From Trebouxia sp. TZW2008 (Eukaryota; Chlorophyta; Trebouxiophyceae; Trebouxiales; Trebouxiaceae), in the NCBI GenBank assembly GCA_002118135.1, contig BDIU01000256.1:290623-354622 (forward strand): a DNA stretch of 64,000 nt, in the 5' to 3' direction. Below the pieces are notes generated by a model. The model saw only the letters and a list, made by a program, of their open reading frames with translations, was not told where the DNA came from and did no database searches. Positions 1 to 64,000 of the stretch are shown one piece after another; the first letter of the stretch is position 1; every line of letters starts with the position of its first letter. The position numbers and the translations under genes were made by a program.

Positions 1-80
1 GCATCATTGTGGTGATCTTGAGGGTCAACATATTGGCAAAGCTTCCCCGTGTAATGTGAAGTCATAAAACATCACTGCAG

Positions 81-1356
81 GCTCTGGATACTTGACTGGC
101 TGCTTTGGCATCATGGTGGGGGACCATGGACAGGTGCTAGGTGTAGAAAAACATAAGGAGCTAGCCCATAGATCAATAGAGAGCCTGCAAGCAGCAGTCC
201 CTGACCTCATGAAAAAGGGCACCATCAAAATCATGCCAGGCAATGTTTTGGGCAAGGTTCTTGGCACTTATGGCCCTTTTGATGCCATCCATGTGGGCGC
301 TGCAGCTGCTACAATGCCACAGGTGACGCCTGGTTGTCGTATTTAGCAAGCAACTCATGTCTCTCATCATCGTAGATCAACAAACAGCAGTCTAAATTCT
401 GAGACCAGAGGCTCTAACAATGACGCCTGGCAGCATGGCACTTCTCCTGCAAATCTTTCCTTTCCACAGCTCTTGTTGTGCAGCCCTCGTGCTCTCTAGC
501 ATCATGCTGCTGGGCTGCAAGTTTGCTTTGAAGACAACAAAACCAGACTGGCAAGGTACAGACAAGAGCAACACATCTGCAATGCTGTGTGCGCACAGTG
601 TCGTCATGCACGCTCAACTTGTGTTGCACTGCCTTGCATCTGCTGTTGTGGGCTGACTAATTATAGGCAAAGAGGGCAATACACTCACTTCTCATTGAGC
701 ACCACAACCGTCTATAGCAAACAAACACTTTTGATGCAGAGTCTCTGGACTCAGAATGGTGTCTGAAGGGTAAACATGTTGCAACGCAGAATTTGATCGA
801 GAAGCTGAAGCCTGGCGGCAGAATGGTCATTCCTGTTGGTGCACAAAATGATGACTACCAGGTCAGTCATCTATTCAGCATGGCTTGGTTCCTGGTGACT
901 GCCTCACACACATTGGAAACAATACTTCTGTGCTGCTGTGCAAACTAGCTGTCGTTGCGTTCACCAGTCTGTTAGTGCGCTTTTAGTGTGCCCTTGTATG
1001 CATGGTCCAGGTTTACGATGCTGTGTTGCTTGCTTATCATTTTGTCTGTCATTCCACAAGTCATTCAAATGCTGCATCAGTCAAAGGCATCAGTCATTTA
1101 CTGGTTTGTACAGTTGCGCACGCATGCAATCATAGTTCACCACCTGCTCAACAGGAAACACAGACAGCATGGGCTTGTCACGACCTTCCTGTGAAGTGCT
1201 GGTCAGCAGTCCAACCAAAAGATGTGTATGCAGGTTCTGAAACTAGTTGACAAGGATCAAGATGGCAGGGTGCAGGAAAAAGATCTCATGTCAGTCAGAT
1301 TTGTGCCTCTTACTGAGCCAGGCACAGATCCTTATGTGGGCAAAGACGAAGAGTGA
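81..1356 (+). CDS. PCMT: Protein-L-isoaspartate O-methyltransferase, 3' part
   Basis: This enzyme uses S-adenosylmethionine to methylate isoaspartyl residues in damaged proteins and so starts their repair, usually in the cytosol. Three exons are visible: 81-322, 790-861 and 1234-1356; the N-terminal exons lie left of the window. The first exon opens inside a codon after a CTGCAG acceptor and reads the SAM-binding motif GSGYLTGCFGIMVG, then FDAIHVGAAAATMPQ. The second reads LKPGGRMVIPVGAQNDDYQ, the conserved strand after the catalytic core. The third carries the family C-terminal stretch SVRFVPLTE and stops at TGA 1354-1356. All joins are phase-consistent and each intron is GT-AG. The family assignment rests on these motifs in the right order. 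The next gene is convergent, so the 3' ends face each other across 1.35 kb. Confidence 0.9.
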
Positions 1357-2711
1357 CAGACCCCTACTTGCACAAAATGAGGAGTATATGTGCAGCTGTG
1401 CCGTGTGTTGTGGACAGAGTCCCCACAGAGCCTGAGCAATGCGATGTTATTGATAGGCGGGAATGAGGAGCATTCCAGCAGGAGTGGCAATCAATTGAAA
1501 GCATATCACTGCTGTGAGTCATACTTTGAAAGGCAGGTTTGCTTGTCAGGACTGATTCTTGGTGTATACATCAGACGTGAAAGAATTGTAGAACTTGACT
1601 TGTCTCTGGCGAGCGTGCTCGCACTGAGCCATGCGCTTGCAGCTTGCAAGTACTGTCAGCATTCTGTTCAATCAGGATCGGCAGCTGAGCATCTAAGGTC
1701 CATGCAAGTATTGTGAGAACATATATGAGATTGTGACGTTACAGTCCTTCGAGCTGTGCTGTGCTGCTGAAATGGGTGCATACGTGTGGTCGGACAGCCA
1801 CTATACACATGCCTAATCCGTCATCTGGCGAGCGCCACAGAAGTGCATACTCTCTTGGTGATGTCATGCTTTAAGAGATAGCGCCAATGGCTACTGCTCA
1901 GCTGACACTTATAAACGGCATCTGCTTCTGCTTTCCAAGGGCCAGTCTGCCCTCACAGAAACAACATTGGCATCATGCCCAAGCCCTGCAGTCGCGCATG
2001 CATTATGGCCTGACGCCCTGCTGTTGCGCATGCAGTAACAAGGGTTGATGATGCATTGAGGATGCCCGTCAATTACAACGTCGCCACCATAACTGACATC
2101 TGACAGGTAGATGATTGCACTTTCTGGGCAGTTCATAAGGATCAATTCGCAGTTGAAACTTTAGTCAACTGAGTGAAGGACTCATGTCACCTGCTGAACA
2201 TCAGGACACATATCGCAGTGCAGTGGCAAGGCAAACAAACTACCACAAAACCAGATGCAATACTTGATTCACTTCAAACACATCGCAACAGGCATAATGC
2301 ACTTTCTTGCATTGTGTCCGCTGCAGGCATAATTTGAACATCTACCCAAGCTGAGGATGGCAGGGCAGCAGCACTCAGTCCGCTTCTAAATACGGAGGCT
2401 GCCAACACCATACAGTGACAGGCCCCACGTCACTTTTTCTTCATCATCATTTCGCACCGTCATACATCATTTTCTTTTTCAGTGGACCTCCCACAGGTCA
2501 ACCTTCTGCTGATCTGCTCTAAAGGCTGCTTCTACTCACTTAAGCTCCCAGTAACGATGCCTTTGAGCATTGTCATTTTCCATTTTCTTTCCCTCTGTTC
2601 GCTGATTCCCTCTGTTCGCTGATTCCCTCTGTTCGCTGATTGCAAGCTGCATGCTGTTACCAGTGCATCAAGGGTTTGCTGCTCAGAAGCGTTTGAGTAA
2701 TTCTGACAGAA
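1357..2711. other. Intergenic, convergent 3' ends
   Basis: No coding exon could be supported here between the stop of the isoaspartyl methyltransferase and the stop of the FkbM gene. Short open frames are present on both strands but none shows a recognisable motif or good splice borders. An 18-bp unit (CCCTCTGTTCGCTGATTC) stands three times in a row near 2589-2641. Both 3' UTRs must lie in this stretch, but I see no clear polyadenylation signal. Confidence 0.6.
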
Positions 2712-5700
2712 TCAGGTAGGCCTGGAGGTCTTGCTGCTAAAGGGTGGCATCTTGCCTTGCTTAGCAAGCGTTTCCACTAGCTGCGCTTCTTTGCCACACA
2801 CCGCCTTATCTGTACAATGGCACCGATGCCGTACCTGCAAGACAATACAGATGCGTCGTCTCACATACTTTTTCACAGTGGCTTCCATCAAGGCCTTAGG
2901 GTGGCATCTTGTCTTGCTCAGCAAGCTTTTCCACTAGCCTCTTTGCCACACACTGCTTTATATCTGCAATGGCATCGATCTCGCAACTGCAAGAGAACAC
3001 AGGTGCATTGTTTCACAAACAATTTCTACTCATAAAAGCTCCCATTACAGGATTTAGCGTGACCTTGCTTAGCAAGCGTCTCCACTAGCTGCGCTTCTTG
3101 CCACACACCGCCTTATCTGTGCAAGGACATTGATGCCGTACCTGCAAGACAACAGGAGAGGCTTGTGACCCTCGCTGCTGCTACGCACCGAGGGTCAAAT
3201 TATGATGCCAATATGTCTAGGCTGTGGTTCACTTTCAAGGTGACGTATCCTGTCAGCTGGCGCTGCAACTATTCCAGATAAGCAGACACTGTGCTCAATT
3301 CATAACCCACAGCAGAGAATGTGAGGCTTGCGATTGGAGGCTTGACACCTTCTTGATCCACTTTGCAGTTCTGGAGGAAATCCTCCAGCCTTGTAACTGT
3401 GTGTATACGTTGCAGGGTGTAGTGTTGGTTTATCTGAGTGTGCTGTTGTAGCAGTACTTGTGATTACCCTTATAAAAGTGTATGTGTGGCCCGAGTAGTC
3501 AATTACGTATATACCTGGATGGCTGGCTCAAGATGTTGGCAGGGTCGGTAGCCCATGCCTAGCTCCAGGGGGCGGCTGCTGTACCATTCATTCAAGTCCT
3601 GATCAGGCGCCATCACCCCAACTGGCTCCCCAACCTGCGCATATCAAGTCTGTGGACTCAGGGTTGGATCAGGGTCAAGCATGTTCGATCTGTCATGCTC
3701 ATAACTGGCCGGCATTTGACAACTGTCAAGAGACAGCTGCTGTACGATCTGTCAAGTCTCAATCAGGGGCCACTACCCCCACTGCCTCCCCAACCTGAAC
3801 ACAGTGACAACAAATTCCTTGAAAATCCTGTGATGTATATAGCTGCTGCAGAGTTTCATGCTCATGACTGGTCGGCATTTGACAAATGTCAAGAGGCAGC
3901 TGCTGAACCACTCATTCAAGTCCTGATCAGGCGCCATTACCCCTACTGTCTCTTCAACCTAAACACAGCAACTTCTGTTGATTTGAGTTTTGATCAGGCG
4001 CCCTGACATGCACAAAGAACACAAAACTTATTCTTTGTCCCTGTCAAAGGCCATCTCCTTTGCTGCCTGCCTAAACAACACATTGAAGAGACATAGAGGC
4101 GGCTGCTGCACCACTCATTCAAGTCCTGATCAGGCGCCATCACCCCCACTGCCTCCCCAACCTGAACACATTGATAACAAGTTCCTTGAAGTCATGCGAT
4201 GTATGTGGTGGCTGCAGACTTTGAGCAGCGTGTATGCAGGTCGCAGGCTGGTGACTCATGCCTGGCTCCAGGGGCGGCTGCTGAACCACTCATTCAGGTC
4301 CTGATCAGGTGAGAACACCCCCACTGGTTCTTTGCCAAAACCATTGTGAATATCATGATTACCATGTGATTTGGTTTTTTGTTCCTCTCTCATCAAAATT
4401 GCATCTGACATTGTCATGCTGGCCACTTCAACAGATGTCCACCTGAAAGGCTTGTCGATCTCGCATGGCCCATTTGGTTGTTTGTTCCTCCTTCATCAAT
4501 ATTGTGATTGACATTGTCATAGTGCCCACTTCAAGAGATGTCTACCTGGAAGGCTTTTCGATCTCGCATGGCCCATATGTTAGTGTTGTGGCCAAAGGCG
4601 CCTCGGAAGCTCTTAGGGTGCAGGTCCTCAGGGATCTGTGCACAGCCTGCCCAATGCCTGCATCAAGAAGAAGAGCGCATTCACCAGAATGTTGCAAATA
4701 TTGGCTTGAAAGTGGGGCGCAAATCCTCTGAGATGTGTGCATGCCCACTGATTGGCTGCATGATTCAGAACAAGACAGCATGCGACCAACTACAGTCCAT
4801 GGACGTGCTGAAGTTCACCAAAGGTCCCTTGGAAGCTCTTAGGGTGCAGGTCCTCAGGGATTTGCGCACCGCCTGCCCATTGCCTGCGTAAGAAGCAGAG
4901 TCAGCTTGCCCTACACATCAGACCTGAAAGAGATGGCAAAGGATATAAGTACTTAGTGCTTCCTGAGGTGCAGTGGGAAGTTGGGGACCTTTGCGGGTTC
5001 AGACAGCCTGGGCAACAGGGCGGGAATCTGGAACAGCAGATTTGAAAACGTGCGCTGCGCTGTGATGCTGCTGGCATTTGAGCGCGTAAATGCCGCACTG
5101 AAAGACAGGCACAGCAGTATTTCTGATGATGCTGAACAATGGTTTACAGGAAGCAGATCCCAACATGCTTTCACAGCACAGCACAACGCAGCTTTGATGT
5201 TGCAGCCTCACAGATCCTGCTTGCAAATCTGTTCAGGCTGAGGACATCCAGTGCTCTTCTCCTCCAGCACAGCACAGTGTCTTCTTTCATGACTTACGGG
5301 CATTGCTTTGGAAGCTGCGTTAGACCATCCAGTCATCGATGCAGCACATCATAGCGCAGCACAGTACAGCCTCTAGCATTGTTAGGGTTGGTGCATCCGT
5401 CCGCAGCATGGAGGCAGCACAGCACAGCACAGCACAGCACAGCACGGCAGAGCCAAGTAAAGCGCAGCACAGCGTGATGCAAAGCAATACAACTTACGAA
5501 CAATGCTTCAGCAGCTGTTCAGACTTGGGACAACCAGAGCTGTTCTTTTTCAGCATGAACGCCGCACAGCACAGCACGGCACGGCACGGCACGCCACGGC
5601 ACAGCACAGCACTGCACTGCAGAGCAGAACAAAACGCAGCACAGAATGATGCAAAGCAATATGACTTACAAATGTTGTTTCAGAAGCTGTTCAGTCTTGG

Positions 5701-8700
5701 GACATCCAAAATTTTCTTCTTCAGCATGGACACAGCACAGCACAGCACGGCAGAGCAAAGCGCAGCACAGCGCAACGTGAAGCAGGATGACTTACGGGTA
5801 CTGCTTCAGAAGCTGTTCAGGCTTGGGACATCCAGTGTTCTTCTTCTCCAGCATGGATGCAGCATCAGTCAGATCATGTTGAATGTTATCATCACTGACT
5901 TCCTCCAAGGGGCCAATCTCTCCCGTCCAATTAGGTAATTGTAGTAATGGTGACCTGGCGTGGCCGTCATGGACGTGAAGGATCGTGTAGCGCTGTTCAA
6001 GAAGGGAAGACAGCATGGCGGGAAGATCAGCCAGTTCCCGCCATTTGTTGTTGATTTCCCATGCTCCAGGAGTGTACTCCATGACAACATGGTCAATCCT
6101 GTGACACATAACAGTCCAACTTGGTAAAACCAAAGATTCTTGAGCAAAGCTGTGCAGCAGATAGCTAGGGATCATGTAATGTGAGGGTACATGGCTTTGT
6201 AAGCAATTCAAGAGGTTACAAGTGTTGCATCGAGCAATTGGGGGTATGTGAGACCAGGTCAGCGTGATGCAAAACACACTCTACAAAGGACATCCATCTT
6301 CTGAGCTTGACCTTGTATGCACTGGCAAACTTTAGCAACCATGTGAAATAGCGCTTTGGGCTAATCCAAATGTTGCAGCAAACAGAGACAACATCACAGG
6401 GGAAAGACAAGATGTGTCTGTTTGGCTGTATAGCAGATCTATAGCTTACCAAATTGCACAAAAAGCCATCGTTCACTGCAGCAAGCAACACAGTTGCAAC
6501 ATGGGTCCATGGATCCAGCTGAGATATACTTACTGGTAATCTGCAAACACATCCTCTGCAGACTCTATGACGCCTGGCTCAAAACCCTCGACATCAACCT
6601 TGAGCAGCAACACATCTTCATGCACCACTTCGTCTATCCTTTCTCCCATTGCACGCACTATCTCTAGCTCGTTCCATTCCTCTTCAGCGTAGGCACGACT
6701 GCAGGAAGTAAAGAGCAAGTCAGATTGTGAATCTTGAGCAGCAATACATGTTTTTGCAGCATTCTGTCTATCCTCTCTCCCATAGCATAATAACAATAAT
6801 ACAAGCTTACACTTTCCAGCACATGTGCTAGGTGTGTGTGGCCTAAGTCCTATCCTGCCAGGCCGGCTTGTTTTGAGCGTCACGGTCAGGACGGTTGATG
6901 TTCAACATGCAACATCCCATAGCATGCACTATCTCTAGCTGGTTCCATGTCTGTTCAGTACAAGCACGGCTGGACAACAGAAAGCATGTTCACATTAACC
7001 ATGAGCAGCAACACATCCTCATGCACCACCTCGTCTACCCTTTCCTGTTCATGCTGAGCCCGCCGTCCCAGGCACATCTGAAATAGCATTTTGGGCATGC
7101 AATAAGCAGCATCTCAGCAGCTGATGTTCAGATTTGAAGCCCTGACCTGTCAATGTTGAGGCCGCCGATTCCAGCTGTGCCCCAGATGCCCTTTGACGGC
7201 ACCTTCAAATCATATGTCACTCCACTGATATCTGCCACTGCCGTGTCGCGAATCTCAATGAGGTGTTCAAGGCGGTTCAGCTGCCTGTTGTATTCAAGGA
7301 ATGCTCTGAATTGTGGTATGGGTTCCCAGGTGATAACTCTGCACGCATTTGGACATTTTTTCATGCTGGCGCTGCAAAGACAAGAGTGGCGGTTGTACTC
7401 CAGAAATGCTCTCAACTGAGGTATTTGCTCCCAGGCGATCACCCTGCATTGTGCAGTGCTTCTGCTCCTCAGGGTAGCAATTGGGGGGCATGACTTGCAC
7501 ATCCACAGATTGTGGATTGGTTGCGTGAGGTAGACTTTCCTTTTCTGATGGCTGTGTGTCAACTGCTACAGCAATGGTTTCAATGAGATGTTACTTTCTA
7601 ATTCTGCATGGAGCTCATGCTACGAAGAGCAACCCTGACTAGATGTTTGATTCTGTCCATAAGCATATGCCAGTCAACTGCAATGACACAAGCGATACGC
7701 TGTAGAAGATATCAGTGTAATGCAATGGATGTAATGCAACAGCCAAAATACTGGTACAATTCTCACCTGCAACACAGTTTAGCTGCATGAAAGCTGTACC
7801 AGCCAAAGTTACCACCAACATCAGGAAGCTCATTTCAAGACACATCAAATCATCGCGTGGACAAATAGCTGAACGTGCAGCAAATGTCCAAGGGTGTCTC
7901 ATGCAACCCAACTTCAGCGCGCCAATAGTGTAGGAACTTTTTGTCTGAAAGGTTTTGCGCTGCAGCCATAAGGTTGTTAGGTGTCTCACCTGCAACCCAG
8001 TGTAGCCGCATATATGCTATACCAGCCAAAGTTACCACCCACATCTAGCACCAGCCGTCGTGACCCATCAGGCTTTATACACTTGTCTCTAAGCGCTTGA
8101 TACCACATCATTGTCAGTCCAAGCTCAACAACCCCTCCAAACTCCATTTGCCCACTGACGTCCACATCTTTTTGGGGATCTGTGTATGCCATGCTGAAAG
8201 AAGGCACCGTGCTTGTGTTCTTCACAAAGACATCAATCTGCAGCATCAGACTGATGTCAAGGTCGTTTTAGGCATTGTTGTATGCCATGCTGAAAAGGCA
8301 CCGTATCTGTGTTGTTCACAAAGACATCAGGCTGCAATCAGACTGCATTGCGCATCTTTCTGGGGTTCTGTGTAAGCCATGCTCAAAGAAGGCACCGCGC
8401 TTGTGTTCATCACCAATTCACAAACGCATCAATCTGCAGCATCAGACTGCTGGGACAGAAGCGGCATTGTGTTGCAATTGCTACCTAATGCTATGAATGA
8501 TGGTCTTGTTTTCACGCACATCACTCTGCACAAACAGACTAATGTGCTAGGAGTCAGCATTGTGGTGCCTTGTGCTTGCATGCCTCACCTAAACATATGC
8601 TGAAGCATTGGAATATTGTCACCACATGGGGTGTATGTGTGACAAGGCTCTGAAAGCATGCTGATCGTAGATCAAGTCATTATTGTTTCAGAAACACATT

Positions 8701-10755
8701 GATCTGCAGCCAGCGGCACATTTGTTGCGATTTGAGACTGGTATAAGCTGCTGCTTGGCCCGTGTCCCTTGCATGGTACAGACAGCATGCCTGAACAACT
8801 GTTATGCTTGGTTCGGCGTAGAGTGAGAGCACACTTACATGCCTGTCATGTAGCAGCCTAAGGGGTAGCGTCTGATCAATCTGAGAAGGCGGAAGTTGAG
8901 CAGTCCAGTTGCCACAGTCTGAACAGTCAGTACCCAAGTCACAGAACACCTGATCCTCTTCGCCTCGGCTGCCGTCATCACACTTGCCATCACGCTGCAC
9001 AAAACATGCTTAAAGTGGTCGCATTAAATTGTATTTTTGGCTGCTTTGTGCATGGTATACAGCTTGGGACCAGATTGACTGTTGCAAAGGGAGCGAGCCA
9101 GTGGACTCAGCTGGACTATGTTATGTGATATGCTATGCACAAGTCAAAACTGACAGTCAATGGGCAAGGCATTTCAGTGAGCACCCAGGTCCCTGGCATC
9201 AAGAAAGAGTTTGATGAGATTTGCAAACAAGACAGTTAGAGGCTGTCTGAAAGAGCTTCTGACAGCAATGGGTGGAGGTCTTTTTGCTGCTCGTGTGCTC
9301 ACCCAGCTTAGGTGTCAGTCCTGATAAACACCCATGTCGACATTCATAGATTACACATGACAAGTCACACCTACAGCTTGGTGACAGGTATCTGTACAGA
9401 GCGCACTATGTCGATGCTTCACTTATGGTCTCCAAGAAAGAAGAGCTTACAGCTTTGTGACAGGTGTCATTACAGAGAACACGCTCTGTCATCTGTATCT
9501 GCCAGGGGAAGTTCAGATGGCCTGCTTGGGGATTCAGATCAGCCAAGCTGTCTACTGCTGTGGCTGCAACTTCAGCTGCAGTGCTTTGCCCTGATGTTTC
9601 TGCATCCGTCCCACGATTCCTGAAGGCTGTGCCCCGCGCTACTGCTTCTTCTAGGCTTTCCTGCCTCGCATTCTGTCCCTGTGACGTTGTTGCATCCATT
9701 GCATGATCTCTGAATGCTGTTCCCTGTGTCACTGCTTCATCTAGGGTTGCCTGTTTCACGTTCTGCCCCTGCGTCACTGTTGTGTCTCGTGCACGATCCC
9801 TAAAGGCTGTCCCTTGTGCTACTGCTGCTTCCAGAGCGTCATGCCCACTCTTTTGCTGCGTTGACATTGTTACACCCATTGGGTTGTGTCCCAGGCCTTT
9901 CAAGGACTGAATCCTTGATGCCACTCTGCTTGATGCGGCTGAAAGTTGCTGTTTCATAGCAGCAGCCCATTCAACAGTTCCAGCCTGCTTGGAAGCTGCA
10001 TATGGGCTTGGGTTGCTTTCATCTTGAAGCGTATCCAAATGCTGCAAATGCTTCTGATCACTTTGTGTGGGCTGCTCGTGTTCAGTTGCTTGCTGTAAGC
10101 TGTGCCCTGAGCCACTATCCTTGGCAAGCCTTGCTGTGCCACCAGCCGATGCTGCTGTAGTGACACTGCTTTCAAGCAACGTTTCTGCTGGAAAGGTGGC
10201 TGCCTCAGCATGGCCTTGAAGACTGCAGCACACATGTGCGTTGCTTCAGCATGGCTAGCTGTTGACGCTGGGCTGTAAACAAAATGAAGAGCACAGTGCA
10301 CACAAGGATTGCAGGGGGCACAGCAAAGGCAACAAACAGATCAGTCCCAAAGTGTTGTGTCTTACCTGCTCTGGCTTGAGCTAGTGGGGCCCTTGATATG
10401 GCCTCCGGTCTTCCAGCCTATGCAGAGAGTGAGAGTCAACGCGGTCACAGGAGTGAGCTGCGTGCATGCCGTGCTTCTCGTTTGCCATTTGCGCTGTGCA
10501 AGGCTTCCAGTTTGCGATTCCATGCAAAGCCTCCAGGCGTACATCAGACGAGATATAGCGACAAGCGACTGTCGCCCAGCTGCTCGACTAGGCATACTCG
10601 AAGACACACATACCTACCAAACTCGCTGTCAAGATAACCAGTGTCGCTGCTCCTACGAGCAGCGTTTGGCGTCGGTGGGACCAATCTGCTCGCCTACCAT
10701 ACTGTCGGTCATCATCTGATGTTCGGCTGCCACGGAATGATCGTTTCACGGCCAT
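2712..10755 (-). CDS. FkbM-family methyltransferase, type II membrane form
   Basis: Likely a SAM-dependent methyltransferase of a Golgi or secretory membrane; the acceptor is unknown but FkbM enzymes often methylate hydroxyls of sugars. Eleven exons, read right to left: 10614-10755, 10366-10417, 9451-10222, 8839-8994, 7990-8237, 7147-7338, 6534-6698, 5796-6098, 4546-4657, 3515-3598, 2712-2834; they total 782 codons and every phase fits. The protein has a short basic N-terminus, one membrane anchor (about residues 31-48), a long hydrophilic stem with three roughly 28-residue GTAFRDR-type repeats, a cysteine knot-like segment (CNDTC then CDDG and CDLGTDCSDCG, about 315-352), the SAM motif LVLDVGGNFGWYS, and LLLKVDVEGFEPG. 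HPKSFRGAFGHNTNIWAM near 690 matches the family's C-terminal part as I remember it. The start ATG precedes the anchor directly. The last two exons are the least certain. Confidence 0.85.
2741..3160. repeat. Echo copies of FkbM last exon
   Basis: Three units of about 110 bp at roughly 155-bp spacing (near 2741-2853, 2900-3010, 3057-3155). Read on the minus strand each starts after CTTGCAG and encodes versions of RCHCTDKAVCGKEA. Only the leftmost keeps a long open frame through to a stop, so I take it as the real exon and the other two as decayed copies in the intron before it. Confidence 0.8.
3515..4325. repeat. Echo copies of FkbM exon 10
   Basis: The real exon (3515-3598) is preceded in transcription by about four imperfect copies with starts near 3775, 3925, 4125 and 4310. 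Each keeps CTGATCAG followed by DLNEW-coding sequence, that is, the acceptor plus the exon's 5' part. Some copies differ beyond the first 30 bases. Confidence 0.75.
4807..4889 (-). repeat. Second copy of FkbM exon 9
   Basis: Read on the minus strand this copy follows TTACGCAG and stays open for about 27 codons (GAQIPEDLHPKSFQGTF), closely matching exon 9 at 4546-4657. It lacks exon 9's 3' half and a donor at the same place. A shorter copy of exon 9's 3' end with its GTGGAC donor lies at 4436-4475. Confidence 0.75.
5226..5830. repeat. Echo copies of FkbM exon 8 3' end, with GCACA tracts
   Basis: Four to five units of about 130-180 bp. On the minus strand each carries the end of exon 8 (LEKKNTGCPKPEQLL-like) and, in most, GTAAGTCAT, the donor. 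Between them are (CAGCA)n tracts at about 5409-5450, 5560-5610 and 5735-5765. The unit at 5796 onward is the real exon end. Confidence 0.8.
6737..7065. repeat. Decayed copies of FkbM exon 7
   Basis: Two partial copies of the exon 7 sequence around the ERIDEVVHEDVLLL codons lie in the intron upstream of exon 7 (6534-6698), near 6737-6790 and 6905-7060. Confidence 0.7.
7385..7443 (-). repeat. Duplicate of FkbM exon 6 5' part, in frame
   Basis: Encodes RVIAWEQIPQLRAFLEYNR directly upstream of RVITWEPIPQFRAFLEYNR of exon 6, with its own TGCAG acceptor at 7444-7446. The frame stays open from this acceptor through exon 6. Confidence 0.8.
7767..8475. repeat. Echo copies around FkbM exon 5
   Basis: Downstream in transcription, 7767-7830 repeats the exon's 3' end (VGGNFGWYS codons and GTGAGA donor). 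Upstream, two to three copies between 8250 and 8475, and a short one at 8680-8702, repeat the exon's 5' part after CTGCAG. Confidence 0.75.
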
Positions 10756-11705
10756 GCTTTGCAGGCAAGATCACTGCGTACTTGTCAGCAGACCGGAATT
10801 TGGTCGACCGCTATCAGATCAGCTCAAGCAGAAAACATGTGGGAGCGGAAGCATTGCGTGCTTTTGTCTCTAGTTGGTCGGCAGCAGGGCGCAAATGACG
10901 ACTTTCAAAATTCTGGTCGTACCTCGTCAAAAGTCGCGAAAATAGCTCGAAACATCCCTTCTTCTTCTTCTTCATACCGTACATTGAGCAGCAATTCTTC
11001 AAGGCTTGAGATCTGGCACTGTGACTTAACTGCAGCAGGTGGTCCTGCAGTCACAGCTCGTGAGTATGTTGATGCGCTGCGGCTTTGGTTAAGACACAAG
11101 CTGTGATTGCTTCAAAAAGTCCAAAAACTTGATGCGCATTAAAGATGACATTTCAGCTCACTACAGAGACCGCTGCAGATCTGGACAACTCAGGCATCTC
11201 CCGCAAAGATTGTACAGATTAAGAGTTGCATGTGCTGGTTGCATGACGCAAAGCCTCCAGTACAGCCTGCAGTGCGCCACTGCAAGGCAAACAACGCATG
11301 TCAAGTTGATAGATCATAACTTACAAGGATTTGCTACCCCAGATGCTTATGTACACTGCCTTTGCAGCTGAGCACTGTCCTTGGGCGCCTCAAAATGATC
11401 TCAGCGGTTTTGCTGCACGATGAACACTATTGCTTTTGAACTTTCTATTGACACTCAGTGATCGACACTGGGATTCTTCTTCTTTCTCTGTCAGCCAACT
11501 GGTCAGCACACAAGCAGCGCAGCTCGGACACAACAAACAAGCTGGACAAGCGTCTGCCGATGCTGACATCCTCCAATCCGAGTTGAAACTGCAAGTTGAT
11601 CGAGTTGCATCGCTTGGGATAATCCAAGAGAGTTTCTGTTTATAGCGCCGCTCCTGTCGCATCCCTGCTGGCCAGGCTGCTCATAAGGTCCTGAGCCAGA
11701 CAGGA
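10756..11705. promoter_or_regulatory. Divergent intergenic region, probable bidirectional promoter
   Basis: This 950-bp stretch lies between two start codons that point away from each other. It must hold both promoters and 5' UTRs. Short open frames occur (for example 11034-11106 on the plus strand) but without family motifs or convincing splice borders. The assignment is by position only; no TATA box or known element was recognised. Confidence 0.45.
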
Positions 11706-12466
11706 ATGACAAAAAAGAGGAAAGCTGAGCTTGACCTAGACGTGGAGCGCAATCTACACTCAAGCTTTGTCACAGCTGCCAACTCTATCTCGCATCTTTT
11801 CACCCAAGCAATTCAGCAAAACAAGAAGGCTCAAGCTGCAGGAGCGCAGCAGGCTCTGGTGAGCTTGATGCGCGGAATATGCGCTTGTTTAGGACTGTTT
11901 TGTATCTCGTTGTCGAGTGTGCTCAGTCTTGCTACCTGCTCCGTTCTGAGCGTGCAAGGGGCTCGCTGCTTCAAAAATGCTGCTTCACTGCAGGAGCGCC
12001 AGATTGGCTGGTTGCTGAAGGAGTACGGCAATGCGCAGTACATCCCAATGAATGTGCTGCTAGCGCATTTGCAGCAGGAAATACAGGTGAGGTCCACATT
12101 GAGTGCATGCTCTGGCATTGCTTGCGTTTGCACCAATTTTGTGACATAGTTGCTGAAAGTTGCACTTGCCTGCAGCACGCGGATGCTTTGGATGTGCAGC
12201 AGCCTTCAATAGCTGGCTTTGCTGGAGCAGCACCAGGGTATGAAGCAATGGCTAGTGATGGTTCTCCTGGCGACCACTCACAGCAGAAGCTCATCCGGCA
12301 CACTTTCCCGCATCACTTGAGCCCTGCAAAGCGGCAAGCAAACACATCACCGACCTTGTATCATATGGACCAAGAGGCAGCAATGACTCCAGCCTATACA
12401 GGACAAGACCATAGTGCAGCACACTTATTTGGCTCCAACAATGGTCAGTCACGCACATTTGGGTAG
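11706..12466 (+). CDS. Small conserved plant/algal nuclear-type protein
   Basis: Three exons (11706-11858, 11994-12086, 12176-12466), all joined in phase 0, give 178 residues. The N-terminus begins MTKKRKAELD and continues with FVTAANSISHLFTQAIQQ, a pattern I remember from a short plant protein family of unknown function that has AANSLSQLYTQ in the same place. The second exon, with YGNAQYIPMNVLLAHLQQEI, matches that family's helical second half. The third exon is hydrophilic and probably disordered, rich in Ser, Gln and His, ending in FG. The basic KKRK at residues 3-6 could serve nuclear import. The ATG was chosen because it opens the conserved motif. No biochemical role is known to me; calling it nuclear is an inference. 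Confidence 0.8.
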
Positions 12467-13003
12467 AGGCGCCAGTACCAGTACTGCTTCTCAGCAAGAC
12501 TCCCTGACATTGCGAGTATCAGCTAGCTTATTGTTCCCTGCTCAACTGTGTAGAGTGGACTGTAGCAGTAGCAGAGAAGACCTCAGTCTGATAAGTCCTG
12601 TTGCACTGAACCTTATTTCAAACTCAAGTTGCATCTTTGCACACGTGGCAGCAACCTGCATGCACCATAATGCCTCATTGAACGGCATGCACCTGCACAA
12701 GTTTGCTGTAGTGGAGCAATTGCTGGCGCTCTACAACACAGGAGCAGGTGTGCGTAAGCTTGACGGGTCCAACAACAGCCATGAAGCTGCATCAGCACTC
12801 CATGAAGCTTCAAGCCCTCACGAAAGGCATCACCATGCATGGCAAAATGACTGCTGCAGGAAGCGATGCACTCAACAGCACACAAAAGATCTTGATGAAG
12901 ATGTCTGTGGGTCGAATATGTACTCGATGTTCAAAACTGGATGTATAGTTGCGGAAGTCAAAATGTTGGTTTCCAAAATCCGGGATTTCAAGGCAGGCAA
13001 AAT
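12467..13003. other. Intergenic, convergent 3' ends
   Basis: A 537-bp stretch between the stop codons of two convergent genes. A long plus-strand frame runs from 12414 to 13076, but it overlaps the previous gene's final exon out of frame and resembles no family, so I treat it as non-coding. It should contain both 3' UTRs. Confidence 0.55.
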
Positions 13004-15511
13004 TCAATCACCTGTCAGGTCAATGACTTCATTGTCAGTAAGAAATGGCTCAACTCTATCAACACTCGTTCTGTGACTCAGTTCAACCGCATCTGGATGA
13101 ACCTCTGCTGTACTTGGAATGCTTGTTGCACTGCTGTCTTGGAACACAGGTGCCTCTGGCTTGGCACCAGATGTGCTGTTGTCTCCTTGTGGCACTGCAA
13201 CATGTCTGTTTCCTACTGCACCTAGATCTGGCTTAACATCAAATGCGCTGTCACTCCCTCCTGGCACTGCAACATTGCTATGCTGTGAACTTGCAGCGGG
13301 CTGTGACGGCGTGCTACTCAACTTCCTGGCCCGTTTGCGCTTGCCAATGGTTACATTGCCATCAAAGGAAAGCCCTCGGGAGGCACTGTTGCTAAGTGAA
13401 CCTGACAAGTTGACAGGGCCTGTTTGGGGCGTTTGAGGGGCATGTGGCTTTGCCTCACTTTCCTGCCCTTGCTGAGGTGTGCCACTATTACCAACAAGAC
13501 TTTGAGCACGAGCATCAGCAGCCGCCGCATCAAGACTTGCCACAGCTGTGGGCATGGGCACAGCAGCAGCGTCAGTTGCAGGAGCTGTGCTGTCAGCTAT
13601 ACACCTGCCTACACTGCTTCCTGCCTGCTGGTGAACTCTGTCATGCAAGCTGGTGTCAACTGGAGAACCAAAAGGCACTGCGTCATCCACAGCTGCATGA
13701 GCATTGGATCTGCCAGACTCAGCTGGATCAGCACCTGCTGCAGCAGCTGTTGCAGTGGGTCCTCCTGAATCTGCTAGATCAGCAGCCTGTGCAATTGTGC
13801 CGACTGGAGTCATGCGCCTAGTCATGTTGTGAGCATTGTCAGAAGCAGTATGCTCCTCGTGCTTATTCATCGATGCTGGAAGACTGCAGGCAGGCTGACC
13901 ACTGCCATTGTGGCTTGCATGCAATGGAGCTGCTTCAGGGTCGGGGCTGCTGCTAGCTGCCCCTGGGTCGCAGCCGCTGCTAGTTGCCCCAGGGTCAGGG
14001 CTGCTGCCAGCTGCCCTTGGGTCAGGGCTGTTGCTAGCTGCCCTTGGAAGGCGTTGTCTTGGCTTGTACCTTTTGCGTTTTGATCTGAGAAGGACAGCCT
14101 GCAGCTCAGGGCTGCTGCTGACAGCCCTGCTCGTCGGCGTGTCAGGCCCAGGGCTGCTGCTATCTGCCCTGTTGGCGGCTGCCTCAGGCCCAGGGCTGCT
14201 GCTAGGTGCCCTGCAAGGGCCTCCAGACATAGCAGCATGGCTCCCTTCAGCATTTGCTGGACTGTTGTCAGCTGTCCAGACACCAGCCATGAAGTGCTGT
14301 AGGCTGCTCCTGCAAAGTCAGCAGACACATTCTGGCTGTATTACTCAAGAGCTAGTCATAAGGCTGTCTTGCCTTCTAGCACAGTGACAGATCGCACTGC
14401 CACAACAAGAAGTCATAAGGCTGTCTCGCCTTCTAGCACAGTGACAGACCACACTGGCCACAACAGCTAGTCATAAGGCTGTCTTGCCTTCTAGCACAGT
14501 GACAAATCACACTGGCCACAACTAGTCTTAAGACTGTATTGCCTTCTAGCACAGCAGCAGACCACACTGGCCACAACAACTAGTCATAAGGCTGCCTTGC
14601 CTTCTAGCTATACCACAGTGACAGACCACACTGGCCACAAGTCTGAGGTGCATTCATGACATTAGAGGCCGGACAGCTAGCTGGTTGAATCACTAAGTGC
14701 ATCCTGGCCTACAGTTTTGCAACTTGCTTCTCGGGATGCAAGCAAACAGACAACTTTGGTAGTTGCGTTTACAATGTGACGTCTGCCGTCACATAGGGAT
14801 ACAGCCGGTGGTTGAGCAGTGCCAGGATTGCAAGAGTTGCAGTTGCAGCACCATGTTGAGAATGCAAAGCTCATGTTCTTGCTTCATTAAAGCAGCAGCA
14901 ACATGACACAAGCAGTCAAATGCCCAGTTGAGCACCTGCAAATAGGCAAAACACTCAGAGGCACTTTGAACCTTGAAGTGCAAGATTCAGATTGCATGCA
15001 TGAGCACGTTATAGAATGGGGCATCCCGGATGTTGTATATGCCAGCACCTATTGCCATCACTGCTGACCAGAGCTGTTCAGCTTGAATGGTTGATACACA
15101 TTTGGGTAAGTATCCGGAAGAGCTTCCCTAAGGCATTGCCACAAACTACTCAGTGACAACGCCTAGATCTGACTGCTTGACAACCTGCAAAGGTGTCACG
15201 TCTGCATGAGGCTTTTGCTGATGCTGTTCAGCTTCAGCATGCGATAATGAGAGTACAGCATCAAAGGGGCTTTGCAGATCTCCACCATTCTTCATTGAAA
15301 GGCCAGTATCCATGGTGTTGTACCTTTGCTTTGTCTTGAGCAAGCCAGGCGTCAGAAGCGCATCAATATCAGGTGCACTGAAGACGTACTGGCAGACTCT
15401 TGCCCCCATGCAGTAGGCCAGCTGAGGGGCAAAATTTGCCTGTTGCTTGCTTGCTCTGCTCCTCCAGCTTCTGATAGTCTTTGTGGCGTTCCTGACACTC
15501 AGGTTGCATGC
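13004..15511 (-). CDS. Unknown protein with C-terminal SUMO-interaction motif (partly resolved)
   Basis: The last exon, 13004-14309, is long and clearly open (435 codons, phase 2 acceptor TTTGCAG). It is low-complexity: N-terminally it repeats SSSPDPxAA-type units, it contains basic clusters such as KRKR and GKRKRARK, and it ends EVIDLTGD, a textbook SUMO-interaction motif at the extreme C-terminus. Upstream, plausible exons lie near 15186-15511 (YCMGARVCQYVFSAPDID and onward, ending in TPLQ), about 15010-15105 (IQAEQLWSAVMAIGAGIY) and about 14800-14940 (VLNWAFDCLCHVAAALMKQ). The 5' end is unresolved: around 15400-15511 two reading frames both look coding, and an ATG at 15509 opens one of them. 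It may be a separate gene or, less likely, the continuation of the gene to its right. A nuclear role with SUMO-dependent partners is an inference. Confidence 0.45.
14345..14642. repeat. Five-copy tandem repeat of about 55-60 bp
   Basis: Five units share TAAGGCTGTCTTGCCTTCTA and CACACTGGCCACAAC. They lie just upstream of the last exon of the minus-strand gene ending at 13004 and contain GTGCTAG acceptor-like sites. Confidence 0.85.
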
Positions 15512-15901
15512 CTGCATGCATACATAACATACATACATACATACATACATAATATCGCATATTAGTTTGGCTCAAAGGCCTTGCTGTGTACGTATCGTCA
15601 CCAATCGACTGTCTTTCAGCAACCATGCCTGCATCATCACCAAAATCTGTTACAATACAACATGTGATCAATTGATGCTACCAGGCTAGGCTTCACTTGC
15701 CTGTGGGCCACCCTGTTGCAACATCAGTGTGTATCTTCTGTTATAGAGACCCAACATGGTATCATACAGACAATGTCAGGGTATGAGGCTTTCATTCTGT
15801 TGCGTAAGGACTGCCAAGCTTGTTGTGTCCATGCCCCGAGATTGGTACTGTCATCACTGCATGGTAGCATTGTTGTCAGCCAGGGGAACTGCACTTAAGA
15901 A

Positions 15902-18900
15902 TCATGCATCAGCATCTGATTTGTTGATGGCAACGACATGCCCATTGGCAAACATTGCTTTCCTGTATATGACCAGAGCATTGCCACAGTCTGTCTATGG
16001 CTTGCTCTGAAGCCAGATGCATTAGACACTCAGGACATTCAGAATTTATGTGTCCATAGCTCAGAACTTCTGACAGCATCATAGTCAGCGCAAGACAAAA
16101 GCACTGCAAAGCAGCACTAGCAAACATCCTAGAAGTACATTTGGGGCAGCGCAAAATGATGCAGGCGCCGCACGGCACATGGCATATGTGTACGCATCAT
16201 TGACATGCTCAGTCAAAGTCTTGCCACATATACCTTGCATTTGCCAATGCACAGATGAAAAGCATGCACTGCAGTCAACATCAATGGCAACATTGGTCTC
16301 ACCTGCAGAACCTCTGTGGCAATCAAGTAGCGCTGGCTCTCAGCATTCAGCGCCACAATGTGGCGCTCGACAAAGCGCCGCTCAGGCGTGCCAGGATTCA
16401 AAGAAAACATGGAGCTCTGCACGCATTCAAGCCGGCCAAGAGGTGTGTTGGGCACATTGACCCAAGGACCTGCACACAAGACGACCTTTTCAGCGTCTCA
16501 GGCAGATTTGATTGCTTTTGCAGGAACCACAGTGTGACACTTGACAATGCACCGCTCAGGTGTGCCAGGTTTTGATCGCAGATGGAGCCATGCGCGCACT
16601 GAAGCCGGCCAAGCGGCATATTGGGCACATTGACACGAGCAGGACCTGCACACAAAGACAACCTACTCAGCGCCTCAGGCACATTGTATAGCTTTTGCGC
16701 AGACCACAGTATGGCACTCAACAATGCACTGCTCAGGTATACCACAGTTCAACCGGAATATGGAGCTCTTCACACACTGCAGTCAGCTGAGAGGCGTGTT
16801 GTCACATGAACATGAGCGCGACCTGCACGCACGACAAACCTGGCCAGCATGCCAGGCAAGATTGTTGAACTTAAATGGAGCACAAGACATCCGGTGCAAC
16901 TGCACAAAACACAACAGGTTTACTGCATGTGCATAAACTCAACAGATGTACTGCACTCATGTGCAACACAGGCATCGCGCTGGATGCCATCATGACGGCA
17001 CTACATAACAGCAAATTGCAGCAAGCTTCTGGACGTGCGGCCATGGCAAGCACATATGTCGAGGAGACTGATTTAACAATAGGCTCAGATGTGTTTTGCA
17101 CAAGTGGGATTTGTCAAACAACAGCCCATACCTGCTGTGCTGCCAGGTTGCTCTGTCTCATCAGCCTCATCACAGGCATTACCAGCCAGGGTGGGAGCGC
17201 TGCCAGGAAGTACCCCAGCTGAGGCATTTGAGCCCACAGCTGTGGCAACCGCTTCTTGATCAGCTGCTGGCACCCTATTGGGGCTGCCACTGCTGGAGGT
17301 ATGATGCATGTGGTTGCCATGAACAGCATCAGCACCAATACCAGCATTTGCACAAGCATCAGCGTCAGGGCTGGCAGCTAAAGGCCCAGCAGCAGTGCAG
17401 GGAGTCATAGCGGTGGCATGAGGGTGTATAGCGGTGGCAGCCATGGCAGCAGTGGCAACAGCTCTAGCTGGTGGCACTGGACTGCCGCCTTTGAAGTAGC
17501 TGGTCAGTAGCTTCTGGCCAGCTGCCGGCACCAGAGACTTTGACCATCCCTTTAGTGACTGCAAGTCCTTGGCCAAGCTGACATCAGCGCTGCCGTCTGT
17601 CCTCTGCTGTCTGTCATTTGAATTTGAACCTGCCAACATCCCCGCTGTGTCCATCAGCTTGTGATGCTCAGCAGAAGAATGGCGCACATCATTGACGGCA
17701 GCATCTGTTGAGTCAGCTTTGGTCAGAGCTGCAGGGTGACAAGGCTGCTGCCCTGCAGCTTCAGCTTCACATCCGTGTGACTCACAAGCAGTGGTCTCAT
17801 CTGTCTGGCATGCATCAGCAGGGGTGAGGACCCTGTTGCGCTGTCGCTTCTGCCTTCTTCCTGACTGATTGTCTGCTTCTTGCAATTTATCTGAAGCTCC
17901 TAGCTCTTTGGCTCTGCCTGCTATTGCAAGCTCACGTTCTTGAGCATCGTGGGTAGCTGCCGTCTCAGCTTTCTCTGGTGCTGCTGCTCCTACAGCCTCA
18001 GCTGAATCTTGCACAGCCAAAACCCGAGCAAGTGCTTCAGCAGAAGCCTTGATTTTGGCTAGCTGAGCTTCTTGAGGATCCTGAACACCTGCCTTTGCAG
18101 CTTTTTCACCTTTCTCTGCTGCTGCTGTCTCTGCTGCTGCTACTGATACTGATGCCGCCGCTGCTAGTTGAGCCAACGCTAAAACCTCAACAGCAATTTG
18201 CTTGGCCCCAGACTGACCTTTGGAACTGCTTTCCTGCTGCTTGTCACCTATGCTTTCTACAGTGGCCTCCGGTTGCTCGTTGCAGCCACTGCTCCTCTTG
18301 TCAAGCTGAGCAGCCTTCTCCTTCTTCCTTGACTTCTTTCTTGCCTTCTTCCACTTGGCGAGCTCTTCTGCAAGCTGCTGCTCTTGTGATCCAGATGGTC
18401 TCGCCAGGTCTTCACTGATATGGCGCTTGCTCTTTTTCCTGCGCTTCTTCTTCTTTGGTGCGTCTCCAGCCCTGTCTTGTTGAATGCTGTCAGATTCTGC
18501 CTGAGCTGTCTGCACATGGCTGGTGCTGCTGTGCTTCCTCTTCTTGCTTGCACGCTGAAGACCCTGGGGCATGAGCAAGCCAATCATCAGCTTGAGCAGA
18601 GATCCTGCCCCACATGATAACGCTTTCAATGCAATGCAATGAAGAGCAGAACAGCACTAGCTTTGAACAGCAATGAGGACAACACGTTTACTGCCATCAG
18701 CTTCAGGCACATTTTGGAGAAAGCAGTGAACCTACAAATTTATGCTTGCAAACAAGCTTGGCCCAGGTGACACACATGATGTCAGAATCCACATCACCAA
18801 CAAATTCATCTTCAAGGAATTGCATTGAGAATGCAGGGTTGATGGTGATGCCAAGCATGCATTGCAGCGATTGACTATACCCCAGCAACACAACAATGGC

Positions 18901-21900
18901 AGCCTCACTGACTACCACAGGCTTGAAGGGGATGAAAGCAGGGCTGTGCTCTCAACAGCCTCAGGGAGATTCGCCACTCTGGGCATCAGGGCAGCATCGT
19001 GCATTACAATGTTGTCACTGCTCACCTGCAGTGATGCTTGCGCACTGGCATCTGCATTCTCAGGGTCCTCCAGGGCAGCTTGCATGCTGGCAGGCTCAGG
19101 TGCATCCACAGCGTGCTCCAAACTCAAATTCAAATTTGAGTTCAAACCCGAAGTGCCACGCCGAGATGGGTCTGACATTGGGAGCTGCTGTTGAGCATGC
19201 TGAGCATGCTGAGCATTGGCAGCTTCCTGCACAAGGGTTGTCTGTTTGGCCTCTTGCCCTGAGTTTAGCTGCTGCATTGAAGACTCAAGCCGCTTGAAAT
19301 GCTGCATGATGACACTCAAGGCCTGCCGCAGCTCTCCCACTTCTGCATGAACAGCCTCCAGGGCACCTCCAGACTGCCCTGGGGCGCTTTCACACTGCCC
19401 TGGGGCGTTCTCAGACTGTCCCTGGGCTGGCCTCGCTGCTGCTGGGGCGCTCCCGGCTTGCCCTAGGGCTGCCCCAGGCTGTGCTGGGGCATCTGAAAGG
19501 TGCCCAAGGGCATGCCTGGTACAGGAATCAGGGTGCCCTGCTCTGTTGATGCTGCCAGCATTGGCCAGCTGCCCCACAGCTGCGGCGTTTGAATCCCTGG
19601 CGTGACTGCCCTTGCAGCTTCTGCCATGCTGAGGCTGACTTGTGCCAACATCACTCTTAGCTGAGTCGTGCGTGATAGCAGCCTCTAGATCTTGCTCATC
19701 TGTGCTTTTGTCTGGAGCTTTGCTGAAGCCAACAATCTGAACAACAACAGAAGTCGCCTGAGCGCTGTGCCCTTGTAATTTAGCAAGGCACGACAAAGAC
19801 TAAGCTGAACTTGTGAAAGGCAGCTGCCAGTGTAAGTTGCTGTCCATAAGTACAGCAGCAGCGTTCACATTTTACGCTCAGTGCTCTCCCAGCAAACAGG
19901 TTGCATAGCTCATACAAACAAAAGGAATTGCACAGCATTAGGCATTCTGAAGCGTACCTCTGTACCCAAGAAGCAGTACAGAGTTGCTGCAGTGAGCAGC
20001 AAACAAAAGTTTGCGGCTTCATGCTGGCGCCAGCACAGCACAGCACAGCACAGCACAGTACAGCACAGCACAGGACAGCACAGCACAGCACACCTGAGAA
20101 AGCAATCTGACTGCTTCAGCGCACTCTTGGTGCTTTGTCTGCAAGGACTGCTGCAAAGTTGCAATCTCCCGCTTCAGCTTTCCCTCCCGTTCGTCAGCCA
20201 GGCCGGCAAGGGCACTGGAAGCCCTATTTGTGACCCAGTATTCCCGACCATAGAAGTAGAGCAACGGACTGCCTGCAGACATGACCCTTAGGTGTTTGCT
20301 GCAAGCAGCTCATCCTGTGTCTGTCAGGTGATGTTGCCTGGTGGTGCACATCAAGAAATTTGTTGCTTATTGTTGGACAATGACTCAACATGGCATGACA
20401 AGGCATAAGGCATGGGACACTTAATGTAATTGTGCGAGGCAGCATACATGCAAATTTATCTGATGCTGGAAAATCAGACGCTTGTGGCTGACTTGTGACT
20501 TGCTTGCAATGATGGGACAGTCATGATGTAGTAGCCTTGACTTGGCACTCAATGCAATCTGTGGGCCTAAAATTACATTACGCTCACCCTGCCACAATGG
20601 TGTTTTCGCTTTTCAGTTTGAGTTTGTTGCAACAGAGGACAAAACCAAACAGAAGTCTGAAGAAAGCAAAGAGAAGAGAGTGATGTACAAACATACCTGC
20701 AGGTAGGAAGCAGGTGGTGACTTCAACAGGAAACATCCATGGACCAATGCGGCACATCATTACACAAGTATTGCTGGCGCTTCTGGCTTTCTCAACTGCT
20801 TCGCAATTGTCCAAATCGGTGAAGGGCTGACTGTGCGGGTCATTACACAAGACCGTCTCGTTACCATAGCCAAAAGCAGAGTGCACAACTGTGCAGCCCT
20901 GCATAGTATAAAGCACAAGCTGAACCAAGTTGCAAGCTGGCAGACAATTGTGTACAAAGATCATTCCATTCTTGACGTTCAGTACACATGTTTCAGCTTA
21001 GCACAGGAGCAAGCTGCTTGGGGAAGAGTGATTGCTCCAATATGCAGCTAGCTGGCCTGCTGAGCCTGTCCAGCATGCGTGGGGAGAAAATGAACATACG
21101 AACAAACAAACGCACAAATGAACAAGACTGCAAGTTGCAACGAGAACTGCTCTGGAAGCGTAGGAGTTGTCAACTCAGGTCAAAGAATATTGCAGGCAGA
21201 CCTGGTACTGGCAGTGTGGACACAATTGCAGCCGCGGCGCAGCTGAGTTTTGGCAAGTCACAGGCAAAACATGACAGTGAGAGCTGCTTTTCCGTCAAGA
21301 GGGCTGATTTGTTGCTTTTTAAAGGCAACCTGTTCAATCAAGGGCACTGTGCCAAAGGCAGAAAGCAACATGTTGAATGAAGGGGCATTGTATCAAGGCA
21401 GAAAGCAAAAGCTCCACACAGCAAGCAAAATGTTCAATCAAGGGCACTGTGCAGTCAAGGGCACAAAGCAGAAAGCAAAACATTGAAGCAAGCAACACTG
21501 TGCAATCAAGGGCACAAAGCAGAGTGTACAAGAGCACCTTACCTCACTCCAAATGGCTGCCTTCCCACCTGCTGCGACTTTCCTCTGCATACAACAGGTC
21601 CACATCAGCTTCAAAGTTGTTGCCTAAGCTCCACCCGCAATGCCAATGAGAGCAGGCACACTTGGTATTGGTCATGCAATACTTCATGTCAGAATGCGTG
21701 CAGCTTCTGTGCAGTTCTTTCAGCATTGCAACATGCATATTGCAACCAGACGTTCCTTGACCACAAGCGATTTTTGTGTCATTTGCCACAGCAAAAGTCT
21801 GTTTGTCTTACTGACAGACAAATGCCTTCAAGACATATACAAAATGCTCTTGCAAGGCCCTTAGTGATTTCTGACATTGCAGAGTCAAAGTGCCACCTCA

Positions 21901-24900
21901 ACTTTGATCTACCTCCTGAGCAAATTACAGTCAGACACTCTTTTTTGGCTACATATGATGTTCTGCCTGGATCATGTATAAACGCACGCACATCAGCGCA
22001 AATAGCAATCAAATAAGGCCTTCCTGGGTGCCTTAGTACAGACAAGCTACATGTGAGATGTTGCTTGACCCATGTCGTGAGTGCAGACACATCAGGAATA
22101 TGTGATGTTATCACTGCTTGCCTTCAAAGCAGAACATGGGGCTACAACCAAGATCCCACTTGATCCATGTCGCACGCAAAGACATTGACATCCATTATGC
22201 CCTGAGCACGCTTGCCTTCTTGGTTGCCTTAGTGGAGACAGGTCCCTCAGCCATCCAGTCAGGGCAAAATATAGGAGCTACAGCCAAGATTCTACTTGAT
22301 GCACGTCGCATGCACAGACATTGACATCCATTGTGCATTGAGAACGCTTGCCTTCTTGGTTGCCTTAGTACAGACAGGACCCTCAGCCATCCAGCCAGGG
22401 CGGAACATAGGAGCTACAGCCAAGATCCTCCTTGATGCATGCCATGCACGCAAGCACGTCAACATTCACCATGCACTTAGAATGCTTGCGTTCTTGGTTG
22501 CCTTAGTACAGACAGGTCCCTCAGCCATCCAGTCAGGGCGAATCATAGGGGCTACAGCTAAGATCCTACTTGATGCATGCCATTCACGCAAACACGTCAA
22601 CTATCACCATGCACTCAGATTGGTTACCTTCTTGGTTGCCTTAGTACAGACAGGTCCCTCAGCCATCCAGTCAGGGCAGAACATAGGGGCATCTACAGCG
22701 TAACGATCCATCTCCAAGCCCCACCAGTATGGAGACTTGAGGAAGTCTTTTGGAGGGGTCAACCTGTATGAAGGGCGAAACACCTGTCTTGGTTGTCTTG
22801 ATACAGATAGGGCCCTCAAGCTCTAGGGTAGAGCTTTGGGGCGCCTGCAGCGAAATAACCCACCTGCACACCCCACCAAAATGGGGACTCATAAAAATGT
22901 TCTGAAGGGGGCAGCCTGCACAAAAGGCAAAAGGTCTTTCTTGGTTGCCAGAACACAGACAGATTCCTTTGGTTTCTAGTCAGGGTGGAACACGGAGCGT
23001 CCATGGCGAAGCCCTCCATCTCCATGCCCCACCAGTGTGGAGACTTAGCAAAATCTTCTGGAGGGGTCAGCCTGCACAAAAAGCAAAAACTCCTTCTTGC
23101 TTGCCAGAACACAGACAAATCCCTTCAGGTTTTTGTCAGGGTGGAACATAAGCGTCTATGGCATGTTGCTCCATATCGCATGCCCCACCAATAGAGAGAC
23201 TTTGGGAGTTGTTCTGGAATAGTCAGCCTGCGCGCAAGGCAAAGAGCCGTTCACAATTGCCTTAATACAGACAAATCTCTCATTTTCTGAGTTAAGAGTG
23301 GAACACAGGCGTCTACAACGTATCAGTCCAGCTCCAGGCCCTGTCAGCACAGGTACTCAGGAAGATGCTCTGGAATGTTCAGGCAATGTTGAGGACACAG
23401 AAGTCTTTGCCCATGCACCAACGGTCTTTGCAAATGCCCTCAACGACAAATGTTGCAAAAGCTTGTAGGAGCGGCCCACCTCAGCAGCCATGCATGCACA
23501 CTTTTAACGGCAGGGACGACCTAGCAAGGCCATTGGCACTGCGGGTAGCAACTCATGCGCACCTGATTGTTCTCTTACTGTTGCACATACTTGATTGAGT
23601 CCATGCAGCTGTTGTACCAAGCGATGCCTACATCACAGGGGTCACCTTTCTTGTTCTGTGTAATTTGGCAACTCCAGCATGGTTCTGCTGCGGTAAATCC
23701 CCACCACAAACACGTCTGAGTCCACGGTTGTCCTCAAACCAAGCTGGCTCTCAATGGCTTGCACAGGGTCTGTGTTGGGAACCATATATGTCTCAATGTT
23801 GCTGCTGACTGGCGGATCCCGGAGGCTGGTCTCAAAGCTTTCCACTATTTGTTGTTTCCATTGCGGGTGTCCTTGCTCCTTCATGAGTGTGATGTACACT
23901 GGCATGAGCCTAGCAAGGCAGAAGCAAAGATTGGTCAAAGAAGACTGTGATGTCGACGCAGACTGTGATGAGGAGAAGTTGAAGCGAAACATGTCTGGTC
24001 ACTCTTGCAAAAAGTTGCCAGGCTTCACTGTCAGACGCACAGGTTCAGGATGAGTGAGCAGGGTCTGCAAAGGAAAGATATAGTCATTGCGACAGTTGTT
24101 GCATTGTTTGCAAGAATACACAGAGATTACAGTACAGTGCAACTCATTGTGGTCAAGTGCAAGTTGGTGCGACCCATGAGACTGTCGGAGTCTGATTGAG
24201 CGCATGCCTGCAGCGTCTCTGCAAATGGCCAACAAGAGCGGGGAACGACAGATTGTGGAGAATGTGCCAGGCAATGGTGGTCTCATGTGATAGCAGAGAT
24301 TCTGCAAGCTTGCTGTATCAAGGCTGAAGTTAACCAGTGCAAGACCCACTTTTCCAAATAAGCGTGCACAGCATTGATAACTTTGCCCTTCAGCTCTGGG
24401 TCAATGCCATCTTTCATGACCTCAATAAAGTCATCCCTCCTCCACACCTCTTTCCTTAGCCATTCTTCCTTGAGTGTGTTGTACTCAGCAGTCAAGGGAG
24501 GGACCAGCACCTGACTCAGCACCTGCGTTTCATGTGCACTTTGAATGTAGCAATTTTGTGTGCTGCATGATGACAACATGGTAATGCTGCTGCAGCTGCT
24601 GCTGCTGCTGCTGCTGAAATCAGCGCCAACTTTGGTGCTGTATACTTGCACATCACTGCATGCATTGCCTTCACGGAGGCTAGCGCTCTCGGTGTTCATG
24701 CAGGCACACAGAGTGCGCTCAGATGCCTCGCTGAGGGTGGGTGCGTGTATGAGTCAGGGTGGCTTAGCGTTTGTAATTGGTTGCACGTGGCTGTGCCGCA
24801 AGTTATTTAAGGAGACATAGAGTGAAAATGTTGTCGAGATCAAGAAAAAAGTACTCACGAGCTTTTCATCTTTTTGCAGAGAGGGAAGACTCCTGACAAA

Positions 24901-24921
24901 GCCAGAGAATTCAGTCACCAT
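15902..24921 (-). CDS. Large unknown protein with PCNA-interacting box
   Basis: Unrecognised as a whole. Phase-consistent exons: 24859-24921 (start MVTEFSGFVRS), 24346-24522, 24003-24064, 23646-23909, 23591-23627, 23480-23520, 22628-22763, then an unresolved part with likely exons near 21560-21630 and 21200-21230, then 20697-20898, 20094-20272, 19026-19799, 18736-18948, 17132-18563, 16303-16469 and 15902-15994 (stop). The first 270 residues look globular (ELPNYTEQERHRLVQQLHG; SPYWWGLEMDRYAVDAP). The exon at 20094 adds a coiled coil. Exon 17132-18563 is a 477-codon disordered stretch with strongly basic KKKKRRKKSKRH and, at about 17490-17520, GQKLLTSYFKGG, which fits the PCNA box Q-x-x-h-x-x-a-a exactly. 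The C-terminal part (GTPERRFVERHIVALN; AMFANGHVVAINKSDADA) looks folded. A nuclear replication or repair role is suggested by the PCNA box and basic clusters only. Confidence 0.6.
16470..16860. repeat. Echo copies of an exon of the PCNA-box gene
   Basis: Two decayed copies of exon 16303-16469 (near 16500-16655 and 16680-16850) sit in the intron upstream of it. The nearer copy keeps VNVPNMPLGRLQC but then loses the frame. Confidence 0.8.
20030..20095. repeat. (CAGCA)n tract
   Basis: A pentanucleotide tract of about a dozen imperfect units next to an exon donor in the PCNA-box gene; the same pentamer occurs near 5409-5765. Confidence 0.85.
21320..21540. repeat. Tandem copies of a 40-65 bp unit
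   Basis: Four to five imperfect units sharing TCAAGGGCACTGTGC and AAGGCAGAAAGCAA in an intron of the PCNA-box gene. Confidence 0.75.
22118..22627. repeat. Echo copies of exon 22628-22763, 3' side
   Basis: Four copies of about 115 bp, each with CAGGTCCCTCAGCCATCCAG, repeat the exon's 3' part and its donor in the following intron. Confidence 0.85.
22764..23350. repeat. Echo copies of exon 22628-22763, 5' side
   Basis: Four to five decayed copies of about 130 bp repeat the exon's 5' part (RLTPPEDFAKSPHWWGMEM-type coding) with an acceptor in the preceding intron. Confidence 0.85.
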
Positions 24922-25588
24922 TGTGATGTGAGTTGCTGCCGACTGACTTATTCACTGCGGAGAAGAACGCTTCAGACGTTCTAATTTGAACGCATCTGGA
25001 CGGGGCCAATGTCGGCAGGATGTCGAACCAAGGAGCGGACCTTTGGCAGCGACATGCCCATTTCGCTGGCCTTGTCGTTAGACAAGCTACAAGCTCAGCC
25101 TGCATCAAGCCTCGATCGAGCCAGCTTGAGCATATTCTGACCGCGCACGGTGTCAGACCCTGCTTTGCACGCGAGGTGAAGGACATTCGAGCGGCTATCG
25201 TCAAGGTGCAGGTCAAACAGCACGGTTGAAGCACTTCATTTTTCCCGGGACGCGCTTGAATCAACGCATCGTGTGCACAAAACAGGAGCCCATTTTAGCT
25301 CTGCAACGCAGTCCGCGGTGTGATGTCGCCACATAGATCGCGTGAACGCCTGTGTGTAAGGCGATCAATAATTGGCAAAACGTCGCACACACTCACATAG
25401 TAGCCCAGCCAAGCTGGGCCAAGGGGGATTTTGTTTGACCTAGCGTCTGACCTAGCAGGGGCGGGACGTGCAATTTGATCTGAGCAGAGAGCAGGTCGGC
25501 ATCGCCTGGCCGCTGTCCGCAGCGACAGGCGCGGCAGGTCTGGGGCGGCTGCGATCTCGAGTCCGCAGCCAGCTGCAGCCCTGGCATC
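24922..25588. promoter_or_regulatory. Divergent intergenic region, probable bidirectional promoter
   Basis: This 667-bp stretch separates two start codons pointing outward. Its right half (about 25430-25580) is visibly richer in CG dinucleotides than the introns around it, as expected of an active promoter. No specific element is recognised; the assignment rests on position and composition. Confidence 0.5.
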
Positions 25589-28500
25589 ATGGGCCCCCGT
25601 CAGGCTCCAAAACCCAGTGAGATCCTACGAGGTTGGCAGCATGGAGCTTGCAAAGCCCTACAGAACGCCCATAAATCCGCACAACAGCTGCACGCAGATC
25701 TGTTGCGTGGATCAGTCAATGCGATTCACCATGTGCAAGAGCATCATGCGCACCTCGCTGCCCGCGGTACTCGGCATGCGGCTTTTGCCTCCCTAACTAC
25801 TGCGCTGCCAATTGGACAGCCAGGCAGGCATAGCAATCGTGATGCGCTCGTTGGCGGTCAGAGCAGGAACTGCGTACACGGCAGCCTGGCAGACAGCTTC
25901 GAAAGTCCCGTACCTCAGCCCAGCCAGCCTGCCAATGGCAACGGCATAAATGATGACCAGGGACCCCCACCTGAAGAGGAAAAGTTCACGATCACCGAGG
26001 TAAAACGCAAGCATGTGCAGGTCTAGTTGTTCACGCTTTTTTTTCCACAGTGGTTTGCTGACTGGTAGGCGCGCGTGGTTACAGCATTTCCTGCAGTTTG
26101 GCCAAGTTATATTGCGACACAGATGTTTCATCCTGCATGATCCAGATCGAGGTCACAGGTGCTGAGGGCCATCTCAAAAAGGCAGCAGAGAGCGCGTTGA
26201 CCCTGAAGCCCAACTTCCAGTATACTGGAAAAGATATCGTAAATGACATGTCTCGTGTCCTTGAGCTTGGCTGGGTCCGTCGCTGCCAATCAACGGCCTT
26301 GCCTACCACAGACGGATTTAAGCTCACTCTCGACGTAAGCAGGCCCTTCAAACTGCATGCAAAACAGCATGCCCTGCACATTCTGTCTCTTGAGCGGTGC
26401 AGCTGAACATGCTACACTTTTGACCTGCATGCCATGACAATCACAAGCTTGTCAGGTGCAGGCTAGCATGCTGATCAGATATTTGAAAATGAGGCCATGC
26501 TGCAAAAGGAGCACAACACAGAAATATGAGCTGACATCTTGGCAAGCATAACTATGCATATACATACCAGCAACACTTTGTAAAAGCAGGACTCGATTGG
26601 GGTTTGCAACCTCTTTGCGGGCTTGTGGAGACGCGTCTTGCCAGACGTCGCCATTTGCACACTGACTGGCTGGTCATGCCTGTTGAGTTTAGATGATTGG
26701 TTTCACTGCACAAAAGGCAGTATGCTATGTCTAGCTCAACAGCCTCAAACCATTGACAAACCCTGCATCTGCAAACTCCTTGTTCATACAGCATGTGTGC
26801 ACTTTGAGCATGCATAGCTTTTGGGCTGTCAAATATCAATAGCCTAGTTTTGTTGCATTACGCTCATGAACATACATCCTGCTTGATGACGAGTTACTGT
26901 GTTTAAGCAACCATGGGTAATAGCTAATAGTTTGCACTTATCATTGTTGGAACAAAAGTCTTTGTTTCATTGAAGAGGCTACAATGTCATTTGCTAACCT
27001 GTGCAACGGGTTGACCAGTGGTTGTTTGTGGCAATTACGAGGTCTGCATACGTAGAAGCTGAAGTGGTAGCCTGCAATATCTGATCACACATGGTATCTA
27101 TTCCAGCTGTAGGCTATTGGTGGTCATTGTTCTGCAAGCCATGTGCATTTGCCTTTGCAGTCATGGCCTGCCATAATTGAGCACACCACTAGTGTTCTCT
27201 GGCTACAGACAATCATCAGTGACTTTCTGCCAAGAAACAGACTTGTGACTGCATGGCACCTCATCAGATAGACTGTCACTGATCACACCTCCTGTGCTTT
27301 GTAGTTGGAGGCAATTAGCAGTAACTTTCTGGCAAGTAATGGGCTGTTGGCTGCATGGCAGCTCAAAAGATAGCCTGTCATTCATCACACTTGCTGTGTT
27401 TGTAGCTAGAGTCAATCATCACTTACTTTCTGGCAAAAGACTTGTGACTGCATGGCACCTCAAAAAGGTAGCATGTCACTGATCACAACTCCTGTGCCTT
27501 ATAGCTGGAGAAACAGCCTGACCTGAAGGGCATACTAATTCAGGGCGCCAACCTGCTGCCTGCCCATGTGGTTCAAGATGCATTTCAGAATCAGCGTGAC
27601 AAGACGCTCAATACCAACAACTTAAGCGCTGGGGTGCTTGAGATTGGAAAATGGTATGCAGACAACGGCTTTCACGGCAGCGTAGGTGCTCAGCTCCTGA
27701 CTTTAAGCATTTTGTGTGCTCTGGTACTCCTGGTCGCATGCTCAATTTTGCACCTTTTCTGTGGCTGATCATTGCAATGCTCCTTTCAACTACCATTCTT
27801 GCATGTTGCATTGCTGCTCATGTGCTCCCAGCTTTGTGCAAATGCTTGTATGGAATTCTGACTTGAAGACATCATTCACGTTGTTTGAAATGGCATACAC
27901 ACTGTCAAAACTAAGATCAAATCAGCACCAATGCCCTGAAGGGCTCTTGAAACAGTGTGACGCCATGCCAAATGCTGCCCTGTGAGTCAGTCAGTCAGTC
28001 AGGCAGGTCAGCCAGGTCGGTCGGTCGGTCAGTCAGTCAGTCAGTCAGTCAGTCAGTCAGTCAGGCAGGCAGGCAGGCAGTCAGTCAGCTGTCAAGCAAA
28101 TCAGCAGGGGTCATACAGACGATGTCAGGCTGAGCAAATGCAAGAACACTGCATATGACAGCCAAGTTTGCTGTGCCCATGCCCGGAAACACTGTGATTT
28201 TTGCAAAGCACGTGAAAAAGCATTTCCTGAGACATCTATCAATGCACATGACCTCTAGGGTTCAGTTGGGCTGACATAGGCTGGTGCAGCTGCTCATGGG
28301 TCGTTGTAGGAAGCGGTGTGTGCAATTTGATAACATGCAGCATGCTGATCAAGTATCTCAAGTTGTTTTTCACTACGTCGTCCCGTGGAATGGAAAGGCG
28401 TACATCAGCAGGCATGATTGCATCTTAGCTTGAAACTGCTTGAACCAGACTGACTGTGTGTTTCTCATGGTCCCTCAGTAGGCAATGAACATTATGCTTT

Positions 28501-28985
28501 TGAAGCAACTTGAGTTAGTAAAGATGCTGTTGCAATGAGACTATTGTTAAAGACAGCAGACGCATCATCTAGTGACCTCAGAATCTGCAGGGTCACATGC
28601 AAGGGAACTTGCCACATCCAAGACAGCAAACAATGTTTGTAGTGATTCTCAGAAGGAGGAGGACCTCATGCAAGGTGGTTTGCCACATCAAATAAAAGCA
28701 AACATGTCACCTTTTGCAAAGCAGCAGCATCACATGCAATGTCATGTTTCAGGGGCTGCTGGCGGAGCAATCAAAAATCGTGGGGCATGAGGCACAGCTT
28801 CAGGTGCAAGAGGTAAAGGTAGGCAAGGTGAATCTGCAGTTCCACGACAAGGACACGGGTGAAGTCAAAGAAGGAAGAACAAAACCTGATATCATCATGC
28901 GCCATCTGCAAACCAAGCCTGGTCAGGTGCGCGTCTTGCCTTGTCGTTCACAAAAAGCTTGGGACTTCACTTTTGGCTGTCACTT

Positions 28986-29017
<32 letters not shown>

Positions 29018-32000
29018 TGTGAGGGACCTTGTCACAAGCGTCATGTGAGGCCTTATCTGGCATAATAGCACTTGGCATATCGCTTTTTTATTGTTACATT
29101 GCATGCTGCCACAAATTATTGTATCGTAAAGTTACTGATGTATGCTGGCATCTAGGGTCATGCATTTGAGGCCCTTACGGCAATGCCATCACAGCCATCG
29201 TCAAGTTGCAGCACTGTGCTGATTTCAAGTGCAGCTGCTGCTGTTCCATGTGCTGAGCAGGCACATGTGATCTACAAAATCGTGTGCCTGCTGTACTCGC
29301 CCATTTGGTACCCCATTCAAGCTTGCAGTGTTGTTTGCTGATTTTGACGCCATTGCTTACTTCAGCGCACTGACCTTCAGCTGCTTTTGACCGTGTTGTT
29401 GCACATTGCTCAGGCGTGATTGCTACAATTGTACATGGATCAAGTGCAAGAAAATACTGCCCATGTGGTCAGCAAGCACATGTCATTGCCATGAGTGGCT
29501 GCCCCGCCCATGTCATTAGCAGGCATATGTGAAGCACAAGCCTGTCTGAACAATCCGCCCATAGGGTTAGCAGGCATGCATGGATCACAATGTTGTGTGG
29601 CCAACCTGCTCATGTCATTAGCAGGCACATGTGATACACATACTTGTGTGACCTACTTGTCCATGTGAACAGCAGGCACATGTGATTCACAGACCTGTCC
29701 ATGTGATCGACGGGCCTGCATGACAAGCTCTTGTGATTGTGCCATGCGGGGGCTCCATGTGCTTGGCAGGCTTATGTACAGAACTGTTGCCAGTGAACTG
29801 TGATGCTTGGCTTCTATTACATGTATCCTTGCCAAAATCCTTGGCATGTGTATCTGTGTGGTGTTGGACCTGGCACATGGCAAGGAAGCCTGTTTGAACA
29901 CGCCTTTTTTGTGAGCCTGATGGGTTATTCTTTGTCCCTTGAACAGGACTGCTTGATGGCAAAACTACTGCTCAACTGATCCCTAGTACATTCCTGCAAG
30001 CTCCAGGGCAGACGTATATGATCAATGGCAGTGACAACGATGATTAGCTTTTGTGTATGTGACTTATAGGTCTGGAACATCAGGCAAGCTCATCGAGACA
30101 GGCTTGTGCTGGGCAGCTTGGGCATATTTGATGAGCCCGCGTTTTTCCTGCTGCCCGCAGAGGACGGCACTCAGCAGCACCCAGTAGGAGACCTGAACAT
30201 TCAGCTGAAGGAGCGCGCTCGCCTCCGATATGTAGGCGGCATGGGCATGTCAGCAAAGGTGAAAGAGCCAGGCTTGGGGACTATGTATGCCTGCGAGCAT
30301 ATAGCTAGCATTGCATGCAGCATAGCAGAACTGGCACTGCATGAATTTGTCATGTGTATGCTTTCGTTTGACGCCATGAAGACCACTTTTTGCATGCATA
30401 TTGCCACAGTGCTTTGATTTTACACGCAGCACATTTGGCAGGAGAGGCAGGCATGCAAGCTACAACAACTACAACATTGTTTGTGCTGTGTCTTATTGAT
30501 GTTTGAAATGCTTGTAGTGTGACCTGAGGTCCTGTCTTAAGAGAACTGTAAGGTCACAATACAAAGATCGGCTCTGATCTGAGGAACTAATCCCCGTAAG
30601 CCCATGGTGTCACTGGTCAGAGGGGCAGTTCCAGGCTACAGCAGATCTAGCCAGTACAGGCGAAGACAATGCATGGTACAACTTGAGCATGAGACTTTGA
30701 ATTATGATGCACATTCACTCAGACTCAGCCTGGTCCTGACACATGTAGGCTCACGTTGCAGAGGGTCTGTTGCCTGGTTTCTTTGCCAACGGCGAATTCG
30801 GGTTGAGTAACCTGTTCGGCTTGAATCAGAACACACAGGCCCTTCTGCTGGCTGCCCAGTCACACTTGGAATTCAGTTTTGAACACTTTGACCCCTGGAT
30901 CAGGGGCGACGCCCACAGAACCTCCAGAAAGATCGGCCTTTCAACGGTCAGGTCATCAGGTGACAGAACTCTGGGCTTATGCCAAGGGCATGGGTGTGAG
31001 CTGAAGTAAAGTTGTGTTGCTCACAATCATGCTTGACCCTCGGTGAGGGTGACTTGCACAGATCTGCCAAAAGTATTATCTTGTTTGATGTTTGCAAATC
31101 AGGTCATGAGACTTTGGGGATCATGCATGTTAATGCATTCAAGCTGTGTTGCTCTTTGTTATGCTAGACTGCTTGTGAGAAGGGACTTCCACAAAGCCTT
31201 CACAAGTACTATGTTGTCAAGCGACAAAACATGTGGTGATGAGACTCTAGGTATCGTGAACGTGACTGCATTCAAGCTGTGGTGCGCGTTGTTATCCCTG
31301 ACACCGTAGAGAAGGAACTTGCACAGAAGTATCATCGTGTTGAGTGACAGAACATCAGGAGATGAGACTCTGGGCATCATGCGTGTGACTGCATCCAGGC
31401 TGTGTTGCTTAGTGTCACACTTGGTCCCTGATGAGAAGGGAGTTGCACAGACGAGTTCAGACAATTGATCCTGATCGTACTGTCAAAGTGGCCTGCCAGA
31501 TGGGCGCCCTTGATTGTAGTTTTCTGGCTTGCGTCTGTTGTGCTGCAGGCAACTGGTACATGCCAAGCTGCATGTTCACAGCGCTGCCACTTTTGTATGC
31601 TGCAGGCAACTCGGTAGATGCCAACTCATGTGTTCAGGACACTGTATGCCACACACACACACTGGTCAACCTTGTTCTTGTTCTTGTTGTTATTATTATG
31701 ATTATTACTACTACGACTGTTGTTATGATTGTTATAATTATTGTGATTTATGATTCAGTCTCAGGACACGAGTAATGTCAAAAGCTGCTCATCTGTGTCC
31801 ACTACGCTTCAGGCCATTTGATGCGCCCTCCTCACAACTGAGGTACTGCAGGCGGCTTGATACATGGCAAGGCCAAAGATGGCAGTGGGGCACAGACTCA
31901 GACGACCGGTCCCACCAGCCAACCCAATCCTGCTCGCCTCGTAGGCGGTGTTGAGTATGAGCGCCAATTGGCTCCGCAGTGGAAAGGCACCTTGGGCATC

Positions 32001-35000
32001 AATGGCCAAAGAACATGTTGCATGGATAACCACTTTCGCATCATGACTAAGGTGATGCTCGGTTGACAATTGTTTCTACAACACCTGGCGTGTCCAACTG
32101 CAATGAATGAGCTGAGAATGAGCTACTTATCTCACCATCATCAGGTCATGACAGAAGTAACTTGTCATTCTGTGCTTCAAAGGCATTTTGGATAGCAACC
32201 GCCAAAGCATGAGCTGCATGGATCATCACTTCCAGGTCATGACTAAGGTGATCCTCCACTGAGCATTGTTGTTTACAGCACCTTTGGCATCAGTTTCCCC
32301 AGAGAGAGCTGAGGTTGAGCTGCTTGTGTCACCAACATCATCAAGTCATGAACAAAGTGGCTTCTGTCATTGTGTGCTGTCTCAGGCATCATGAGTCCAA
32401 CTGCCAGCGGGTGAGCTGCTTTTGTGTGCAACTTGTCTAACAAGTGGGGTGATCGCAACTAGATTATGATTCAGATCATGGTCAGTGCGTGGGTCAGTTG
32501 AGGCTTAGTGCAGTTCATGCTTGTAGGGTTGCATATATGCGGTACATACCATTGCATGTGCACTCACATTATATCATCATGAGTGCTGTGCATGTCACCA
32601 CCCCTGAAGCTTGGTGTTGAATGACAGTTTGGTTACGTCAATAATCTTACTCATAGCAAAGAACCGCTGTGACTCAGATCATGGTGTTGTAAGGCGTTCA
32701 ATACCATGTGTTGTCAACATCATGCAAGTGACTTGCAGTTTTCTGCAAGGCAGCTAAGTGCAAGCTTGCAACCCCAGTTCCGCATGCTCACGTCAATTGC
32801 AGGTTTGAATTATCACACCTGCAATTCAGTGCACTCATTGGCCTGAACCAAAAACATGGCAAGGCCTTGTTGCTATTGACATTTCACAAGCACACCTTGT
32901 GCTGTCCTGCTTGCATGCAACAGCAGCATCTACAGCACAGCATGTTTCAGGAGTTTGCATCTGTGAAAGAGCATCTGCTCCCAATTTTTGCGAAGAATTG
33001 CAAGCCTGCCAGCTCATGTTTTGCCTGAAACTCCCGCCAACTGACAAAGCCAGAAAGCAAATCTGACATCAAAGTCAGCCAAAACCCCCTTGAAACAGCT
33101 CACATGATGACCAGATACATCGAGGGACCTGCGTAGTTCTGCATTCACCGTGATGGCGATTTGCTGTAGCAAATCAGTAATGAAAATCTGTAGCCCCATT
33201 GTGGCAGGGTGAGTGTGGTGTCAATTTACGCCCATCAATCCTATGAAATGCCAAGCAATGGTCACTATGTAACAGCTGTTGTGGTGACGCAATTTGTCTG
33301 TCATGCAGGACTGCTACAACGCCCCACTGACCTTCAGCGGAGGGAAGTCTGACACGATGATGATGGCCTTGTTGCGCAGCAGACATGTGGGTCAGAATTC
33401 CAGCACATCCATCACCATGGAGCAGGCATTGCCTCTACACAAGTCCTTGCTCAACTTCAACAGGTCTGCCTTGCCTCATTGCCCCCGTCTTACACAGGTA
33501 GTTTTGCTTTATGATTTTCACAGTCCACAACTGCACTCGTTCTGCACTGGATCAGTGGGGTCCAGTGATCTTTTGTCTGACTTTCAACAAGCCATCATCA
33601 AACTTCCTTAACGTGACGCTCAAACTGTTTTGGCAACACAGAATTTGCGTGCCACACATTTAGAACCCGTGCTAGGATGCATGATCCATTGCTAGCATGA
33701 TGACCATCAAAGTTTGTGCAAAGGTGGAGCATCTAGCCAATCACAGACAATTGCAAGCACTTTGACTTGATGCGCTGTTTTGTACGCAACTGCTCAGTCT
33801 AGCTGGGATGCATGTGCGATGGTTGCCTGCAAGAGAAGCCACATTTGCTCATGGCTGCTTTGTCAGTCTGCAAATGCTTGTGCAAGCACAATCCTTGCAA
33901 ACGCCTGTGGCAATCCCTGAACAGTGCAAGCGATATCTGTCTGCTTCTCTTCAAATACTGAGACTCAAATCACTACCTGACTTGCAAAACATATCATTCT
34001 GACAGCTTGCTCAGCTGCCCTTGGGCAACAACACAAGCCCCTACATCGCCGCTAATGTAGCTTGTTTGGCAACAAGTTTCCAGGTTGTACCTCAGAGCAG
34101 ACCACACCTTTCAATTGGCATGCAATGACTGTGTCAAGGCTTGTCTGTGCGGCGAAGGGAGTGTAGCTTTTCACTGGGTTCCAACTACTGCACAGACAAT
34201 TACCTGTGTGGCAATAGTGTCTGCAGGGTGTGACTCAGAGCAGACCAGAGCTTCCCTCTGTCATGCAATCAACGCTTCAAGGTTTATCTGTGTGGTGAAG
34301 GGAGCATAGCTTTTCACTGGTCGCCCACCTGTGTGGTTCTGCAGGTTGAGAGTCAACGCAGACCGCAGGTTTCCTCTGGCATCTGATTCTCGCTTCAAGG
34401 CTTATCTGTCTGGCAAAGGGAGCGTAGCTTTCCACTATTTGCCAAATTGCCGGGTGTTTCTGTAGGCTGAAAGTTGAGGCAGACCACAGGATTCCTTTTT
34501 CTATCTGATTCATGCTTCGTGGCTTATCTGTCTGGCAAAGGGAGTGTGGCTGTCCACAGTTCTAACTATTGCACAGATGCTTACCTGTGTGTCTCTGCAG
34601 CTTGAAGTTCAAGGCTTGTTTGTCTGGCAAAAGGAGGTTTGTTCTGCACTGGCTGCATTAGGTTTGTTCTCCACTGGCTGCCAACTATTGCATCAATGCT
34701 TACTGTGTTTATCTGCAGGTTGAAAGTCGAGGCAGACCGCAGCTTTCCTCTGGCATCTGATCCACGCTTCAAGGCTTATCTGTCTGGCAAAGGGGGTGTG
34801 ATCATGGGGGACCTGCCACCCTATGAGGCCTTTCCCATTGGGGGTGCCCAAACAGTCAGGGGTTATGACGAGGGGGCAGTTGGGTCTGGCAGAAACTACG
34901 TGGCTGGGTCGGCTGAGTTGCACTTTCCCATAAAGGACCCTATAGAGGTTTGCATCCTGACTTTCTGCATGATCTGCATGTTGCTTAGTCATTGTGGGTA

Positions 35001-35944
35001 AGGCCATGACCAATGCCATCGGCTTGTTACAGTCCAACCCTGCACTTTGCTTCATGAATCCTGTAAAGAGATCATCCTGTAAAGGTTTGCATCCTGGGCC
35101 TCTGTGTCATGTGCATTCTGCTCCTTAGCCGTGGACCAGACTGTGACTCATGCCCAATGGCTGAGCTCAATCCTCTCTGTTGACGCTGCAGAAATACGCG
35201 TCCTGAGCCTCTGAGTGATGTGCATGCTGCTTAGTCATGCGATGTGAAGGGATGATTGACACCCAATGTCAGAGGCTTGGGGGCTAGTCAATGCCATGCA
35301 TGCCACTCACATGAAGCCTTGATGTTTTCCATCTGCACATACTGCTGCTTGTGTATATGCGTGCAGCACACCAGTGAGCTCTGGCTGCTGCTTGCTTTGA
35401 CATGCAAAGCACTGCATAGCAAATTTGTGCACCAAAAATGAGCGGAGAGCTGCGTGCATGCGACTCATCTCATTTGTGTTGTGAGAAAGCAACTGGCTCA
35501 ATACAAATAGAATCTTTGCAGCCCATGACATGCTGTAGCCTGCGTAAGCTGAACTTAGCATGTACATATGCAGCGTCAAGGGATTGCAGCTGTTGTTGAT
35601 GGTGTCGCTGGCTTACAAGTTGTTCAGCAGGCAATGCAGCTTTCTCCCATGCCATGTTTGCTTGTCAACTGCCTTTGCATCACACGCTTTGCTTTACGTC
35701 GGCTTTTGACATTGAACATGTCCACAATTGCTTACAGGGGACTTTGTTTCTTGACTATGGGACAGATCTTCACAGTGGGGCTAGTGTGCCAGGGGACCCA
35801 GCAGGCATGAGGGGTAAACCAGGCAATGGGTATGGTATTGGTGTTGGCATCAGAGTACAGACTCCTATTGTGCCTGTGAGACTGGAGTATGCCTGGAACA
35901 GCGAAGGCTGCGGTCGATTTCATTTTAGAGCTGGTCAAAGCTGA
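25589..35944 (+). CDS. OEP80: OEP80-like Omp85 protein of the chloroplast outer envelope
   Basis: Member of the BamA/Toc75 family; OEP80 (Toc75-V) is an essential outer-envelope protein thought to help insert beta-barrel proteins. Eleven exons: 25589-25999, 26146-26334, 27505-27681, 28753-28926, 30070-30258, 30764-30946, 31461-31476, 31852-32051, 33309-33463, 34719-34947, 35738-35944; total 709 codons with every phase consistent. Exon 1 is a hydrophilic N-terminus. Exons 2-5 read as POTRA domains ([38 protein letters not shown]). Exons 6-11 form the barrel, with [20 protein letters not shown] and [20 protein letters not shown]; the VRGY tetrad is the family's hallmark loop 6 motif. The last strand reads [22 protein letters not shown]...[13 protein letters not shown] fits OEP80 better than Toc75-III, from memory. 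Exon 7 is only 16 nt and is inferred from phase and homologous spacing. Confidence 0.9.
27200..27510. repeat. Echo copies of OEP80 exon 3 acceptor region
   Basis: Three units of about 100 bp, each ending in a version of TATAGCTGGAG, the acceptor and first codons of exon 3. Confidence 0.75.
27983..28090. repeat. (GTCA)n/(GGCA)n microsatellite
   Basis: A long tetranucleotide tract, mainly TCAG with TCGG and GCAG variants, in OEP80 intron 3. Confidence 0.95.
29440..29710. repeat. Tandem repeat of about 60 bp
   Basis: Five imperfect units sharing CATGTCATTAGCAGGCA in OEP80 intron 4. No exon resemblance was found. Confidence 0.8.
30947..31445. repeat. Tandem copies in OEP80 intron 6
   Basis: Four units of about 125 bp sharing GACAGAACATCAGGAGATGA and GAGAAGGGANTTGCACA-like sequence; they span the region from the exon 6 donor to the exon 7 acceptor. 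Confidence 0.8.
32052..32380. repeat. Echo copies of OEP80 exon 8 3' end
   Basis: Two to three copies repeat the exon's last codons ([14 protein letters not shown]) and the GTGAT donor, for example at 32215-32255. Confidence 0.75.
34080..34718. repeat. Echo copies of OEP80 exon 10 5' part
   Basis: Five copies at about 120-bp spacing, starting near 34082, 34224, 34340, 34463 and 34599, repeat the acceptor and the codons for FKAYLSGKG that open exon 10 (34719). Confidence 0.85.
34948..35230. repeat. Echo copies of OEP80 exon 10 donor region
   Basis: Two further copies of the donor-flanking sequence (TTTGCATCCTGAC-like) follow the exon, near 35083 and 35192. Confidence 0.7.
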
Positions 35945-37033
35945 TCTGCATGGCTGGCAAGCCGATACAAAGTTGCTCTGATCTGGATCACTCACGCATC
36001 TCACTTTGCTGCAGCCACTTACCTGTGTCACCAGATATCTTAGAGCAATGAACACATGATGCCTTGTAGGTGCGCCTTCAATCCGGCGCATGATGAACTT
36101 CTGGACAATTGTATGTAGTTGCAAAACCGCGTGTTTTTTGCGTAAAAGAGTGCAAGAGCAGCAGGCAGCTGGCTTGCAGTCATGCACCAACAGGGCTGCA
36201 AGTCATCAAGCACCTTGTAATGCCATCTATCTGAACACATGACGTCTTGTAGGTATGCCTTCAATTGGCAGGCGCATGATGCAGTTTTGGACAATTGTAC
36301 GTCGTTGCAAAACAGTGTGTTTTCTGCGTGAAAGAATGCAAGAGCAGCAGGCAGCTGGCCTGCAGTCAATGCACCAACAGAGCTGCAAGTCATCAAGCAC
36401 ATGGGCTGAAATGATTATTGCAACGCTCTAACTTATGTCCGGATGTGCATGACGAGCATGCCATATGGTGCCTGTCGTATCTGCCTTGGATGGCTTCTTG
36501 CATTCAAGCTAGAGTTGATGACTGAACAGTTTACAATTGAGCAACGCAGCGTGGACCTCGTCCGATTCGTGGTTTCTGGATTACAGTGACTGCAGCTGGA
36601 CACTCTGAAAAGCCATGCATGTCAGTGCCGAACATGCTGTTTGGAACATGTACTAACCATATGCTGTTGTTTTCTTTGTGCATGGCAATGACTTCAACGT
36701 GCTGCATTGAACGCACTCAGCACATTTGTGAGCACATAATACAATGTTGACGACATTGCAATAGCGCTGCTGGCCAAAGACACATTGCATCGCTGCAGAA
36801 TCGTAACCAAATCAGCACATTGAGACACACAGACAGGGGTATGACACTAAAGTCAAGATTGTGGAGCACCACCTCTTCTGAAAGGCAGCGTCAAGGCATT
36901 GGAAGGGGCACGCATTATTGTACATGACACGGTGCCCCAAACAGCATGCATGCTGTAGGCTGTACAGGCTTCAAACATGTGCGAAGCAGTTTGACAGCAG
37001 GTCAGGGGTAATCAGATTCTGTCAAGGTCGCTG
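35945..37033. other. Intergenic, convergent 3' ends, with direct duplication
   Basis: About 1.1 kb between two convergent stop codons. It contains a direct duplication of roughly 170 bp (near 36035-36210 and 36220-36395) but no exon I can support. Confidence 0.6.
36035..36395. repeat. Direct duplication of about 180 bp
   Basis: Two copies share GAACACATGATGCCTTGTAG-like starts and GCAAGAGCAGCAGGCAGCTG. This pair is intergenic, so it is not tied to a splice site that I can see. Confidence 0.85.
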
Positions 37034-38120
37034 TCAATCTATAACGTGGAGCTTGTACTGGCGTGCATTGCTTGGCCTTGAAGCATGTGTTGTAGTGCTG
37101 TCTGTGCTGAAGACAGTGTATGTCACCACTGCCACAGCTGCAATTCCCAGACCTACCCACACCCAGTTGTCTGTCAAGAAGGATGACTCCTTTACAGAGG
37201 ACTGCTTGTTTCTTGTGGTAGAGTCTGATGACGCCTCGACAGCATCTGTTTTGACATCACCAGCTTGGGTAGACTGTTTGCAAAGGCTTGCTTCAGACTC
37301 AGATTGTGTCTCGGGCAATGGAGATCCAAAACTACTTCTTTGAGACGGCTGGGGCTGAGAAATGGTGTCCACGGGTGTGAGTGTGGCAGGACTGCGGACT
37401 GCTGCTGCTGACTGTCTAGCTGTGTGCTGACCGCAGTCGACATACTTCAAATCCACATGCTTGACAGATGTTGTAAAGGTGTCCAGCTGCTGCCTTGAGC
37501 TGTACTGCAGCTCTAAGGGGCCCCACCTGACGATGTATGCATTGGGATGCACCTTGACAAGCTGTGGCAAGCCACGCACTGAGTACAGAAAGTCATCCCC
37601 TTTGAAAAGCTTGAGTCTATAGGACGAGCTGTCAGGGCACTGCTGATGGAATTTGGGGCTGGGAGGCTCATACGTGATGTTCAGAGTCAGACCGCCTGCA
37701 ATGACTACTAGCCTGGCTCGCTGTGACTGGCCTCCACGTGCTGTTTGAGAGCCTAGTCTGTGCTGTCTAGCCGACATGTTGCCAGCTGAATTGCCTCTGT
37801 CAGTCTGGCTGCCGCGCGCACCAGTGTATTCAACAGCATATCCCACAAAGGTGAATGATGGTCTGTGACTGCTGTTGGCACGAGTAATCTGTTGCACCAC
37901 AAATGAACGTCTTGTGCCTGCACACAGCATTAAAATTCAGAATGTTTGGTGAAGTCATGTAAAACTTTCAGCTTTCAAGCTGACCATCAGAAGAAAAGAT
38001 GTAAGGTCTGAGGTCGGATTCTGCGGTCTCGTCGTCCATCTCGTCTCCGCTGCTTGCAGAGTCACCGTCAGACTGATCATCCTCGATGCTGACTTCGTCG
38101 CTGGAAGGGGAGTTTGACAT
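37034..38120 (-). CDS. Unknown acidic protein with one C-terminal membrane segment
   Basis: Two exons, 37985-38120 and 37034-37917, joined in phase 1 across a 67-nt GTCAGC...TGCAG intron, give 339 residues. I do not recognise the family. The N-terminus (MSNSPSSDEVSIEDDQSDGD) is acidic and probably disordered. A middle part from about residue 110 to 210 looks folded (LYSVRGLPQLVKVHPNAYIV; WGPLELQYSSRQQLDTF). It is followed by a Ser/Gln-rich linker and one hydrophobic segment, WVWVGLGIAAVAVVTYTVF, then a 24-residue tail. This is the layout of a tail-anchored or single-pass protein with most of the chain in the cytosol. The frame of exon 1 opens without ATG further upstream, so ATG 38118-38120 is the first possible start in view; an upstream exon cannot be excluded. 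Confidence 0.65.
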
Positions 38121-39303
38121 CTTGCTTTTCAGTCCATTTGCACTCGTGTCAAATGCTGAAGGCACTGCGACGGGCTGGAGCTGATTTCCCTGCACGTTTA
38201 GGAACGCTGTGACTGCTTACAGATCACACACTTCCGCCGACAGCTGCTGCGAATGCTACAGTATGATCACGACACGACAGTCCACAGCAGGAATTACCAC
38301 GTAGGACGCGTTCTCGTCTGACATTTAGTGCTCGAACGCTTTCGCGCTGTTCGGCATGTAATTCAGAGATGGCAGTGTTCTGTAGCGGCAGTCGAACGTG
38401 TGCAACTCGACGTCGATGGCTGCGCGCGCGCACTCTTTAAACGACCACCTCCAAGTCAGTACACTTTGGCATGAGCACGTCGCTGAGCATACGCTCCACC
38501 GAAAAGAATTTGACTTGAATGTCAAGGCAGGTCAGGGCAGGGCAGGGCAGGGAGAAGAAGAGCTTCAGTTCGCAGAAAGCATGCAATGCACACTGCCTCA
38601 GTGCCTAATCAGCTGAATGCAGACAACCTCACGCTTGTTACAGATATCACCTGCATCCAGGGCTTCGGCCGAGGTCTGCATAAAGAATGCTTGCAGAGAC
38701 ATTGCTGGGAGACTGCACAGGCTTATGCTCAATGCAGCAGTGTCAATGCTGAAAATCATGATCTGTAGGAAGTCATGTCATGACTCTCTTATCAAGACAG
38801 TCCATACTTGGAATGGTATGTACAATTGCGACGCTTGCAAGCAATGCTGATCAGTGCCTCAATCCTGCAAGCTGATGCAGCAGTGCCCTCAGCTGGCAGT
38901 TGCCATATCATGTAAGCGCCAGCAAATTTGCATTTTGGGCCATAGAGTCATCCAACAACGTCACAAAATTTCCTAGAAAATTTCCTGTGCAGTCTCCCAG
39001 CAATGTCGTTTGAAATTTTGAGCTGTGACGCACGTGTTGCTCTGATCAATGCTTAGATCGCGCACTGGCATCTACGGCAGATGTTGCTGCTCGCACCAGT
39101 CTGGCCAGGTAGCAACACAGCGTAGACACCGACTTGTACTCCTGATCAGGTCCTCGAGGGCGTGCATCAAGGCAGCACATGAAAGCTTTATGTTGTTGAT
39201 GCCTTCGACACTAGTGACCAGTCACGTTTCTTCAGCTATGCGCTTGACGATGTGACAAAGCAACGTACTGTTAACACTCTGCGGACGAGTCCCCGATTAC
39301 GCC
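38121..39303. promoter_or_regulatory. Divergent intergenic region, probable bidirectional promoter
   Basis: 1.2 kb between two outward-pointing start codons. The first 450 bp are CG-rich (for example around 38400-38440, with a GCGCGCGCG run). A short GGGCA tandem (about 38529-38549) is present. No exon is supported; short open frames here have no motif. Confidence 0.45.
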
Positions 39304-42300
39304 ATGGTTCTCCTGCATGGACACCTGCAAGTCACTATCTGTGAGGCACACGACATAGGACGAGCATTCTATTCCAAAAAGAGTATTTTCAAGAGCTGCT
39401 TTAAGGGCATGGCCCAGAATGCCAAGCAGGCAATTCAAAAGACCAAACATGCAGACAGAGACTGCTACGTGGCAGTGTATGCAGGCGAGGCTTGCAAGTT
39501 TACCAGTGCATGGCAGTCTTACACTCACAGCCTCACTAACCTGCACCCTGTTCTCCATTGTCCAACGTTGATGCTAGCAGCCACTATGCATTCCCACCAG
39601 AATCGGTTCTGCATTCACCCAAAAACCTTTTGAGCAAGCAAATCTCGGCAGAGGTTGCTTTAAAATACTGATTGTTTTATGTGGGCTTATGCAGCTTACA
39701 CAAAGCTGTTTGAAACACGCATCATTCCTCGCACTGGCGATCCAGTTTGGAACGAGCAGCACACAGTTGCAGTTGCTCATGATGTGCCAATGCTCCTGTT
39801 CTTGGTGAAGGACCATGATCGACTTTCAGCTGAACATGTCGCCGAGGTCAGTTTGTTGCTCATGTGAACAGACCCTCAAAGTGCCAGCCACTCGTCTCTC
39901 AGGGCACTCCTTGGTACAAAGACTACATGCGTGTCGGTCAGGCAGGAGTTTGCCAATCGCCCTTGAATGCGAGAGTGCATATACAGTCAGACATGAGCAT
40001 TAAAAGCAACCTGTACCTATTCCTCATAGTGTCACAGTCAGCTTTGTCAGGCATTGTCCCACACATGCACCAAGTCAATGCAGAATTGATGTGCAGGTCA
40101 GGATCAATGCAGAAGACCTGCTGCACAAAGAGATTGAGGGCTGGTTTCCGCTGCGCAACATCAAAGGTAGGAAGATGAAAGGGGGTGGCGAGCTCAAGCT
40201 GAAGGTCAAGCTGATAGGGATTCCACAGAACCCTGTGTATGCTCGTGGCATCAATGCTGCAGACCCAAACTCAGCAGCAGTTGAGGACTCCTTCTTCAAA
40301 GAGCGCAGCGGCCACCATGTGGTCATGTATCAGGTGCCAACCGCCCGACAACAATAGCATTCCAGATGTACAAGCTGCAAAATCCCCAAGCTGTTCTGAT
40401 CTTGTTCAATTCTCTCAAACATCTGCCAAGCTTGTGGTTGTATCACAAGCAGAAGACACGTGCCAGCACGTCATATCATCAAGCGCTTGCTTGTCACACG
40501 TGCGCATTAGGCGTGCCAAAAAAACAAAGCGAGGCTCAGTCCATCAAGGGCTGTCTACTCAGCTGTTACCGCTTTAGTGACAGAGCGATGTGTTGATTTA
40601 CATACCAACAAAGATGACGCTAGCTTCAAGGCATCAACTTGAGCCAGCTCAACTGTTGAACCGCATCACTTGCACAGCCATCCACTCAAAAATCATGTCA
40701 AACTGTTGCAGAGGGCACTGTCAATGCTCAGTGCTGACTTCAAAGTGCTAGTCTTGTAAGCGCTTCATGAGGGCAGCTGTGATCAGATGAGGCATCCAGT
40801 CAGCACACAGCCCCTGCAGGCTGAAGTGGGTGCTATTTGATTGGATAAAGTCGCGTTGGAACGGACCATGAGGACACTCGGTCAGTTGCTGCAGAAATCT
40901 TTGTCAACACTTGTTGAGGGTGTCAAATTTCTTGATGGCCTTGTTGCAGGATGCTCATTGTGGGGCAGACCTTCAGTACAGCCTATTGCCTTTCACTCAG
41001 TTGCTACGTCAGTCCGTCAGTGTCTCATGAGAGTGCTGGTGACTTGATGGCCATGTTGCAGGTTGCTCACTGGAGAGCGGACCTTGAGCACAGCCTTTAG
41101 CCTTTCAGTCAGTCACTGCATCAGTTCGTTAACAACCAAAGTGATTTTGAAATTCTTGATGGCCTTGTTGCAGGATGCTCGCTGTGGAGCAGACCCGGAG
41201 CCCAGTGTTTGGCCTTTCTGTCAATCGCTGCAAAATTTTTCATCGATGGCCTGGGAGAATTTCAATCTTTTGATGGCCTTGTTGCAGGATGCTCACTGTG
41301 GAGCAGACCTTGAGCACAGCATTTGGCCTTGTAGTCAGTCGCGGCATCACTTTGTCAGTGTGTTGTGAGAGTATTGATGACTTGATTGCTTCATTGCAGG
41401 ATGCCCATTGTGGAGCAGACCTCGAGGACAGCCTTGGACCTTTCAGTCACTTGCTGCAAGAGCTTGTTTCATTGGCCAATGCGGGTGCTGAATCTCCTGA
41501 TGACCTTGCTGCAGGATGCTCACTGTGGAGCAGACCTTGAGCACAGCATTCTGCCTTTCAGCATTCTGCCTTTCAGGCAGTCACTGCATCAGTCTGTCAG
41601 TGTCTTGCGAGAGTGCTGATCGCTTGATGGCCTTGTTGCAGGATGCTCATTGTGGAGCAGACCTCGAGCACAGCATTCTGCCAAACATTCAGCTGGCAGA
41701 TGGGCATTTTAGACGCACCTGCCAGACCAATGCCATTATGGACATGTGGCGAGCCATGGAGAATGCTCAGCAAATCATCTACATCATTAACTGGCACTTC
41801 AACCCTGAGACCAAGAACCCCTTTGATGAGGGGCTTCCCAACATTGGGGAACTGCTGAAGCGCAAATCTGAGCAAGGTATGCAGTCAATTGTGCTAAATT
41901 CTTTCAGAGTTTTGAACTCAAAAGTCTCACAGATGGTGGGCAAAGCATGGCGCCTGCACAGCTCTGTGTCTTGACGTTTAGCTTTGCAAATGCATTGCTG
42001 TTTGCATGCAAGAACATCAGATCGCATTTGATGACATGTTGGCTACCTGTGCACCCTTGGCAACACACCTTGCATGAGAGGCAACCCTTGTGCATGATGT
42101 AACCTTGCTTGTTGCAAGATGTGGGTGTGAGGATCAACATCATCAAACAGGATGAAATCAATTCTGAGGACATATTGCCTGGCAGACGCCAGGCTTGGCT
42201 TGCTTCAATATTTGAAATGTATTTACAAGCAGTCCTAATCAGTAAAGCAAGCTGCTTGATGAATGCAGGTGTCAGGGTGAACATCATCATTTGGGATGAG

Positions 42301-45300
42301 ATTGACTCTGGAGATGACTTTCTGGCCTACACCAGAGTCTCCAAGATGCTGCATGGAGGAGGCGCGACAGGCTACTTCAAAGATACAGAAGTCTCTGTCA
42401 AGCTCATGCCCCGCAAGTCACATGCCCCTCAGGTGACAGTCACCTTTCCAACAGAACAGATTTATCACAGCAACATGGCACAACAATGCTTTTGATCTAT
42501 TTGCCCTCCTTAGAGGACTAGATCTTGCTCACCTGCCTGTATTTTGTTGTACAGTTGTACTACCACATCAGCCCGCTGCACTGCTGTCTGCAGCAAGAGA
42601 GCTTTCCAAAATGCAGATATCATAGATATCATTGTTAGACTCATCGAGAAGCACTTGCAGCGGTGGTAAGGGCTTTTTGCTGCTGACAGGGCATAGAGAG
42701 GATAGTTCAAGAGCGGTTTGGATTTGCCCACCATCAGAAAACAATGCTGGTGGACCAGGACTGGCAGGGTCAGCGCTTCCTTACTGCCTATATGGGTGAG
42801 CCAGCCTCTCTCTGCCTGCACTCCACTGCTGTGTCCCACAATCAGAAAAATGCGTGGGGGCAGATTTTGCTTAAATAGTCTTATGATCACTAGACGTACG
42901 GGAGATCCAGTGACCCATCTAGTGTTCAATTGGGTGCATACAACTTTGTGACTTCAGCTGCTTGAACTGAGTTCATTGAGTTCAAAAGACCTGCTGGCTG
43001 CTGTGAAGCCATGCTTGAAGTGCAGAAGCCCCAACCCAAGGGCTGTGCGACGTGACCGTATGCACCTAGCAGGGTTACAGAATCTTGATGGCAGGCATGC
43101 AAATGACAAACTGAAAAGCATGATCAAGAATGGCTATGCGTGGCGCATGCAGGTGGCCTATACTTTGTCTGTCTGTGGTGCGCCACCTGCACTAGCTGCA
43201 TACCGGATTGCAAATGCCAAGTATAACCGTCTGAATGTAGCCCATTCACTTGCTGACAAGAACATACCATCAAATGGACAGAGACAATGAAGAACAGCTT
43301 TGCATGGCGCTTGAAATGGGTCTGAACCTCATCTATCTGCATCACATCTGCGATCACAAGCCAGGGGGGCGGCAATACGTGGAGGGCACTGTGCCCTGGC
43401 ACGACTGTCACTACTATCAGTGTCTCTTGCAACAAATCGGTTTCAGAATGGTTGGAAACATGGTGCCTGCAGGTGGATTGGACTGCATCTATCTGTGCTA
43501 CAATACCTGTGCTCACAAGCCAGGGGGCTGGCATTATGAGGAGGGTACCATGCCCTGGCATGACTGCCACTGCTGTCGTGCTCTCTTGTAGCAAGTTTTC
43601 TTACAACAAGGTACCTTGCAATGTAGTGCCTCGCAACATTGTTTATGCATGGCGCCTGCAGGTGGGTTGGACTTCATTTATCTGTGTTACGACACGTGTG
43701 CTCACAAGCCAGGAGGCCGGCGGTATGAGGAGGGTACCATGCCCTGGCATGACTGCCATTGCTGTGTCACTGGCCCTGCTGCCTGGGATGTGCTAGAAGG
43801 TAACACCAATCCCATTCACCTGCTGTCGCTTCAGCTACCCCCCAATACTCCTGTCCATGATGATCCCTGTAGATCTGTCATCAGTACAAAGAAATGTGTA
43901 TCAGCCCTACTGCAGCTCCACATCCAGAGCATCAGAAGCTAGCAAGCCTGTGCCCAAGACATGCATAGGCCACAGATCAGTAGCAACCCTGATGAAACTC
44001 ATGAAGGGTTGAACAATGGTATTGTTGTCATGACATCTGTTGTGATTGGAAGTGAAAAATCACCATAACTTTCAGCCGTCAAACTCAAGTCAGCTCTGTG
44101 CCTGCACTGCAGCATATGAGCAGCAGTGGCTGACCCTGGCTGAAGAGTATCACGACCACCTGAAAGACATGAGCAACGTGCCTGGCCTGGCAAGACCTGA
44201 CCAGCCTGCTGTTCATGAGAGGCCAGGAGATAGGCAAGATTGGAGGGTGCAGATCTTCAGGTACACAATGTGTTTTACATCTGGAGACAACGTGTTTGCA
44301 AACATGCCAATGCTGAAGTTTGGGCAAGTCTTGAGTGCACCATGACTTTGGAGACTAGAGAACATCTGTGAAATTCAAGCAGTGCCGAAGGCAATGCACA
44401 TGGAGAGGCTGGCAGAGGTTGTTACAAAACAAAGTCAATAGCCCCTGGGACTGCACCATGGCCTGCTGCTGATACAGCAATATATAACGCAGCCAGGTGT
44501 TGACTCTACCGAGGCTTTTGTTTATAAGACCTGTGACCTTCCATGTCATCTTGTCCAATCAGCAGATGGTTCTTGTGGCACATTTCTGCATGCGCCCTTG
44601 AAGTACATGTTTCTGATCCTCAAAACAGTGCTGCTCTAAGAGTTTAACCCAGTGCAAGACTTACACGCTCTGTTTGCGCACAAAATTCCTGTCTGGCTTC
44701 AGCACTGCATAAACTTGGTCATCAGATTGAATGCTGTGCACTTTATGGAACATGAATCTGTCACACATTTGATGATCCCCCTGCAACCATTCCTGAATTT
44801 GCTAGGTCCATGGACTCCAGCTCATCAAACTTTAAGATTGATGAAGACGACGCAAACATTGTGTTGGGACGGGGACTGGGACGGGGCAAGGGGGTCCTCA
44901 TAGATGCTGGCCTGCACAATATGTATGTACACACCATCAGACGCGCCAAGCACATGGTGTACATTGAGAACCAATTCTTCACAGGTATTATGCTTGCTCT
45001 GGACTCGTGCCAACATGCTGCTCATACTTCATCTGGCTTGAACAGTGTAATAGCTTATTGTCAGCTTAACTGCTTGTCTGTCTTTCTTGCTGGATTGCTA
45101 CGCCTGCTTATCTGCATCTGAGTATGTGGCTTGGTCTGTGCTGTGAATCTATGTAATTTTGTGTCCTCAGCCACAATGCAGCGTCATGTTTTCAGTCGTC
45201 ATTATTTCCTGTCTTTCTGTCGCTTTATTTGGCTTGACCCTTCCCTGACTGACCATTTGTAGATTCTGATCCGTATTGCCTGCATTTGTATGCCTTGCAT

Positions 45301-48081
45301 GCAGGTTGACACAAGCGCTTGACCTGCTTGGTCATAATGCGCATCATGGCATCTGCAGACCGTCTTTGCAAGTGCTCAGTCCACCCAGCCTGTGCTTGCT
45401 CTTGTCTGGTTTTACCCATGTGATGCTCCCCTGGTGATCCCACATCAGTTGCGTTTCTGATGCTGTTCAGCTTTCAAGCTTGTATGCCATGACATGTCTG
45501 CTGTCACAAGGGGGTTTCAAGATAGAGGAGCAGGCAATTGTCAGCGCTTCATATCTGCAGCAACTAATTGCTATAGAGCCGTATGTAAACAGAGACTGTT
45601 TTACTGAAAAGTCAGCTGCCCATAAGGTTTTGCTCTAGCACCCCCAATTGAATTCCTGTGTCTGATTTGCAGGCAGCAGCTTTGCATGGAGCAAGTACAC
45701 AGACTCACAAGCAGACAATCTGGTGCCCATTGAGATTGCGCTACGCATTGTGTATGCCATTGAGCACGATGAGCGCTTTGCGGCCTACCTGGTCATTCCT
45801 CTTCATCCCGAGAGGCCAGGACCTCAGAGAAGTTCCATCTTGCTCTACACTTGGCACACTATTGCCATGATGTACAGGTCAGCTCAAATAGTTCATTTTG
45901 ATGCTGATGTGAGGCAAAACCCTGAGCACTCTCACACTGCTGATGTCTTGCCAGCAGCACCATGCACACTTGCAGACTAATGTGAGATGCAGTCTATCCA
46001 GGGCAATCTGCAGAGCACAAAATCCAACTCAGCCAACACATCAGCTTGTTGCAAGCTCCCAATCAGTCTGCCGAAGCTGCGCAGTCGCGCTTTGCACTAT
46101 CCCACTGCAAAGCTGCATCTTTTGGCGTGCCACTGAAAGTGTCTGTGCATTTGTGCAGGGTAATTGGAGAGGCTCTGCAGCGCAGGGGTGACCCAAACGC
46201 GCACCCTTCAGACTACCTCAACTTCTACTGCCTGGCCAACAGACAGAAGCCCTCTGGCGCAAACATTGAGCGCAACTCTGGGGCTGAGAAGGCTGGCGCT
46301 TCACCAGACAAGAGCTTCATCCACATTCATGCCAAGGTGGGATTGCCATTTCTCCTTCATGTCATTAGCCCTCGCTGCACCCCCCTCTTCCCCTATCAAA
46401 CCCCACTTGTGCATGTCTGTCCGGTTGTTGTTTGCCCCTCCTGGTCACTCCCTTTTCTCACATGTGACCTCCTCCTCCAGTATTGCCCTCCCTGTATACC
46501 CCTTCCCCTCAACAGCATTGTCATCCACATTCACAAGCACATTGCTAATATGATTAGGGACTGTTAAGCATGAGGGTGATTTGTACGCCGCTGTTTGTGA
46601 TGGCTCACTGCATATATTGTTCCTTTCTAGGATGCTGAAACTTACTTGATATTGTCTGTAGACCATCATTCAAGATGATGAGTATGTCAGCATCAGCTCA
46701 GCCAACCTGAATCAGCGCTCTCTGGACGGCCAGAGGGATACCGAACTGGGCATGGGTGCATGGCAGCCCGCGCACACCTTGGCCACTGCCAGCAGCAACC
46801 AGTCTGCTGGTGGCACAAATAATGGGAGTGGTCAGCATGGTGGTGGCGTTGCCACTGGAAGCAGTCCAAACAGCACTGGTGGTGCTGGTGGGGATTACAG
46901 CAACAGCCAACAGGGTGGAAATGCCCAATATGGCGGTGGTAGTGCCAATGGAGACTACAGCAACAGCCAATACAGTGGTGGCAATGCCCAATATGGCAGT
47001 GGCAATGCCCAGTATGGCAGTGGCAATGCCCAGTATGGCATTGGCAACACCAATGGAGGCTACAGCAGTGCCCAATTTGGCGGCGGCAACACCCATTATG
47101 GCAGTGGCAATGCTGATGGAGGCTACAGCAATGGCCAGAACAACAATGGCAATGTCGCTAATGGGCCTGGCGGCGCTCAACACCTTAATGGCGTCAGCCA
47201 CAATCAATATGGCAACAGCTCGTACTCAAACGGGGCAGCCAATGCTGGCACACAAGGGCACAGTCAGTATACACAGCCAGGTGGAGTGTCTCACAACCAG
47301 GAAGATCAAAGCGGTTTGCAAGGCGCAGGGCACACGAAAGGCACTTGGCAGCCTGGGGTTGACAGTCAGAGGGCAGGGCAGCAGGGGCAGAGGGCAGGCT
47401 GGGACCAGCCCCATGACCAAAGGGCAGATTGGGACCAGCCTCAGAGGCAGCCCGAAGAGCAAGGGCAGAGAGGGGGCAGTGGCCCTGGCCAGTCCAGCAT
47501 GCAAGATCACAGGCGGGGAACTCCTGCACTTTGCCTATTTCTTTGTCAATCCTATACATGACCATCTTCTGCAGGACAAAATCCCAGCTTGCCGGCATAG
47601 GATGCACCAAACACCAGCACGAAATCCCAGAATGTCAGCATACCTATGAACAATAAGCCTTGTACATTCTTGCCAAAGACATCAAATGTCTGCAGCTTGC
47701 TCTTTATGTTCTCTCATCTCTAGGTGCCACGACTTTGTGTGCAGGGAAGGTCAAGAGGCTAAAGTACCTTATCCCAAGGGGGAAGTGTATGGCTACCGCA
47801 TGGCGCTGTGGCTTGAGCACTTGGGTGGGAAATATGACCCTGTCTATGACCAGCCTCACAGCTTGGCTTGTGTGAAGCAAGTCAACTATCTGGCGGAACA
47901 AAATTGGTTGCAGTTCTCAGGGGAAGAGGACTGTGACATGACAGGTCATCTCATCACATTCCCTTGTGTTGTTGATAAGAGTGGGGCTATCACTCCTCGC
48001 ACCAAGGATGGACACTTTTCCGATATTGACAATGACATCCAGGGAAAAAAGCGTCCAATTCCAGCCATGTTTGTCAACTGA
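39304..48081 (+). CDS. PLD: C2-domain phospholipase D (plant type)
   Basis: Hydrolyses phosphatidylcholine and related lipids to phosphatidic acid, a membrane signal. Exons: 39304-39505, 39695-39846, 40097-40333, 41642-41876, 42269-42432, 42690-42795, 43662-43799, 44113-44260, 44806-44984, 45673-45877, 46159-46336, 46662 to about 47491 or 47512, and 47724-48081; about 1043 codons, all phases consistent. An N-terminal C2-like domain (about residues 1-190) is followed by both catalytic HKD motifs: HHQKTMLVDQD in exon 6 and HIHAKTIIQDDEYVSIS across exons 11-12. AHMVYIENQF-type sequence (HMVYIENQFFTG), NLVPIEIALRI and GHLITFP are also typical. Odd: exon 12 runs on for some 250 low-complexity residues between the QPAHT and YGYRMALWLEHLG segments, which are nearly adjacent in land-plant enzymes. 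The donor of exon 12 is uncertain (GT at 47492 or a GC donor at 47513). Confidence 0.92.
40950..41690 (+). repeat. Seven tandem copies of phospholipase D exon 4 acceptor and start
   Basis: Copies begin at 40950, 41062, 41174, 41288, 41400, 41515 and 41642 (real exon). Each keeps TTGCAG followed by codons for DAHCGADLEHS or close variants. Spacing is 112-127 bp. Confidence 0.9.
42105..42190 (+). repeat. Decayed copy of phospholipase D exon 5 start
   Basis: Repeats the codons for GVRVNIIIWDEI as GVRINIIKQDEI in the intron before exon 5. Confidence 0.75.
43300..43661 (+). repeat. Two echo copies of phospholipase D exon 7
   Basis: Copies near 43315-43430 and 43470-43595 encode versions of YDTCAHKPGGRRYEEGTMPW; the real exon starts at 43662. 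Confidence 0.85.
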
Positions 48082-49073
48082 CGAAAGCAAATTCATTGCC
48101 AAACAAGATCAAGTTTGGCAGGTACTGTTGTCATGCGTAGATAGTCAGCACTGAGAATTGAAAGGGGTGTGTTTTATTTTGCCTGGCATGCTGTGTTGCG
48201 CAAGCTGCTGCTGGTCATCAGACCATTTGCTAGCTTGCGCAGTATGCATGACAGAGCGCATGACGCCGTTGATTGCCATACTGAATGACAAGTTTGCATC
48301 ATTGCCATGGTTTAGGCTGTAGAGTTCTGAACACTGACCTGATGACAATAAGGTGCATGATGCTTTGCAAGGGGGAACGCTGCAGACTTGATAATGCAAG
48401 GATTCATGGCCTTTGGCCGAATCGTACTGACAAGAGGAAGTCAGTGTCCAAACAAATGTGTTACATAGAAACGCTGAATGCAGTGGGCATGTGTCATCTG
48501 TTGTAAACCCTTAACCCAGTCACTGTACAAACCATGCCCAAGCAGTCTAGCGAGACTCAATGCTGGCTGGACTGGCCTGCGACTCAACAAGTGGACACAG
48601 GTCTGTCTAAGAGCACCATCTAACAAGCATGGCATCATGAGGCTGCCTGCATAAAGTTTGCTGAAAGTAAACAGACTAAGCATTCTGTAAAGCGGCAGAT
48701 CACATCAGACAATGATGCGGTTCAGCACAGCAGGAACAAGGAGTCAGAGCAAGGCTGTTGAACAAAGCCTACACACAGCAACCTGAAGATGCAGACAGCA
48801 AACCATTGTCAGCACCGACCACATGCCGACCACTCAGAACCCGTTTGCTGCCAATCAACATGTTTTCAACAAAACGCATTTATTCTGAACCCCGCACCTG
48901 CACAGCTTTAACCCAAAAGAGGACCCTGACAAGCACTTGAACGTTTCAAGACATGGCTTGCTCATGCTCCTGTCTCATGGCATGGACTCCAGAGGCAATG
49001 CTACAGCTTCCTGATCATCAGGAAGTAGCGCCCAAAAGACAGGCTCAACAACCTTGTCTGTATGACAATTGTG
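48082..49073. other. Intergenic, convergent 3' ends
   Basis: About 1 kb between the phospholipase D stop and the phosphodiesterase stop. No exon is supported; this should hold both 3' UTRs. Confidence 0.65.
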
Positions 49074-52000
49074 TCATGTGCCAGGCCTAGGGCTGGTGGC
49101 AGGCGTTCCTGCTGATGCTGCTTCTTTCTCCCAAGCTTTGTAGTTCTCCATGACGCCTTGCAGCATCGGCCTGGTGTCTTCAAAGATGTCTGTCATGCTC
49201 TTGAAGAGCGGAATGCCCACTATGCTGAAGAAGCTCAGCTGCAGGCGCGCAAGTATGTTTATGTTTTGCTGCAAGGACATGCATACATATGCTTTGATAC
49301 ATGCGCATCACTGTAGGCTACACACAGAAGCTGGCAGCCTACACGATGTTGCCCTTAGCTTGGTAATATGCATGCTGCAAACATGCTGCTGCTTTGCCTG
49401 CTGTGATCAGCATGCTGACAACAGATACGCTTAATACCAAATGCCATGGACATAAGGGTCATGCACTGCCATGACATGAACAGGCTTGGCATGCATGCAG
49501 GCAAAATGTGCCTTGTACATGCACAATGACATGCGCGATCATGACATGCTGTGGCTACCCTGCAGCATTGGTCTAGACAGCAATTGAGAGTCGATAAACG
49601 CAGCACCTGTGAGCGGGTGATGCCTCCCTTGTTTTGCCTGTCCATGAGAGGACTGACAGTCATGCCCAAATGCTTCTCTCTGTCACCCTATAGTGCACAG
49701 AAAAGGCAGGTGTGTTGACCCATGTGACTGGAAGTGTTTTGCCATGTTGGGTGATGATGACAAGGCTACACCAGATATAGCTAAGCATGTGACAGGGATT
49801 GCAACTTGCAGGCACAGATGCTGTAGCCAAGTAGCATGCAACATTAATTTTTGAAGTCAGATCAGCAAGCCGACGTCTCATGGCATTGTCTGCTAGAGCA
49901 CATCTGTAGCATACCACAGTTGTGAGTGCTCTGAAAGGCCATGCTTGCTGGACAACACATGCTCTACTTTTACCAGAGCGCTCAGGAACAGATGCAGCAG
50001 CCATAGCAGCCCTGTCAAGGCCTTGACAAGGCTCCTAGGAGGCAACCAGACAGTAGATCCTTGAGGTGAAAGGATGTGTGTGCACAGCATACAATCAGGG
50101 TGACAGTATCACCTGCAAGAAGAACTCCTCTTCTAACAGCAGGGCCCAGCGCTTGTGCACATCTGGAGTTGCAGCCAGATGCCCAATGTCAGCGCACTTC
50201 AGCGCAACCTGCATTCCACATACAATAACGAGCTGCTTGAGAGAGGTTAAGCTAGCAATGACATCCTGGAATGACAGCAGCAAATTTGGCATGTTTTGCA
50301 ATGTGTTGATGGACAGAAGCATTAGGTTGCAGATGCCAACTGTGCTCAAATGGCATCAATGACAAGCGGCGGATCCACGTCTCATAGCACAGCCTTGGCA
50401 TGCAGCACAGACTCATCATCTCTGGCAAAGCCTGACATCACTGTGCATTTATTTGTTGCCTATTTTTGCCTTCTGATGTAATGTGTGCAAAAGACCACAA
50501 ATTGTTGCCGCAGCCTAGCATGACTGCCGACCACTTGTGAATTTGTTAGGGCCTCCTGCCAGGAGCTTGGTCACAAATGTCAAAGAGCTGCAGGCATGCT
50601 TCAGACTGCACACAACTACCTCGTGGTGCATTAAGGACTCATTTTCAGCTGCAATACCAGACTGTGGGCAAGAGGCACAAGCCAGCAGCTTTTTCAGTCA
50701 AGACAGCAAAGCACAGCTGCAGGTGACAGCGCACCTGGCGTATGATGCCCTTGTTCTCCTCGCTGACGTTGTCCCAAGGAGAGTTGTCATTCTGGCTGCC
50801 AGTCCCCCTTGACAAGTGACTGGGCTGTGCCGCTGCTGGCGTCCGCACAGAGTGAGCACGGTTGAGGTCTATGCTGTGACGACTTCCCGCGTTGTGTCGC
50901 ATATCAATGCTGTGCCGAGGCGGAGCGCGATGGGGAATGTCGTCCGGCAACTCCATGGAGCTGCTACGACTGGATGCCGTGTCTCGTCGTTGAAACGTGT
51001 TCTGCAGCAGAATGGCGGTCGTCAGGCGATTTCATGCTTTTGATCAGTGCCGGATTTGACTTTGAACAATGCTGTTGTGCAGTCGCAGCCAAGACAGGAA
51101 AAGAGGACATGGCGTCGTCTGCAGTCGCTTTCGCTGGTGTGCAGGCACTGAGTGAGGAGCAAGAAGGTCACCTCCTTGAGCTCTCTTGAGCCACTGCGAC
51201 TAGTTGTTGTGGTGCTCCGTTGAAACAGATTCTGCACACAAACAAGCCGCTGCTGACAATACACCATCAGTGGGCTTGCAGAGAGGGGCACTTGTGTGAA
51301 TGTTGTATGACTGTGAGCTTCAGTGTTCAAGGTGCAGTTCACTGATCAGCAGACATTTGGCTCATGACCAGGATATGTAGCTCAGGGCTGTCTAAGCCAT
51401 GAGTATCAGGTCATTGTGAAATTGCAACATTGACCTGTGGTGCATGTAAGACATGCTGCTCTTGCAAAAGACACTGCTCCGATAAGACAATGTAGGGCAT
51501 GCAAGACATTCACAACAGCAGACCTACCTGGAATCTGCTCAGGATGTTGAAGTGCTTCTTCATGTCAGTCCCCAGCACTTGCTCAATGACAGCTGTGCGC
51601 AGTGTACGGTGATCCGCGCGGGACAGCCCCTGTGCAAAAATGACCTTTTGGACACCATGTTCAGGACAAAGATGCTGAAGACAAATGCAACTCTTTCATT
51701 TGTTGCATGCTCCCTATGCCCAGGCTGTATGCATTGCTTGCTGCAGCAACACAAACAGTAGCGTTTGCAGCACAGCATGAAGTTCACTGTCACTGCCAAG
51801 TAAGTGCTGGACTGCATTTGACATGCTCACCAATACAAGAAAGCATGGAAGAGGTGTCCGTAGCAAAGCGCTCTGATGCATGTGTACCTCAGTGAACCTG
51901 TAGCGAGGCTCCCCAATGAGCCTTGCTGCAGCCGCCAGGTGGTGATTCTCAAGAGGCGAGATGTCATTGTAAGTGACTGCCAGCTTGTCCCTTGTCTGGA

Positions 52001-55000
52001 TTAGGAAGTCATTGTTGACACCGCCGTGCTCATAGTCATGGATGGCTGCGGCTATGTAGCAGGCCAGCATCATGAGCTCATCACACACCTTGCGGCGCAG
52101 AAGACCTCCATGGTGCATGATCATGTGCATCATTTGCACCACGCTGGCAACGTGCAGACTGCAAGCAGAGCACAAGATTATGCCAAGGACTGATGGAGCT
52201 CAAAGAGTGCACTTAAACAACGCAAGCGTGTTGCCAATGTGTGTTGCAGCACATTCATAGACTTATTAAGGGAAGTACAGCATACTCCGGATTTTCAGAT
52301 GAACATGTCTGATATGAAGACATTGACATTGTAGAGAAAATGCAATGAGGCCCCAGTTACTGCATACCAATTGCTGTGGTGCTGCCGAGCAAGAACACCA
52401 CAATGCAAGGACAAGTTGCTTGTGAACCAGCAAAGTGGTTACAGTAACACATTGTACATACAAGTACACTTTCAGCACACTTGACTTTCCATCACCTGCT
52501 GTGGTAGGGGTTGTTCAGGTAGCCCCTCTCAATGCGGCACAGGTATCTGGACAGCTTGACTTCATTCAGGTTGAACCGGTGAATGAGACCAGTAGACTTG
52601 ATGTAGTGGAAGGTCAGCACAGACAGATGATTGCCACTGGTCTCTTCAGCAAAGGCAAACATGTTGAACTGCCAGCTCCTTTCCGACTCCTGCAAAGTCA
52701 AATCTGCCAGGCTGAAGGCATGCATAACAGCTGTTTGGGGTGAATTTTGGGAAAGGAAACTATCAAGGGCAATTTAATGACATCAAGTCCCTGGCAGCTC
52801 GCATGCACTGTGCATTGTGGCAACTTCATGCATAGCTACAGCATCACACCGCAGACAGGATTCATTGAGCCGCGTGAGTACAGCATACCAGAGTCAGCAA
52901 TCCCACACAGACACGCATGTCTTGCTACAGTGCAGGACTACAATGCACGCTGACTTGCGGAGCCGACAGGTTGCTCTTGTACTTATACAGCAGGGTTCTG
53001 ATTCCTGCCAAGCATCAACAAGAGGAACAACAGCCTGATCAGGCGGGGAGGCACAAGAAGAAGGACGGCAATATACCTGCAGCATGCGCTCCACCTGTAG
53101 CGTGATGCTAGAGGTGATGCCAAAGTCCAGCTCCTTGTCAAAGGAGGTCTCACTAGTGATGGAGCTGGTGCTGACCATGCTGCTGCGGCGTGCCCTAGAC
53201 CGACTGTATGTCTCCTGAACCCCTGCTGGGCTTCCAGGGGGGTCAGCACCCCCACTGCTGCTGCTTAGGAGAGCCTCTGACCTGGTAGTGTTGCCCTGTG
53301 AAGAAGAGAAATAGTTTACACATTACAAGCCAGTGCAAATGGTCAGCACAGCCTCAAGCCTGTGGGGTTGCCGGAACCATGCTGGGCTGCCAGAGGCGTC
53401 AGCCCCACCTTGCTGCTGCTTGTCACAGCCTGTGACTAATGCTCTGTGACTGAGCAGGTGGTCGGCACAGTGATTTGAGGCAGTCATGTGCAGCTGAGCC
53501 TGAGGTGCTGAAACTTGATCAGATCAACACTAGCATCAATCTGCACAGTCCAGTCAGGGAGCTTTACCTTCAGCAGCTGAAACATGGCCAGGCCCATGTC
53601 AGCATCAATGTCACTGTCCTCCATGAGCTGTTGCAATTGCTGAATAAGACTGCTTGTTCAGCTTCTGTTGCACAATTCACGCTGAGCAGCTGCACCATGG
53701 CCAAACCCACATCAGCATCAATGTGACTATCCTCCATGAGCTGTTGCAGTTGCTGAGCAAGACTTCTTGTTTGGTTTCTGTTGCACAGCTTATCTTGAGC
53801 AGCTGAAGCATTGCCAGGCTGACATCAATATCATTGTCCTCCAGGAGTTGCTGCAGTTGCTAAATACCACTGCATGTACCCAGCATCCATAGACTGGGCC
53901 AGTCTCTTACCTTGAGCAGCTGAGCCATTACTGGGCCGACACCAGCATCAATGTCACTGTCCTCTATGAGCTGCTGCAATTCCTGAGTAAATCTGCTTGT
54001 TCAGTTTCTGTTGCAGAACCTACCTTGAGCTGCTGCTTCTGCCTGATATCATCAGCAACAGCAGAGGCTGCTGACATTGATCATGATCAAGTCAGCCTCT
54101 TCATTGCAGCTCACCTTGAGCAGCTGAACCATGGCTAGGCCCACATCAGCATCAACGTCACTGTCCTTCATGAGCTGCTGCAGTTGCTCAATACCACTGC
54201 TTGTACTCAGCATCCATAGACTGAGCCAGCCTCTTCAGTAGTGCTTACCTTGAGCAGCTGAACCATGGCCAAGCCGACATCAGCATCAATGTCACTGTCC
54301 TCCATGAGCTGCTCCTCCAGGCTGACTGGCTGCCGCAGATCCACATTGGCTTGGCTGAGTAGGTGGAACAGCTGCACTGTCTCCTCATTGTCTGGCGTCC
54401 TGCCCTGCAGTCGAGTAAATGGCATTGATCACAACAGTCAAGAGAGGGGATGGCCCCATTGAGCAGGTGTAACAGGTGCACAGTCTCCTCATTGTCCAGA
54501 TCCCTGCCCTGCAATGAGATAAAGAGCAGCATTGTGGTTTGTGCTAGTGTCAGAGCCAGCAACCTATCATTTGCTTCACCGCCCTGCAGTCAGGCGGGAT
54601 GGGATAGCTTGACTGAGCAGGTGGAAGAACTGCACTGTTTCCTTGCTGTCTGGCGTCCTGCCCTGCAGTCAGACAAAATGGAGTGACACTGACAGCGGCA
54701 CTGTCTGTTCATTGCCCACTGTCTGATCCTGCAATGTCGTGTCATCGCCTGCTGGCCAGCCCTTCAGTGGGAGAGACGAGATTTCCGACAGCAAATCTGG
54801 CGTGAAAGCTGCACTGCTTCTTCATTGTCCTGTGCTCTGCTCTACAATCAGCCAAAGAGAGTCAGTCACGGCTGCATTGGACTCAACAGCTGCACAGACG
54901 CTTTTCTGTCCTGGAGTCAAACGGAATGGATTGGCCTGGCCCAGCAAGTGAAACAGCTGCATTGTCTCCTCACCATTTGGCGTCCTGCCCTGCTTTCAGA

Positions 55001-58000
55001 CAGAGAAGTTCAGTCACAGCAGTGTTGAGTCAACAGCTGCACATTTATTTTTCTGCCCTGGAGTCCGGCAGAATGGACTGGCTCGGCTGAGCAGGTGAAA
55101 CAGCTGCACTGTGTCCTTGTTATCTGGCATCCTGCCCTGCAATTAGAAAAAGAGGATCAGTTACAGCAGCATTGCAAGAAGAAACCATGTTGAGTCAAAA
55201 GGTAAGCAGCTGCTCCACAGTGTTTTTGCAGTCGAGCAAGATGAAGCGGCTTGGCTGAGCAGGTGGAAAAGCTGTACTGTCTCCTCATTGTCTGGCATCC
55301 TGCCCTGCAGTTGGTGACAACTTAGGTACCAATGATGATAAATCAATGAGAAAAGCATGAGATCCAATAGCAGTACAAGCACACAAATTGAACCAACATA
55401 CTTGTGTTGCCGCTTCAGGTGGTATAGTTCTCAGGTCTTGTATCATCCCTACAGTTCAGGTTCTTTGCAAAAAGTGTATACAGGTTTGGCTGTCCTGTAT
55501 CCAGTATACAGAACGTATGCAGCCCGAGGGTCTTGTCAATAGGCATGCCACATTGACTCTTAGTGGCTCATTCAAACATGCATGTATCTAGCCAGATACT
55601 GGGCTGACCATGATGAGACCCTGCAGCAGGTCTAGGGTCTTGTCAATGGGCGTTTGCCCATCAAACTGGTGACTGGGCAGCTTCTCATTCACTACCGCCT
55701 CCAGCCGTTCAACCAGGCTTGTGTTCTGCTGCTGCAGGTTGTCCTTCTCCTCCTGAATTGTGGCATTGTAAGACTCCAGCTGCTGCTTCTGCTCTTCCAA
55801 AAGCTGCAACTGCCTGCAGGCAGCGTCATTGCTTAGGCATTGCTGTGCAAGAGTACCTTCCAATCTGTATGACGCCAAAACTACTTGCAGTAGCCTGTCT
55901 TGTATCTTCTGGACATTAGTAATGCACGACTCCAGCCATAAATTGAGATCTACATGTCAAAACAGTCAACACTTGCGAGCAATACAGTATGCTTGATGCA
56001 AATGCAACACTAGCTTGCATATTAACCATTTATTGTTCCAACATGCAGCGCTGGACCTGCTTAGCTGCAATGACAGATGCCATTGTCACATGACAAGATG
56101 GCTTGCAACGTTTCCACTGCCCTGTTCTATGCTGAACATGTAGACAATCATGTAACAAATTGGCTACTTGCCTGGCCAGCTCCTGTTTCTGCAGTAGCAG
56201 CTCAGCCTGCATCTGCTTCTGCTGGGTCACATTGTACAGCTTGACCAAAACTGCTGGCCGACCATCCACAGGATCCTGCAGGACATGCGGCATTTCTTGG
56301 CTTCAATGACATGATCGTTGCATGCCATTAACAAATCATACTGATATGATCATCACATGCCATCAACACATCATTTGCAGCTGCTGACATGTGTTGCGAC
56401 GGGACTGCTGGGAGTGAACCCAAAAACTGACGGCAGCACCAACAGGTGATATCAAACATGCAGATATTTGACAGGCAATGAGGATGTATATCACTGGCAG
56501 GACTGATGAATAGCACGCAGCTTGAGAGGAGGAGTAACAATTGTTTTCCCTTTGGCCTTCAAGCGCATCATCAGCATAGGCGTTGCACATTCAATGAGCG
56601 GCTTCACTGGAGCAAAGCCATCAGTAGAGCCCACACTGATTGGGAAAGCACATCAAGGTGGGCCACAATGCAAACAGAGCACACTTGATCTGCTCTCCCA
56701 ACTTATATGAGACAGGGCGTACGTTGATGGGCCACATTTCAAAGAGGGTCCAGCGGGCTTTGTCTGGGTGCTTGCGGCTGGTGTTCGGCATGGAGAACCG
56801 GTGCACCTCTTCTTTGCGCTCAAAGATGACATTCATAGCCTCCTCAAAGGCAGCTTCAGGTGTTGTCCCCAGATCTGATGCAACAGCATCAGCATGTTTG
56901 GCATTTACGACAGCGGGCAGGCCAAGTCAGGACCGTGATTTCATTGTGACGGGCTCCTTCAAAATAGCTGCTATGATACCAGCCAAAGTGAAAGCTGCAT
57001 TTGCAAAATAAGACACAGGGGCAGCTTTAGGCATCATGGCCAGAATGGTTGTCACGGAGACAACATGTGAGGGATGTTCCACTATGTCATATACTGCATG
57101 GTTATCTTGGACTGACGGGCATGTGGTCATTGCCATTATGGGGCACATGTGGTAAGCTTTGTTGACTGGCTGAAGCATTTAAATATCTTCTGCATGTTCA
57201 GAGTTCAGGCTTGCAAGAAGGCAAAGTTGAGGCCGCAGCTGGAAAGCTAGGACAGTAGAAGGACCAGACTGAAGATATGTGTGCTAACCAACAGGCAAGA
57301 CGCACCAACAGGCCGGCAAAACAAACACTGTGCCAAATCAAGCATGCTCAGCATGCTTTGGGCGCAAGCTACTGGGCAGCGCAACTGTGCAGCTCTTGTG
57401 CGTGAACTTTGATGCCTGATTGATGATACTATGCCTGAGCAGGCCAGTTCAAGCGCAAGATCCACAAATCACCCTTTTGTACCGCATCAAATAAAGACAT
57501 GTGCGATACGTTCCGTACTGCTCAAGGCATGCTGACATGTGGGCAAGAGAATGACTTGCCTAGCATGCTCCAGAATTGTAACAGGCATAAATAGCCATGA
57601 TGCTATCAAAGGGAAGTAGTCAAATAGTAGTTGTGTTTACAGCGTAGGGGCGTACCTGTGTAGATGCCTTGCTGGAACAAGTCCAACAAACAGATGTCCC
57701 TGCCATTGTCTGCAGCAGCAACACTAGTGTCATGCTCAGCTCTGCTTGAAAAGCTTGTCATGTATATTGCATGACATTGTATCTTGCTTGACGTTGTATG
57801 TTGCTTATGCTTTGAAAGCATGTCTTGTCTGTGACAGGATTTGGGGATCGAGCTTTTGACACACATGAATGAACGACACATCTCATGTCACTACTGTAGT
57901 GAGTGGTGATGCATTGCTTGCTAAAGGATGTAGTCACAAAGTGCAGATCAGGAGCTATTGCGGTGCTGCAATGAGTGCATCTCATATGGGTAATCATGTG

Positions 58001-60263
58001 TTGGCATTGTAAAGCTGTCACGATGCAATCATGGCAGCCAAAAGACATTTACAAGAGATTTCCTGTTGCGCTAATTGTGGGAGCTATGACTGTGCTGTGT
58101 CAGAACAATGATAGCACCCAAGCAAGGTAAAGAGGCTCATGCATGGAATGACATGCAGGAGGCTCACTCAGGTGGTTGTAGCGCTCTCTGCCTCTCCTGT
58201 TGGCCATCAGCAGCCGGCCAGTGTTGGAGAACATGAAGGTGTGAATGGGCGCCACATGGTTGATAGCAGCCAGGCGAGCAGACTCCTCTGAGGCAACATG
58301 TTCCAGCTGCGTCATGTGGCATTTCTCCACAACACCAGGAGACGTCTCAACTTTCAGCGCCTGCATGATCAGCAGCCAACCGATGTTGAAGAGTTTGAAA
58401 GGTGTGAATGGGCGCCACATGGTTGATGGCAGCCAGGCGAGCACACTCCTCTGATGCAACTTGTTCCAGCTGCATCATGTGGCATTTCTCCACATCACCA
58501 GGAGACGTCTCAACCTTCAGCGCCTGCATGATCAGCAACCAGACAATATCAAGGCCCATGAAGATTTGTATAAACAATGATTTGGTCGATGGCTGCCAAG
58601 CGCGCAGACTCCTCTGAGGCAATCTGTTCCAGCTGAGTCATGTGGCGTTTCTCCACAACACCAGGGGAGGTCTCAACTCTGAGTGCCTGTGTCATCAGCA
58701 GCTGACTCAAACATGTTGCACAGTAGAGTTGTGCAACAGTCTGCTTGAATGTAAGCATGGGAGAAGTACTTGTCTGCTTTTAGAGCAGCATTGGCATATA
58801 CGCAAGTCATCATTTAGGCACAGGAGTGGACATGAAGCATACAAGCAGCAAGGGCATGGCCAGAGCTGTCTTGTGCAGCAGGCCTCTGCAGCCCGACTAG
58901 TAACCCTGTGCCATGGGTGGGTCTTTCGGCAGAATGTAGGAGTCGGTTGATGCCTTAAGAACAGCACAAGCTAGTCAGCTCACACGCAATTGCGAAGGCA
59001 CAGGTCATGCATCAGGTAACTATATGCAATGTGTGTTTCTCCTCAAACTGCATTTGCATTTGCAGAGAGTTAAGAGATGCTTGGTCTTGCATTTGTGCAT
59101 ACTGCTTGCAAGTCACCAAGCTGTTGAGACTGCAGCTGCTGTAAATGTCCCTCAACTGCATAGCTGCGATATATAAGTGTTGCATTGTCACAAGCCGGCG
59201 ACAGGCAGGCGGGTTATTGTCCTTCGGGGACCTAGTCATGAAGACGCCAGACTATATCATGTTTGACACGGAGTGTGGGTTTGGCAGGGCCTTGCATGAG
59301 TTCTGTGCAAATGCACATTTGCAAACTGACTTCAGTGTTACCTGCTGCAACAGGGTGAGATGCTGGTGTTTGGCAGAGATGCCCTCAAAGACAGGACCCA
59401 GCAAGCTCTGTGCCTGTACCCATGTCCTGTGCACAGTCCCCTGCACAAAGTGAGAGCCTCAACCAACAGCCATGACTGCTCATAGTATGTTGTGCCATCT
59501 TGTGCTGAGCTGCTTTGGGCTAAGCGATGCTGAGCTGTGCCAACAAAGACATCTCGTTTGACACAAAAAGCTTGACACAAGTCTGAAGCAAAACATTCAC
59601 CAGAACTGCCAAGTAATGACAGTGTTGATTGCTGTCTGCCTATTCTGTTCAAAAATCTTCAGACAATTATAACATCAGCAATGCGTGAGTTCTGGCCTAT
59701 CGTGTCAGGAGAATTAACGCATTGCAGTTCAGCAAAGGCATGAGCTGAGCAAAGCTTGATTGCTTGTGCTTACTGCAAGGAGCTGTTTCACAAGCTCTCT
59801 GCGGTTTTGCTTTTCTGGCAGACTTTGACTATCCAGCTGCGCTCTGATGTCTTCTTTGGAGCGGAAAGCCCCAAGGCTTTGCTTACATGCCTGATTCTGA
59901 TAGATTGGGCGGACAAAGTTGACAAAGCCATCAGGACTGCGCAGCGCCAGAAAACACCTTGTTTGTGTTGAGACTTTAGGGGACAAACACAGCAAGAAAA
60001 GGTAGCACTACCTGTTGGGATCGTCGCGTGACCCGGAAATGACGACCCATGATGGATTGCTGACTTTATTGAGCAGTTCGAAGCTGTCTAGCGCCCATAC
60101 CCGATCCTCGTCGTTTACTTGACAGCTGACGTCTCGCTCAGAGTAATGGTAAGGTCCACTAACGCCTGCACATTCTCAAAGCATAATTCAGGAGTCCAGC
60201 CTTGCGCTGCTTGCACCTCAACAACCTGTCAAGCCAAAACCTACCGGGGGACGAAAGGGGCAT
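49074..60263 (-). CDS. PAS-domain cyclic-nucleotide phosphodiesterase
   Basis: Hydrolyses cAMP and/or cGMP, ending cyclic-nucleotide signals. Eighteen exons, right to left: 60245-60263, 60012-60165, 59774-59936, 59342-59440, 58168-58360, 57656-57709, 56723-56874, 56172-56275, 55609-55813, 54249-54404, 53077-53295, 52496-52689, 51888-52158, 51528-51629, 50735-51001, 50113-50208, 49607-49687, 49074-49268; total 907 residues, all phases consistent. N-terminal PAS-like sequence (SFELLNKVSNPSWVVISGSR), then a clearer PAS domain (PIHTFMFSNTGRLLMANRRG through DPVDGRPAVLVKLYNVT), a coiled coil (exon 9), a Ser-rich linker, and from about residue 506 the PDEase domain. Metal and catalytic residues are visible: PYHSSLH, HDYEHGGVNN, ITYNDISPLENHH-like YNDISPLENHHLA and ALKCADIGHL. 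An 89-residue Ser/His-rich exon interrupts the catalytic domain. The first, 19-nt exon is inferred from phase and is the weakest call. Confidence 0.92.
51120..51233 (-). repeat. Decayed copy of phosphodiesterase exon 15
   Basis: NLFQRSTTTTSRSGSRELKE after CTGCAG parallels NTFQRRDTASSRSSSMELPD of exon 15 (50735-51001). Confidence 0.8.
53560..54248 (-). repeat. Echo copies of phosphodiesterase exon 10, 3' side
   Basis: Five copies of about 115-140 bp repeat codons for EDSDIDADVGLAMVQLLK and the donor in the intron after exon 10. Confidence 0.9.
54405..55320 (-). repeat. Echo copies of phosphodiesterase exon 10, 5' side
   Basis: Six copies of about 110-160 bp repeat CTGCAG plus codons for GRTPDNEETVQLFHLLSQ in the intron before exon 10. 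Confidence 0.9.
55814..56171 (-). other. Probable GC-AG intron in the phosphodiesterase gene
   Basis: The donor reads AG then GCAAGT, the usual form of GC donors. It gives phase 2 and joins ELAR to QLQLLEEQKQQLES without breaking the coiled coil. A GT two codons later would also be possible but does not match the next exon's phase as well. Confidence 0.6.
58361..58695 (-). repeat. Two echo copies of phosphodiesterase exon 5
   Basis: Copies near 58400-58528 and 58555-58692 encode close versions of exon 5 from ALKVETSPG to ESARLAAI; both keep long open frames. Confidence 0.9.
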
Positions 60264-60535
60264 CACTGGAGGGATGCCCTTGGACTGCTGATATTCTCGG
60301 GGAGCTGACCAGTTGCTCAGGACCTGCTGATTGTTATCTCGAACCAAGGTGCAACACCCTCATAACCTATGTCCCAACATGCATAGAGCTTCTACATCTG
60401 CTGTAGTCAAAGCAGAGATCACAGCAGCGATGTTGCCTAATCAAAAATTCGATTGTGGGCGAAATGAGTCACCAGGCCAAAAACAATGATGTGATGCCAC
60501 AGGACTTTGTCTAGCGCAAAATTAGAATTCACTTA
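60264..60535. promoter_or_regulatory. Compact bidirectional promoter
   Basis: Only 272 bp separate the inferred start codon of the phosphodiesterase gene (minus) from the start of NTH1 (plus). Both promoters and 5' UTRs must share this space unless the phosphodiesterase transcript starts in a non-coding upstream exon. Confidence 0.45.
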
Positions 60536-63500
60536 ATGAATGCGGGGCTTGTTAGCGGAAGCAAGCTCGGTCTGGGCGTGGCATCTGCTGCTTGGGGACC
60601 TTCTGTGCTGGTCAGTAAGAAGCTGCTTCGATCTTGGGCGGTCAAAAGAGATTGGTGCAGGCCAAAGCAAATGCCAAACTTGCGTAGTAGCAGCAAAGCA
60701 CGTCAAACAGATCGGCTGGCTGCCGGCGTCAAGCTCATTTCCACTGAGATACAAGAGGAAGCTGTTGTAGCTGAGCCAGTCAAGCAAAGTCAGGCCAGTG
60801 CAGACCAACCTGCCAAGAAATCAGCAAACAAGAAAAGGAAAAGAGCTGTGCATCAAGCAGACGATGTCAAGGCCAGCCAAGCTGTAGCTGTACCTGTTTC
60901 AGCTGCCAGCATTGCAGTAGAACAGCCCGGACAAAAGCCAGCAGCTCCAGCAAAGAAAGCGAAGGCAAGAAAGGCATTGTTGACCACTCTGTGGACACAG
61001 GCTGATCTTGTGCCCCTGCGAGCCAAAGCTGAGCAGCTTTTCGACCAGCTGAATGAGCTATACACTGACCCTCCTTGCCCACTGAACTACGAGTCTCCAT
61101 TTCAGCTCCTTGTAGCAGTGATCCTGTCAGCTCAGGTAGCCCACTGCACACGTCAACAAGCCCAAGCCTGACAGGCAGCAGTGCCTCTTCACATCGAATC
61201 GTTTGTGATATCAACTGCGTATCTCTGCAAACTCCCTCTGTGTAAAAGCCTTTCACTGCAGATGCACACATCTGAGACTTGTACTGAGAATGCCTCTGTC
61301 ACTGTGAACGCTTGATGACATTTTCATTCAATAGTGGCCAACATCATCAGCCTGACCTCATGATCTGGGGAAGGAATGCATTGCGCCTATGTCTATGCTT
61401 GCTTCTTAGACTTTGGCCCTGAGCAGGCCCTTGCCTTCTTCACATTTTACGTGCTGTGCTGTTCCACTCACTGACTGATTGCCCTCATTGACTGACTGCA
61501 GACTGAGTGCCAAGCTGACTGATTGACTGACTGACTGATTGCTCTCATTGATTGACTGCACACTGACTGACTGAGTGACTGTATACTGACTGACTGACTG
61601 ACGGCACACTGACTGACTCATTGACTGCAGACAACAGACAAGAAGGTGAATGAGGTCACACCAGCGCTGTTCAAGCTTGCTCCAGATGCAGAGGCTATGG
61701 CTCACTTGGAGGTACTCGCTCAAGGCAGGTTTTGTGCCATACATAATACTCTGCCTGACCTTAAGATTTTGTATGAGCCAGACTCTGCAAGACTGAGGCT
61801 GTGTGTGAAACATCTTTGAAGTCAGGTTGGCAGTGCCAGTATCACTGTCACTGACAACATGGCAGTCGATACAAATGCCTTTTGCACACATGAAGGCACA
61901 CATATCTGAGATTGTGTGTGCAAGTGCTTGTAAAGACTGTCACTCCAGACATCACACATGAGGATCAACAAAACATGTGTGACTGTCGGAGATTGTTTCA
62001 TCTCAGCGTCTTGCAGCTTCCCGGCTTGGTTTTGAAGTTGCTTGCACGGCGCGGCAGGACTTTGTTGTGCACCGCCTATTTGGCGCCTCTCTGCATTCTT
62101 AACAAGCTATAAGGAGAATCTTGTCAATGTTTGTTAGGGAGAATAAAAGGCATGCGTCTGCATGTGTGCAGGCTGCTGAGGTGCAGGAGCTGATCAGGCA
62201 GGTTGGGCTGGCGCCCACCAAAGCCAGAAACATTGTCAACATGAGCAAGGTACATCAATGAAAGCTGTTTGGCACTTCACAACTGCTGTTGCTCACTGAC
62301 AGCCTGCAATGGCATTACACGTGTCTGAAGATGCATGTTGACTTCAGTGGACTGCGCTTTAGCTTGCAACAAATCCAGAACAGCCACACCTCAAAGTAGC
62401 CCGTTTTGCCAGTTGACTGTTGATTCATTGCATAAGGCAAGGTGTGGTGTCTGTTGTTCATCAGATGCTGATGATTTTTCATGTCAATCAATATTGACTG
62501 CAGAGATGTCACTCAATGCCAGTACGCACTGCACTCCCATTTGTGGATCAAAGGTGACAGCGACAGTGTATTTTGTAACATATGCTAATGGAGCAGCACC
62601 GCAGGGTTTAGGGTTTAGGAGCTTTAAGGAGCTTGAGCAGCCGTCAAGCAATGATAGCATAGGCTGAAACCCATTTGTTGACTGAATCAGTTTATTGACT
62701 GAAACCAAGAACAAAGCGTGATGTGTAACAGATGCTGATGGAGCAGCATGGCGGGACAGTGCCCGAGAGCTTTGAGGAGCTTGAGCAGCTGCCGGGTGTG
62801 GGACACAAGACAGCGAGTGTGGTCATCTGCACAGCCTTTGGGTACGCTGGCTGCTTGTGTCACTGTGAAGGCACAGCCTGTTTTCATGCCAAGATGCAAG
62901 ACTGCTGGTAGGAGACACAAGTTGCTAACTTTGTCATCTGCAAGCCTTTGTGTGCGCCGGCCGTCAGGCTCTTGATAATGAGGTGATGATGCGTATCTAT
63001 GCATCCAGTGTATGCCATTGCAAAGGCTCGTCCTGTGTTTATTGCGCTATGCGGCAAGACTGCTAGTGTGGTCATTTGTACAGCTGTTGGGCTTGCTGCT
63101 GCTTGCGCCACCGCAAAACCACACCTTGTCTTTGATTGCATGATACAGGATTGCTAATGTGATTGTCTGCACAGCTTATGAGTATATTGGCCGCTTGCAC
63201 ATGCAAGTGCAACAGCACAACGTTTTCTCATTCTGCTTTGCAAGACTGTGCCATTGTGAGACACAGGACTGCAAGTGTATTTGTCGGTGCTGTTAGTGTT
63301 GTCATCCGTACAGCAGTTGGGTATGCTGCACCCCGATGACACAATCCCTCGTCATGTAGATCTGGATACAGATAGATTTGGATATAGACAGATATGCAGT
63401 AAGTGTTGACAAGCACAAATCACATTGCACAGGCTGACAGACTTGACATGCTGTGCGGCAGGACACCCACATTTCCAGTGGACACACATATTCACAGACT

Positions 63501-63561
63501 AGCTCAGCGCTGGGGCTTGACCAAGGGCAAGACTGTTGAGCAGACAGAAGCAGACCTGAAG
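60536..63561 (+). CDS. NTH1: Endonuclease III homologue (bifunctional DNA glycosylase), 3' end outside
   Basis: Removes oxidised pyrimidines and nicks the abasic site in base excision repair; eukaryotic copies act in nucleus, mitochondria or plastid. Exons: 60536-61135, 61631-61711, 62172-62249, 62732-62841, 63462-63561; the final exon(s), with the Fe-S cysteines, lie beyond the window. The first 150 residues are a basic Ala/Lys-rich extension with KKSANKKRKRA, which may carry organelle or nuclear signals. The catalytic part opens with SPFQLLVAVILSAQ and TTDKKVNEVTPALF, continues with QVGLAPTKARNIVNMSK, and has the helix-hairpin-helix LPGVGHKTASVV including the catalytic Lys, then FPVDTHIHRLAQRWGL with the catalytic Asp. 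All visible joins are phase-consistent. The ATG is the first in this frame; whether translation starts there or at a later Met (for example the Met in KQMPNLRS) cannot be judged. Confidence 0.92.
61445..61630. repeat. (GACT)n-rich stretch in NTH1 intron 1
   Basis: Imperfect ACTG/GACT tetranucleotide repeats with a roughly 35-60 bp higher-order unit (CATTGACTGCA) whose last copy forms the exon 2 acceptor. Confidence 0.8.
62842..63330 (+). repeat. Echo copies of NTH1 exon 4 3' end
   Basis: Four decayed copies of the sequence for KTASVVICTAFG and its donor, near 62897-62960, 63050-63100, 63145-63195 and 63262-63330. Confidence 0.8.
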
Positions 63562-64000
63562 GTGAGTTCAAGGACAAAGCGTCTTTTGTGCTGCATATGG
63601 TCTCACAGATAGTCTTCTTGTAGCAGTGTAGAGCAAGCACCTGCCATCCAGTGTCAGTCCATCTCAGCTTATAACACAGCAGGACATGGCAAGCTGCTGC
63701 GTTTGTTGGTGCCTTGTCCCAGCTTCGCAGAGCACTCTTGTGGATGCGTTCGCTGCCACATGCATTCACCATTGTCGAGCAGTCTCAAGCTCTGGCACTG
63801 ACATTTCAATATCTTTGCTGCTCAAGTCAAGCATCTTCTCTTTGCGAATTCAGAATTTCCAGCCTTGTTCCCTCTTGCAGTCAAGGTCAAATTGTTTGCT
63901 TTGCCAGTGTGCATCATGGTCTAGCTTTCAATTGCTGCAACCAGTGAGCGGGCAGATAGCCGAAAGCTTTCGGCAGCGAAAGGGGCCGAAAGCTTTCGCC
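63562..64000. other. NTH1 intron sequence to the window edge
   Basis: A clean GTGAGT donor follows exon 5. No further NTH1 exon is visible, so the intron probably continues past the edge. Two short palindromes close the window. Confidence 0.6.

Follow-up and report, generated by a model that had tools for sequence, protein, structure and literature searches.

Decayed tandem copies of exon edges in the introns of a Trebouxia genome

Introns of the lichen-forming green alga Trebouxia sp. TZW2008 contain tandem copies ("echoes") of the edge of the exon that they abut, splice site included, and these are very probably the decayed products of DNA-level tandem duplications that spanned splice junctions, the extra copies having been tolerated and left to decay neutrally. 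The copies are local, tandem, two-sided and side-specific, and their exon part decays in a neutral-like fashion. The units may have been made by unequal exchange or replication slippage, and the apparent excess of arrays at exon edges would reflect where such duplications form or persist.

Self-BLAST of the window (the whole 64-kb stretch of DNA that was analysed) gave 70 forward repeat pairs, 60 of which lie within 3 kb, and five inverted pairs, so the detected repetition is nearly all local and tandem. Scoring an edge echo as a match of at least 20 between an exon edge and the abutting intron, we find 17 exon edges with an echo (Table 1); the initial annotation's "more than 15 such exons" is thus reached as edges, which lie on 14 modelled exons. 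Where the initial annotation counted at least six genes, the edges belong here to two homology-based genes modelled from Trebouxia orthologues, encoding a phospholipase D (PLD; three edges) and a cyclic-nucleotide phosphodiesterase (PDE; four edges), and to two ab initio models, an Omp85-domain gene (28744-35206; two edges) and a 20-kb minus-strand model (4028-23905; eight edges) that is probably a fusion of several genes. The Omp85-domain gene has no homology-based model because a PDB search gave just two weak matches; a radial-spoke protein 3 gene was found through PDB searching, and an Rfam search returned no matches. Each window edge has one to seven intronic copies, about 5-28% diverged from their own exon.

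Table 1. Echo arrays, source exons and other repeats in the window (fractions are identical positions between copy and exon)
Feature	Position	Strand	Details
Array with no exon edge assigned	2741-3154
Donor-side echo, ab initio exon 4546-4657	4443..4485	-	38/43
Acceptor-side echo, ab initio exon 4546-4657	4827..4883	-	52/57
Three donor-side echoes, ab initio exon 5796-6098	5217..5728	-	45/53, 46/54, 47/53
Acceptor-side echo, ab initio exon 6534-6698	6915..6968	-	44/54; the open frame around the exon has an FkbM methyltransferase domain (Pfam PF05050)
Acceptor-side echo, ab initio exon 7147-7338	7387..7442	-	43/56
Donor-side echo, ab initio exon 7990-8237	7767..7822	-	48/56
Two acceptor-side echoes, ab initio exon 7990-8237	8279..8416	-	47/51, 45/50
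Four donor-side echoes, exon 22628-22763 (model ab initio only)	22020..22549	-	23/25, 56/60, 57/60, 56/59
Array adjoining coding-like segment 27505-27678	27081-27510
Donor-side echo, ab initio exon 31852-32051 (Omp85-domain gene model)	32188..32247	+	44/60
Two acceptor-side echoes, ab initio exon 34719-34947 (Omp85 domain, Pfam PF01103)	34370..34526	+	33/35, 47/58
Array with no exon edge assigned	36049-36400
Six acceptor-side copies, PLD exon 41642-41876	40950..41555	+	acceptor plus first 36-54 nt of exon; spacing 112-115 bp, within intron 40334-41641; 37/49 to 39/41; AG retained in 6/6
Functional PLD exon whose edge the six echoes copy	41642..41876	+	spliced alignment to Trebouxia proteins P0001 and P0002
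Single acceptor-side echo, PLD exon 42269-42432, intron 41877-42268	42125..42166	+	31/42
Acceptor-side echoes, PLD exon 43662-43799, intron 42796-43661	43317..43532	+	two strong copies, 43317-43373 (44/56) and 43473-43532 (51/60); a weaker third further upstream
PLD Gly/Asn/Gln-rich coding tandem repeat, in-exon, not an echo	46790..47171	+
PDE exon 11	53077..53295	-	5' edge has one echo, 53392-53436 (35/45)
Six donor-side echoes, 3' end of PDE exon 54249-54404, intron 53296-54248	53501..54174	-	36/50 to 55/60; GT retained in 4/6
Functional PDE exon 10, echoes on both sides	54249..54404	-	modelled by spliced alignment with P0128; 748/915 identical across the gene
Seven acceptor-side echoes, PDE exon 54249-54404, intron 54405-55608	54460..55304	-	26/34 to 53/57; one is just 23 nt
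Two acceptor-side echoes, PDE exon 58168-58360	58464..58686	-	57/60, 53/60; unit 163 bp, exon share 155
Array with no exon edge assigned	62565-63155

Four further contigs of the same genome show the same pattern. Echoes were counted in two sets of gene models: set A holds nine homology-based genes with 111 introns and 222 exon edges, and set B holds 152 ab initio introns with 304 edges from 18 of 48 ab initio models, those excluded being models that overlapped set-A genes, had fewer than four exons, scored below 10 or were retroelement-like on C1. An SGNH-hydrolase alignment (257/429 identical) was too uncertain for set A, and an ab initio model that covers it is in set B. The abutting intron carries an echo at 24/222 edges in set A and 33/304 in set B, compared with 2/204 and 7/268 for introns on the wrong side (Fisher P = 9e-6 and 1e-4, respectively), and comparison of edges with other genes' introns gave no match at threshold in 21,312 (set A) and 42,808 (set B) trials. 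Tandem echoes of exon edges are thereby confirmed against both controls, and intron-to-own-exon matches are far above intron-to-other-exon matches, the test that the initial annotation had proposed. Its description of copies on both sides of exons, crossing splice junctions and lengthening introns, is likewise supported. Echoes occur at 15/111 acceptor and 9/111 donor edges in set A and at 20/152 and 13/152, respectively, in set B.

Across both sets 52 of 263 introns, or about one in five of those sampled, bear an echo, and detected copies make up 7,481 of the 43,031 intron bases of set A (7,648 on recount), so to call the introns "built from" echoes was too strong. By intron length, the set-A copy share is 54% of bases at 700 nt or more and nil below 150 nt. 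Of 26 set-A introns with self-matches, three have no echo among them: in Noc2 intron 3 and PDE intron 15 one exon matches another, and in BUD13 intron 2 the match comes from a repeat internal to an exon. A permissive recount of the 111 introns gave 24 with an echo, none with an intronic array only and three with exon-to-exon matches; strict BLAST cut-offs had missed one pair, in BRO1 intron 7. The duplication unit has a median of 157 bp, and 67 of 70 clusters fall between 90 and 240 bp. A single near inverted pair in 244 kb rules out an inverted or palindromic structure. That the copies are an introner-like mobile element or an assembly artefact is barely conceivable: cross-gene comparisons revealed no dispersed copies, genome searches with two array regions (in one assembly, and such searches can miss matches) returned the home locus only, the divergence of the window copies is unlike that of an assembly duplication, and we found no point in favor of either.

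Mismatches between copy and exon run at 0.194, 0.150 and 0.274 for the three codon positions (10 arrays), which comes near the ratio of 1.25:1.1:1.9 expected of a neutral copy under assumed exon rates, and the exon part of the copies has 42 indels per 626 mismatches, of which 10/42 are multiples of three; together these rule out coding selection on the copies. Splice dinucleotides are retained in 42/53 copies, or 43/51 aligned copies, which exceeds the 0.68 retention of exon dinucleotides (P = 0.007) and could suggest that the copies are still in use, as alternative exons or as tandem exons of ancient origin. Against our own estimate of 0.74, which allows change in the copy lineage only, the excess gives P = 0.06, and both the spread of mismatches over codon positions and the occurrence of indels that are not multiples of three resemble neutral change. 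Two transcript-like proteins bear on the same point. P0110 is identical to the Noc2 model at 717/717 aligned residues and comes from a 2,714-nt contig, and P0133 matches Nup85 at 720/720 on a 2,640-nt contig; both contigs are much shorter than the genomic spans, so they appear to derive from spliced RNA. Neither protein includes any copy from 12 echo-bearing introns, as the initial annotation's reading would have it for these two checkable cases, and the junction used is the exon-contiguous one. We therefore think it very unlikely that the copies serve as exons. The initial annotation had supposed that either the outermost or the innermost copy stays functional; the exon-contiguous copy does so, and there is no sign of an outermost copy in use.

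A duplication spanning a junction would account for these features as follows: an acceptor-side unit would convert X|E1-E2 into X|E1 X|E1-E2, and a donor-side unit would do the mirror image. The exon-contiguous copy would stay coding and hold the working splice site, and because it does, the protein would be unchanged and the duplication tolerated. The surplus copy would turn into intron and decay as neutral sequence, and repeated rounds at one junction would lengthen the intron and build arrays with as many as eight copies. The order of copies by similarity fits simple outward stacking from the exon poorly; it is mixed, and an age order along the array was rejected. Also rejected was the idea that, when the copies arose, the introns lacked the length for a unit lying entirely within them; Nup85 intron 12, for example, retains about 280 nt outside its copy.

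Two features go beyond a simple neutral model, namely the rarity of wholly intronic arrays and the poor preservation of the copies' intron flanks. Wholly intronic arrays are 6/53 of those detected in genes (5/53 on recount), and the permissive recount of 244 kb gave 48 exon-touching clusters, five intronic, 16 outside models and one in-exon cluster. One of the 47 exon-touching clusters of the first count (BUD13) is mostly exon-internal, and several include entire short ab initio exons, which may be mispredicted echoes. Random duplication was simulated with 65/70 of the unit lengths, array-free introns as ancestors and assumed exon rates of 0.25/0.10/0.90, each run having one duplication, although multiple copies are common in the real arrays. 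The simulated share of wholly intronic arrays among those detected in genes is 33-49%, which puts the deficit at P = 3e-4 for 33% and 7e-9 for 49%. In an intron-only search of set A, 14 of 15 introns with a self-match also carry an edge echo (score 18), and the remaining one has an exon-derived copy under permissive search; some, such as Nup85 intron 6, have an intron-only pair distinct from the echo. As to the flanks, mean z is about 1.9 for intron sequence 20-60 nt away from the junction (23 of the 24 set-A echo edges), the first 40 nt of exon in the copies have a mean identity of about 0.83, and flank similarity is lower than in simulations, likewise of one duplication each, that use the indel ratio observed on the copies. 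Both features might stem from duplication bias, from gene conversion or from ascertainment.

The edge excess could be only apparent, if duplications are random and purifying selection together with faster decay of pure intron leaves the junction-spanning ones visible, and we give this a substantial chance, somewhat short of even. A slowly evolving functional exon makes the exon part of a pair diverge more slowly; a high indel rate in simulation loses pure-intron pairs quickly (at t 0.20 and an indel/substitution ratio of 0.4, 36 straddling arrays were detected by their edge and 13 were intronic); and the intron-only search of set B found 13/31 without an edge echo, near the simple-model expectation. 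However, the copies themselves show 0.067 indels per mismatch, which in the simulations is equivalent to a rate near 0.09 rather than 0.4, and at 0.09 between 39 and 49% of detected arrays should be intronic, compared with the 6/53 observed and at most 1/15 in set A alone (P = 0.003).

Alternatively, edge copies might be kept similar by gene conversion, or by repeated copying, with the conserved exon as template, so that exon-containing arrays outlive pure-intron ones. Copy-copy mismatch exceeds copy-exon mismatch in the exon parts of 9/10 arrays, and some copies match the exon at about 0.9 identity yet show hardly any similarity, or none, upstream; but a slow exon source by itself explains part of this and the indel ratio is neutral-like, and we regard conversion as doubtful. 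Similarly improbable, in our judgment, is a junction-directed duplication process, with a unit near nucleosome size, that prefers exon edges over intron interiors, is a major lengthener of introns at a distance from the 5' ends of genes and evolved separately in amphioxus; its cause might possibly be nucleosome-phased replication or transcription at exons.

To our knowledge, intron lengthening is poorly explained outside transposon insertion. About a fifth of the introns sampled here show visible remains of duplications of their own junctions, in a lineage far from amphioxus, and the process can therefore be dated, counted and tested across Trebouxia. Long-read genomes of Trebouxia are already published (PMC11523091, PMC12712428). 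Annotators should also be warned that echo splice sites, acceptors and donors alike, lie next to genuine exons and can readily mislead gene prediction.

Among known systems, introners also are introns shaped by duplicated DNA, going by the excerpted account (PMC9860276), but the Trebouxia copies match their own locus only, with no dispersed family seen. Intron gain by duplication of exonic AGGT segments (the Rogers model) shares with the present case tandem duplication and duplicated AG/GT signals, both of which do occur here; as an explanation it is nonetheless most unlikely, since the units examined hold a pre-existing junction with some intron flank, the introns are each provided with a separate donor and acceptor, and a new intron position is not needed. 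In potato RdRp, again from an excerpt, a tandem duplication crossing an intron-exon boundary gave a new intron that recruited a cryptic donor (PMC4974935), whereas in Trebouxia an existing intron is lengthened and the exon unchanged. The initial annotation held a two-sided pattern of this kind to be undescribed, which does not stand, as excerpts of two reports describe amphioxus "mirages" (PMC3087553, PMC3902484), tandem repeats that span 5' and 3' exon-intron boundaries in the globin, Adh, troponin C and PGBD5 genes. The mirage units reported in those excerpts are 10-160 bp long (150-160 bp in BflGb6, 157 bp in BflGb9), with AG/GT on many but not all copies, regular splicing reported as undisturbed, copy-number polymorphism or somatic instability, and concerted evolution within the cluster of one gene. 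The Trebouxia echoes resemble mirages so described in spanning boundaries on both the acceptor and donor sides, in their short unit (although longer at its upper end) and in keeping AG/GT in many but not all copies. They differ in occurring in a green alga rather than a cephalochordate, in affecting 52/263 sampled introns rather than the handful of genes named for amphioxus in the excerpts, in not being homogenized among themselves (9/10 arrays), and in an apparent surplus of exon-edge arrays relative to wholly intronic ones. Measured against those excerpts, the structure itself is already known, and what is new is the organism and the scale, with many genes affected at once.

Trebouxia is a frequent green-algal partner in lichens, and the genome that contains the window comprises 68.5 Mb in 527 contigs. 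Exons were placed with a purpose-written spliced protein-to-DNA aligner fed with Trebouxia or other close homologues, which were obtained from one phospholipase D (PLD) search and from two further ones that used chimeric queries assembled from exon translations. Judged by identity to a rough query, the proteins nearest to the PLD of the window were those of Trebouxia sp. C0005 (78%) and C0010 (75%), which places the organism in Trebouxia. The resulting set A holds nine genes with 111 introns (median 346 nt): PLD and a cyclic-nucleotide phosphodiesterase in the window, and Noc2, Nup85, BRO1, IFT122, BUD13, ketoacyl-CoA synthase and 14-3-3 on contigs C1, C120 and C300. Set A then served to train an ab initio gene finder, which gave set B, 18 models with 152 introns. 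In leave-one-out trials the finder recovered 83/102 internal exons exactly at one setting and 73/102 at a stricter one; set B was predicted at an intermediate setting, and its models are less certain.

Do introns resemble the exon edges that they abut more than other edges? For each edge 60 nt of exon were aligned locally, and a score of at least 20 was counted as a match. The comparison of own with other exons that the initial annotation had proposed came out in favor of own edges: in set A, 15/111 acceptor edges matched their upstream intron and 9/111 donor edges their downstream intron, and there were no matches to introns of other genes (0/21,312) or to non-adjacent introns of the same gene (0/2,700). 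Matches to the intron at the exon's other end (the wrong side) numbered 0/102 and 2/102. Set B gave 20/152 and 13/152 on the right side, 3/134 and 4/134 on the wrong side, 8/2,560 elsewhere in the same gene and 0/42,808 in other genes; some of its wrong-side and same-gene matches come from short exons, possibly mispredicted echoes (decayed tandem copies of an exon edge with its splice site). Fisher tests comparing the two sides gave P = 9 × 10⁻⁶ (set A), 1 × 10⁻⁴ (set B) and 5 × 10⁻⁹ (both), which supports the proposed duplication across splice junctions. At a score of 18, echoes are present in 23/111 set-A and 29/152 set-B introns.

The tandem echoes first noticed in the window are real and extend to other contigs; within the window, 14 modelled exons bear a total of 17 echoed edges. 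Self-BLAST of the window gave 70 forward pairs (60 within 3 kb) and five inverted pairs, four of the latter arising from microsatellites (Table). Across 244 kb there is one near inverted pair and there are 70 tandem clusters. Of these, 47 are in contact with a modelled exon, 6 fall entirely inside introns, 16 are located outside the models and 1 is confined to an exon; recounting at a permissive BLAST cut-off gave 48, 5, 16 and 1. The minimum offset per cluster has a median of 157 bp and is 90-240 bp in 67/70 clusters. That introns are "built from" echoes was an overstatement, since detected copies hold 7,481 of 43,031 set-A intron bases (7,648 on recount); the share is 54% in introns of at least 700 nt and zero in the 16 introns shorter than 150 nt. 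Genome searches with the PLD and phosphodiesterase array regions, which can miss matches, returned only the home loci. The three arrays tied to no modelled exon may belong to unmodelled genes.

Table. Features of the window and of contig C1
Position	Feature	Detail
Window 2741-3154	Tandem array	Unit 150-183 bp; tied to no modelled exon
Window 27985-28088 and 61466-61627	Tetranucleotide microsatellites	AGTC and ACTG
Window 36049-36400	Tandem array	Unit 150-183 bp; tied to no modelled exon
Window 39485-39694	Intron starting with GC	
Window 41642	PLD exon	Six upstream copies of acceptor and first 36-54 nt; spacing 112-115 bp
Window 46790-47171	In-exon tandem repeat	Gly/Asn/Gln-rich; near PLD C terminus
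Window 54249-54404	Phosphodiesterase exon	Seven echo copies upstream, six downstream
Window 62565-63155	Tandem array	Unit 150-183 bp; tied to no modelled exon
C1 ~26.7-32.3 kb (loci L002-L003)	Open frames resembling Ty3/gypsy-type retroelement with chromodomain	Named by reading the sequence

Several other features of these genes were observed. The PLD stretch that holds the in-exon repeat diverges widely among Trebouxia orthologues, and the second exon of BUD13 (C300) contains an internal coding repeat, offset by 117 and 193 nt. Set-A introns that interrupt the first 300 nt of coding sequence have a median length of only 79 nt (n = 16), and echoes are absent from all of them; medians in later bins are 319-535 nt (Spearman 0.42, P = 4 × 10⁻⁶). 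GC replaces GT at the start of 10/111 set-A introns, a high GC-AG share if the models are right. The ketoacyl-CoA synthase homologues P0246 and P0247 bear the source names "Protein Nef" and "Ataxin 2-like"; because the contig of that gene also has an open frame that by reading resembles an ataxin-2 segment, the gene models may be fused or misnamed.

Copy-to-exon mismatch by codon position was 0.194/0.150/0.274 in 10 arrays and 0.148/0.116/0.242 in 53 copies, and about 1.25:1.1:1.9 is expected of neutral copies under assumed exon rates of 0.25/0.10/0.90. The exon part of the copies has 42 indels (1-6 nt; 10/42 multiples of three) per 626 mismatches. Splice dinucleotides are retained in 42/53 copies, or 43/51 aligned copies, an excess with P = 0.007 when compared with all exon dinucleotides and P = 0.06 under a fairer expectation. 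We conclude from these alignments that the copies decay like intron and that splice signals are retained weakly at most.

Which copy is used? Protein P0110 is identical to the Noc2 model at 717/717 aligned residues (it has 807, and the aligned stretch stops before the remainder) and P0133 to the Nup85 model at 720/720. Their source contigs, 2,714 and 2,640 nt, are far shorter than the genomic spans, from which we infer that both derive from spliced RNA; the "lgn" tag of the source presumably denotes a public assembly of sequencing runs. At 12 echo-bearing introns of these two genes the proteins reflect the exon-contiguous junction and include no copy.

Simulated random duplication, with observed unit lengths, introns of observed lengths and four parameter settings for age and indel rate, made 33-49% of detected genic arrays wholly intronic, compared with 6/53 observed (5/53 on recount). 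With exons removed before the search, 15/111 set-A introns match themselves (shuffled, 0/111); at a score of 18 an edge echo accompanies 14 of these, and in the remaining one a permissive search detects a copy derived from an exon. In set B only 18/31 self-matching introns have an edge echo, near the simple-model expectation. Over 23 set-A edges, the intron flank 20-60 nt from the junction has a mean z of ~1.9 and the first 40 nt of exon an average identity of ~0.83; simulated flanks gave z of 4.9-7.2 at exon identity 0.80-0.85 and an indel/substitution rate of 0.12, and approached the observed value only with much higher indel rates (the measured ratio is ~0.07). Both departures could reflect exon-biased units, gene conversion anchored in the exon, or the loss of intron parts.

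The pattern had been thought undescribed, wrongly, as amphioxus "mirages", tandem repeats that span exon-intron boundaries, precede it (PMC3087553). A paper on lancelet PGBD5 reports further cases and cites troponin C (PMC3902484), and one on potato describes a single acceptor-spanning duplication that produced a new intron (PMC4974935). The main text of the Trebouxia genome papers PMC11523091 and PMC12712428 and of the Asterochloris paper PMC6652019 contains neither "tandem" nor "exon", and the inspected "intron" passages are silent on such structures. On this comparison the Trebouxia structures are mirages in a green alga. In 9/10 arrays the copies resemble one another no more than they resemble the exon; they thus lack the homogenization seen in one amphioxus gene, which lies outside the definition of a mirage as we understand it. 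The new content is the scale, together with the side-specific statistics and an apparent bias toward exon edges.
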